Shown here in pieces: positions 1-64,000 of a DNA stretch of 64,000 nt; the first letter of the stretch is position 1, and each line of letters begins with the position of its first letter. Below the pieces are notes generated by a model. It was given only the letters and a program-made list of their open reading frames with translations. It was not told where the DNA came from and searched no databases. Position numbers and translations under genes: made by a program. Source of the DNA: Membranipora membranacea (taxonomy: Eukaryota > Bryozoa > Gymnolaemata > Cheilostomatida > Membraniporidae); NCBI GenBank assembly GCA_914767715.1, contig OU612074.1, positions 4,973,501-5,037,500 of the forward strand, written 5' to 3'.

Positions 1-3000
1 GTCATTTAACACAGGCTGAACTGGCTAATGCAGCACCATTTTGGTGTAAAACTCATGACAATGACGTCAGAAATTGTTCGATCTTTCAGAGGGCCATATT
101 GATAAGGCAGAGTGCGTAACAAGTACAGGCATGTGTAAACCCTTAGCTTATTATGTGCAACAACAAGACTGTATCATTGTACATGACATAATTGGAACCA
201 TAGCATACATAATTTGAGAGTTGCTAACTTATCGATTCAATGTACTACTGTCATGTAATGAAGTAACAAAATGACTACCTAGACACAACAGAATCGTGAA
301 ACCTCAAATACAAATTGACAAAACCTACGTTAGTCCATCCTTCATCACAATAGCTGGATTTAGTGTCATGAATTTTGCATGATACTCACAAAGTACCAAC
401 ATGATCAATGTTATGATACATTCAAGTACATATTTAAAGATAATAACTAGATTCATTCTAAATTTATCATAAGATATTAAAAGCATTATCTTGCCATAAG
501 ATCCTGAGAAATACACAGGGACTAATGAAAACTTCGTTTACCTTGCATTTTTTCAGGGAATGTTACTGGTCAGATCTGATTTTGGTTTATGTGGACAACT
601 TGTGCATACAAGGAGTCGACTTAAAAGCAACATAAAAAACGATCGCTTTTCAGATGGATTTTCATCACCAAATGTCTTTAAAACCAAGGAATAGATCATT
701 AGAGTCGACTAACTTGGGCCTGCCTGAGTTCTTAGTTTGAAGCCTTCGTATTTTGTGTCTAGTATTGATGACAAAATGAGTACAAGAACATAACAGAGCC
801 TTGAGATCTTGGTTGGCAATCAACCAGACCAACATAATAAAGATGTGTGGCTGAACAGGCTTTTGCAGCATTAGTCTTGTGTAAAATTCATGCAAATGAC
901 ATCAGACATTGTTTGATCTTTCACAGATGAACAGTATATTTATAACTAAACTTAGGATTTAGTTTGTCATTGAAGATTATTATGCAGTTGCTTGTCAGAT
1001 TATCCAGGCACAGCTTATATGTCTGTTGTCTTAATCAAATCTATAAAGAAGAATTCTCAGAAAAGGAGATTACCTGTAATACAGCTAGTTGGTAATAACA
1101 TATTGGAAGTCACTATGTAGTATTTAACTTTTGTTTTAATTGCTAACAATACTAGCCTAGTATTGGCAAAACTACAGATGTAAATCATCAAAGTATTTAA
1201 AAAGATGCTTATCATACTTACCGCTAATTTGTGTTACAGCAGACATTTTACTAATTTTAATGTCAACCACTGCATAGTAATGCATTTATCAGCGTCAGTG
1301 GAGATTAAGCTGATTAATCCATACTAGAATTAAAAGAAACTTTAGAGATTAATCCACTAATGAAGACTGCAGGATGATTCATGGCTTCTGGAGGCATATT
1401 TTTGTTTGCAAAGTTTGCAATAAATTTAGTTTAATGTTAGTTCGTCAAATGAATTAAACTTTTATTTCATATTTTCATGCAATGTTAGAAGATTGTAAGT
1501 ACAAGCCACTTTGTACGTAAATTAGTCCACATGATAAATCATAAGGTGTTTGTCCCGGGATATCAAAACTCTAATATCATCATCGTCACCACTAATAATC
1601 AAATAAAGTAAACAGTAAACAAGCTTAGGAGTAGGTAAAAGTTCCAATTATTGTGATGTCTCTCAAGGCAAAAGAGGTAAATAAACATAACCGTCATTAC
1701 AGTACCGTATATGTACATGTACTTAGTCTGGTATATAATGATATAGGATGGGTTCATATTCCAACCTGTTTGGTATAAAATTGAGGGGATTATTTATGGG
1801 TGATTGTGACTCACTCTCTTGACTGTTCTTAGTAACATAATAATAAGGCAGAGTGTGTATTTGATATTGGTTTATGTGTAGCCTTAGCTGATTATGTGAA
1901 ACACCAAGGTTGTATAATGGTACATGACAGAAATAGAGCGATGAAATAAGTCTTCTTAATTTTTGGCTCAAAGCTGCTTTATTTTGCATCCTTTATTGAC
2001 ATAACTGAGTCATAAAGTCTCAAGTACGTATCAACGAACCAAGGTAAGAAGGATGAAAGGATGGATTTTGCACCCTAATTGCTATGTGAAACTCACAAAG
2101 GAGCGAAATCATTAAAGAGATAATCCAGCAAAGCACAGATTAACAGGTATTTAGAACTATATTCATCCTAAAAGAGTCATTAGAGATTAATAGCTTTGCC
2201 TGCCACAAAATCCTGATGAATATACCAGCAGTTATGAACATCTTGTTTACCCTGCGATATTCCAGGCGTTTTGTTGAGATAAAATCAACATGAAAAACAT
2301 TGCTTCGCAGATGGTGATTAATTACCTAATATCTGTAGCACCAAGGAATAAGTTATCAGAACATATTAACTTGGGTCTGCCTGAGTTATTGGTTTAATCT
2401 TTCATAATTTGGGTCTAATATTGATGTTACATCAGGGACAATGATATGAGAGTGCCAAATATCTCGACTGCTAAACAACATAAAAGAATATGAGATTATT
2501 TGAAACTGGTTGAACTGGGTTTTGAAGCATCAGTCTTGTGTAAAATCTTTGACAATGACAAAGACATCGTTTAATATATCACCGTTCAGATTAACAGGAT
2601 TTTTATCACTAAATTTGGATTTTAGTTCTTCATATGCAGTAGTTTGCCAAATTATCAAGCACAGCTAATAGGTGCTAAAAGGTGCTTTGTTTGACAAGAT
2701 TAAATGAAGCATTCTCAATAAAGGTTGACTCTCTGGATCTCCACTTTTGTTGCATAATCGTTACTCTTGACCAGGATAGGACATATGACTTAGATGGATA
2801 GATCCGTGTCATAAAGAACGTAATAGCACAACAGACTGGAAAGAAAAAAGAGAATTTAACCATATAAAATTAGTTCTGTCGGAACTCACCATGTTACTGA
2901 GCCATTGTCTCACTGACAGCTCGAGGATTTCATGAGTGTATAGTAATCACTCCAACTTTTATCCAAAACACAAGTGTTTGAGAAAATATGCGTGTAATTT

Positions 3001-4309
3001 TGTTCACAAAGACGCTAATGTGTGTTTCAAATCAATTGTATCAAGGATTTTTCGCTGTGATTAAATTGTATGAGAGAACCAGCAAAAGGGTTGCTGTATT
3101 CTTACAAATGAAAAATGACCCTCATGAATAACAAGTGAAGACGCTATGGCTCTATACTTCATGGGATCTCATTCAAGATTTCTGAATGACCTCAGTAAAA
3201 ACACTCTTTCAACATTGTCAAGATCATGGAAGATTTTTCTGATTTACTACTACACTTAATGAGCTTTGTAAGTTACTGAATATCTACAGCATGAAAATTT
3301 GCTGTTTGATGGATTACCATAATTACTATAATTACAGATATTAGGCCAAATGAATTGTCTATTACACACAGAGAAAAGTTAGAATCAAAATTACTTTTAT
3401 AAAAAATATAAGGCATATTGGAGTCAAATAATGGTGATGTTGATTCTCAGCTAGTTCCCCCACTTCAACCTAAGAATTAATCAAATGAGAATCATATTGT
3501 AGATTTAATTTTACTCTTAAATCACCCCCGGCCAGTTTCAAAAGACAGTTGATTATTTCGAGTATCAAATCACAGCTGATTTTTCTTCTTAGAGTCAAGA
3601 TAATTCTTTGCAAGGGTGAAGTAGGGGAACTATCTCAGAATCAAATCAACACTAACTTTTTTTTGTGGGTAACCACATAGCCTACCGTCATTGGGGAGAT
3701 TTGAAGGATTTTCATGTAACTGATGAAATTCATAATACCAAATTAGTTAGGCTTAGTAAATAACTGCAAATTAAAAGTCTCAAAGTTCGAATTACTCAAA
3801 ACTTCAAGCGAATGAGTAGCTTTTGAGTTTCTTCCCTTCGATTGCCTATTATTTTTTCTGACAGAAGTTTCATGATTTGTGGTCATCTGTTACAAAGCTA
3901 CAAATTATTACTATGTCCTATCTAATACTTGAGAAGAGGATGTGAGCTAGTATGTGTTAATTATTACACCGCAGCTTGTGATGGATGAAACGCAGATGTG
4001 TGAAAGCTGATTTTTACGACTTTCTATTCAAGTGGTGTATTAGTGGTTGTATAGAACCAACTGATATCATCATAAAGTTAAGTTTTCTTCTAAATTCCAA
4101 CAAAGAATCTGAATTTGAAAGATCCATTCGATCTACTGAGAAGATAGAAAGCCAGGAAAACTTCTATTATTTATGCTCATAGTGTCGTTTAATTGACCTC
4201 TTCTCAAATAAATTATCAATTTTTGGAGAACATGATGAGTGACAAGTGGGAAGCTTAGTTCATTGTCATTGATTACATAATAACTCAATTTTGTATGACA
4301 ACAGGTTTT
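1..4309. repeat. A1 downstream spacer, ancient duplicated block
   Basis: I see no convincing gene here. The stretch is AT-rich and resembles 7.7-11.0 kb at a diverged level. For example, the text around 680-900 matches 8205-8425, 1230-1320 matches 8710-8800, 1840-1940 matches 9270-9350, and 2340-2560 matches 9835-10080. Within the block a shorter motif set recurs (CAGATTAACAGG, TATTTATAACTA, then GTCAT..AGAGATTAAT). This indicates an older tandem repeat now degraded. Small open frames conserved with the second copy do not stay open in both and look non-coding. Confidence 0.6.
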
Positions 4310-4528
4310 AATGTCCATTTATAGAAGATTTATTTTGTGAAATTATTAAAATACGAGTAATGAAGTCATCAGTGATGAAAAAAAAGACTAAGTAGTATTG
4401 CTTGATTTTTCAATTTAAATCTGTATTATGCAATTGTGAGGAAATCTGGTTAATATGTTACTCAGTAACTGTAGGAACATATGTTTCTCTACTTATTTTT
4501 TATCTGTTTCTGTATCTTCATCTGTGAC
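4310..4528 (-). other. A1 noncoding 3' terminal exon
   Basis: The minus strand has an acceptor ending TTTTAG at 4529-4530. The exon begins with a GAT/ACA-rich stretch (GTCACAGATGAAGATACAG) and an AATAAA signal lies at 4329-4334. The same layout recurs downstream of all eight family members. The 3' boundary is inferred as about 20 nt past the signal. Confidence 0.65.
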
Positions 4529-4837
4529 CTAAAATGAAAAATAATTTTGTCAGTGAAAAGGTCATCACAGTAAATGTCATACATGCGGACTTTTGTATCA
4601 AGCTGAACTAGTATTGGTACGTCACAACTAAGCAAAAGGTGAGTGAGCCATCAGATTTACACCTTCTGCATTTGCTGGCTACAATCTCTCTACTACTTGG
4701 TTTGAAAGCCATTTTTAAACATACTATAAGCTGTGTGATAGGAAGCAATCCAGAGTAACTTTTACACTGAGGCTGCTTATTGACTGTTTAAGTTAGCTAT
4801 TATTGTATATGCCCTTACAATGAATACGTGTACTTAC

Positions 4838-5536
4838 TTAAGTTGATTCTTGTGGTCTGCCTCCTCTTGGGCGACAATGGCAAGGGCGTCTCCCTGAGCC
4901 ATCTTCACCACCAGCTGGTCTATCACCACGGGGGCCTCCTCTTGGTCGACTGCCATCTCCACCTGCTCGTAGTCTTCTCTCTTCTCCAGTTCCCTCTCTG
5001 CCCTCCCTGCCAGCACCTCCTCTTTCTGCTCTCTTGGCTATCATTTCCTCCCTACTCATTGGTGCGTCTCCACTGTCAATGCGAGCTTGTCTTCTTTCTG
5101 CCATTGACTCCTTCATTGCAACCCTATCCACATTTCCGTCCTCATCTCTGATTATTTCAACTTGACCTCTTGGCCTGCATTTGCAAGGCCTCCTTCTTAC
5201 TTCTGAACCATCACCGTCAGCATCCTGGGCAATGCAGGCACCTGCAAATTAAGAGTGTATGATTATTAATTTCCAAATATCGTTAGAACTACTATTCAGA
5301 CACCTTAAAAATTTAAAAAAATGTGTTGTATCCTACCATAGAGAACAATTATTTTACAGCCTAAAATGTTAATTGATTATTTTTAATATGCCTAACAAAA
5401 GTTTTGAAATGCTTAAATCTATTTCTCAAGAAATAAAGACAAATTGTCTTGTTGCTTGCAAGATTTACTCAGCACATCTATGATTGTACTCACCAACAAC
5501 AACTGCGAAGAGAAGAGTGACCGTTAACTTGTTCAT
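4838..5536 (-). CDS. A1: secreted CxC Arg/Gly-rich protein, family unrecognised
   Basis: The coding exons are complement(5494..5536) and complement(4838..5241), giving 148 aa. The donor is G|GTGAGTA and the acceptor TTTGCAG|G; the phase-1 junction forms a Gly codon. The start is the only ATG joined to the conserved signal exon and is preceded by AAACC. Residues 1-19 form a hydrophobic signal peptide (MNKLTVTLLFAVVVG then ACIA), with likely cleavage before Gln20. The mature protein has an acidic Asp/Gly stretch, a first module RRRPCKCRPRG (Cys34, Cys36) and a charged helix-prone middle (about 52-80). A Gly/Arg/Glu-rich region with RGD at 119-121 follows, then a second module RRPCHCRPRG (Cys135, Cys137). 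The two modules look like duplicates. The TAA stop is flush with a GTAAGT donor, so a 3' UTR intron follows. No known family is recognised. It is the most diverged member of subfamily A. An extracellular role is inferred only from the signal peptide. Confidence 0.85.
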
Positions 5537-5693
5537 GGTTTCTACAAAAGTGAGTAAATGCAGCACTAAAGACATTTATTTAAACAAGGATAAAACTTTC
5601 AAAACAATATGTAACATAATAATAACATAGTTGCACTGTAGCTTCGAACATGTTAATTTTTTCATTTTTATTTAAGTCAAAATATAGGCTTAC

Positions 5694-5853
5694 CTGGCGA
5701 GTGTTTTTCTTTGGAATCTGTTCTGCTCTGTTCTGCTCTGTTCTGCTCTGTTCTGCTCTGTTCTGCTCTGTTCTGCTCTGTTTTGCTCTGCCCTGCTCTG
5801 TTCTGCTCTGGTCTGCTCTGTTCTACTCTGTTCTGCCCTGTTAGAAGATGTGT
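5694..5853 (-). other. A1 noncoding 5' exon
   Basis: A minus-strand donor GCCAG|GTAAGC lies at 5693-5694. The matching acceptor TTTTGTAG sits 5 nt before the ATG (exon 2 starts at 5541). The exon 5' end is inferred at about 30 nt from the TATA box. Most of this leader is the decamer repeat. Confidence 0.65.
5721..5840. repeat. Decamer tandem repeat, 12 units
   Basis: Twelve head-to-tail copies of TTCTGCTCTG (minus strand CAGAGCAGAA) with a few substitutions in the last six. It lies inside the transcribed 5' leader of A1. The same repeat has 5, 5 and 7 units in A2, A3 and A4. Confidence 0.95.
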
Positions 5854-5876
5854 GCCTATGTTTCATTGTGCCTTGA

Positions 5877-5884
5877 CTTTTATA
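5877..5884 (-). promoter_or_regulatory. A1 TATA box
   Basis: TATAAAAG lies within AGATTTACTATAAAAG, about 30 nt before the presumed leader exon. The surrounding sequence, including GGCACAATG downstream, is shared with the promoters of all family members. Confidence 0.8.
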
Positions 5885-5933
5885 GTAAATCTACCAACCT
5901 AGTGACGCTTATCAAATGTGGCGCACGTCCAAA

Positions 5934-5949
5934 CTTGTCACATGACAAG
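5934..5949. promoter_or_regulatory. Palindromic site upstream of A1
   Basis: CTTGTCA, two bases (CA), then TGACAAG forms a perfect 7-bp inverted repeat with a CACATG E-box core. It lies about 50 bp upstream of the TATA box. Copies A2-A4 keep the CACATGACAAG half at the same place. A binding role is inferred. Confidence 0.4.
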
Positions 5950-6889
5950 GTAGATTTAACTAGCATAATCCCATCATTCATGAGATTATGGTTGAGATAA
6001 CTAGATAATCACAATCTGAACAGTTTTCTGCACTGTCATTCTGACGTAGGTTCGCAGAGATCAATGATGGATTAACAGCCTCATTTTGCATCTACCTGTT
6101 ACAAAAATAGAATTATGTGATTAGCATTAGCTGATCATTTAGCGGCTTATTATCTAGGAAGTCATATGTGTAACGTAAAAGTTTATTTATAATATCTTTT
6201 TAGGCAGCGAAGGCACACCGTGGCTTCGGCATGTTCACATAGACGCGTTTATTCATGCACTGATGATAAGTGCCACATGTCATAGAGACCAAGATTTTGA
6301 AAACCTTAGTTTTCCAGTAATGATAAGCTTAGCTCAAACAGAGAGACATGAATGATGGTTATGGCTTTCCTTTATCACTTTGTAGTTCTGCTCATGTTTA
6401 GTCCATGGCAGTCTTGTGCTCTCTTTCACTTGCTTCAAAACAATCGGCGGAATGGGGAGCAATTTAATTTCCTGTCAGAACTTGTGGAAACAAATGAGAC
6501 AGCAATTAAATTTGTTAGGATCAAAAGTGAACTAAGAATTAGAGCACAGCACAGCTTTGATTTACAATATGAAAAGAAATCTATTTGTTTTTTTGTCAGT
6601 AAGAGTCATAGTCCAAGCTGGAATGAAGCAAACACTTCTTGATGATATATACTTGTAGTCAGTGAGGGCCTGATAAGTGTCGAATGCGAATGTGATCGGC
6701 ATAATGTATGCAATGGTGTTTCCATTGTATAGCGACATTTTCTAGCCCTGCTGTGATCAGCCTGTATTCAGTGTTCTCAAGATGAGGGTATATCAGGCGA
6801 AGGCAGTGTATTTGGTATTTGTATGATCTCTGCTTGTCTATATTATTCAGCTGACACCAATTATATACTACATACAATCATACATTACA

Positions 6890-6990
6890 TACAATTATAT
6901 AATATATAAACTTATTTAATATATTAAATACAATTATATATAATATACAATTATATACAATTATTTACAATATACAATTATATATAATTA
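6890..6990. repeat. AT-rich microsatellite (TACAATTATA-type)
   Basis: Irregular repeats of TACAATTATATA. The orthologous tract is longer in the A2 unit (14288-14462) and the A3 unit (19868-20032). Confidence 0.85.
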
Positions 6991-7004
6991 TACCACCATT
7001 TTAA

Positions 7005-7205
7005 CATGCTTGTTGTGCGAGAGGCCCAACCAAGTTCGAATCCCGGTGAAGACAGATTTCATTTACATATCATCTCTTTTACTACTTGGTGGAATAACTT
7101 GTATTGGTTTGCACCGAGCTTTGCAAGCTTAAGCAACCCAGCGTGGCTGAGCGGTGGGAGTGTTTGATCTCAGCCCAAGTTAAAATTCCGGTGAGGCCAG
7201 ATCAA
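7005..7205 (+). mobile_element. tRNA-derived SINE-like sequence
   Basis: A perfect RNA polymerase III B-box-like GTTCGAATCCC occurs at 7034-7044. A second tRNA-like segment follows at about 7140-7200, with GCGTGGCTGAGCGG resembling an A box. The same pair occurs in the A2 and A3 units, so it predates those duplications. It has no complete tRNA fold. Confidence 0.45.
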
Positions 7206-10200
7206 AAAAAGCAAGGAGGGAGCATGGGGAGGAGCCCTTATTTTTATAAAATATATATAAATATACCACAATTATAACATGTTTGTTACGTTACATTCTA
7301 TGGCTGCATTCACTGAAAATATTTTCGGGGGCGTTCTGCCACATAATAGTTCAACAATACTCCGACTGTCTACCTTATAGGTGGCACGAAAAGGACAGCC
7401 ATTCTATTTTGCACTTATGATGACATCGCCAATTGGTGTGTATATCATCCACACCCTTGAAGTTTTGTGGCATGTTTGATCGATCGCGACATTTCTAGGT
7501 GTATTTATAAAATTATATGTATATTTATTAAATATATTAATAAACACTTTGTTTACCATGCATCATTCAAGCCATTTTGTTGTAGCAAATGTGCAGGGTC
7601 GGATCTAATCTTAATCGATCATATGTGGACAACTTGTGCATACAAAGGGTTGGGTTAAATTCAGCATCATAAAAAGATCGCTCTGCAAATGGTGATTAAT
7701 TACAGTTATGAGAACAAACTAACTTGGGCCTGCCTGAGTCCTTGGTTTGAAGCTTTCGTATTTTGTGTCTGAGAAAATGAGTACAAGAACATAATGGAGT
7801 AACAAAATGAATACTTTCACACGAAAGAATCGTAGAACCTCAAATACTAATTGACGAATCCTTTGTGGGCCCATCCTTCATCATAATGGCTGGAATTCGC
7901 GCCATGAATATTGTGTAAAACTCACAAAGTACTAACATAATAATTGAGATATTACATTTAAGTACAGATTCAAAGATATTTATAACTATATTCATTCTAA
8001 ATGAGCCATTTAATATTAAAGGCATCGCTTGCCATAAAATCCTGAGAAATACACAGGGATTAATAAACACTTTGTTTACCATGCATTATTCTAGGAATAT
8101 TTACGGTCAGATCTGATTTTGGTTCGTCTAGAAATCCTGTGAATAACAGGAGTCAACATAAAGGCAACATAAAAAAAGGATCTCTTTGCAGATTGATATT
8201 CCTCACCAAGGAATAGGTTATAAGAATCGACTAACTGAGGCCTGCCTGAGATCTTAGTTTGAAGCTTTTGCATTTGCCGTCTAGTATTGATGACCAAATT
8301 GGTACGGCAATATAACAGAGCCTTCGAACCTTGGTTGCCAATCAACCAGACCATCATAATAAATATAATGGTTATTACTCACCGGCTGAACTGGACTGTG
8401 TAAGCAGCATAAGTCTTGTGTAAAATTCGTGCCAATGATGTCGGACATTGTTCGATCTTTCACTGATAAACAGGATCATTTTAACTAAAGTTAGGATTTA
8501 GATTGTCATGGGAGATAAACATGCAGCCTCAGAAAATCAGAAAACCTGTAATACAGCTTGTTGGTAATAACGTCATATTGAAATTCACTGTGTAGTGTTT
8601 ACCTTCTGTTTTACTAGACAAAGAAACTCTCCACATATTGGCCTTGTAAGATATAGATGATAGTCAAAGTCTTTAAAAAGACTCTGGTTATGCTAACCAC
8701 TATTTTGTGTTACAGCAGACATTATTAAGGTGAATTTCAAATACTGCATACTTAATGAGTTTATCCACGTCATTAGAGATTAACCCGATTAACTCTATAC
8801 TGGAATTGAAAACTTTTGAGACTAATTGCCAATTAAGACTGTAGGATGTTTTTGGGCGTCTGGAGACATATCTTAAGTCTGCAACGCAAATAATATTATA
8901 GTTTAATGGTAGTTCGTCAAATAACTTAAATCTTTCTTTTACATTTTCAAGTCATGTCAGAAGATTATAAGTACAAGCCACTCTGTATGTAAGTGTGTCC
9001 ACATAACTCATCATAACATGTTGGTCCAAGTATCAAAACTCCAATCATTGCCATCAATACTATCTAAATATTGGTAGGTAGGTAAAAGTTCCAATGACTG
9101 CGATGTGTCTCTAGTGCAAAAGCGGTAAATGAACATCACAATCTTTACAGCTTGTATTGGGTGTGGTAAGTAACGATGTGGTAGGCTTAATATTGCAATA
9201 TTTTACACATAATAATGATAACTACACAGTATATCCCTTTTGACTGCCCTTAGGATCATAATAACAATAAGGCAGAGTTTGTTATTAGTACAGGTATAAC
9301 GGGTAGCCTCAGCTGATTATGTGCAACAACGAGGTTGTATAATGGTACATGACAAAAATAGAGCCATAAGTCTTCTTAACTCAAAGCTTCTTTGCCTCGC
9401 ATCCTGTATTGACATAACGGAGTTGTAAAATCTCAAACACGTATCAAATGACCTAAGTAAGAAGGATGTGGAAGTCCTTACTTTGCCAGATCGGCTTGTT
9501 TTTAATCATAGTCATCGCTGTGTAAAACTCATAAAGGAGCTAAATAATTAAAGAGATAATCCATTAAAGCACAGATTAACAGGTATTTTTAACTAAAATC
9601 AGTCTAAATGTGTCACTAGAGATTAATGGCAGAGCTTGCAACACCATCATGATAAATGTACAGGCATTAATGAACACTTTGTTCACCATGCATTATTCCA
9701 GGCAATTTGTTGCAGAGAGTGTGAAAGTTTAGATCTGATTTTTAGCGATCATACATTGCAAACTTGTGCATACTTGATTTAAATGCAGCATCAAAAAATG
9801 ATCTCTTTGCAGATGGCTATTACTCATGATACGCCATAAGCACTCAGGATAAAGATATGAGAAAAAAACTAACTTGGGCCTGCCTGTGTTCTTGGTTTGA
9901 AGCTTTCATATTTTGTGTCAAGTATTGATGTCATAGCAGGTACAACAACAAAATAGAACCTTAGAATCTGGACTGGCAATAACAGCGCCACACAAAAAAG
10001 ATGTGTGGTTGCAGTGGTTGAACTGTATTTTGCAGCAACAGGCCTGTGTAAAATAAATGACAATGACATAAGATCCTTCATAGTACAGATGAACAGGATA
10101 TTTATAACCAAGCTTTTAAGTTTGCCATGAAATATTTATATGATTGACTGATTAGTCTAACCAGGCACAACTGATTGGTATGTTCTTTCAACTGCATTTA

Positions 10201-10999
10201 TTGTGCACTTTGGTGGCATTATCATTAAAATGGACGAAACAGGATTAGGAGGGATAGATCCGGATAATTAAGGATAGATTATCATAAAGAAATGGAAAGG
10301 AGAAACTGTATATAACAATTTGGGATTTGTTCTGTTGTAAGTCATCACAATATTATGCTTCTAAGCCTTTGCGTCATCGAGTGCTTGAGAATGAACTAAA
10401 ACCAACCAATGAGCGCTCTATATTTGTGAGAATTTTACCTAGACAGACTGCAATACTAATAGTTGGTTCAGATTATCAATGTTTGACACATTATGATTGA
10501 TAGGGCGATTAGCAAGACACTATAGGGGGATTAGCAAGACACTATCTGGATCGGCCATAAGTTTGCTGTCATTATTTCATTCAGTTTCAAGTCTCGTCTT
10601 TTCCAATAATAATTCAATATGACGTCAGTTGTTGATATTTTCCAGTGGGGCAACCAACTTGGGATTCCCAAGAATGTTCACAAACAATACACACAGGACA
10701 CACAACTCTTATACACAATTTATCTCAATCTTAAAATCTATGCAGACAGGCTATGCTGATATCATCATAAAAATAAGTTTTGTTCTAAATGCCAACAAAG
10801 AATTTGAAAGATCCATTTGATGTAGTGAGATCATAGAAAGCCAGGTAAACTTTTATAATTCATGCTCATAGTGTCGCGTATTTGAACTTATCTCGAAATA
10901 CATTTGGGTATTTGGAGAACATGGTGAGTGACATATGGGAAGTTTAGTTCATTGTCATTGATTACATAATAACTCAATTTTGTATGACAAAAGGTTTCA

Positions 11000-11226
11000 A
11001 TGTCCATTTATGGAAGATTTATTTTGTGAAGTTTATTAAAATACGAGAAACGGATTCATCAGTGAAGTAAAAAAGACAACTGGCTAAGGAGTATCGCTTG
11101 AATTTTCAATTTAAATTTGTATTATGCAATCGTGAGGAAATCTGGTTAATATGTTACTCAGTAACTGTAGGAACATATGTTTCTGTATTTCTTTTCTGTA
11201 TCTGTGTCCGTATCTTCATCTGTATC
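11000..11226 (-). other. A2 noncoding 3' terminal exon
   Basis: The acceptor CACTTTAG precedes an exon that begins GATACAGATGAAGATACGG. AATAAA lies at 11018-11023. If ribosomes read through the TAA, the first about 20 codons would be Asp/Thr/Glu-rich in the same frame. Confidence 0.65.
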
Positions 11227-11535
11227 CTAAAGTGAAAAATAATTCTTTCAGTGAAAAGGTCATCACAGTAAATGTCATACATGCATAGATTTGCATCAAG
11301 CTGAATCAACATTGGTACGTCACAACTAAGCAAAAGGTATGTGAGCTATCAGTTATACACCTTCTGAGTTTGCTGGCTACAATCGCTCTACTACTTGGTT
11401 TGAAAGCCATTTTTAAACATACTATAAGCTGTGTGATGGGAAGCAATCCAGAGTATCTTTTACACTGAGGCTGCTTATTGGCTGTTTAAATAAGCTATTA
11501 TTGTATTTGCCCTTACAATGAATACGTGTACTTAC

Positions 11536-12261
11536 TTAAGTTGATTCTGCTGTTTGGGGTCTGCCTCCTCTTGGTCGACAATGGCAACCTTGGCGTCTCT
11601 CTGAGCCATCTTCACCACCAGCTGGTCTATCACCACGGGGCCCTCCTCTTGGTCGACTGCCATCTCTACCTCCTGGTTGTCTTCTCTCTTCTCCAGTTCC
11701 CTCTCTGCCCTGCCTGCGAGCACCTATTCTTTCTGCTCTCTTGGCTATCATTTCCTCTCTACTCATTGGTACCTCTCCAGCGTCGATGCGAGCTTGTCTT
11801 CTTTCTGCTCTTGACTCTGCCATTGCATTCCTATCCACAAGTCCATCCTCACCTACGATTTTTTCAACTTGACCTCTTCCTCTACATTTGCAAGGCCTCC
11901 TTCTTACTTCTGAACCATCACCGTTAGGCTCCTGGGCGATGCAGGCACCTGCAAATTAAGAATAAGAATGTATTGTATGATTATCCATTTACAAATATCA
12001 TTTTTACTTCTATTCAGACACCTTAAAGTTTGAAAAAAATGTATTATATCCTACCATAGAAACCATGTTGAGTTAATTTACAGCCTCAAAGGTTAAATTA
12101 ATATTCCTTATTATGTGTAACTAAAGTTTTGAAATGTTTGAATCTATTTCCCATGAAATAAAGACAAATTTTCTTGTTGCTTGCAAGTTTTACTCAGCAC
12201 ATCTATGATTGTACTCACCAATAACAACTGCGAGGAGAAGAGTGACCGTTAACTTGTTCAT
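11536..12261 (-). CDS. A2: secreted CxC Arg/Gly-rich protein
   Basis: Coding exons are complement(12219..12261) and complement(11536..11948), giving 151 aa. The signal peptide starts MNKLTVTLLLAVVIG and probably ends at ACIA before Gln20. The mature chain has CKC at 34-36 within RRRPCKCRGRG, and a charged middle with an AESRAERRQARIDAGE stretch. RGD is at 119-121 and CHC at 136-138. Compared with A1 it gains three residues near the C terminus. The product is identical in sequence to A3, 5.6 kb away, so the duplication or a conversion event is recent. The TAA stop is immediately followed by GTAAGT, which places an intron in the 3' UTR. Function is unknown; secretion is inferred. Confidence 0.85.
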
Positions 12262-12419
12262 GGTTTCTACAAAAGTGAGTAAATGCAGCACGAAAGACAT
12301 TTATTTAAACAAGGATAAAACTTTCAAAACAATATGTAACATAATAATAACATAGTTGCACTACAGCTTCGAACATGTTAATTGTTTTCTTTTTTATTTC
12401 AGTCAAAATATAGGCTTAC

Positions 12420-12508
12420 CTGGCGAGTGTTTTTCTTTAGAATCTGTTCTGCTCTGTTCTGCTCTGTCTGCTCTGTTCTGCTCTGTTCTGCTCTGTGAGA
12501 AGATGTGT
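12420..12508 (-). other. A2 noncoding 5' exon
   Basis: Donor CCAG|GTAAGC at 12419-12420. The acceptor TTTTGTAG lies at 12267-12268, 5 nt before the ATG. The start site is inferred from the TATA box. The exon contains the five-unit decamer tract. Confidence 0.6.
12447..12495. repeat. Decamer tandem repeat, 5 units
   Basis: TTCTGCTCTG repeated five times, with one unit shortened to nine bases. The A3 tract has exactly the same structure. Confidence 0.95.
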
Positions 12509-12531
12509 GCCTATGTTTCATTGTGCCTCGA

Positions 12532-12539
12532 CTTATATA
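12532..12539 (-). promoter_or_regulatory. A2 TATA box (TATATAAG)
   Basis: Same position as the A1 box but reading TATATAAG, inside the conserved AGATTTAC..AAGTC context. Confidence 0.7.
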
Positions 12540-12599
12540 GTAAATCTACCAACCTAGTGACGCTTATCAAATGTGGCACACGGCCAAATTTTTCACATG

Positions 12600-15500
12600 A
12601 CAAGGTAGAGTTAACTAGCATAATCCCATTATTCATGAGATTATGGTTTAGATAACTAGATAATCAGAATCTCAACAGTTTTCTGCACTGTCATTCTGAC
12701 GTAGGTTCGCAGAGATCAACGATGGAATAACAGCCTCATTATGCATCTACCTGTTACAAAAATAGAATTATGTGATTAGCATTAGCTGATCATTTAGCGG
12801 CTTATTATCTAGGAAGTCATACGTGTAACGTAAAAGTTTATTTATTATATATTTTTAGGCAGCGAAGGCACACCATGGCTTCGGCATGTTCACATAGACG
12901 CTTCTATTCACGCACTGATAATAAGTGCAACATGTCATAGAGACTAAGATTTTGAAAACCTTAGTTTTCCTGTAGTGATAAGCTTAGCTCAAACAGAGAG
13001 ACATGAATGATGGTTATGGCTTTCCTTTATCACTTGGTAGTTCTGCTCATGTTTAGTCCATGGCAATCTTGTGTTATCTTTCACTTCCAATCGGCGGAAT
13101 AGGGTGATTTTTTGAAAATAACATAGCAGCCAAAAAATGAATTGAGTTGATTGCAAAAAGTGACAAGTGGAATTGCTATGATGAATGTCATTTATATTTG
13201 AGGAACAGTTGAAAGCTGCTGTAATATTTCGTTTTGCTATCATATTGGAAACATTCTTTGATACAGTATTTCATGATGAAAGGATTGTGTAAAAACATGC
13301 ATCAATTATTTGTGGCTTGGCAGATACTTTTTGAATATTGTGTGAAATCAACTAATCAACTGGAAACTAGTAAAAATAAGAAACGAGAGCCTTACAAGTT
13401 ATTGAATCAAAGCCTTGTGACTTCTGCGCAGCATTTATAATTGTAGTTTAATCAGCGACAGAATTCAGTTATCCTGTATTGATGTATTGCAGTATACCGC
13501 AAAATTCAATGGCTGTAACTCTCAACATCAAAACCAACAGTATTACAAGCAGGATATTTGGCTTCTTCTTACACCAGATGGGCGGAAATTTTCAGCATCG
13601 TTCTTATGAAAAACTTTTGAAGGACAACATTATGAATGGCGTGATGAATTAAAGCACAGATTAAAGAATAATTATAACTAAATTTACTTTTAGTGCGTCA
13701 TGAAAGATTTATGTGGCACTGCTCGTCAGGTTTATTTTGATATACGTAATCATTCACATAGACTTTAACAAGGCATCACTTATAGACATATGGATCTGGC
13801 AAAAATGAATTAGACATTCTTAATGACTATAATCCTTTTAGATATTCACAATAAATATCACCCTCATCTTGTGTTCATTTTTAAGCAATTTAATTTCCTG
13901 TCAGAACTTGTGGAGACAAATGAGACAGCAATGAAATTTGTTAGGATCAAAAGTGAACCAAGAATGAGAGCACAGCACAGCTCTGATTTACAATATGAAA
14001 AGAACTATATTTGTTTTTTGTCAGTAAGAGTCATAGTCCGAGCTGGAATGAAGCAAACACTTCTTGTTGATATATACTTGTAGTCAGTGAGGGCCTGATA
14101 AGTGTCGAATGCGAATGCGATCGACATAATGTATGCATTGGTGTTTCCATTGTATAGCGACATTTTCTTGCCCTGCTGTGATCAGCCTGTATTCAGTGTT
14201 CTCAAGATGAGGGTATATCAGGCGTAGGCAGTGTATTTGGTATTTGTATAATCTCTTCTTGTCTATTTTATTCAGCTGCTGACACCAACATACAATTATA
14301 TTCTACATACAATTATACATTACATACAATTATATATTATATACAATAATATAATATACAATTATATAATATATACAATTATATAATATATACAATTATT
14401 TAATATATTAAATACAATTATAAATAATACACAATTATATCCAATGTACAATTATATATATTATACCACAATTTTAACATGCTTGTTGTGCGAGAGGCCC
14501 AACCGAGTTCGAATCCCGGTGAAGACAGATTTCATTTACATATATATCATCTCTTTTACTACTTAGGAGTAGGAGGTGGCTCAGTTGGTTAGAGCGCCGG
14601 ACTTCAACACGCAAGTGTTGAAGGTCGTGGGTTCGAATCCTACTGCAGTCTATCTTCTACTGGGGATTGGTTGGCCCCCAGGTGTGCTCCGACCTGCCTG
14701 CAAACTGAGAGCAAATTGGCGCAGATATTGCGGCCTTGCCATTAAGGCATTAATATTTCGCCGCCAATGCGCGGGATGGGCGAGTGATATGCCACCGGAT
14801 TTTAATCAACCTTTTAATCAACCTACTTGGTGGTTTAACTTGTTTTGTTTTCGTACCCATTTATTGCTACTTACGCCCACTGCATCATTAAATTTAACCA
14901 CCGGCATTATTTCGCACTGAGCTTTGCAAGCTTAAGCGACCCAGCGTGGCTGAGCGGTGGGAGTGTTTGATCTCAGCCCAAGTTAAAATTCTGGTGAGGC
15001 CAGATTAAAAAAGCAAAAAGAGAGCATGGGGAGGAGCCGTTATTTATATAAAAATGTAAATATACCACAATTATAACATTTGTGGGCCCATCCTTCATCA
15101 TAATTGCTGGATTTTGGCCATGAATTATGTGTAAAACTCACAAAGTACTAACATAATAATTGAGATAATCTTAATCGATCATATGTGGAAACTTGTGCAT
15201 ACAAACGGTTGGGTTAAAAGCAGCATCATAAAAGATCGCTCTGCAAATAGTGAATAATTACAGTTATGAGGCCTGAGTCCCTGGTTTGAAGCTTTAATAT
15301 TTAGTGTCTGAAAAAATGGGTACAACAACATAATGGACTAACAAAATGAATACTGCCACACGAAAGAATTGTTAAAGAAGTTCGTAGCTGTAATCAAATT
15401 GTATGAGAATCGTCTTCGATCACTTGAAGATAATGGCTTAAACTGTGTCAAACACCAGCAAAAAAATGACTTGATCCTTACAATTGAACAAGGACATTCA

Positions 15501-16611
15501 CAAATATCAAGTGGAAAACTAAATCTGAAATATTTGCTTTTTCTCAATTTCACTAAAGTACTATGTAAGTAGAACTTTTGAATATTGTAGAGTCTTTCCA
15601 GATCATGCAAGATTTGGCTGATCTACAATTAACGTTAGGTTTACCATTTCATGATCAATGAAAGTGAAGAAAGATTATAGATACACTTTGCAAGTCACTG
15701 AATAAGGCGTTAAATGTCCGAGTAGTTTTTGATTATCTTCCCTTTGACTGCCTATTATTTTTACTGGCCATTATTTTTTCCGACAGAGGTTTCATGATTT
15801 GCAGTCATCTGTTACAAAGCTACAAATTATTAATATATTCTATCTAATACTTGAGGAGAGGATGTAAGCTAATATGTGTTAATTATTATACCACAGCAGC
15901 CTGTGATGGATGAAACAAAGGTGTGTGGATAATAATATTTACGACTTTCAATTCAAGTGGTGTATTACTATAAAAATGTGTATGCCCTCTCTGGATGTAT
16001 TATTCAGGTAGGCTATGTAAGTTAGTTAGTTATGTAAGTTAGTATTAACACAATCTTTCATATCTGACATTGCATAATTTGTTGGTTTGATAGGATGATT
16101 GATAGGGCGATTAGCAAGACACTATCTGGATCGGCCATAAGTTTGTTGTCATTATTCCATTCAGTTTCAAGTCCAGTCTTTTCCAATATCATTTCAATAT
16201 GACATCAGTTGTTGGTATTTTCCAGTGGGCCAACCCACTTGGGATTCCCAAGAATGTTCACAAACAAAACACACAGGACACACAACTCTTATACACAATT
16301 CATCTCAATCTTAAATTCTATGTAGACAGGCTATGCGTGTAAACCTATAGTGATTGTATAGAACCAACTGATATCAGCATAAAATTAAGTTTTGTTCTAA
16401 ATGCCAACAAAGAATTTGAAAGATCCATTTGATGTACTGAGATCATAGAAAGCCAGGTAAACTTTTATAATTCACGCTCATAGTGTCGCGTATTTGAACT
16501 TATCTCGAAATAAATTTGGGTATTTGGAGAAAATGGTGAGTGACATGTGGGAAGTTTAGTTCATTGTCATTGATTACACAATAACTCAATTTTGTATGAC
16601 AAAAGGTTTCA
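12600..16611. repeat. A2-A3 spacer
   Basis: No supported gene. It holds upstream flank conserved in A1-A4, an AT microsatellite at 14288-14462, tRNA-like sequence at 14470-14545 and 14935-15005, and the SINE at 14565-14828. From 15060 there is sequence similar to 3.0-4.0 kb and 7.8 kb. The rest is unremarkable AT-rich DNA. Confidence 0.6.
14565..14828 (+). mobile_element. tRNA-derived SINE inserted in unit A2
   Basis: The head has an A box (TGGCTCAGTTGG, 14577-14588) and a B box (GGTTCGAATCC, 14630-14640). The body, from about 14650, contains CCGACCTGCCTGCAAAC and TTTCGCCGCC, shared with 57.6 and 58.6 kb. CTACTT occurs at both edges, consistent with a short target duplication. The paralogous A1 site near 7085-7090 is uninterrupted. 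The anticodon region is a hairpin (CTTCAACAC/GTGTTGAAG) and the acceptor ends do not pair, so this is not a working tRNA gene. Confidence 0.75.
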
Positions 16612-16812
16612 ATGTCCATTTATGGAAGATTTATTTTGTGGATTTATCAGTGAAGTAAAAAAGACAACTGGCTAAGGAGTATCGCTTTAATTTTCAATTT
16701 AAATTTGTATTATGCAATCGTGAGGAAATCTGGTTGATATGCCACTCTGTAACTGTAGGAACATCTGTTTCTGTATTTTTTTTGTATCTGTTTTTGTATC
16801 TTCATCTGTATC
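16612..16812 (-). other. A3 noncoding 3' terminal exon
   Basis: Acceptor CACTTTAG at 16813-16814, GATACAGATGAAGATAC exon start and AATAAA at 16630-16635, as in A2. Confidence 0.65.
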
Positions 16813-17121
16813 CTAAAGTGAAAAATAATTCTTTCAGTGAAAAGGTCATCACAGTAAATGTCATACATGCATAGATTTGCATCAAGCTGAACCAACATTG
16901 GTATGTCACAACTAAGCAAAAGGTATGTGAGCTATCAGTTATACACCTTCTGAGTTTGCTGGCTACAATCGCTCTACTACTTGGTTTGAAAGCCATTTTT
17001 AAACATACTATAAGCTGTGTGATGGGAAGCAATCCAGAGTATCTTTTACACTGAGGCTGCTTATTGGCTGTTTAAATAAGCTATTATTGTATTTGCCCTT
17101 ACAATGAATACGTGTACTTAC

Positions 17122-17847
17122 TTAAGTTGATTCTGCTGTTTGGGGTCTGCCTCCTCTTGGTCGACAATGGCAACCTTGGCGTCTCTCTGAGCCATCTTCA
17201 CCACCAGCTGGTCTATCACCACGGGGCCCTCCTCTTGGTCGACTGCCATCTCTACCTCCTGGTTGTCTTCTCTCTTCTCCAGTTCCCTCTCTGCCCTGCC
17301 TGCGAGCACCTATTCTTTCTGCTCTCTTGGCTATCATTTCCTCTCTACTCATTGGTACCTCTCCAGCGTCGATGCGAGCTTGTCTTCTTTCTGCTCTTGA
17401 CTCTGCCATTGCATTCCTATCCACAAGTCCATCCTCACCTACGATTTTTTCAACTTGACCTCTTCCTCTACATTTGCAAGGCCTCCTTCTTACTTCTGAA
17501 CCATCACCGTTAGGCTCCTGGGCGATGCAGGCACCTGCAAATTAAGAATAAGAATGTATTGTATGATTATCCATTTACAAATATCATTTTTACTTCTATT
17601 CAGACACCTTAAAGTTTGAAAAAAATGTATTATATCCTACCATAGAAACCATGTTGAGTTAATTTACAGCCTCAAAGGTTAAATTAATATTCCTTATTAT
17701 GTGTAACTAAAGTTTTGAAATGTTTGAATCTATTTCCCATGAAATAAAGACAAATTTTCTTGTTGCTTGCAAGTTTTACTCAGCACATCTATGATTGTAC
17801 TCACCAATAACAACTGCGAGGAGAAGAGTGACCGTTAACTTGTTCAT
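17122..17847 (-). CDS. A3: secreted CxC Arg/Gly-rich protein, identical to A2
   Basis: Coding exons are complement(17805..17847) and complement(17122..17534), giving 151 aa. All features match A2: signal peptide to about residue 19, Cys34/Cys36, RGD at 119-121, Cys136/Cys138, and a stop codon abutting a GTAAGT donor. The amino acid sequence is identical to A2. The visible differences lie outside the coding region, notably one base in the TATA box. This is a recent duplicate or a converted copy. Function is unknown. Confidence 0.85.
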
Positions 17848-18005
17848 GGTTTCTACAAAAGTGAGTAAATGCAGCACTAAAGACATTTATTTAAACAAGG
17901 ATAAAACTTTCAAAACAATATGTAACATAATAATAACATAGTTGCACTACAGCTTCGAACATGTTAATTGTTTTCTTTTTTATTTCAGTCAAAATATAGG
18001 CTTAC

Positions 18006-18092
18006 CTGGCGAGTGTTTTTCTTTAGAATCTGTTCTGCTCTGTTCTGCTCTGTCTGCTCTGTTCTGCTCTGTTCTGCTCTGTGAGAAGATGT
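18006..18092 (-). other. A3 noncoding 5' exon
   Basis: Same donor and acceptor arrangement as A2; the next exon starts at 17852. The start site is inferred. Confidence 0.6.
18033..18081. repeat. Decamer tandem repeat, 5 units
   Basis: Same five-unit tract, with the same nine-base unit, as in A2. Confidence 0.95.
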
Positions 18093-18117
18093 GTGCCTAT
18101 GTTTCATTGTGCCTCGA

Positions 18118-18123
18118 CTTATA
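18118..18123 (-). promoter_or_regulatory. A3 altered TATA box
   Basis: Reads TTTATAAG where A2 has TATATAAG. This is a single-base change in the core promoter of a gene whose product is identical to A2. Confidence 0.6.
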
Positions 18124-18189
18124 AAGTAAATCTACCAACCTAGTGACGCTTATCAAATGTGGCACACGGCCAAATTTTTCACATGACAA

Positions 18190-21100
18190 GGTAGAGTTAA
18201 CTAGCATAATCCCATTATTCATGAGATTATGGTTTAGATAACTAGATAATCAGAATCTCAACAGTTTTCTGCACTGTCATTCTGACGTAGGTTCGCAGAG
18301 ATCAACGATGGAATAACAGCCTCATTATGCATCTACCTGTTACAAAAATAGAATTATGTGATTAGCATTAGCTGATCATTTAGCGGCTTATTATCTAGGA
18401 AGTCATACGTGTAACGTAAAAGTTTATTTATAATATATTTTTAGGCAGCGAAGGCACACCATGGCTTCGGCATGTTCACATAGACGCTTTTATTCATGCA
18501 CTGATAATAAGTGCAACATGTCATAGAGACTAAGATTTTGAAAACCTTAGTTTTCCTGTAGTGATAAGCTTAGCTCAAACAGAGAGACATGAATGATGGT
18601 TATGGCTTTCCTTTATCACTTGGTAGTTCTGCTCATGTTTAGTCCATGGCAATCTTGTGTTATCTTTCACTTCCAATCGGCGGAATAGGGTGATTTTTTG
18701 AAAATAACATAGCAGCCAAAAAATGAATTGAGTTGATTGCAAAAAGTGACAAGTGGAATTGCTATGATGAATGTCATTTATATTTGAGGAACAGTTGAAA
18801 GCTGCTGTAATATTTTGTTTTGCTATCATATTGGAAACATTCTTTGATACAGTATTTCATGATGAAAGGATTGTGTAAAAACATGCATCAATTATTTGTG
18901 GCTTGGCAGATACTTTTTGAATATTGTGTGAAATCAACTAATCAACTGGAAACTAGTAAAAATAAGAAACGAGATCCTTACAAGTTATTGAATCAAAGCC
19001 TTGTGACTTCTGCGCAGCATTTATAATTGTAGTTTAATCAGCGACAGAATTCAGTTATCCTGTATTGATGTATTGCAGTATACCGCAAAATTCAATGGCT
19101 GTAACTCTCAACATCAAAACCTACAGTATTACAAGCAGGATATTTGGCTTCTTCTTACACCAGATGGGCGGAAATTTGCAGCATCGTTCTCATGAAAAAC
19201 TTTTGAAGGACAACATTATGAATGGCTTGATGAATTAAAGCACAGAGTAAAGAATAATTATAACTAAATTTACTTTTAGTGCGTCATGAAAGATTTATGT
19301 GGCACTGCTCTTCAGGTTTATTTTGATATACGTAATCATTCACATAGACTTTAACAAGGCATCACTTATAGACATATGGATCTGGCAAAAATGAATTAGA
19401 CATTCTTAATGACTATAATCCTTTTAGATATTCACAATAAATATCACCCTCATCTTGTGTTCATTTTTAAGCAATTTAATTTCCTGTCAGAACTTGTGGA
19501 GACAAATGAGACAGCAATGAAATTTGTTAGGATCAAAAGTGAACCAAGAATTAGAGCACAGCACAGCTCTGATTTACAATATGAAAAGAACTATATTTGT
19601 TTTTTGTCAGTAAGAGTCATAGTCCGAGCTGGAATGAAGCAAACACTTCTTGTTGATATATACTTGTAGTCAGTGAGGGCCTGATAAGTGTCGAATGCGA
19701 ATGCGATCGACATAATGTATGCATTGGTGTTTCCATTGTATAGCGACATTTTCTTGCCCTGCTGTGATCAGCCTGTATTCAGTGTTCTCAAGATGAGGGT
19801 ATATCAGGCGTAGGCAGTGTATTTGGTATTTGTATAATCTCTTCTTGTCTATTTTATTCAGCTGCTGACACCAACATACAACTATATTCTACATACAATT
19901 ATACATTACATACAATTATATATTATATACAATAATATAATATACAATTATATAATATATACAATTATTTAATATATTAAATACAATTATAAATAATACA
20001 CAATTATATCCAATGTACAATTATATATATTATACCACAATTTTAACATGCTTGTTGTGCGAGAGGCCCAACCGAGTTCGAATCCCGGTGAAGACAGATT
20101 TCATTTACATATATATCATCTCTTTTACTACTTAGGAGTAGGAGGTGGCTCAGTTGGTTAGAGCGCCGGACTTCAACACGCAAGTGTTGAAGGTCGTGGG
20201 TTCGAATCCCACTGCAGTCTATCTTCTACTGGGGATTGGTTGGCCCCCAGGTGTGCTCCGACCTGCCTGCAAACTAAGAGCAAATTGGCGCAGATATTGC
20301 GGCCTTGCCATTAAGGCATTAATATTTCGCCGCCCATGCCTCGGGATGGGCGAGTGATATGCCACCGGATTTTAATCAACCTTTTAATCAACCTACTTGG
20401 TGGTTTAACTTGTTTTGTTTTCGTACCCATTTATTGCTACTTACACCCACTGCATCATTAAATTTAACCACCGGCATTATTTCGCACTGAGCTTGACGCT
20501 TAAGCGACCCAGCGTGGCTGAGCGGTGGGAGTGTTTGATCTCAGCCCAAGTTAAAATTCCGGTGAGGCCAGATTAAAAAAGCAAAAAGAGAGCATGGGGA
20601 GGAGCCGTTATTTATATAAAAATGTAAATATACCACAATTATAACATTTGTGGGCCCATCCTTCATCATAATGGCTGGATTTTGGCCATGAATTATGTGT
20701 AAAACTCACAAAGTACTAACATAATAATTGAGATAATCTTAATCGATCATATGTGGAAACTTGTGCATACAAACGGTTGGGTTAAAAGCAGCATCATAAA
20801 AGATCGCTCTGCAAATAGTGAATAATTACAGTTATGAGGCCTGAGTCCTTGGTTTGAAGCTTTAATATTTAGTGTCTGAAAAAATGGGTACACCAACATA
20901 ATGGACTAACAAAATGAATACTGCCACACGAAAGAATTGTTAAAGAAGTTCGTAGCTGTAATCAAATTGTATGAGAATCGTCTTCGATCACTTGAAGATT
21001 ATGGCTTAAACTGTGTCAAACACCAGTAAAAAAATGACTTGATCCTTACAATTGAACAAGGACATTCACAAATATCAAGTGGAAAACTGAATCTGAAATG

Positions 21101-22179
21101 TTTGCTTTTTCTCAATTTCACTAAAGTACTATGTAAGTAGAACTTTTGAATATTGTAGAGTCTTTCCAGATCATGCAAGATTTGGCTGATCTACAATTAA
21201 CGTTAGGTTTACCATTTCATGATCAATGAAAGTGAAGAAAGATTTTAGATACACTTTGCAAGTCACTGAATAAGGCGTTAAATGTCCGAGTAGTTTTTGA
21301 TTATCTTCCCTTTGACTGCCTATTATTTTTACTGGCCATTATTTTTTCCGACAGAGGTTTCATGATTTGCAGTCATCTGTTACAAAGCTACAAATTATTA
21401 ATATATTCTATCTAATACTTGAGGAGAGGATGTTAGCTAATATGTGTTAATTATTATACCACAGCAGCCTGTGATGGATGAAACAAAGGTGTGTGGAAAA
21501 TAATATTTACGAATTTCAATTCAAGTGGTGTATTACTATAAAAATGTGTATGCCCTCTCTCGATGTATTATTCAGGTAGGCTATGTAAGTTAGTTAGTTA
21601 TGTAAGTTAGTATTAACACAATCTTTCATATCTGACATTGCATAATTTGTTGGTTTGATAGGATGATTGATAGGGCGATTAGCAAGACACTATCTGGATC
21701 GGCCATAAGTTTGTTGTCATTATTCCATTCAGTTTCAAGTCCAGTCTTTTCCAATATCATTTCAATATGACATCAGTTGTTGGTATTTTCCAGTGGGCCA
21801 ACCCACTTGGGATTCCCAAGAATGTTCACAAACAAAACACACAGGACACACAACTCTTATACACAATTCATCTCAATCTTAAATTCTATGTAGACAGGCT
21901 ATGCGTGTATACCTATAGTGATTGTATAGAACCAACTGATATCAGCATAAAATTAAGTTTTGTTCTAAATGCCAACAAAGAATTTTAAAGATCCATTTGA
22001 TGTACTGAGATCATAGAAAGCCAGGTAAACTTTTATAATTCACGCTCATAGTGTCGCGTATTTGAACTTATCTCGAAATAAATTTGGGTATTTGGAGAAC
22101 ATGGTGAGTGACATATGGGAAGTTTAGTTCATTGTCATTGATTACATAATAACTCAATTTTGTATGACAAAAGGTTTCA
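18190..22179. repeat. A3-A4 spacer
   Basis: No supported gene. It repeats the A2-A3 spacer almost base for base: microsatellite at 19868-20032, tRNA-like pieces near 20040-20110 and 20505-20575, and the SINE at 20134-20398. Confidence 0.6.
20134..20398 (+). mobile_element. tRNA-derived SINE, unit A3 copy
   Basis: Duplicate of 14565-14828. Its T-arm reads GTGGGTTCGAATCCCAC, a perfect stem, whereas the A2 copy has one mismatch. CTACTT flanks both ends. Confidence 0.75.
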
Positions 22180-22381
22180 ATGTCCATTTATGGAAGATTT
22201 ATTTTGTGGATTTATCAGTGAAGTAAAAAAGACAACTGGCTAAGGAGTATCGCTTGAATTTTCAATTTAAAATTGTATTATGCAATCGTGAGGAAATCTG
22301 GTTGATATGCCACTCAGTAACTGTAGGAACATCTGTTTCTGAATTTTTTTTTGTATCTGTTTCTGTATCTTCATCTGTATC
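22180..22381 (-). other. A4 noncoding 3' terminal exon
   Basis: Acceptor CACTTTAG at 22382-22383, GATACAGATGAAGATACAG exon start and AATAAA at 22198-22203. Confidence 0.65.
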
Positions 22382-22690
22382 CTAAAGTGAAAAATAATTC
22401 TGTCAGTGAAAAGGTCATCACAGTAAATGTCATACAGGCATAGTTTGTCATCAGGCTGAACCAACATTGGTACGTCACAACTAATCAAAAGGTGAGTGAG
22501 CTATCAGATATACACCTTCTGAGTTTGCTGGCTACAATCTCTCTACTACTTGGTTTGAAAGCCATTTTTAAACATACTTTAAGCTGTGTGATAGGAAGCA
22601 ATCCAGAGTAACTTTTACACTGAGGCTGCTTATTGGCTGTTTAAATAAGCTATTATTGTATTTGCCCTTACAATGAATATGTGTACTTAC

Positions 22691-23415
22691 TTAAGTTGAT
22701 TCTGCTGTTTGGGGTCTGCCTCCTCTTGGTCGACAATGGCAACCTTGGCGTCTCCCTGAGCCATCTTCACCACCAGCTGGTCTATCACCACGGGGCCCTC
22801 CTCTTGGTCGACTGCCATCTCCACCTCTTCGCTGGTTTCTCTCTTCTCCAGTTCCCTCTCTGCCGTCCATGCGAGCACCTCTTCTTTCCGCTCTCTTGGC
22901 CATCTTTTCCTCTCTACTCATTGGTACCTCTCCAGCGTCGATGCGAGCTTGTCTTCTTTCTGCTCTTGACTCTGCCATTGCATTCCTATCCACAAGTCCA
23001 TCCTCACCTACGATTTTTTCAACTTGACCTCTTCCTCTACATTTGCAAGGCCTCCTTCTTACTTCTGAACCATCACCGTTAGGCTCCTGGGCGATGCAGG
23101 CACCTGCAAATTAAGAATAAGAATGTATTGTATGATTATCCATTTACAAAAATCATTTTTACTTCTATTCACATACCTTAAAGTTTGAAAAAAATGTATT
23201 ATATTCTACCATAGAAACCATGTTGAGTTAATTTACAGCCTCAAAGGTTAAATGAATATTCCTTATTATGTGTAACCAAAGTTTTGAAATGTTTGAATCT
23301 ATTTCCAAGAAATAAAGACAAATTTGCTTGTTGCTGGCAAGTTTTACTCAGCACATCTATGATTGTACTCACCAATAACAACTGCGAGGAGAAGAGTGAC
23401 CGTTAACTTGTTCAT
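22691..23415 (-). CDS. A4: secreted CxC Arg/Gly-rich protein
   Basis: Coding exons are complement(23373..23415) and complement(22691..23103), giving 151 aa. The signal exon and residues 1-79 match A2/A3. Differences cluster in the middle, with changes such as EEKMAKRAERRGARMDG and NQRRGGD, while the CxC modules (34-36, 136-138) and RGD (119-121) are kept. The stop is flush with GTAAGT. The unequal distribution of change, with fixed ends and a drifting centre, is the pattern seen across the whole family. Function is unknown. Confidence 0.85.
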
Positions 23416-23573
23416 GGTTTCTACAAAAGTGAGTAAATGCAGCACTAAAGACATTTATTTAAACAAGGATAAAACTTTCAAAACAATATGTAACGTAATA
23501 ATAACATAGTTGCACTATAGCTTCGAACATGTTAATTGTTTTCTTTTTTATTTCAGTCAAAATATAGGCTTAC

Positions 23574-23682
23574 CTGGCGAGTGTTTTTCTTTAGAATCTG
23601 TTCTGCTCTGTTCTGCTCTGTCTGCTCTGTTCTGCTCTGTTCTGCTCTGTTCTGCTCTGTTCTGCTCTGTTAGAAGATGTGT
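23574..23682 (-). other. A4 noncoding 5' exon
   Basis: Donor CCAG|GTAAGC at 23573-23574 and acceptor TTTTGTAG before the signal exon. The start site is inferred from the TATA box. Confidence 0.6.
23601..23669. repeat. Decamer tandem repeat, 7 units
   Basis: TTCTGCTCTG repeated seven times. The third unit has the same one-base deletion as in A2/A3, showing common descent followed by expansion or loss. Confidence 0.95.
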
Positions 23683-23705
23683 GCCTATGTTTCATTGTGC
23701 CTTGA

Positions 23706-23713
23706 CTTTTATA
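23706..23713 (-). promoter_or_regulatory. A4 TATA box
   Basis: TATAAAAG in the conserved family context, as in A1. Confidence 0.75.
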
Positions 23714-24420
23714 GTAAATCTACCAACCTAGTGATGCTTGACAAATGTGGCCCTAATCCACATTTGTCACATGACAAGTTAGATTTAACTCGCATCATCC
23801 CATCATTCATGAGATTATGGTTTAGATAACTAGATAATCACAATCTAAACAGTTTTCTGCATTGTCATTCTGACGTAGGTTCGCAGAGCTCAATGATGGA
23901 TTAACAGCCTCATTATGCATCTACCTGTTACAAAAATAGAAATATGTGATAAGCATTAGCTGATCTTTTAGCGGCCTATTAATTACGGAAATTTTAAGTA
24001 GAATGTAAAAGTTTATTTACAATCCATTTCAGCAACGAAGGCACACCATGACATCGGCACGTTCACATAGCAGATTTTATTCATGCACTGATAATAAGTG
24101 CATTATGTCATAGAGACCAAGATCTGGAAAACCTTAGTTTTCCAGTAATGATAAGCTTAGCTTAAACAGATAGACATGAATTATGGTTATGGCTTTCCTT
24201 TATCACTTTGTAGTTCTGCAAATGTTTATTCCATGGCAATCTTGCGCTCTCTTTCACTTACATCTAAATAATTGGCAGAATAGGGTTATTTAAAAAAAAT
24301 AACATAGCAGCCGTCAAATCTATCGCTTTTGAGTTGATTGCAAAAAGTAAGCAAGTGGAATTGCTATGTTGCATATCATTTATATTGGAGGGACTGTTAA
24401 AAGCTGCTGCAACAGTCAGG

Positions 24421-25380
24421 ATTATCCAGTCACTTTCATTGTTTATGTTTCAGCCACTTCTTGCAGGGAACTAATAACATGAACTTTTTTTGATGATGTA
24501 ACAAAAATGATTAAGTTTTATTTTTTCTGCACCATGCGAATACGATACGACTGGTAAATTTGTTAAGTGAAAATCGAACTCCTTCATTATTGGTGTAAAA
24601 CATAGAAGTAAAACTACAAAGAATATACTGACTAGAAAAAAGTATATGAATTATAGCAGCTCAAGAGATGATTAGTTCATAGTCATATATGATATGCAAT
24701 TTGTGTGGGTAAGATGATTTCATTTTAAATGAGTCTCAGATGTTTAGTTGAAAGAACAATGCGAACCGATGTGCATTGTTAATCCTTTTGTTCCTAACTT
24801 CTGTTTCGCTTGCTAGGCCTGTAGTTCTTGGGACTAGGGACTGTACTCAATAGAAAGCTAAAAAAGCGTGGCATGGGACACACATTGAACAATCTATGTC
24901 AGAGTCAGGCCCTTTGAGATTAAGATATGCTAAGGGTTTACTTTCAAGCATTTTTGCTTTGCCCAATACCCAATTGGGAACTTACAACACCCAACCAACT
25001 GTTTGCCTCGGTACCATGTTATCATTACTTCAGCCCCGCTCATCACAGAAACCAACAAAGCTTCTGAGAGTGAAGCTTATTATACCCATCATAAAGATTA
25101 ACAAGATAATGCATGACCAGAATGTGCATAAATCCTTTCGAAACAAATTGAATCCTGCTCTAAATTTTAATAGACCATTTTATTTTTTTTCAATTTTAAC
25201 CTGAAGGATGAACATCAATATGAGAAGGCATCGCAACAACTTGTCTCAAGCATTTGACTGGTTTTGAAGCCATATGGCGCTCAGTTTGTGATTAGTATTG
25301 TATATTTGCAGGCTTTGCTGAGTTTGTACAGAAACAGGCCTGGTTTATTGTAAATTAAAAATCCATGCAGATTTTATTTT
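24421..25380. other. Segment present in A4 flank, absent in A2/A3
   Basis: Flanked by sequence continuous in A2/A3 (GCTGCTG on the left, CCATCAAATTGGAAAC on the right). It contains one 102-codon open frame on plus (24896-25204) with no recognisable domain. It may be an insertion here or a deletion there; no terminal repeats are visible. Confidence 0.5.
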
Positions 25381-25999
25381 TGCCATCAAATTGGAAACAT
25401 TCTTTGATACAATACTTAATGATGAAAGGATCGTGTATAAACATGCATCGATTATTTATGGCTTGGCACATGCTTTGGAATATTGTGTGAAAACAACTTA
25501 TCAATTGGGAACTAGCAAAAGAAAACAAGAGCCTTACAAGTTATTGAATCAAAGCTTTGTGACTTTCGCTCTGCATTTATAATTGTAGTTTATTCAGCCA
25601 CAGAATTCAGCTAATGTCTTCCCTCAGCCTAAGTTATCATGTATTGACGTATTGAAAGATATGGCAAAACTCAATGGCCTTAAATCTCACCATCAAAATC
25701 TGCATAAGTAGGATATTAAGTTCGTTTCAAACCGGATAGACAGTAATTTGCAGCATCATCGTTTGGGAAAACTTTTGAAGGCCCGACATCATAATAATGG
25801 TGTAATGTCTTTAATCACAGATTAAAGGATATTTATAACTATATTTATTTCTAGTGCGTCATGAAAGATTTATGTGGCACTGCTTCTCAGGCTTATCTTG
25901 ATATATGCAAACATTCATGTAGACTTAAACCAGGCAACCAGGATCTGACAAAGTTTAATGAGTCATTCTCAACGACTATAATCTTTCTAGTTATTCACC

Positions 26000-28900
26000 T
26001 TTGTGACCAAATAAGTCCCTCTTGAAAATGGATGAGTACTGGTTCATTTAGAATGTATTGGAGCAATTTGCAGGCTTGCTAGTACTGAATTTGACCGTTT
26101 CAGATTTGGTGTTCTGTGATTTATCACTAGGCACTGTTACTAGGCTGATGTTTCAACTGATTGCTTGACAGCTTTTCTTGGGCTAACAACACAAACGCAA
26201 ACGCAAACCGTTTGTTGAGATATGATCAGAAAATGTTCTTCAGTAAAGCTTGTATTCCTCTTTATTTGAACCTTGTTCCTAATTCTGTATATCTATGCTG
26301 ATAGCCGAATTGTGAGTTTCTGGTTTGATACCTATACCTAAATGTGCGCAATGGTCAGACACCCTGTTCTTTCTGCATGGATGCAAGTTTTTGTGAGGTC
26401 ACTGGATGGCTGAGAGTTGAATGGTTGACAGAATATTAGTATTACATCATGAGATTAGGGTTGTTAACAGGACACTGCATTCTCTAACTTATGTCAAACT
26501 CATTGCAGTTTCTATTTTATTTGAAGGTCAAGCATAGGGATAGTCATGAGTATCAACCATTCACACATCGAACACTACATCGCATGTATGTGGTTTTGAT
26601 TTTCATATTTTAGGAGTTGTGCTCACCCACAATTGAGAAGTGTCCGAATTAATCCGAAAGGTAAACACTGGCTAGAACAATGCATTCTGGATACCATTTA
26701 GTTCCCAATGGAAACTGTTTTCAAGGACCATCTCACATCAATCTATGTTACATATTTTAGGAATCAAATCTCAATTTGGAAAACTAAATGTGGCCCGCTA
26801 TCAAGAAAATGGTAACATCACAATCACATTCTATTTTACAATTATATTACCTTCCAAACTTTCAAGGAATTTAAAAGTGTCTAAACAGACGCCATAATGT
26901 CGAGTTGATAAACTAGATATCAGCGAGTGTATATCATAAAGGTAAATTCATCTCAAATGAGTAGGGCAGCTGCCACTCAGTTTTGTACCATCACAACTGA
27001 CTTGCAGTAGGTATGGTATTAAATCAAATGAACATTCCCTCCATTGGCAAGTTATTGTATTGTTCGGCAAAGTTAAATTACAAAGTACAACACTATCAAA
27101 ACTTGTAGAAAATCATACCCATCTGATACTAACATCAGTGTCTTAGAAGTGCAAACGAATCAAGGATTTGCCAAATTATATTAAGGCTTTGGTGAAGAGG
27201 GAATAGAGGGAATAGCAGAATCAAACCTTCCACACCAAGAAATCAAATTTGATTCTTTGGGTTTGCTGGCTTGATCACATAGTAGTATTATCAGGGTTTG
27301 CGAATTCCTGTTTTAAATTCATTAAAACGTAGTTGCAGTAAACATCTAAATATGGTAGTGCTGTTTTCCTTCTTTCTAGCATCCAAAACGGTCACCGCTG
27401 ACCTAATTCATGGCTGGAATTGAACCCAACACCTGGACTGGTAGAAAAACTGCACATGCGGATACTTGCTGAGAGAAAATTTAGAACGGCAAGCTCTGCG
27501 GAAACATTGTCCATTGCCATACAGTTTGCCAATACAATTCCGGCCTATATCAATATGGGTCGATGATATTTTGACCGCGCATTGAGTGTGTCTAGTGTCT
27601 GATTACTGCCCTGCAAGAAAAACTCAATTTATTTTGGGAATGGAAAACATAGGATGATAACTCAACATGTAACCGGTGTGGTATTTTGTAGAAGATATCA
27701 GCCCCAACTCCTTTGAGTGTAACAACAAAATTCATTTAACTCAACGCTGTGTATCGACATAAATTTTGCCAGAGTTAAATGAAGCCTATTTCCTTGGAGA
27801 ATTTATGTTATTCTTGCAGTAAAATCTTGCTGTATTGTCTTTGGCTATCAACGACATTTGATATTGAGATTTATTTGGTTTATCACACAGTGGACTCAGA
27901 TTTGGGCGGTCTAAGGTATTGTGGATTCTTGTCAGAATTTAATTGTTGTAGCTGTTGTAATTATAGGAATGAATCATCTAATTTAAGTTCGATTGAGCCA
28001 TTGCCTATGATAATTACTGTGCATTAACATGGATTAGGCACAACTACAAGTTATTAAGGTTTTCAGGGGTTTTCAACTGTTATGCCAGCAAATGCCAACA
28101 CAACTAAAACAATTCTAATCTTGAAATTGTCTTCAATTACCCTGTGCCATCAATCAATGTTACATTTCACTAGATATCAATCTCAATTTAGAAAATCAGC
28201 GTAGAGTGCTATGAGAGTAACATCATTATCAGAGATGGTCAAATGGGCTTATTTTTTTACTAGTTTTCTATCATGAACTTATTTCCATGAATGCAGTGAA
28301 AATTTCTCTTTATCACACTAAGATCTTTAGATTAATCACAAAAGCAAAGTTTGTCCTTGCAAAATGTTCAATATATATAAAGAAGACCAAATAGTGGAGT
28401 TGATATGCCAGGTATCAGAGCATTTATTGCTATAAGTTAAGTTATCTCCTCCTGGAATAGGACAGCTGCCATACATTTGTGAAACATCATAACTGGTTGG
28501 CAATAAATAAAATAAAAAATCCCTCTGCATTGTCAGGCAAAATTAGATTGCAACGCAGCCAGAAACTTTCTTAAACCGTCAGGAAATCTCGCCCATGCAA
28601 TACTAACACATGTTGTCTTAGCAGCATACGCAAATCAATGATTTGTAAGCCTTTACTATTTTATCCTCAAGCTTGCTTGCCCGTTGACTGACGGCTTAGT
28701 ATTTTCAAGTTTGACAATTGTGTAATTGTAGGATTATCACCTCTTCAGCAATCAGTGGGTTATTTTCCTCTAAAAATCTGATCATCATGGGTGGTGTTTG
28801 AGTGGATGCTGAAGGTCACCTGCTTATTTTTAGAGTAGCTGCAGTAAACTCAAAATATTGTATTGCTGTTTTTTCTCTTATCAGGGACCAGACATTATCA

Positions 28901-30800
28901 CCATTGACCTGTAGGTCATGGACAGGTACCTTAGCAAACTGTGTGGGTAATTGTCAAAACCAATTAAGCTAGGTATGCTGAATCATTGTTGGTACAAGGG
29001 AAGACCACAAACATTGTCAGACAGATTGTACAATGCAATACCGGCCTAATTCAATATGTATTGAAGCAATTTCCACTAGGTTTGGAGTATAATTTTGTAC
29101 CAATGTGAGTTCGGTTTATTAATGTTTGCCCAGCGAGAAAACGGCAAATAATTGTGTGAGTAGAAAACAAGATGCTTAGGGAACCACCAAATCTTCTTCT
29201 TGCATGGCAATATGCAGGTACTATCAAACATAACCCTGCTCCAATTATGTAATAACAAAATTCATTCCATGAAATACACTTCTCTTAACACTGTGTATTG
29301 ACGTTAAATTTGCTGAAATTAAATGACGCTTATTTCTTGTGAGACTTGATAAAATTCACAAGGTAATATCTGTTTGCATTGTCTTTATCTCAGTCATGTT
29401 TATTGTTCAGATTTATTTGGATTATCACAAATGTTACAATGAAACCAAATTTTGGCTGTCTGACGAATCATCCATTCTTGCTGATTTTTAATTGTTTGAT
29501 TATATGTCTACTCTACATTCAAACAAGTTATTGCCAATGAAGATTACTGCATCTAAGTTGTAAATAAATATGGATTAGGCCGCAGCAAATTAATGAATGT
29601 GGATAGGTAAAAGAGATTTCAGGGATAGTCAACTGTGGTGCCATCAGTTAGCCATAACAATTAAAAAATATCATCATCACTTAATTGTGAATAACCATGA
29701 ATTTTGGCATTACTACTACAGCTTTAAGGAAAATAAAATAAGTAACGGCATCTTTATCACGGTGTGGGCATAGGATTGATTTTTTCAAGCTGAAAAAGGG
29801 TAGTCCTTGAACATGTGGAAATTTATATACTTGTCCTTGATGTTATGCTTTGAAATGAATACTGGGACATATGGTAAGGAAACACCTGTGAGGACTCCGT
29901 GTTGGTTAGGCCTTATTGGACATAGCCCGATGTCTACATTTAGCTGGTTTATTGTTTTAGTTTGATTTGCCTGAAGATTTTTTTTTGCATTCGATTGTTC
30001 CGTAGCCCTTGAATTGGCTAGGCAGTGGACGCTCTTTTTACGTGCAGTTGAAAGTCAGAGTCGGGTGATGTGGTATATGTGGTATGGCCGACGCACCCAA
30101 CGGTGGCCAAACTGTCAGAGCGGTATCCCGTCATCTGGATGTTATTATTCATATATATTATAATTATTATAACATGTAGTCATAGGCTACAGAAAATTTA
30201 TGGACCATGATAGTATCTGAGTCTCATCTCTCTCTTGTATTCAGTATATCACACATGTGCTGCACCATACAACCTCCTTTTATTGTGATATAAATCATAT
30301 TCTTCAGCTAACAGGAATGCATTATATATATTATGTTCATGTTACATAATACATTACTGCTCGGGAAAAAGTTTAGGTCAAGGTCCAACCCGAATGCGGA
30401 AGTCTCTTATTTCACATTAGTTAAGGTTAGTTTAAAGCTAGTCCGGTAGTTAATCTGACCGATAACCAATCAATAATTATGAAAACTTGCTCTTTTACCC
30501 TTCATTTGAAATCACTGCAACTATGTGGTAATGCAGAGTAAGCGTACATCTCTGTATTGGTCCAAAAGGGATTTAGCAGTTGTAACCTCAGAGGTATGCA
30601 CAAGGTCTTAATTTTTAACACATATGCTGACAGCAGTCTCAGCCTATCCTCAGATGTTTGACCAGCGGATGCATCCCAGAATGCAGAGCAATTTGCGTGA
30701 CATGACAATACTAGCATATTAGCCTCAGCTGATGCTCTGATGAATGTTTTATATACAAAAACAAATTGAGCAACCTCTGACAGTGATACCGACATCTGGT
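26000..30800. repeat. Gene-poor region with old 1.5-kb tandem duplication
   Basis: No supported gene. About 26880-27800 and 28370-29330 are diverged copies. Shared landmarks include CAGCTGCCA at 26968 and 28463, and the TGTGTATCGACATAAATTT / TGTGTATTGACGTTAAATTT pair at 27748 and 29292. The open frame at 27779-28027 is not kept in the second copy. Confidence 0.5.
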
Positions 30801-33500
30801 TACATCACCAAAACAACAAACTCTCAACTGATTGACTTTGTGAATGACCATTCAAGGCGATTTTCTCATAAATCCAAACCTGGTAAGCAAGAAATGGAGT
30901 TTTCTCATACCACAGTGTATTAGTTCACCAGCCATGGACATTTACATAGTGAGTTTGATATCGACGTTCTATCATTACAGTGCTAAAATAGGACGGCCAA
31001 AAAGCCAAAAATCCTACATCAAAGCTCTGAAAATAACCTACGACCTAGGCTCCTAATCTGAATCTTAATACTTGTTTATTTCGCTAGCTGCAACGATAAT
31101 ATATACGAGTACATCTCCAGAGATTAGTGCTATTTACTAATTTCTGACCTTTCATCTGCTATCTTATCCTGTGTCTCAATAACGAATCCATTAAGCGTCA
31201 TCTTACCTGGTGAACCTAAACCTTGTTGTATACTGAACAAGTTTTAAAGGTATGATCTTTACTCTTTTGTAATAAGATCTCTTTCATAAGTGTCTAGACA
31301 GCACCATTTGCCCCATTATTCCAGGTTGAATTTTGCATAATCAGTCTGGGCCTAAGTCGTCCCTACCTCTAAGAAAATGCAACACAGCTTGTGATGTCTA
31401 ATATGTGATGACTGAAGTTTTCCTGGGAATATCTATAATTTTGCAAATGGAGAGAGTGTAGGGGCATTATCAAACCAAATCCTCCCTGCTTTCGGCTGAA
31501 TAATGATCCTCTTTGGTTAAGAACCCTGACATCTTATGTCGATCAAACAACATACAATCAATTAAAAGTAGAAGAATAAGATCGACATGATAGCCACATA
31601 TGTATTTTTGGAGCAAGTTTGATACTTTTTGATACATCAATAGTAATATTTTTTTGATAATAAAGCTGTTTCAGAGGAGTCCTTGGCTTAATTTTATCAG
31701 TAAATATAAGTAAGACATCAACTTTGTTGGGCTTCAAAACTAACAAAAACCGTAGATATTGGTGTACAGGATGATAAATTAATTGAAAACATCGTAAAAT
31801 AATAATAAACTAAGTTGCAAACAAAAAAAGCATACTAGTTAATTTCCCAATGTGCCCCTAATAAATAAACTTACAAGTTTTGTACTATGAACATTTAAAG
31901 CTTGTGGTTATAATGTGGCTTCTCAATGGCATTCCAGAGACATATTTCTGTTTTGTATTGTATAGTACTGAAAATCTTTTTTGAGGCCTCAGTTATGAAA
32001 AACAAATTGAAATTTAGTTTAAGGATTGACGATGAGAATAGGATCTTGAAGGAAAGATGTACTCATTTGGGATAATTGAGTAACAACATAATTTTAAATT
32101 CAAAGCAGTATTATCAAACTTATCAAAGCAGGCGATTGAAGGGAATAAGAATAAATTGAATATATTTATTTATAATTCTGTTTTGGTAACCAACAGAGGC
32201 TCAGGATTACATTATTTCATTTGTTGGTTCATTGCTGATACTATCTGTTAACTGACGTCAATGGTGATAATTCAGCAAAGAGTCTAGTCTACTTTTAGAC
32301 TTAATCCTAACTATAAACTTGTTCATGATGGCATTATGACCATTTGATGAGCGGCAAATCTTACACAGCACAAATATAAGAGGATGTGTGGCTGATTTGG
32401 TGGAATCCTCCTTCGATGATCTCAAAATAACCTGCATCAGGGATCTTAATCCTAATCTAAATTTAATGTTCATTTATTTCACTTAGTACAAACATAACTG
32501 CAACAAGTGAGTCATTGGAGATGAATTCTGTTGACTTCTTTCTAAACCATTTATGTACTAGTTTATCTTATACATCAATTTTTAAAAAGACAGCGTTTTC
32601 TTGACTGGTTGATTTCAAATGACGGAACATGTTGTTATCAATCAAATTTACATTTTGAAGAAAATTGCAATCCAATCTCAATCCCAAATTGTTTTTGGCC
32701 TGGACAGTCTAATTTGCCCAATGATTTAGAGTTGGCCTTTAAAATCCATGCATTATTTCAGAACCGTACTGGTTTAGCACAGATACTCAGACCCAAAAGT
32801 GAGCCTTAGAATTTGTTTGATAACTTATCTGAGTCAATGTCTTCCCTAGTTCTACGAAATGTAAACACAGCTTGTGATGTTGTTATGTTGTTATTCATGA
32901 TACCGCTGAACCAACGATTGTTCTCAGCCCAAGATTTTCTTGTCTTATGTGGGGTGGGGGAGGGGGGGGGGAGGGTAGTGGTATGAGACCGTACACTTGA
33001 GAAACCAGGTGATTGAAACCCCTGGTGCTCAAAGATCCCCTGAAAAAAAACCAAGCTGTTTATGCTTTCGTTTACACCCATAGTGACTTTTTAGGGCCGA
33101 GAGCACTGACCCATTTTGTTGATCAAGCCATATCAATATCAGTTTAGAGGGAGAGGGATTATATCTCTTGTAGAATTAGATCAACCTTCTTGTCACAAGT
33201 GTTTCCTGAGCAAATGTTCTTTCGGTTACATCAATTGTAATATATTTTTGATAAAAATTTTAATTAAAAGGAGTTATGGGTCTGATTTAATCTCTCAATG
33301 TGATGCATACCTGACAAGTTGCCCTATTTAGTACAGAATACAGTTTTAGGTGGTTTGCCACCTACTCCCCATCTCCCTTTATCCTCCCTACTTTCAGCTT
33401 CCTTCTCCAAGAATTTTTTTGCAAGGGGAACTATGTTCTCCTACCTCTACAGAACGTTTACCTATGTTACCCGGCTTGTGTGTCGTAATACAGATTGGTG
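30800..33500. repeat. Orphan B-type upstream block (doubled)
   Basis: Sequence around 30845-31380 and again 32240-32900 resembles the blocks lying 1.2-2 kb upstream of B5 (38580-39180), B6 (43590-44040) and B7 (50040-50700). No family gene lies at the expected spacing. A G-run occupies 32951-32976. Confidence 0.5.
32951..32976. repeat. G-rich tract
   Basis: Run of Gs interrupted by single T or A bases. Low complexity. Confidence 0.9.
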
Positions 33501-34119
33501 GTAGGACTTGAATCCTTTTTTATTGCAAACTCTCTTTTAAGAGAACATTATACTTTCACTATCATTCGGTGCTGATTGCTCAGACAATCTACTAGAATAA
33601 ACTGGCTATTGATTTTTCCTGTCTTGCATATGTTTGTTCATTCCTGTTAACTGAAGGATATTACTGCTAATATCAGAAATAAGAGTCTGACATCATGTGA
33701 TGACACGGGGAATTTGAATTTCTACCATATTTGTTGAGTTGTGTGCTGGAAACACTGTAAATCGTAAAGCATTTGTCCATATCCTAACACTTAATTATTA
33801 ATCAGGTTCTGTGGAAAGTGATGACAAAAACACTGTTATACAGCAGTTTTCTTACAGTTAAGACTTTGAATTTTTAATAATAACTCACAATATTTTTGTG
33901 AGTTTTTATGATTGCTGAAATGAGTGATTTCCGTATCTAAGTTTTTTGAACTTGTCTTCAATATGACAAAATAAGATAACCGTAACTCTTGAATGATCTA
34001 CTTAGGCTCAACTGTCTATGAGATTTGTGTTTTTTTAATTGAGTGAACCTATTGAAGACATAACATCGTGGGCATAATAGAGTGAAATTATAAAACTTTA
34101 TGAAGTATGATATATACAT

Positions 34120-34142
34120 ACATATATATATATATATATATG
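34120..34142. repeat. (TA)n microsatellite
   Basis: Short alternating TA tract. The neighbouring region 33500-34200 shows nothing else recognisable. Confidence 0.9.
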
Positions 34143-34799
34143 CTTGTATAGAATCAGTGCATACATGGGACAGGTGACCACACACATATATAATATTACT
34201 TTCAGAATTTTGATAATATTTTGAATATTCAGTCCTATTGGAAACTTCAGACAGGTATTATTATTGATGAGGTGGGATTGACAACAAAATCATTCTATTG
34301 GAATAATGTCATCAATATAAATAAACAAAACCATGATAATAGCCTATTAAATTGGATGGCTTTAAACCAGCTGTAAATAACTATCGGGTATGTGACAGCT
34401 TTGCGAGAAATCATTGGCGTTCTAAAGATAACCTTAATCTATCTTTGTACTACTTATCTCTAATTTAACGAACATAAATGTCACCTCATGCATTTCATAA
34501 TTATATTGTTGCGGATTTGCTGGAACATTTGCGTCAAAGCTCTTAAAATAACATTGGCCTTTCTACTTATTATTAATCTGTCATTTTATGAACATTATCT
34601 TCGACTAATGCGGTAATAAAGTATTTAACTGCGTCATTTGAGATTATCAATACCACAAAAAACCTTCCAAGTACTTCTGTATTTATTGTATTTCCTCAAT
34701 ATACCTGTTTAAATTCAATTATACACAGATCTTGTGTTAATATATTGTACTTTTCATAGTTCAAATTAATATCAGAAGCTGAAAAGTATGTATATAAAA

Positions 34800-35435
34800 A
34801 GGTACAACGGAGTGTTTACCTACTTCAAAATTTGAGATACTTCTTGGATATAGCAAGTGCCCGCACATTTTACTTCCAGTTTATCTATTGTCACCTTATA
34901 TATGGTATCCATATCATTGGCAACTTGTCCTGCAATAATGCCCTCAATAGATTTTTTTTGTTGCAAAAACGGGCTTTACGCATTATCGCCAATGTGCATT
35001 ACATCCCGTATTATCTCATTTCAACCGAATCCATTACACAATCATTACAACTCCTACCTCTTTCTAAGCTTGTTTGTTATTTCACTTCACTTTTTGCGCA
35101 TAAGATAAACAATTTTTTAACACCTCCATTTATATATAGAGGATTTAAAAACACTACCAAGTTCAATTTTCGTGATAAACATTTACTTTTATATCATACA
35201 GACAATCTAAGATACAAAGTTTCTGCTACATACAATTCTTTACCGTTACATTTGAGATCTAAAGAGAAGTTCAGTTAATTCAAAATTTTACTTTTCAACC
35301 ATATATTATCGACTTGACCAACATCATTGATGATATTATTTCCCTTCTGTTTCTCTTTTTTTGTTATAAAAAAAAGATTGTTTTCTGGCACTGAGTGCAA
35401 AACATTTCGAATAAGATGACTTTTGATGCCAACAA
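34800..35435 (+). pseudogene. LINE 3' fragment in B5 flank
   Basis: The frame at 34832-35278 encodes about 148 residues typical of the region C-terminal to the reverse transcriptase core of CR1/Jockey-like LINEs. It has a conserved Tyr-Gly pair followed by LLQKRALRIIANVHY. The 5' part, including the catalytic motif, is missing, as in normal 5' truncation. Near-identical sequence AAAAGTATRTATATA lies on both sides (about 34785 and 35435), consistent with target duplication. The paralogous B6 and B7 sites lack it. Confidence 0.75.
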
Positions 35436-35909
35436 AAAGTATATATAATACACTCATACCTTACAACCCATTGTGATTATTAAGCACATCTTCATGGTGA
35501 CAGGGTCAAAATCTAATTGGATATTTGTTAATGGCTATGAAACCAGTTATATAATTATAAAATTTAAACGCTTCCATGGACCTACCATGCGTAATGGACG
35601 GTAAGATTTTCTTTCTGGTGTCAGCGCTGGCAAACAGCTCTTGTATAGTGCAGAGTTTCTTGATGATAAAAATGTGGAAATTGTATACTTTGTGACTTTG
35701 TCTAAAGACTGTAATATCAGGCTACAGGAGCCATGCAGTTTTTTAACAGTTAATGCTTTAAGGTTTTATTATCTAGCCTAATATGTAAGCATGTGGAGAT
35801 TATATAATGAATTCTGTTGACATGCTGAGAACATGTTGTGTGAGATATAACTTATTTAAAATTGCAGATTACATATTATTTAATTAATTGAATAATATCT
35901 TGGGAGTTA

Positions 35910-36209
35910 GTTTTAATTTATGCAATGTTTATTTTATAAGCCTTTGAAAAAGTAAGCAGAGAGAAAAAGATAAAAATTAATTATATCTTATGAATCTCAC
36001 ATATGGACGACTACCACATAAACAGCTCGCATATTCAAACATATTACTGGCCTGATTTGATAGTCTGACTTATGATTCAAATTAAGAAATAGAATGTCAG
36101 TATTCGAATATACATGGTGATATGTGAATAACATTCATATCTCTGTCTGTGTCCATATCCATAACGTAATTATATTGTCTATGTGATTATCTTTGTCTGT
36201 GACTGCCTT
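35910..36209 (-). other. B5 noncoding 3' terminal exon
   Basis: Acceptor CTCTTTCAG at 36210-36212. The exon starts AAGGCAGTCACAGACAAAG and AATAAA lies at 35928-35933. The paired donor GTAAGT starts at 36537, 8 nt after the stop codon. Confidence 0.65.
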
Positions 36210-36545
36210 CTGAAAGAGAAACAACAAGCCTATCAAAAATGTGCAGCTGTAAAGATTGTCAACTTGTATATAAAACTGCAACAGAATGGGCAGGATTATA
36301 GTAGCAGCCTCGCATCAATATGTGTTGTCCAGTTCTCTTTTCGGACCCATGAATTATTACTATCATTATCATTAATTATGAAACAGGCTAAATATTTCTC
36401 AACCAAGCTTCCATTTTTCTTAGCTACTGTTAAATTTTAGAGTTACAAGAGGCAATGTAAAGTAATTGCTACATACATCTCAAAATTCCAAATGGGTGTT
36501 GTACTTGTGTGAATGTCAAGTCTTAGTATAAACTTACTTGTGTAC

Positions 36546-37358
36546 TTAAGTTGATTCTTCTGTCTCGTTTCTTTCACCTCTTGGGCGACACTGGCACTTT
36601 GGTCGTTGCTGTCCGCCCTCTCTTGTTGATCCTGTTTTCTCACCATCCACTTGTCCCTCTCCTCTTTGTGGTCGTCTCCTTCCACCTTCTCCTTGTCCTT
36701 GTCCTTGTCCTTGTCCCTCACCTTCACCTTGCTGTCTTCTCCCCTGTCCTTTTGGTCCTCGTCCCTCTCCCTGTCCATCCCCATTAAGTGGCCTTCTTCT
36801 CTCTCCCTCGCCTCCCTCTTCTCTAGGTGGTCCTCTTCTTCCACCCTCTCCTTGTCCATCTCTGCCCCCTCTTGGTGGTCCTCTTCTCTCTCCTCCACCT
36901 TGCCCCTCTCCAATTTCTCCATCTCTCATTGGTTTTTCTCCCTTGAACATTCTATGTAATGGCCCTTCTCCACACCGGCAACCCATTCTTTTATCTACTT
37001 GGGGAACAATTTCACCGTCAACAGCACCATCAACATTGCCCCCACTTTGTGCGATGCAGGCACCTAAAATATTCAGAAGCAGAAATAATGGATCACTTGC
37101 TTACAAAACCAAAGCTGTATTAGTGTACAATCTGCTAATTATGAAAATGACAATGGAATTTAATGTTTTAATATCACCTCTTATATTAACTTCCACGCTA
37201 GCGACTCACAGGATAAGGGAATTTTCAAGTTTACAGAATGAATTGACTAACCCCGAACCAAAGAGTCAATAAATGATTTTGTTGATTTCCACAGGTATCT
37301 TTACAATGTACTCACCAACTACTACTGCGAAGAGAAGAGTGATTGTTAACTTGTTCAT
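36546..37358 (-). CDS. B5: longest CxC Arg/Gly/Glu-rich secreted protein
   Basis: Coding exons are complement(37316..37358) and complement(36546..37063), giving 186 aa. The signal peptide is MNKLTITLLFAVVVG then ACIA. Mature Gln20 is followed by an acidic GNVDGAVDGE stretch and a dibasic Lys-Arg at 39-40. Next come CRC at 43-45, a conserved GPLHRMF.GEKP block, and a long variable region with RRGPPRG repeats and a Gly-Gln run (about 131-139). CQC is at 171-173. Where B6 and B8 have RGD, this copy has no RGD (an Asn-Gly-Asp occurs at 108-110). A second frame of this exon is also open but does not join the signal exon. Function is unknown. Confidence 0.85.
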
Positions 37359-37441
37359 GGTATCTGTATACTAGTGATCTCCCTTTTTTCTGTTGGATGC
37401 TTAGCTAGAAGCTGTGTACCTTATAATCCATTGAGCACTGC

Positions 37442-37449
37442 CATTTATA
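37442..37449 (-). promoter_or_regulatory. B5 TATA box (TATAAATG)
   Basis: Lies 91 bp before the ATG in the family AGATTTACTATAAA context. The B leader is short and has no decamer repeat. Confidence 0.75.
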
Positions 37450-37459
37450 GTAAATCTGG

Positions 37460-40400
37460 TAACCAAGTGAAGCTTATCTGTTGACTATAATATGGTAGTA
37501 AAGGAAATAATGGATGAGATTAAAGCTAAAAATGAATTGAAGCCACCCTTCCTTGACGTACTATGCGATATTATTATATTTATAATTAGGCTTTCAAATT
37601 TGTTGATATGCCAACCAGTCACAAGATATAATGATACTGATATGTCGCTGTTTGGGTGGTAAAATTGTTTTCAGAAAAACTCATCCATTGACCTGGACGT
37701 CAGAACTTCATTAAAAATCAGGAATTCTGTCAAGTCTTTGAGAGAATTTTCAACCAGCCTCTACATTATGGTACACCTCATTATTCCTGATATTAGGAGA
37801 ATTTTCATTCAGCTAACAGGAATAAATGAACATAAATGCAGCAAACATCTATTACGTTCCTTTTTTATTGACTAAAGAAATGGTTACACCAGAAATGTTG
37901 TGCTGTTCTTCACTTTCTTAATTCACTCGATTCTATTGTATGCAGCATCATCATGGTATCCTTTTCATATCCACAAATGAATTACAATGTCTAGAGGCAT
38001 ATCAGAGGCTATGAGTCTTCGATATTCTGGAAAGGTGAAAAAGATACAAACCGCCATATACATGAGATGATACCCTCGATCCCCAAAATTGACTGTTTGT
38101 ACCACACAAGTTTTGTCAGAACAAAGTGCTGAACAGCGCTGCTAGGTGAATGTTTGTTATGTACATTTTACATTTCTCTTTTACCCATCAAAAGTCCTGA
38201 TCAGAGTTTTTTTTTCCGATGATGTGCATTTGCCGATGATTTTATGCATACAATTGTTATCACCTGTGTTTCCTTCCATTCATCTTATTCTGAAATGTAA
38301 CACATGATCTGTCAATCGTATATTGCTAACTATGTAACTGGACAGTGAAAACAAAATGTATATATATATATTTCAACTGGGGCAGAGTATTTTTTATTAT
38401 TGTTATATTCAGTTTTGTAAACCAAAGCTTTTTTATTTCACGCTATTCAAAGTTATTTCTGCAAACAATTGGTTAATTGGCAAATAATAAAGCAAAAGCC
38501 TATGTGGCTATGTTTTAATCCTCGTAATAACAACTTTTGCATTTATTACCATAAAACATCAAACCATTTACCATTGTGAATGCCCATTCGAGGCAGTTTT
38601 CTCACCAAACCAAAATCACCAAATCTTTTAAGACAAATTGAAGGTAACTCATAGCATAGGCCTCAGATTAAATCTAAAGCCTAAACCGATGATAAACCTT
38701 AGTTCTTAAATTGGATGCCATTGAATCGGCTGTCAATGTGTAGTATGACAGACAAGCTGGGAATTCTTCATAAACGCTCTCAAAATAGCCTACATCCAGA
38801 ATCATAATCCTTATCCTGATGCTCATTTATTTCTTTTACTGCAACAATAATGTCTACAAGTGCGTCATCAGAGATTAATGCCATTCACTATCTTGTCATT
38901 CAATAACAAATATATTCTGTGTTATTTTAGCTGGTTTACTAAGGCAATTTTAAATTTTTGAAGATTTGAAAATTATTTATGATTCAAACTTTCAGAAAAA
39001 TTGTGAATAAAATAGGTCTAGATCTAGGTCTGAACGGTGCAAAATTGTTTTTGGTCTGGATAGTGTAATTTGCCCAGTGAATTTGAGTTGGCCTTTAAAA
39101 TCCAGCCATAATTTCTGAACTGGTTTAGCAGAATTATTCAGCCAGCTCAACTTGTCAATCTTAGATTTTGTTTGATAGCTTATCTAGAGTTTAACGCTCA
39201 AACAAACCCAATCAGTCAAAAGAAAGTTACATTCTCCGAAAACCCCACTGACCGGTATAGTCTAAGAGGTAAGCATATTTTCAAAGACTAAATATGGCTG
39301 AAATTTGACCAGTTCTTTGAATCAACAGACCCTGATTGACACTGAAAGATTTAAGGGCCAACGGCTTGTGCACCTCCCACTAACTGTGTTTCTCTCTTAT
39401 CATTATATAAGGTATTTATAACTCATTAGTACAGAGATGGTGATACATGTCACAGACAGCTTTTAGTATTTGTAATTAAAAATAAGGATTTTTGAAGGTG
39501 ACTCTAAATTAAGATATAACATGAGCTGAACAAACAAGATTTACACAATGAAATTCTCCTTCATTTCACATACTTTGAATGAGATCAAACTGCTGGTGTT
39601 TTTATGACATTATTCAAGTCCTAAGTACTGATGCCTTACATGTTTTGTGGGTATGATAAAATTTGTGTTATTCTCAAACATACATGTGGCAGACTCCTAT
39701 CTAAGTCGTCATAAGTTTCAAAGTGCCATTTTGTCAGACTGCGGTATAAACACATTTTATAGGGTATGCTCACAGAAAAAATATCAGACAATATTTTGGG
39801 TTGGAATATTATTTCAATTTAACACCAGATGAAATGTGCATACATGTTCAAGCCTATTTCTGGGATCAATGGCTTGCTTGACACCCTACCCATCTTCTCA
39901 CCAGGTAAATTTGAGTACACCAGTGTAGATTTTGCAGAAATTCTTAAATACTATAGGACCATCCTGATGGCTTTTTTATTATAGTAGGAAGCTTGAGGTG
40001 ATTGCAATAATCCCTAATGACCCATTTGAACACATTATTGCTACAGTGGCAGAATCAAACATTTATTTTGTAATAAAACTTCAAACTAGCCTTAAATAAT
40101 AATAGACAACAGTGACGTATTTGCTTAAAACCCTTGACGCCTTAAAAATATCTTTCATCTATCTTCTTACTACTATGATATTGTTGTTTGTTATGAATGT
40201 TGAATGAGGGCTGATGCAGTACATGTTTGATTGATCTAGAATTATCTTCACTTGGGGTTGTAGCTTATAATGAGAGGTTTAAATAAACGTGTTCACTTGT
40301 ATAGGGTTAACACTAACTGATTCATGTTCTATTGAATACTACATAGCATGCATATAAAGGATTAAAATGATTGTGGGGTCAGAGGTTAACAATTGTAAAA

Positions 40401-41199
40401 AAGCGATTCATACTATACAACTAATCTCTTTTTTAATGAACATAAATGTCACCATATGCACGTTTTAATATTAATGTGGCGGTCTCGCTGTAACACTTTC
40501 ATCAAAGCTCTCAAAATAACATTGCCCTATCTTCTAAATGGCATTTTATGAGCATAATCTTCAAATAATAGGTAATAAAGTATTCAACTGAGTCAATGTG
40601 GATTATCATTACCTCCCATGTATAATACTTCTGTAGTAATTGAATTGTCTCAACTACCTATTCAAATTCAATGGTACACAGATCTTGTGTCAATATATCT
40701 TACGTTTAATCTTTCTTTGTCTTGAATTTGCATCAGATGCTGAATATTCTCGTATTAAAACCGATTGCTATTATTAGGCACATCTCTATGGAAATCAGGT
40801 CAAAATCTGGGGGATTTGTTTTAATCACTGCGATGAAACTATTAGACGATTCAAAGAATTTCCAGAGACCTCGTACATAACAGATGGTAACATTTTCTTG
40901 CTGATATCAGGGCATGGGAAGAACTGGTCATGTGCAGGGTTGATTGAAGATTACACAGTGGTAATTGTATACTCCTTACTATATCAATACACTGTAACAT
41001 GAATCAGGCTGCAGGTCTTGACAAGCCAAAACACAGTCCTACGGTTTTCTTGCGGTTCACACTTTGATGTCATATTATCTTGGCTTTTATGAACGCATAT
41101 GGTGATTATAAAAAGCACCCTGTCGACATGATGTGCGATATCTATGATGAAATATAGTCGGTTTCATAATTAGTGCAATAAATCATAACCTCAGGAACA
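37460..41199. repeat. B5-B6 spacer
   Basis: No supported gene. About 37560-39180 matches 42560-44040 (B6 upstream). A TA microsatellite is at 38350-38370. About 39960-41180 matches the downstream flanks of B5, B7 and B8. Confidence 0.6.
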
Positions 41200-41482
41200 G
41201 GTTTGAATTTAAATAATGTTTATTTTGTGAGATTTTATAAAAACTACCAGTGAAAAATTTTATATGCTCATCAATCATACATATCACTCATTGATGAATA
41301 CAGCTTATGTGTTGAGATCTTGGCCTGATTTGAAAATATGATAGGTCTCAAATTCAAAACAGAGCTTCCAAATTTGAATATATGTGTTGATTTGATATGC
41401 TAGCATCCTTTTTATCTCTGTCTGCGCCCATACCCATATCGTTATTGCTGCCTGTGTCCTTATCTTTGTATGTCACTGCATC
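41200..41482 (-). other. B6 noncoding 3' terminal exon
   Basis: Acceptor TTCTTGCAG at 41483-41485, exon start GATGCAGTGACATACAAAG and AATAAA at 41219-41224. The donor GTAAGT starts at 41756. Confidence 0.65.
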
Positions 41483-41764
41483 CTGCAAGAAAACCAAACA
41501 AAACTGTTATCATGAGGCAAATCTAAAAAGCGAGTGAATTTCTAATCCGCAAAAAAATTGGTGGGTATACCACGAATGCATTGACACAACAGAGAGTGCG
41601 CTATATGGAGGTAAGAGGACTTCTCTAGTCTGATTTTGGAGAAAAAAACAGCTTAAGGGTTGTCCGACTTTGCTCCCATGTTTTCATTCCAACTGTGAAC
41701 TTTTTTCCTGATTGTTATTGTACTAGCATGAAAGTCAACACTTAGTATAAACTTACTTGCTCAC

Positions 41765-42360
41765 TTAAGTTGATTCTGCTGTCTCGGTTTTTCCACCTCT
41801 ACGGCGACATTGGCATTTTGGTCGTCGTTGGCCATCCTCTCTTGGTGAGCCTGTTCTCTCACCATCTCCTTGTCCCTCTCCTCTTTGTGGTCGTCTTCTT
41901 TCACCCTCTCCCTGTCTTCTTTCTCCCTCTCTCTCTCCTTGTCCGTCCCCTCTTGCCCCTCCTCTTCTTCTGCCTTCTCCTTGTCCATCCCTGCCTCCTC
42001 TTGGTGGTCCTCTTCTCTCTCCCTCACCTCGCCCCTCGCCCATTTCTCCATCAGCCATCGGTTTTTCTCCGTTGAACATTCGACTTAATGGCCCTTTTCC
42101 ACATCGGCAACGCATTCTTCCATCTTCCTGGGCCTCAATTTCACCATCAACAGCACCATCAACATCGCCATCACTTTGTGCGATACAAGCACCTGATATG
42201 GAAGAAATAAAAATAATGGTTTAAATCTTCTCTAAAACTTGAATTTTGAAATTCTCAAAGCCAAAAAGTCAATAAATGGATGTGTTGTTTACTCAGGTAT
42301 CTTTACAATGTACTCACCAACTATAACTGCGAAGAGAAGAGTGATTGTTAACTTGTTCAT
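41765..42360 (-). CDS. B6: CxC Arg/Gly/Glu-rich secreted protein
   Basis: Coding exons are complement(42318..42360) and complement(41765..42192), giving 156 aa. The intron is only 125 bp, the shortest in the family. The signal peptide is MNKLTITLLFAVIVG then ACIA. Mature features are acidic 20-38, CRC at 43-45, conserved GPLSRMFNGEKP (48-59), RRGPPRG at 74-80, RGD at 95-97 and CQC at 141-143, ending in a short Thr/Ser tail. It is shorter than B5 through loss of whole codons in the central repeats. Function is unknown. Confidence 0.85.
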
Positions 42361-42443
42361 GATTCCTGTATACTAGTGGTCTCACTATGTTCTGTTGGAT
42401 ACTTAGCTAGAAGCTGTGTACCTTACAATCCATCATGTCCTGC

Positions 42444-42451
42444 CTTTTATA
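42444..42451 (-). promoter_or_regulatory. B6 TATA box
   Basis: TATAAAAG, 91 bp before the ATG. It is followed by GCAGG as in B7, B8 and (with changes) subfamily A. Confidence 0.8.
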
Positions 42452-42479
42452 GTAAATCTGTCATCCAAATGTAGCTCAT

Positions 42480-43332
42480 CAGTTGAGGATAATCTGGGAT
42501 TAAATGAGATGATGGATCAGATAAAATCTAAAATTGAATTGAAGCTCCCTTCCTTGACGTTCTATGCAGTATTTTCATATTTATAATTAGGCTTTCAAGT
42601 TAGTTGATATGCCATCCAGGCACAAGATATTATGATACTGATATGTCGCTGTTTGGGTGGGAAAATTGTTTTCAGAAAAAATCATCCATTGACCTGGACG
42701 TCAGGACTTCATTAAAAATCAGGAATTCCGTCAAGTCTTTGAGAGAATTTTCAACCTGCCTCTACATTATGGTAAACCTTATTATTCCTGATATTAGGAG
42801 AATTTTCATTCAGCTAACAGGAATGAATGAACATAAATGCAAGACAGCAAACATCTATTACGCACACGTTTTTTAACTAAAGATATAGTTACACCAGAAA
42901 AGTTGTGCTGTTCTTCACTTTCTTAACTCACTTGATTCTATTGTATGCAGCATATTCATGGTATTCTTTTCATATCCACAAAGGAATTACAATGTCTAGA
43001 GGCATATCAGAGGCTATGAGTCTTCGATATTCTGGAAAGGTGAACAAGATACAAATCGCCACATACATGAGTTGATACCCTCAAATTAACTATTTGCACC
43101 ACGAAAATCTAGTCAGAACAAAGTGCCATACAGCGCTGCTAGGTGAATGTTTGTTATGGACATTTTACATTTTGCTTTTTCCCCATCAAAAGTCCTCATC
43201 AGAGTTTTTGTCCTATGATGTGCATTTGTCGATGATTTTATCACCTGTGTTATCCTCCATTCATCTTAAATTCTGAACTGTAACACATGATCTCCAAATC
43301 ATATATTGCTAACTATGTAACTGGACAGTGAA

Positions 43333-43376
<44 letters not shown>

Positions 43377-45340
43377 TATATATATTTCAAATGGGATAGA
43401 GTGTTTTCTAATATTGTTATATTATTTAGTAAACCAAAGCAGGAGTCCTTTTTATTTCACACTATTTAAAGTAGTTTCTGCAAACATTTGGTTAGGTAAA
43501 GCGACTAATAAATTAAAGCTATGTTTTTATCCTCGTAATAACAAATTTTGCATTTGTTACCATAAAACATCAAACCATTTACCTTTGTGAATGGCTATTC
43601 AAGACAGTTTTCCAATCAAACCAAAATCTTTCAAGACAATAATTGAAGGTAACTCATAGCAAAGGCCTCAGATTAAATCTAAAACCTAAACCAACGATAA
43701 ACCTTAGTTCTAAAATTGGATACCATTAAATCGGCTATCTATGTGTAGCATGACAGACAAGCTGGGAATCCTTCATAAACGCTCTCAAAATAGCCTACAT
43801 CCAGGATCTGATTCCTAATCCTGATGCTCATTTATTTCTCGTAATGCAACAATAATGTGCACAAGTGCGTCATCAGAGATTAATGCCATTTACTATCTTG
43901 TCATTCAATAAGAAATATATTCTGCGTTATCTTAGCTGGTTAACTAAGGCACCTTTAATTATTGAAGATGTTGATAATTATTTATGATTCAAACTTTCAG
44001 AAAAATAGTGAATAAAATGGCATGAAATAAACGGCGTTTGCACCTCCCACTAACTGTATTTCTCTCTAATCACTATATAAGGTATTTATAGCTTATTAGC
44101 ACAGAGATGGTGATACAGGTCACAGATAGCCTTTAGTATTTGTAATTAAAATTTAGGATTTTTTAAGGTGACTCTAAATTAAGATATAACATGATCTGAA
44201 CAAAGAAGATTTACACAATGAAATTCTCCCTCACTGCACATATTTTGAATGAGATCAAACTGATTGTGTTCCTATGTCAATATTAAAGACCTGAGTACCG
44301 ATGCCTTAAACGTTTTGTGGGTATGATAAAATTTGTGTCATACTTAAACACACATGTGACAGACTCCTATCTAAGTCGTCCAAAGTGTCATTCTGATGGC
44401 TTGCTTGACTGCAACCCTTCTTCTAAACAGGTAAATTTGAGTGTGCCGGTGTAGATTTTGCAGAAATTGTTATATATTATGGGAATATCCTGATGGCTTT
44501 CTTATTATAGTTGGAAGCTTGAGATGATTATGATAATCCTCAATGACGTATTTCAATACATTATTAGTACAGATAAATGCTATTTTTAGAGCTCTGATGT
44601 AGGTTTTCTAGTTATAATGCTGAGATAATGATTTAAGGCTAGTATTATGATCTTCAAATTATAAGTCGATATGAAAGGGCAAAATTTGAATGGCTTGATA
44701 ATTTGTTTTGACCATAATTGCTGAAGTTTGAGGTGAACGGGATGACTTTCATCTAACAGGATGGTGTGATTATGTTCAGTGAAATAGGATTGAATAATAA
44801 TTTGAAAGGAAATGTATTCATGGAGTAAACTTGAATCAATGTCTTCTTCTGAATTTCGGAAAGAAACCGGCTAAATTTCGAATTTCTCAAGGAGAATACA
44901 TAACTTCAAAGATGCTCACAAGGCCTGCTGTTTTCACAACTCGAATCTTCAAAGCAGTGGTCTATCTAAATAGATGTTTAATCTTATCCAAACTAACATC
45001 GGTTGCTAGGTTCAATGGTTTGGGAGTATGTATCAAGACATCTGTTGGTGTCAAATTCAGTCCTGTATTTTGTTAATAAAAAATTAGTCGGTGGCACACA
45101 TCATGTTGCGAACAATAAATGTTTTCTACATTCCCACAGAGAACTCTATAACATCAGCACATGTGCAGAGATTAGGCTAGATAATAGAAAATAGGAATAC
45201 ATATCTCATAGTTGGCATGGTAAGAAATGTGGCCATACACCCTAATTGTATTACTATGAGCATGTTATATTTTTAATGTTCAATCCTATCGGGAATTTCA
45301 AAAAGGTGTTATTATTTTTCAGGTAGCATTGAAAACAAAG
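42480..45340. repeat. B6-B7 spacer, left part
   Basis: No supported gene. It duplicates the B5 upstream flank. A long TA microsatellite occupies 43339-43385. Sequence at 44040-44520 matches 39360-40020. Confidence 0.6.
43339..43385. repeat. (TA)n microsatellite
   Basis: About 45 bp of alternating TA; the shorter homologue is at 38350-38370. Confidence 0.95.
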
Positions 45341-45354
45341 TTGTTCTGTTCGAA

Positions 45355-46660
45355 GATCTTCATCAATATATCCGAATATCCAAAATGAAATCTCACCTAG
45401 CAGAAGTACTTAACGCTAATCAATATGCCTACCAACAGATACTCAGTACCACCGATGCAATACTGCAGTTGATAGATGACTGGACATCCGTTCTGGACTC
45501 AAATACTAATGTGAAACTAATACAAAATGCATGCCTTGATTTTTCCAAAGCCTTCGATAGGATGCAGCACCCCATGCTGATATATAAAATGAATCATCTT
45601 GGTTTTAATGCTAATGTCATTGCCTTAGTAGAAAGTTTTTTGGAGTCAAGACAAACATGTGTAAAATACTGTGATAATTTTTCTGACTACTAACCCATTC
45701 AAGTAGGTGCCCCTCAAGGAACCAAACTGGGCCCCATCCTTTGGCTAATTTATGTTGATGACTTAAAATCTTTTGATTATGATACAAAATGTATCAAATA
45801 TGCTGATGATACAACCTTTTATAAGCTTATCATTGATCTATCCACTGAGAACATATCTGATGCAATACTGTTAGCAAACACCTGGTCTGAGCAAAACAAC
45901 ATGATTTTGAATTCCAGCAAAACTGTGATACTGAATGTAGCTTTTACAAACAAACCTGCTATGTACCTTCGTATATCCTATGGAGATGATAGCCTCTATA
46001 TCTCTCCCTCTGAGCATACCAAGGTTTTAGGCGTATTCATAGACAACACACTAACTTTCAGCAATCATGTTGACTATATTATATCTAAATGCTCTCAACG
46101 ATTATACTTGATGAGACTGCTAAAATGCATGGGCATGGATAGTGATAGCCTCAGAACCTTCTATATAGCTAACATTAAGTCTATAATCGCCTACGCTGCA
46201 TGGTATAATCTACTATCAGACACCGATAAAACACGACTCAAGAGGATCCAGCGCTCTGCTGCTCGGATTGTGCTGCCATTCTCTGACAACTACGAGCAGA
46301 GGCTGGATCTCTGAGCACTGCCACCCATCACAACATTCCTGCACACCACTTGCAGTGAACATTTCACTAGAATAGCTGACAACGATAATCACCCCTTGAA
46401 CTCTCGTATTAAAATAAACTCAAACAGAACATCTGCTCGTAGAGCAAAAATAGATAAATATAGGCCATCCAAGTGTAAAACAACCAAAAGACAATAATAC
46501 CTTTTTTGAATTTTATATGCGATTTTTTAACTAATGCAGCTCAGACTCCTTTTATTTTTATTTTCCCATGTATGTGCTGTACATTCGATGCTATCAACCT
46601 ATCACAGGATGGATATTAGAATTTAGGCAATAAACAAACTTCAAACTTCAAACTTCAATC
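45355..46660 (+). pseudogene. Degenerate LINE reverse transcriptase
   Basis: One reading frame runs from about 45385 to 46496. It shows reverse transcriptase landmarks in order: DFSKAFD, APQGTKLGP, catalytic YADD at 45799-45810, then a KVLGVFID block and a C-terminal LKRIQRSAARIV segment. Two in-frame stops (45691-45693, 46312-46314) break it. It is 5'-truncated with no endonuclease domain. The 3' end is CAATAAAC followed by repeats of AAACTTC (46637-46656), a CR1/Jockey-like tail. It lies downstream of B7; the paralogous site at about 34305-34325 is empty. Confidence 0.85.
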
Positions 46661-47539
46661 AATATAAATAGATACGACTTATCATAAAGGCCATAAAATA
46701 GGATGTCTTCAACCAAGCCGTAAATAGTTATTGACGACAGTGACAGATTTGTTTGAAAACTTTGATATTAAAAAAATAACCTCCATCTATCTTCTTACTG
46801 CTAATCTCATTTTTAATGAACATAAATGTCACACTGTATTCTTTAATACTAGTGTGGCGGATTGCTGAAACACTTACATCCAAGGTCTAGAAATAACATT
46901 TATCAATCTTGTTATCAAAAATCCATGTCATTTATGGACATGATCTTCAAATAATCTGATGATAAAGTATTCCACTGCGTCATTGATGATTATCATTACC
47001 ACCAACTTGAATTTTCCACATATACCTTTTCAAATTCAGTTCCACAATGATCTTGTGTCATTATATAATACTTTTAATCCTTTCTTTGTTTTGAGTTTAC
47101 AACAGGAGGTGAATATACTCATACTTAAAAAACCCATTGTGACTATTAAGCACATCTCTATGGTTACAGGGTGAACATCAATCATGGCAATGAAATTAGG
47201 TGTATAATGAAAATATTCGAACACTTTCAGATATCTACAATGCATTATGGATGGACAAAATTTCTTTCTGGTATCAGGGCTTGGGAAAAACTGGTCTTGT
47301 AAGGGTTGATTGGTGATTACACTAAGGTAACTGTTTACTTTTTGACAATGTCTCATGACTGTACAATTAATCAGGCTGCAGAAGTTCTACCGTTTTCTTA
47401 CATATAAGACTTTGAGGTTATATTGTCTAGCCTAATATGTATGCATGTTGTGATTCATAAGGGAATCTGTTCACATGGTGTGTGATATCATCGATAGATT
47501 ATAGTACATTAATGTGGGAAATAATACCTCAGGAGCAAG

Positions 47540-47826
47540 CTTCAATTAAATAATATTTATTTATCACATTTTGAAAAAAAACCACCGGTGAAAAAAATAG
47601 CAAAGGGCTCATTATACAATTAAACATATCACATAAAAATGAATACAGCTTCTGGATAGAGATCTCACTGGCCTTATTTGATAAATGTGATAGGTCTCAA
47701 ATATAAAAAAAAACTGCAATATTCCAAAATAAGTGGCGATATGCAAGTATCATTTGTCCCTCTGCCTGCGCCCATACCCATATCATTATTGCTGCCTGTA
47801 TCTTTATCATTGTCTGTCACTGCCTC
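47540..47826 (-). other. B7 noncoding 3' terminal exon
   Basis: Acceptor TTCTTTTAG at 47827-47828, exon start GAGGCAGTGACAGACAATG and AATAAA at 47556-47561. The donor GTAAGT begins at 48064. Confidence 0.65.
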
Positions 47827-48072
47827 CTAAAAGAAAACAAACAAAATTGTTATCAATAAGCAAAGCTGTAAGGCGAGTAAATTTTTTTCTATTCGCAACC
47901 GAGTGGGTTGTATACAATAAATGCATCAATTCAACAGCAAGTGTGCTATATAAAGGCATCAAGACTTCTCTAGCCCGATTATAGATGTTTTCATAACAAC
48001 TGTTAACATTTTGTCCTGATTGGTATTGTACTAGCTTGAAACTCAACACTTAGTTTGAACTTACTTTAATAC

Positions 48073-48749
48073 TTAAGCTGAGTTTTCTGTCTCGGCTCTT
48101 TCACCTCTTGGGCGACATTGGCACTTTGGTCGTCTTTCTCCATTCTCTCTTTGTGGTCTCTCACCATCTCCTTGTCCCTCTCCTCTTGGTGGTCCTCTTC
48201 TTCCTCCTTCTCCCTCTCTTTGTCCCCCTCTGTTCCCTCCTCGTGGTCCTCTCCTTCCTCCCTCTCCTAGTTCCTCACCCTCCCCTCTTTGGCCGCCTCT
48301 TCTTCCACCTTCTCCTTGTCCATCCCTGCCCCCTCTTGGTGGTCCTCTTCTCTCTCCCTCAACTCGCCCCTCTCCCATTTCTCCATCAGCCATTGGTTTT
48401 TCTCCGTTGAACATTCGACTTAATGGCCCTTTTCCACATCGGCAACGCATTCTTCTATCTTCTTGGGCATCAATTTCACCATCAACAGCACCATCAACAT
48501 TGCCATCATTTTGTGCAATACAGGCACCTGAAATAAAAGAAAATAGAAGTAATAATGGTTTAAAAATTCAATGGTAATGTATTAATATCACCTGTTGAAT
48601 CTAGGCGATTCACAGAATGTTTGTGAATTTTGAAATTGTCAAACCGAAACCATGAAGTCAATAAATGGGTTTGTTGATTACTCAGGTATCTTTACAATGT
48701 ACTCACCAACTACAACTGCGAAGAGGAGAATGACTGTTAACTTGTTCAT
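48073..48749 (-). CDS. B7: CxC Arg/Gly/Glu-rich secreted protein without RGD
   Basis: Coding exons are complement(48707..48749) and complement(48073..48527), giving 165 aa. The signal peptide is MNKLTVILLFAVVVG then ACIA. Mature features are an acidic lead, CRC at 43-45, GPLSRMFNGEKP, and two separated RRGPPRG repeats (74-80 and 124-130). A copy-specific central segment GEELGEGGRRGPRGGNRGG follows, with CQC at 150-152 in a CRPRG context like subfamily A. The RGD of B6/B8 is replaced by RGE. Function is unknown. Confidence 0.85.
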
Positions 48750-48833
48750 GATTTCTATATATCTGTGTTTTCACTGTTGTACTGTTGGATGGTTAGCTAG
48801 AAGCTGTGTACCTTACAATCCATTCTGCCCTGC

Positions 48834-48841
48834 CTTTTATA
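48834..48841 (-). promoter_or_regulatory. B7 TATA box
   Basis: TATAAAAG, 92 bp before the ATG, same context as B6. Confidence 0.8.
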
Positions 48842-48859
48842 GTAAATCTGTCAACCAGA

Positions 48860-51600
48860 TGAAGCTCATCAGTTGAGGATAATCTTGGATTGAATGAGAT
48901 AATGGATCAGATTAAATCTAAAACTGAATTGAAGCTTCCCTGCAGTGACGTACTATGTGATATTATTAAACTTATAATCACGACTCTTAACTAGTTGAAA
49001 TACCAACCAGTCACATAAACTGATATGTGGCTGATTTGGTAGATGCAATTATCGTTTTCTGTCAATAGAACAACTCATAAGTATCTTTAACATTCAACTA
49101 GCCAACAAGGGACTGTAGTTATTTCCCCCTCTCATCAACTGATGGCAAACATTTACTCCCGATATCAGCAGTGATATCATTCAGCTAGGAGGAATGAATA
49201 AACATAATTATACAAGACGGCAAAGATATTTTATGTACATGTATTGTGACCTTATGCAAGCAAGAGCTATGCCACGCAGTCTGGTGCATGTTCTATACAT
49301 TCGGGATTTGCTCCATTCTGACATATGTAACACCCTTCTGCTACCCTCTCATTTTCTATCTATGACAAGAATAATACCATAAACTAACGCTTCTCGGCCT
49401 ATTGGCTAAGATCAAAGTGTCACTGCCAATGGCCGATTAGTGCCAGTTCAGTTTTGGCAGCTCGCTGCACACTTATGATTAGGAGGTCATCTATGGCCTC
49501 ACCTCTAGGATGCATTCTAGTTTTCTAGGATGTATCACATTCTCAGTATGAGGATTAGGGCGACTTGCATCCCTCTTTAGGGGCAGCCCAATCTTCTGTT
49601 TCTTAGCAAACAGCATAAACTATCCTTCCATGTAATTTTGCATGATCTTGACGAATATTATCAGCGCTTGGTTGCGAAAGATCTTGCAAACCTCAACACA
49701 GTTCTGTCTTTGATTTGTTCAGAAAATGAGAAATGTTACAATCCATCGCCCACATGGGTTCCAACCCAACCTAAATTTTTATCACATAGGGCTTGTCAGA
49801 CTGAAGAACCAAACAGCGCTGCTAGGTGTTATGTTTAAAAGATTAGGTTTTTTTTATCTCCTTCGCTATGTATTTTAAACTCTAAATCATTGTGAAAGCA
49901 TGATCTGCAAACTGTTATTTAAATTTTCTGCAAACATATAATTATATAAAACCACTTATAATGTGAAGACCTATGTGATTATATCTTTATCTTAGTAATA
50001 CCAACTTCTGCGTTTAGTATCAATGACATCAAACCATTGACCTTTGCAAATGCCCAATCCAAGTTATTTTAACAAAAACTGATGGTAACTCATATCATTG
50101 GCATCTGATTAAACCTTAGACCCAGCCTACAGTAAACCTCAGTTCTAAAATTGGATGTCATTAAACCAGCAATCAATCTGTATTAAGACTGACATGCTGG
50201 GAATCCTTCATCAAAGCTCTTAAAATAACTCATATCAGGGATCTTAATCCTAATTGTGATGCTCATTTATTTCACTAACTCTGCTGCAATAATATTCACA
50301 AGTGCCTCATCAGAGATTAATGCTCATGAATCCTTTCTAACCATCCAGGCGCTGGCTTATCTTGACTTTCATTACCAATCTTATTCAGCGTCATCTATGC
50401 TGGTAATCTTGGGCAAACTTTAATTAATCATTGAAGACGTTGAAAATTGTTTTTGATTCTATATGTCAGAATAGTTGTGAATAAAGTAGTTCTAGGTCTA
50501 GATCTAGATCTCGGTCTAGGTCTAGGTCTATATCAAAACCGTGCAATTATTTAGGGTCGAACTTTGAATTCCATCTCAAATCCTTATTAGGACTCTTAAC
50601 CACACAAGTTTAAGGGAATTTGTCTGAATTAGCAGATTTTCTTTGATAATTGATCTGAGTCTAAATCTTGTATATCTCTACAAAATTTCAGCCCAGTAAA
50701 TGATGTCCCAATTTCCCATATTATTTAAGATGAGGTTGGAAAGGAGGGACAAACAGCCTCACTTCCAGCTGTTTATGTTTGTGCTTGACCTGACAGATTG
50801 GTGAGAGGGCGAATATTGTCGCTCAAGGTGCAGTTATTTTGCCAGGAGGGAAAGAGGAAATATAGAGAAAGGTTTAGTAGTAATAAAAGGTTATAACATG
50901 CGTCGAGTTGAACACATAAGCAATCACAGTCAGGCAAAAGAAAGTTACGCTATCGAAATCATAACCTAATGGAGTGATTTTAGTCAAAGAGATAAGCATG
51001 TTTTCAAAAAGAAAAATTTTGCTCAAACATTGACCAGTTCTTTAAATCGACAGACCCTGATTGATACTGAGAAATTTCAGGGTGGAAGGTGTTTGCAATT
51101 TCCACTAACTGTGCTATCTCTCTATATAAAAAACAACATCAGGGTTAAAATTATGTTTGATAACGGTTCACCAGTTTGTTGATGATACTTAGTGGGCAAA
51201 CTGTCGTAGAACTGCATCAATTATATGACAGTTTGCACGCTGGGTGACGATTCGTACTGGATTAACACGAGACTGTAAAACTGTGGTGTAGCATTGCTTG
51301 TTTCTAGAGGTTATAGCTTTATTTTTCATCCTGATTGTGATCATAAACCTATGATTAGGTGAATAAGAAAAAATAGTTGATGGTGAATCAAAAACTCAGA
51401 CTGAGATGAAAAAATAAGGACAATAAAGCATATCAGATGTCAGGAACACAATAAAAAAACAGTGACAGTATAATGATACACGGAAATATTGTGTATGAGA
51501 TTTATAGTCGCCATGAGAAAGGTTCTATGAAGAAAATTAAACTAGAAGAAAGTTATAATGAATAATCATAAATAACTATTATTACTCGGCATAAAATAAG
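48860..51600. repeat. B7 upstream flank
   Basis: Matches the upstream flanks of B5 and B6 in pieces (notably 50040-50700), interrupted by the U2-headed segment at 49386. A TAGGTC/TAGATC hexamer expansion occupies 50491-50534. No supported gene. Confidence 0.5.
49386..49420 (+). pseudogene. U2 snRNA 5'-end fragment
   Basis: Reads AACGCTTCTCGGCC then TATTGGCTAAGATCAAAGTGT. This matches the conserved first 33-34 nt of U2 snRNA except for two substitutions and one inserted A. The match stops before the branch-site recognition sequence, and the next bases (CACTGCCAATGG) are unrelated to U2. It is therefore a truncated pseudogene or the head of a U2-derived SINE whose body may extend to about 49600. 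Confidence 0.75.
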
Positions 51601-52274
51601 TTTTTTGGGAAATCAAAGTAAAAAAAAAAGTGATGATGATGATAGCATATGATAATTCGTCAGATACATGGAGTTAGTAGTGCCTACCCGCTACGGATAC
51701 AGCTGGCCTGGTGAGATTTAAAATAAGTAGTGTAGGCTATTAAGGTGGTTAAGTCTGAGGTCGTGATGAGGAAAGCTAAGCGATTCTATTCTGAGTTTAG
51801 AGCATCTACTCTGCTTCGTCTAAAAAAAATATCAGACATCAACAGTAACACAGGGTAATCGTAAAATGCCAGCGCCTATATCATAGTGAGCCGAAGTATA
51901 GGCCAATCTGTTGTTTGAATTCTGATATTTAACCGTTGTGCCACAATTACATAAATACTTATATATATTGTTTACTTTGTTTAGAAACTCAGTTTCTAAG
52001 GGTATTATCCGCTACATGTCTGCCCTCGACTAGGAGGATAAAGTCTGGACAACTTAGATCAGTTTAGAGGGATCGAAACACGGATATGTGACTGTCCAGA
52101 CTTTAATTGCAGGAGTCAATACAATAGCGGCACAAATTAAAATCCGTTGCAGGGGCAACTAGCGATAAGCCAATTTATGACTTTTGAAAGTGAGTCGATA
52201 GTGAATGAAACCATTAGCCAGGTTTTAGTTTACAAAACGGACGAGGAATGACTGGTGTTGCTGAGTCCGCTTAC

Positions 52275-52363
52275 CTTTCCAGGTGCATCTTCTAGGTGTC
52301 TGTCAAGCATCCCTCTCTATTACTACACTAACCATTTCTATTTATTTCTCTGTGCAGGGGCAT
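52275..52363 (-). other. Exon-like cassette a
   Basis: Minus-strand acceptor TTTTTCAG|ATGCCCC and donor GGAAAG|GTAAGC bound 89 nt. The frame starting at its ATG hits a stop after 11 codons, so coding use is unlikely. Confidence 0.4.
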
Positions 52364-52538
52364 CTGAAAAATGAAATATAAGTTGCAGTCAATCTTAATG
52401 TATCTTCATTTCAAAATTTATGGGGTGTGGTCCTACATTTGAGTTGGAGTTTTCTTCCTGTGAAAAAGTTGCAACAAGACAACTTTGTGATTAGGAAATT
52501 TTTTGCCTATGACTATTCTTCTACATGAGATATATATG

Positions 52539-52620
52539 TAGCCTAAGCAGGCTGTCAGGGATGGGTGGTGGAGGAAGGGGAACCCAGCTCTCCACCCACC
52601 CCGACAGCCTACTGAGGCTA
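52539..52620. other. 82-nt GC-rich hairpin
   Basis: The left arm begins TAGCCTAAGCAGGCTGTC and the right arm ends GACAGCCTACTGAGGCTA. The arms pair over about 33 bp with a few mismatches and two one-base bulges around a loop of about 14 nt. It is strikingly GC-rich for this region. It could be a miRNA-precursor-like fold or a small foldback element; transcription is unknown. Confidence 0.6.
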
Positions 52621-53008
52621 ATATTTATGCATGAATAAGATTGAATTTGATGTGAGATCCCTTCTAGCATTATGTACATTGGGATAACTGACTTTCAAAG
52701 TTTATCAATTGATGAATTGAAGCGAAAGTAAGTGGCTGTCCTGGGTTTATCTGCAGGAGTCAAGCCATATAGCCGATGAGCATCTAATTGAGACCGCCCT
52801 CAGGATGACTTACTCTCGACACAAAATCAAATCTGTGGCGATGAGATGAGTGAAAACTTAATTACAAACTTTATCCTTGTTAGACCATGACCATGATAAG
52901 GCCAGGAAAATATTTAAATGCTTTTAAAGGCAGTCAATAAATAGTGTATGAAACCATTAGCCAGTTTTTAGTTTACAAAACAGATGAGGAATGACTGGTT
53001 CAGCATAC

Positions 53009-53090
53009 CTTTCCAGGTGCATATTCTGTGTGTCTATCAAGCATCCCTCTCCATGCTACACTCTATATTTCTCTCTCTGCGCATAGGCAT
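53009..53090 (-). other. Exon-like cassette b
   Basis: Acceptor TTTTTCAG|ATGCC and donor GGAAAG|GTATGC bound 82 nt. The ATG frame contains TGA TAG. Confidence 0.4.
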
Positions 53091-53664
53091 CTGAAAAATA
53101 TTAAAAAAGTCGCTGTGAATAATTAAGCATCAACATTTCAAAACCATTTTTCTGCTTCATTTGTGTTAGCGCTCCCTTCCTGTGAAAAAGTAAAGAGTAG
53201 AAAAAATTGTGATTAGCTAATTTCTATATATGCATATACACTCAAAGGTCAGAAAAGCCGCTCGCAAGACAAATTTGATGCGATGTCCTCTGTTGCGTTA
53301 TGCACATTGGGATACCCGATTTTCAAATTTATCAGATATAGAATTGAAAGAATGGTAAGTGGCTGTCCACGATTTACCCACACTTCATTTACAGGAGTCC
53401 AGACAAATAGTGAGTGAGTCTCTAATTAAAACCACCCTCAGTATTATAATACTCTAGACACAGATGAAAATCTGTGGCAGGGGTGATCGGAGGAGACAGA
53501 GTAAAATTACATTGGTAATTTATACTTGTTAGACTATGACAAGGCGAAGACAATATTTAAAGAATTTTCAAAGTTATTCAATGGTGTATAAAACCATGAG
53601 GCAAATAATCAAACAATCAAAACAAATCGCATGGGGGATGACTGGTGTCCTTGATTCAACTTAC

Positions 53665-53754
53665 CTTTTCATTCGATGTTACAGGTGTCTGCCAAGCATT
53701 ACTCTCCATAACTACACACACAATTTCTTTGTCTACAGCTCTGCGCCAGAGCAT
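53665..53754 (-). other. Exon-like cassette c (open frame)
   Basis: Acceptor TTTTTTCAG|ATG and donor GAAAAG|GTAAGT bound exactly 90 nt. One frame is open throughout (MLWRRAVDKEIVCVVMES...), encoding 30 residues. It is the only cassette of the array with an uninterrupted frame. No match is recognised. Confidence 0.4.
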
Positions 53755-54000
53755 CTGAAAAAATTAAATAAGTCGTGGTCATTGAGTGGTATTTTCCAAA
53801 TCTACTTATGACTGCAGGAGCTCTTTGTCACTTAATCAAGTATAGTAGTCCGATCGCAATTTTTGCAAGGATAGAAAACTGCAGAATGATAACGTATCGT
53901 AATTCTGTCTACGCTGCTGACTTGGGCAAAAGGGACAGAAGTTACTCACATCACTACCCAAACATGAGTAGACACTACGTCTGATTTAGGATGCGCTTAC

Positions 54001-54060
54001 CTTCCTGGCAATTAGAGTTCTTTGCCCGTACAATATTAGAGATCAGAAAAGTATACATTG
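54001..54060 (-). other. Exon-like cassette d, acceptor lost
   Basis: The donor GGAAG|GTAAGC is intact. The homologous acceptor position reads TTTTCTGATC instead of TTTTCAGATG, so the AG is gone. Confidence 0.35.
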
Positions 54061-54399
54061 TTTGTATGTTTTTGTTGATGCGTGATTGTCCTTTCACGTG
54101 AACAAAATGTAAACAAAGTATAGTTGTCCGAAAACAATTTTTGTAAGGAAGGAAAACTGCAAATATCAGAAAGATAATGTATATATCCCAATTCTGTCTA
54201 CGCTGTTGATTTTAGAATGATGGCATTAGATTAGTAAGGAACAGTAAAAGTAGCTGACAAGCTAATTTACATGTAGTTTGTTTTTGTCGGGCTGAACACA
54301 AACAAAATTTGACACAAAACTGGTGAGAGAACTATTACCCAGTGCTGTCTGCTCTTCTGCAGTGTATGACATTTTGTTACTATTACAATACTCTCCACT

Positions 54400-55378
54400 A
54401 ATAGTCTAAAACATAGAGGATGTAAATTAGTCAGCAGTGTTTACATCTAAATAGATATAATATTTATAAAATATCTTTACAAGTGATATACATCCTGTCC
54501 CTTATGATTTTATGGCATTGCTGTCAAGTATATATGTTTTGGCATCTAACATATCCAATCCACTTAAATATGTGGGCCATGCAGCCATAGAGAATTAAAA
54601 ATGAAAAATATTCAAGAGTACACAAGGCTAGGCAGGCTATCTTTCTGCAATGTTTTTGTCACACTGCAAAATCTACATGTCAGAAATTGTTTTCTAATTA
54701 TGCGTAAGTTCTTTCCATTAAGTAGATTGAAATACCTGGGTGATGGTGACATCATGGCTAGCTGAGTATCAACATCAGCATGGCGGAAGGTGGGACTATT
54801 TCACCATTACTCTTGTAGGCCGCTCCTAATAATCAGAGAATAAATTGTTCTTTTCTCGAACCAAAGTTCACTGCCTAGACTTGCAGTCGGACCTACTCTT
54901 TATATTTTTTATGTTTCCAAAACAATTAATTGTCAGCTGCATATAATTTTCATTTTTAACCATTGTTGAGTGGGCCACCAAATTCAGTATGGAAAAATAA
55001 GGGTGAATCTTATCCCTGAGAATGATTGGAAGATTTGCAATATGCACATTCCCAGCATTCAACCATAACTTTTGTGCCAGACTAACAACACATTACAAAT
55101 TCCATGCACACAATATGCCTTTTGGTATACCTCTTTATTACCATAAATCTAGAGTTAGTGCTGGCTTAGTTAGAACGTTTTGATCTCGGAGGTCAGCCTG
55201 CGTCAGTAACATCGGTGACTTATCTTTGACTTCTATAATATAAAATTGAATACATATCACTATTGTTATCTCAGGTAGTATACACATGAATGATTATTTG
55301 GTACTATGCGAATCTACTAATAAAGTGTATCCTATCTAGTGCTAACCACAATTTTCGCCTGCAATTCCTAACATTTCT
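54400..55378. other. No recognisable feature
   Basis: AT-rich sequence with short scattered open frames and no splice-bounded or family-like content that I can support. Confidence 0.5.
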
Positions 55379-56205
55379 GGATGGATGGATTTTATTACTA
55401 TCACTGACAGCATTATTAAAAGAAAAAAATGAGTCGCGAAATACAGTGTAATTGCTGGCACTTTGAATCAGCAAGAAAAAGCGAAGACACTTGGAATAAA
55501 AAAATCAAATCTCTGTCTAAAAAAGTATTTCGTTTAAAATAAGAGTGATATGACGCAGAAAACAGTCTCTCCCCAGTGAGCTTTTATGTTTTACTGTACG
55601 GTATCTGCCAGATGGACATTTACTCAACAAATCATTGATGAAATGATCCTCATCGTGAATATAGCGTAAGGCCAGTGTTCGTGTCTGATTGTCCATCATG
55701 GTATAAATATCAGGATGTTCAATGCCTAACTTAATAGCGTCTTTGAAAATTTTACACAGGCGTTGCTTGTCAGCAGCATACAAGCTTTTAAAAATAATGG
55801 GTAAGCAATAGGAGATTCGTGATACAATAAAACTTTTAAAAAGCATATTTGATAGTGATTTAGAGCTTAAAAATACAAAATTCCTGACTACATACATCCT
55901 TTGAGAGGCGGTTGAAACTATACCATGCACATGATCATTAAAACGCAGCTTATCGTCAACTAGTACACCAAGATATTTAACTTTATCACTAAAAGCAAAA
56001 GCAGTATCATTTAAAACAAGTGTAGGGGTAGAAGGTTTAATATATTGGGTGGATAGCATCATTTCCTGGGTCTTAGTAGGGTTTAATAAAAGATTTAAAT
56101 CAGCACATTGTTTAGCAATTCTATGGATTTCATCAAAATAGGAGTTGAGATCTGATTGATTAGCTATGCAGCCTATGATGCAAGTGTCATCTGCAAATCA
56201 ACTCG
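55379..56205 (-). pseudogene. LINE reverse transcriptase 3' fragment
   Basis: A minus-strand frame opens at about 56205 with the catalytic FADD motif (56186-56197). It continues through NPTKTQEMM, a KYLGVLVDDKLRF block and a C-terminal thumb-like region, ending at 55517. No in-frame stop interrupts it. Everything upstream of FADD is missing. The 3' end carries AATAAAATCCATCCATCC, a short-repeat tail typical of CR1-type elements. It is a different subfamily from the LINE at 45.4 kb. Confidence 0.8.
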
Positions 56206-57615
56206 ATATCAACTCGTATCAAAGTAATAAATTACAAGGAGTTTTCTTTGTCTGTTTGGAGAGGAGACAACCTAAGGTGAACAGAAAATGAAAACAATAT
56301 ACAGTTGTCCAATCTCCTATCTCTCAAGAGGTCAATCGGGAATAAGTCTATTAAGTGGTAAAATGTTTTGATTGACAGATACCTGTTGGAGAATATATTT
56401 CCGGGTCTTCTAGAGGGATACGCATGCCTAGAAGGATGAACGGTATAAAGTGAGCAGCTAGTACACGTTTATTGGTACCTAAAACCATACACACGCACTG
56501 AATTCCCACCGTAACAACACACACACACCCGATAAAACGCTATAAGTAAACCATCATCCGGTAAACAGTTTCCACACTTAAATGAGGGAGACTGAGATAT
56601 GACTTTCAAAACTGTATGACAGTATCACACTGTGGCATGATAGCTATACCAGAACTATACAAAAACCTGTTGATATGAACTCTGACCGAGAGCTCTCTGC
56701 TGACAAAAATATTAAATTTACATGGTACTCATCGCAACTTACTTGCCATCGGAGTAAGTTGAAAGAGCAGCATCGGACTTTGGGCTGTAAAGAAAAATAT
56801 GGTAAAACTACTGAAAATATATTATACAACTATATACAATATCAGAATGCTAATATTTGAGGCAATCTGTGCAAGTTGTCTTTGCAAACTCACAATGCAG
56901 TGGTACAGACTGTATTTGGAGGGGTTGAATTATGTCCTAAAACTAATTAAACAATCTAAATATAGGTGAAGTGGGCCTCGTTGTTACTCAGTTCATTAAA
57001 GTCAATTTGGGCAAATCTTGGGCTAAGAAGTTCTCTTCTCTTATTGTTGAAATTTGGTGGCTCATTTGCAGTATAGAGTTATCACCCCATCTATCTATCT
57101 GTGTAAAACATTTTAGTTTCAAGCATGTGGATAGACTGCTTCACAGAGTAAAGGGATTCAGAGTAAATTTTTTTTACCAATAATCAAGGAAAGAGTTTTT
57201 ACTCCGTGGTCAAGGTACCTACGAGCTTTGCATCAAGGGGAAAGTTATGGGAAGCTTGATGCCAAAAACTCCTTTCATCTATTTGTCACAATTATAGGGT
57301 TCTGGAGAATGAACTGAATTCAAAGTTTTTGATTACAGTAAAAAATAGTATATGCAGGCTCTCCCGTAAAAATTTCTCTTTGTACAGCCTTACTCCACAA
57401 TTAGACATGAAGTTTTATGCTTAAATTACACCTAACTATCCTAGCTAAATTGATACGGTGGGTATAGCTAGGAAGGCAGTATTGTGGCAGTTTTTACAAT
57501 AGGATTAACTATTACAATCCTTGAATGATGCTGCCACAATGTACCCTTGGTCTGTGCAATCATTGAACCTTAAATTTATCGAAAGGGCCTCATATCAAAT
57601 GTGTCTGCGGTCCAT
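56206..57615. other. No recognisable feature
   Basis: Short open frames only. A CA-rich patch near 56510-56535 is low complexity. Confidence 0.4.
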
Positions 57616-58190
57616 CGTCTACTGGGCTTTGGTTGGCACCCAGGTGTGCGCCGACCTGCCTGCAAACAGAGAGCAACCTGGCGCAGATATTGTGGCCTGG
57701 CCACCAAGGCAACGAATTTCGCCGCCTATGCTCCGGGATGTGGCTTGTGACAAGACATCTGATTTAAAACAACCTTCAATTTTAATCAGTCTCGAGACAC
57801 AAAGGTTATCCTCAGGTTTTGATATTCTAATATTACATTGCCTTTAATTTGGAAAAGATAAACAAGGCACAACAGTAACAAATTCTTTCCCTGTAATGAA
57901 ACACAGAGACTGCAATACAACTGGTTGTTTACAAATAAGATTTTCTTGAGGGATTAGAAAATTTACTGTGAGAAAACAATGTCTGTAATTGCTCTAACTG
58001 ATATCTTCATCCAGCTTAGGTCTCAATTGTACTTGGATCGTTTCAATGCACCGCATAGAGAATTGCTTCAGATTTTGTTTGGAGGCCATCTCAGATATGT
58101 TGTTTATTAAGGCAGCCCACCTTTTTGGCTAACCGAATCCTCAAAAGTAACGACATTATAACTTGTTGCAGTATAGATGCAGTCCCAGGG
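57616..58190 (+). mobile_element. SINE-body copy in duplicated block 1
   Basis: 57620-57780 carries the same body as the SINE at 14.6 kb (CCGACCTGCCTGCAAAC, GGCGCAGATATTGTGGCC, TTTCGCCGCC) without the tRNA head. It continues into about 400 bp of other sequence that is repeated again at 58556-59159. Confidence 0.65.
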
Positions 58191-58328
58191 TACCCTCTAC
58201 TTGATTGTGCAATAACTCCCGGAAGAAGGTTTACCAGGCTAACCAAGAGTGAAGTGATCGCAACATTGTATGACTTTTTAGAAGCATGGACCATGTTTTT
58301 GTTGAGTAAAGAGAGTGTGGATAATTGA
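58125..58328 (+). other. Possible coding remnant, unrecognised
   Basis: A 67-codon open frame whose C-terminal 49 residues have ordinary protein composition (IDAVPGYPLLDCAITPGRRF...). They follow an acceptor-like AACTTGTTGCAG at 58160-58171. The homology with block 2 ends inside it at 58190, so only block 1 retains the frame. No domain is recognised. Confidence 0.2.
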
Positions 58329-58555
58329 ATGTCAACAAGGTGTCATGGTCGATTGCAAAAATGTAAATGTATGAGTAGCCAGCCACTAAAGCCTATTGAT
58401 TCAACATAATATGATATGATATTTTAGATGCAATAAAATTGGTATAAAAAAACGGGGCACCCAATATGGGCTAAATTTTTTGTATCAGAACTGGGGTTTC
58501 GGGCTTGGAATGCTGGTTGGAAAATATATTTGGACTGAGCAGGATTACAAATTGT

Positions 58556-59159
58556 CTAGCACTGGGCTATGGTTGGAACCCAGGTGTGCTCCGACCTTCC
58601 TGCAAACAGAGAGCAACCTGGCGCAGATATTGTGGCCTGGCCACTAAGGCAACAAATTTTGCCGCCTATGCTCCAGGATGTTGCTTGCGACAAGACATCT
58701 GATTTAATTCAACCTTCAATTTCAATCTGATGTAATAATGCTATAATACATAAATATCATAAGAAGCAACAAGTCTAGAGACACAAAGGTAATCCTCAGG
58801 TTTTGATATTCTAAAATTACATTGCCTTTAAATCCTTTGGAAAAGATAAACAAGGCACAACAGTAACAAATTCTTTCCCTGTAATGAAACACAGAGACTG
58901 CAATACACTGGCTGTTTACAAATAACGTTTTCTTGAGGGATTAGAAAATTTACTCTGAGAGAACAATGTCTGTAATTGCTCTAACTGATATCTTCATCCA
59001 GCAGAGGTCTCAATTGTATTTTGATCGTTTCAATGCACTGCGTGAAGAATTGCTTCCAATTTTGTTTGGAGGCCATCTCAGATTTGTTGTTTATTGAGGC
59101 AGCCCACCTGTTTGGCTAACCGAATCCTAGTAAATTGCAGTATAGATGCAGTCCCAGGG
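58556..59159 (+). mobile_element. SINE-body copy in duplicated block 2
   Basis: Second copy of the 57.6-kb block, offset about 940-970 bp, with its own small indels. Confidence 0.65.
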
Positions 59160-61640
59160 CACGATTTTTAAACAAATGTACAAATTCAACCGTAACATGA
59201 ATGCTGTCAATGGTTATTTCAGGACTGCAATTCCTTAATGGTGATAGATACACCAAGGTCGAACATACAGAAACCAGCTCACTGAAAATGCAGCAGAATA
59301 TTTCACATAGAATATCATGTGTGTTATTAAGGGTGAGCCCTCCAGACACACAGTTATCATAATCCTATATGCATCCAGCATAGTTACATTAGTGTTTTTC
59401 AATAATAAAAATATTGGGATGACATTCGAGTAAAATTTAAGCTCAAACATTTGGGTGTAGTTTGAAAATGCTATCATTGAACATTATCCACTGAAAAAGC
59501 CAAATCCAAACCATGTTTCGGAATATTAATAATATTAATTATTTTGAGGTCTATAGTCATTCTGATAGAATTTGATGGGTGACTGATGGGTCACCACGAT
59601 CTATACTGAAAGCTTATATCAACCAACAGAAATATTCTTTTGTTTAAGTTCAGTATAGCATCTCCATTGTCATTTGTAAATTGCTCCACTCCTTTGATAA
59701 AAGGCAATTAGAATTTGTTTGAAACTGTACACAATGGCATAGAAACTACAAATATATAGGCTCTTTGCACTGCCTTATGCAACATTGCCACTGCACTGAT
59801 GGAAGAAATAAACACCGTAATGAAAAAGTAAATCGCAATTTTAAATATGTTAAAAAAATATTTCACACATGCCCTCAAAAGCTCATTTAGATAATGTGAT
59901 GAACTGATGCTCAAAAAATAAACCAGATCTCTGTGAGTTACCATGTCGAAGTGTAGTTCTGCCCAAACAGAAAAACACGAACTTGGAGATTTTTTGTTAG
60001 ATTTGGAGTTTTTTGCAGAAAGAGATAAATGAATAGTTAGCTGATTGACTAACGATCCAGGTGACCAAATGTGGTTATTCTGAATTAAAAACTGTAGGAA
60101 GGAGATAGCTTTTGGAAAAGTAAGGAGGAGATAACTACAACTGAGCATTTTTGACTCTAAATAACTGAGTAGGATTCTTTGACACACCAAGTTTTCAATC
60201 AGCTATGCTTCATTATTTGGGGTGTATACATTTGGGGAGTTGAGATCGACTACTTTTGGTATTCAACAGATAACATGGGCCTGTGGAGTGTGGACTATCG
60301 ACATATTTATTCCTGACTGTTACTTAAGCTGTTAGAAGTAAACAAAAACCATTTTTTTCTTCATTATCCAGACCCGCAGCAGCAAGATCATTTAAGGTCC
60401 TCCACTAAATTATCCAATGAAAATTGAAAAATAATCAACCTCTGTGCTTTCATCTAAAAATAGTTAATCGCCCAACTAACCCCATTCTCCTCTACCAAAA
60501 TATTTTTGCTTTTAGGCCTTGTTTGTCCTTGTAGAAGAAGGAAAGTCTCTACTCAATCAAGGACTCACTCTTCATACCAGCAGTGCAGTATACTACTTCT
60601 GGTCAAAAGAATGGACCTTTGAATGAGTAGGTTATCAGTCCCAGTCTGAAGGCCTAGCCTAAAGATTTTTGACAGTTTACTCCACTGTGACAAAATTCTA
60701 TCCAAATGGGTGTTTGGCGACCGAGTTTTACCAAATACCAATAAGGAAGGGTACTTGGCAAATGGCAACCATCAATCCCCATAAAGTTGTCCTGGTGGGT
60801 TTTAATCGTAGCAAACACATTCTGATGGGTTTATCACCCCGGTGATGAGTGCCTAGAACCAATTCACTTATGTTGCAAACCCATCCATCCCAATGAAATT
60901 TGTGTCTGAGTGAGTTTAAAGCAACCGGATACCTGTTTGGGACTGGCAGCCGCCAAAAAGGCCTTTGAATGGGTTCTTATTGCTGTAGATGATACCAGAG
61001 ATGGGAAAATGCCAGATCTGCAGACCCTTGGGGCTGATGCTAATGTGGTTAATCTGGTTAGCACAATCAAATTCACAACAGCTTAGCTAGTCTTATTCAG
61101 TCTAGCTGTTTTTTTGGGTTGAAAATTTTCCTTATTTGATTAATATAAGATAATCCTGTGCAATAGATAGGATAAAAGTAAGAAAGAACCTACTTATGAA
61201 CTGATAATAATGTCTGGATTAGTTAATCGGTATGATGAAAGCAACTACATGCCTGTGAGAGGGATCAGGCATGTCCCCGCTTAGTACATTACAATTAAAT
61301 ATACAGTATGACTGGAATAACGCAAAATATAATAATAAATAACCGACTAAGACAGGGATAATTCATAACTAAACTTATCAATGGAACTTAATATTTCTTG
61401 TATATCTAATATTATTATGTACGAATCATCATAAATAAGGCCTGGCAGATGCATACCTTTCTCTTTCATCTTTATATCCAGTGGTACAGCAATCATTGGT
61501 ACGGTTATGCAAAAGGTCTCTCCTTCTATCTGGGCACCTTTTCTCTGTAATTTTCTTTTCAGTTAGGATTTTCAGCTTACCTTGACAAAGCAAAAAACCT
61601 TCCACACCTCGAAGTAACCCCCCCCCCCCTTAATATAAGA
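59160..61640. other. Spacer with uncertain open frames
   Basis: The longest frame is 160 codons on minus (59708-60190). It is hydrophobic and rich in Ser/Phe/Leu, and the opposite strand there carries Lys/Glu-rich broken frames, so it may be an antisense shadow of a decayed gene. At 60904-61085 plus is a short coding-like frame (see findings). A C-run lies at 61618-61629. Confidence 0.35.
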
Positions 61641-62490
61641 AATATTTAGAGATAGGATATCAGTCTCGAATTATTAGTCTTTAAGAAAACAACTCTGAAT
61701 GACAAAATAGTTAAGAAATTGTAAAACTTGCACCAAAGCTCTCAAAATAACATTCACCAATCTTTTTATCACATGTCATGTCTTTGATAGCCAATAAAAA
61801 GTGTATACATGTCATGTTTAATCCATGTCATTTTATGAACATTATCAGCTGCAACCATTGAGGATTATCATTACCACCAAAACTTTCCATGTAATATAAT
61901 TCTGTAATTTACTCAATATACCTGTTTACATGCAATCGTACTAAGACACTGTGTCAATATATAATACTTTTAATCATTTCTTTCATTTGAATTTACATCA
62001 AAAGCCTAATATACTCGTGTTATACCACATATTGGTGTTATTGAGCACATCTCTTTGGTAATATGGTCAAAATCCAGTTGGATTTTTTAATCATGAAATT
62101 AAAACTAGTTATACAAATTAAAAGATTTGAGATGTAAGATTTTCCAAAGACCAACAATGTGCTATGAGATGGTAACATTTTCTTGCTTGTATAATAGCTG
62201 GGAATCAACTGTGATCTAGTGCAGGGTTGCTTGATGAAAATGTTGTTTTAACTGTCAACTCCTTGACTATATCTAAAGAAGGTAACGTTAAACAGCCTAC
62301 AAGGGTTGGCAAGCCAAAACAAAGTTACATATTTTTCTTACAGCTTAGAGTTTGAGGTTTTATTATCTAGCCTAATCTGTATGCATGTTGGGATTATATA
62401 AAGTACTCTGTTTGCATATTGAGAACAAGTTGTGTTGGATCTTCTTTATAACATAGTGATGACATAATTGTTGAACATGATAATACCTCA
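61640..62490. repeat. B-type downstream flank of B8
   Basis: Matches 34.5-35.9, 40.5-41.2 and 46.9-47.5 kb in order. It marks the resumption of the B unit after the interruption at 51-61.6 kb. Confidence 0.6.
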
Positions 62491-62497
62491 GAAGTCA

Positions 62498-62782
62498 GTT
62501 TCAATTTACATAATGTTTATTTTATGATCATTTGAAAAAGCAAGCAGAGAGAAAAACATGTATTACTACGTATCACATATAGATGAATACCACAAATTTG
62601 TTTCCAAACTGTGACAATTCAATGGCCGGATTTGATAAATATAATATGTCTCAAATTTAGAAACAGAACTTCAATATTTTGATTAACGTGGTGATATGTG
62701 AGTAACCTTCGCATCTCTCTCTGTGCCAATATCCATGTCGCTAATTGCTGGCAGTGTCTTCATCATTGTCTATCGTTGTCTC
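62498..62782 (-). other. B8 noncoding 3' terminal exon
   Basis: Acceptor TTCTTTCAG at 62783-62785, exon start GAGACAACGATAGACAATG and AATAAA at 62516-62521. The donor GTAAGT begins at 63070. Confidence 0.65.
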
Positions 62783-63078
62783 CTGAAAGAATTAAACGAA
62801 ACTTTCACCAATATGCATAGTTGTAAAGCGAATAAATATTGATAAGAATCAGCAACAGATTGGGCGGGTACATAATCCAGCCTCCACTCAATAAAAAACA
62901 GCCAGTGTGCTATTTGGCGACAGGAATGAATGAATTCTCTAGCCTGATTTTTGAGAATCAACCAGCTTGAGGTTTGTCTACCAAGCTACCATGTTTTCAT
63001 ACCTTTTGTGAACTTGTTCTCCAAATCGGTATTGTTCTGGCCTGAATTTTAATTTTAAGTATAAACTTACATGCTTAC

Positions 63079-63730
63079 TTAAGCTGATTCTTCTGTCTCG
63101 GTTCTTCCACCTCTTCGGCGACATTTACACTTTTGTTGTCGCTGTCCATCCTCTCTCGGTGGTCCTGTTCTCTCACCATCTCCTTGTCCCTCTCCTCTTG
63201 GTGGTCCTCTTCTTCCACCCTCTCCCTCTCCCTGTCTCCTTCCTCCCTCTCTCTCTCCTTGTCCGTCCCCTCTTGCCCCTCCTCTTCTTCCGCCTTCTCC
63301 TTGTCCATCTCTGCCCCCTCTTGGTGGTCCTCTTCTCTCTCCCTCACCATGCCCCTCTCCAATTTCTCCATCAGCTATTGGTTTTTCTCCGTTGAACATT
63401 CTATGCAATGGCCCTTTTCCACATCGGCAACGCATTCTTCCATCTTCCTGGGCCTCAATTTCACCATCAACAGCACCATCAACATCGCCATCACTTTGTG
63501 CGATACAGGCACCTTGGATAAAAGAAAAAAAATTTAGAAAAGAATGAAAATTAAAAATGAGAAAAAATTGAATAAAACTTGAATGGTAATGTTTTCATAT
63601 TGTTTGTGAATTTCGAAATGGTCAAACCCAAACCATAGTCAATAAACGGGTTTCTTGATTACTCAGGTATCTTGACAATGTACTCACCAACTACAACTGC
63701 GAAGAGAAGAGTGATTGTTAACTTGTTCAT
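63079..63730 (-). CDS. B8: CxC Arg/Gly/Glu-rich secreted protein
   Basis: Coding exons are complement(63688..63730) and complement(63079..63512), giving 158 aa. The acceptor is AAG rather than the CAG/TAG of the other copies. The signal peptide is MNKLTITLLFAVVVG then ACIA. Mature features are an acidic lead identical to B6, CRC at 43-45, GPLHRMFNGEKP, RRGPPRG twice (74-80 and 115-121), RGD at 95-97 and CKC at 143-145. It is closest to B6 although 21 kb away, which is more similar than its neighbour B7. Function is unknown. Confidence 0.85.
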
Positions 63731-63813
63731 GATTCCTGTATACTAGTGGTCTCTCTATATTCTGTTGGATGCTTAGCTAGAAGCTGTGTACCTTACAATC
63801 TATTGTGCCCTGC

Positions 63814-63821
63814 CTTTTATA
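63814..63821 (-). promoter_or_regulatory. B8 TATA box
   Basis: TATAAAAG, 91 bp before the ATG, in family context with one change just upstream (AATATAAAAG instead of CTATAAAAG). The remaining bases to the window end match other B upstream flanks. Confidence 0.8.
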
Positions 63822-64000
63822 TTAAATCTGTCAACCAAATGTAGCTCATCAGTTGAGGATAATCTAGAATTAAATGAGGTGATGGATCAGATTAAATCTA
63901 AAACTGAACAGAAGCTTCCCTGCATTGGCGTAATATCTGATATTATTATGGTTATAGTTGTGGTTCTCAATCAGTTGATGCACTAGCCAGCCGCAGAACA

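Follow-up and report, generated by a model that had tools for sequence, protein, structure and literature searches.

What is made by a tight cluster of related genes on chromosome 10 of the sea mat Membranipora membranacea, a marine bryozoan? In the 64,000-nucleotide stretch of DNA that we analysed (the window), the cluster appears as eight genes with two coding exons each, all on the minus strand (4 type I and 4 type II; Table 1), in keeping with the eight-member, one-strand family of the original prediction. Beyond the window that description no longer fits: the full array holds 20 gene models, one of them doubtful, on both strands of 157 kb (C10:4955232-5112586), arranged as three neighbouring subfamilies (types I, II and III, with 7, 5 and 8 members), and a broken relic of the family lies 0.23 Mb from it. 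The copy-number expansion that had been proposed is supported.

The multigene family in the window is confirmed as real and not a product of chance, since a search with a single type II protein found its best paralogue at E 7.6e-72 (the row at E 3.0e-85 is the query's own gene), exon-2 indels stay in frame, and g2-g4 form tandem units of ~5.6 kb, among which g2 and g3 (12.3 and 17.8 kb) encode an identical protein. Segmental duplication is extensive, with 45 repeat pairs of at least 900 bp in the 264 kb examined (longest 8.1 kb, 96.6%). Each window gene has a leader exon of 43 nt, a predicted GTGAGT donor (8/8), a predicted AG acceptor (8/8; weak in g8) and a second exon that is open to a TAA, giving precursors of 148-186 aa. 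The eight intact two-exon genes, consistent splicing signals and secretion signal described earlier were all recovered, the last as a signal-like leader; the family proteins are small and probably secreted.

Table 1. Gene features of the window (window coordinates); the noncoding features are predicted from sequence only.
Feature	Position	Strand	Remark
g1 (type I) exon 1, leader	5494..5536	-	ATG at 5536
g1 exon 2 + stop	4838..5241	-	148-aa precursor
g1 TATA block (ATTTACTATAAAA)	5878..5890	-	
g2 (type I) exon 1, leader	12219..12261	-	ATG at 12261
g2 exon 2 + stop	11536..11948	-	151 aa; same protein as g3
g2 TATA block	12533..12545	-	
g3 (type I) exon 1, leader	17805..17847	-	ATG at 17847
g3 exon 2 + stop	17122..17534	-	151 aa
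g3 TATA block	18119..18131	-	
g4 (type I) exon 1, leader	23373..23415	-	ATG at 23415
g4 exon 2 + stop	22691..23103	-	151 aa
g4 TATA block	23707..23719	-	
g5 (type II) exon 1, leader	37316..37358	-	ATG at 37358
g5 exon 2 + stop	36546..37063	-	186 aa
g5 TATA block	37443..37455	-	
g6 (type II) exon 1, leader	42318..42360	-	ATG at 42360
g6 exon 2 + stop	41765..42192	-	156 aa
g6 TATA block	42445..42457	-	
g7 (type II) exon 1, leader	48707..48749	-	ATG at 48749
g7 exon 2 + stop	48073..48527	-	165 aa
g7 TATA block	48835..48847	-	
g8 (type II) exon 1, leader	63688..63730	-	ATG at 63730
g8 exon 2 + stop	63079..63512	-	158 aa; CCAAG acceptor weak
g8 TATA block	63815..63827	-	
5' noncoding intron of g3 (example)	17853..18005	-	predicted
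5' noncoding intron donors of g1, g2, g4	5693, 12419, 23573	-	predicted
3' noncoding exon of g3	16630..16812	-	predicted; acceptor to AATAAA
Counterparts of g3's 3' exon, starts	4528, 11226, 22381, 36209, 41482, 47826, 62782	-	predicted

A TATA block lies upstream of all 20 models (19 were found by pattern), including all eight window genes, for which a common core promoter had been proposed. Searching the whole genome with a 21-base promoter pattern, allowing up to 3 mismatches, returned 29 sites (12 at array genes, 1 at the relic and 16 elsewhere) and 16 for the reversed control; no more than 12 of the 20 array genes are thus picked up by the pattern. One outside site, on C9, adjoins what by eye is a helicase-like reading frame, and was read as chance. 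A noncoding 5' exon is predicted in type I copies 2-7 and in all 8 type III copies (the 5'-exon donors of copies 13 and 15 are weak; copy 1 gives no clear reading) and in none of the 5 type II copies, where the distance from TATA block to ATG is ~100 nt vs. 207-356 nt in the others. In some copies, translation of the predicted 3' exon gives an Asp/Thr-rich peptide. A third coding exon was rejected because, by eye, the stop falls 0-8 nt before a donor in 20/20 models and the frame joins inconsistently; the exon is provisionally taken as noncoding. The common poly(A) exon of the original prediction held in part: 7 of the 8 window genes have an AATAAA within 600 nt after their predicted 3' exon, and none was seen within that distance for the 37.3-kb gene (g5). 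Two tRNA-like matches in the window, without a clear anticodon, were read as SINE remnants, and Rfam at the gathering score gave no match there.

Comparison of the copies points to coding constraint on exon 2, where 24/24 indels are multiples of three vs. 10/46 in introns (counted in 12 chosen, non-independent pairs). Changes at the three codon positions number 152, 142 and 210. Exon 2 is also open in some antisense frames; we retained the stated one since it continues from the leader exon, contains no stop in 20/20 models and varies most at third positions. Whole-CDS dN/dS was 0.28-0.50 in type II (5 of 10 pairs measured) and 0.6-1.9 in type I (6 of 21 pairs measured), the latter suggesting that constraint is weak or selection diversifying, which would also suit an immune effector. 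For 8 of the 20 measured pairs, dN in the C-terminal segment (~16 codons) exceeded that of the middle. The tail after the second cysteine pair is 13 residues long in 19/20 models and 11 in the remaining one; its length is kept, but its sequence is not.

The mature chains are simple. Exactly four cysteines are present in each of the 20 models, as two Cys-x-Cys pairs placed 79-135 residues apart. Pooled over the 20 mature chains, the residues are G 26%, R 19%, E 13%, P 8%, D 6.5% and Q 6%. Both the Cys-x-Cys near each end (8/8 window genes) and the Arg/Gly/Glu-rich composition had been foreseen. With few hydrophobic residues and a charged fraction of 0.37-0.52, the chains are charge-balanced (every model has a net charge per residue between -0.02 and +0.07), a feature absent from the original prediction, and the charges along the middles are not segregated: 18 of the 20 middles fall below the shuffled mean. 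This mixing is not strong: no middle is extreme, and even the best stands at 38 of 500 shuffles. AlphaFold models of two chains (one type II chain and g2) are mostly of low confidence, with a mean pLDDT of 47 for the type II chain; since the model of g2, a type I chain, contains a helical hairpin (pLDDT 70-90 over 40 residues; pTM 0.28), not every chain appears to be fully disordered. The helical stretch looked EF-hand-like by eye, and was rejected as such on the lack of a Pfam match for a type I protein. Foldseek against the PDB gave three weak matches to the type I model (best E 3.0), a result that says little because the pTM of the model is 0.28.

Database searches were consistent with the earlier statement that the proteins match no known family, within the libraries covered. 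Pfam returned no match for 2 proteins at E<=1, and only five stray one-member matches (E 0.14-0.97) for 11 members; NCBIfam, a bacterial and archaeal library, had none for 3 proteins, and neither one protein nor an 11-member profile matched the PDB at E<=10. A protein library whose bryozoan coverage is uncertain gave no hit either to a single type I protein (E<=1, 967 candidates) or to the 11-member alignment (E<=0.1, 7,988 candidates scored). Among the literature matches listed, no paper dealt with such a bryozoan family, which is weak evidence of absence.

The reading we favour, tentatively and at somewhat less than an even chance, is that these genes encode secreted polyampholyte chains with cysteine-bearing ends, which cross-link to build a coat, gel or matrix outside the cells. 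Gene structure, the signal-like leader, cysteine layout, charge balance, duplication history and coding constraint can be read from the sequence; expression, secretion, cross-linking, tissue and function are inferred, as are the immune, mucus and matrix roles that the original prediction put forward on the same footing. Each gene would yield a chain with a leader; the mature chain is nearly neutral, a polyampholyte in which Arg is balanced by Glu and Asp and spaced by Gly, Pro and Gln, and one Cys-x-Cys near each end would provide reactive ends. Many copies may be expressed by one secretory tissue from the common TATA promoter type; the end cysteines would then form disulfides (or share a common metal) between chains, and the charge-balanced middles would, by polymer principles, stay hydrated in sea water, giving the colony an extracellular coat, gel or matrix. 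The length of the middle varies by repeat gain and loss, with end cysteine spacing and tail length nearly fixed. As a counterpoint to cross-linking, a Cys-x-Cys pair could close on itself. A more specific version, which we consider unlikely as it stands, is that the family is an undescribed secreted structural protein, a charge-neutral Arg/Glu polyampholyte bearing one cysteine pair towards either end and acting as a naturally end-linking chain for a salt-tolerant, fouling-resistant hydrogel coat, its chain length set by repeat number across ~20 clustered genes. If true, the sea mat would make a simple polymer, the natural equivalent of man-made polyampholyte hydrogels, to which PMC10385034 ascribes antifouling properties.

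The main rival is that the proteins are diversified immune effectors acting like the sea urchin Transformer (Trf, formerly 185/333) proteins, i.e., secreted disordered binders of microbial surfaces that vary by duplication and by repeat-unit change in exon 2, which we regard as possible and, on balance, unlikely. According to PMC5491942 and PMC8634487, Trf genes are small and clustered, have a leader exon and one coding effector exon, lie in segmental duplications, and encode a disordered, Gly-rich product with internal repeats. The sea mat array is alike in its conserved leader exon and variable effector exon, its tight cluster with segmental duplications, and its Gly/Arg-rich product with variable internal repeats, modelled as largely disordered; the type I dN/dS values and an RGD in 14/20 chains also agree. 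The excess of RGDs (19 in total vs. ~9 expected from shuffles) is weak, however, because the copies are related, and the Trf order of Gly-rich, RGD and His-rich regions is not seen, with Gly at 26% and His at only 0.8% of pooled residues. Moreover, no GA/GAT flanks occur among the 32 tandem-repeat rows of the window (score at least 60). The likeness is one of plan only, as the original prediction stated. Unlike Trf, the bryozoan array has a charge-balanced Arg/Glu middle and predicted extra noncoding exons; its two Cys-x-Cys modules would also set it apart if, as the original prediction states, Trf proteins differ in cysteine content.

Less probable is that the chains belong to the organic matrix of the calcified zooid wall. 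The host's walls are calcified (PMC10290214), and among mineral matrix proteins, according to PMC4336488, disordered secreted chains of low complexity encoded by duplicated genes are common, but the near-zero net charge per residue is not strongly acidic. We think it improbable that they are precursors of antimicrobial peptides, or multi-peptide hormone precursors, processed at basic pairs: each chain has 2-9 such pairs, the 7 type I chains have the strong net positive charge of a cationic antimicrobial precursor (+5 to +9) and the 5 type II chains carry an acidic N arm (-2 to -6), yet the 13 type II and III chains lack that charge (-3 to +3), a furin-like R-x-[KR]-R site occurs in just 1/20 chains, and no repeated peptide with constant cut sites was seen. 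That both Cys-x-Cys pairs jointly hold one metal ion would account for the four mature cysteines in 20/20 models; as disulfides are favoured along the oxidising secretory route, and no metallothionein match was found in Pfam, we hold this very improbable.

If the proposal of cross-linked polyampholyte chains is correct, the array would be a lophotrochozoan leader-plus-effector cluster growing by segmental duplication, to be set beside the echinoid Trf genes. The chains resemble neither mucins, which have Ser/Thr-rich repeats (Ser 2.6% + Thr 2.0% = 4.6% pooled here), nor the Tyr-rich DOPA-type marine adhesives, as Tyr is absent from all 20 mature chains. Metallothioneins share the Cys-x-Cys motifs, whereas the sea mat chains have a signal-like leader, only four mature cysteines and a long spacer. 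The vertebrate SCPP cluster is similar in encoding secreted disordered proteins, growing by tandem duplication and keeping the leader on its own exon, but its products are acidic and phosphorylated, in contrast to the near neutral to basic, Ser-poor chains described here. Proteins of the vertebrate epidermal differentiation complex (involucrin, SPRRs) are cross-linked at the body surface, largely by transglutaminase; compared by description only, they are not Arg/Glu polyampholytes, yet they share with the sea mat family clustered genes, a noncoding first exon (predicted in the sea mat), conserved ends around a variable repeat middle and, as we propose for the sea mat, a cross-linked surface product.

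All eight genes of the window were found on the minus strand, each with a 43-nt leader exon (as read from the sequence), a GTGAGT donor, an AG acceptor, an intron of 125–270 nt and a second exon whose open frame ends in TAA (precursors: 148–186 aa), as expected from the original prediction of eight intact two-coding-exon genes. Protein identity was 82–100% among the four lower-coordinate genes (type I), two of which encode an identical protein, 74–90% among the four higher-coordinate genes (type II), and 48–54% between the two types. The prediction of an eight-member, one-strand family stands inside the window, which spans positions 4,973,501–5,037,500 of chromosome 10 (C10); beyond it, the family extends to 20 gene models on both strands (C10: 4,955,232–5,112,586). 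These were modelled by examining 200 kb of the window's flanks, with 19 leader exons recognized by pattern and the 20th by tblastn. Along the chromosome the 20 models fall into three adjoining blocks of 7 type I, 5 type II and 8 type III genes (support in an unrooted tree: 100/99, 86/85 and 99/99, respectively), the plus-strand genes being the last type II and 5 of the 8 type III genes. The predicted copy-number expansion is borne out by these models. Repeats of ≥900 bp make up 45 pairs, the longest of which measures 8.1 kb, with 96.6% identity. Copy 20 is doubtful: it carries a 7-bp duplication at the exon-1 donor, such that the better donor, if used, would shift the frame, and Cys17 is absent.

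The genome searched comprised 339,339,785 bases in 18 contigs (C1: 41,072,641; C10: 24,422,204); since the published total is slightly larger (339,374,674 bp, 21 scaffolds), some minor pieces are absent from this version. A type II protein gave at least 14 matches inside and outside the window (a lower bound; 12 candidates scored) and a type I protein gave 8, including a broken copy at 4.72 Mb; all were on chromosome 10, and with queries of these two types remote relatives may be missed. In the broken copy, a type I relic, the promoter, the leader exon and a portion of exon 2 survive; both Cys-x-Cys (CxC) modules are lost, and ~1.6 kb of unmatched DNA separates the promoter from the leader.

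A TATA block like ATTTACTATAAAA lies upstream of all 20 genes (19 by pattern; copy 8 separately). Genome-wide, a 21-base version with ≤3 mismatches found 29 sites (12 array genes, the relic and 16 elsewhere) vs. 16 for the reversed control, such that the excess equals the family sites; the remaining 8 array genes exceed 3 mismatches. A noncoding 5′ exon is predicted for type I copies 2–7 and the type III copies, while the five type II genes have only ~100 nt from TATA to ATG, as if the 5′ intron had been lost. A 3′ noncoding exon is also predicted downstream of the stop; ACAGA-type repeats abound in it, and in several copies one of its frames would translate to an Asp/Thr-rich peptide. The tRNA-like sequences, which lie near a 167-nt repeat, are perhaps SINEs.

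Other features of the window (bare coordinates) and of chromosome 10 (C10)
Feature	Position	Strand	Remarks
TCTGTTCTGC 10-mer array, variable length	5717-5842, 12443-12496, 18029-18082, 23597-23671		predicted noncoding 5′ exon, all four window type I genes
Predicted 3′ noncoding exon	4334-4528 and counterparts
tRNA-like sequences	14557-14651, 20126-20220		within tandem unit; anticodon not clear
167-nt repeat	14659, 20228; further copies 57621, 58561
Retrotransposon-remnant-like frame	45277-46314		RVT_1, E 3e-6, 27.5 bits (cut-off 29.6)
Retrotransposon-remnant-like frame	55517-56197		profile scan matched nothing
Type I relic	C10:4719501-4722713
Open frame, signal-like stretch (by eye), long Gly/His repeats (GGGGHI units)	C10:5128137-5128784	+	~15 kb past array; nothing in Pfam at E≤0.01
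Several similar transporter-like frames (by eye)	C10:5145492-5175071		right of array

Indel lengths were multiples of three in 24 of 24 exon-2 cases vs. 10 of 46 intronic ones (Fisher p = 4e-11; 12 chosen, non-independent pairs), and substitutions at codon positions 1, 2 and 3 numbered 152, 142 and 210, the third being highest by a modest margin. Whole-CDS dN/dS, measured in 20 of 59 within-type pairs, was 0.28–0.50 for type II (5 pairs), 0.6–1.9 for type I (6 pairs) and 0.2–1.9 for type III (9 pairs); both values close to 1.9 come from nearly identical pairs. On these comparisons, type II looks to be under constraint, and type I evolves almost neutrally or under diversification. The segment that begins at the second CxC and runs to the C-terminus is not the best-conserved part: in 8 of 20 pairs its dN was higher than for the middle.

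We took signal cleavage to precede Gln20 (our reading, made with no program), giving mature chains of 116–178 residues; a cut after Gly15 would retain Cys17, present in 19 of 20 chains. With Gln20 as the first residue, each mature chain contains four Cys arranged in two CxC pairs 79–135 residues apart, and in 19 of 20 a 13-residue tail follows. Charged residues make up 37–52%, with a net charge per residue of −0.02 to +0.07 (pooled composition: G 26%, R 19%, E 13%, P 8%, D 6.5%, Q 6%, K 3%, no Tyr), a composition that supports disorder. AlphaFold modelled one chain of type II at a mean pLDDT of 47 and one of type I at 54, by itself weak evidence of disorder because the alignments comprised eight sequences; the type I model contains a helical hairpin within 40 residues at pLDDT 70–90, and Foldseek with this model returned nothing at E≤0.001. 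The family is thus far without known relatives: none appeared in Pfam, NCBIfam, PDB or the protein library searched, and no paper on such a family was among the matches listed in literature searches. Neighbors beyond the array (to its left, frames matching Kelch and NHL; to its right, the one transporter-like frame scanned, with MFS_1 at E 6e-8 and 32.4 bits, just below the curated cut-off of 33.4) give no hint of function.

Taken together, the family is real and larger than first noted, with probably secreted products; its gene structure is well supported by sequence, and for its function we infer the following. The CxC pairs hold their position near the ends, and the middle reads as soluble, with charges that balance overall and a length that is free to vary; a polymer that links by its ends is laid out in this way. 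Chains would be joined to one another through their CxC ends by disulfide (or metal) linkage, the most likely product being a coat, gel or matrix outside the cells. Poor fits are mucins (Ser+Thr 4.6%), DOPA adhesives, given the lack of Tyr, and, in the case of types II and III, antimicrobial peptides of the cationic kind (net charge −3 to +3).

A different reading is an immune effector like those of the sea urchin Transformer (Trf, 185/333) genes, which the original prediction had likened to this family in plan. Two Trf features were looked for and not found: the His-rich region, in the sea-mat chains, and the GA/GAT flanks, among the tandem repeats of the window. The likeness itself holds for the gene plan and, in addition, for the evolution of type I; because both of these fit, the Trf-like reading is a plausible alternative to that of an end-linked matrix.
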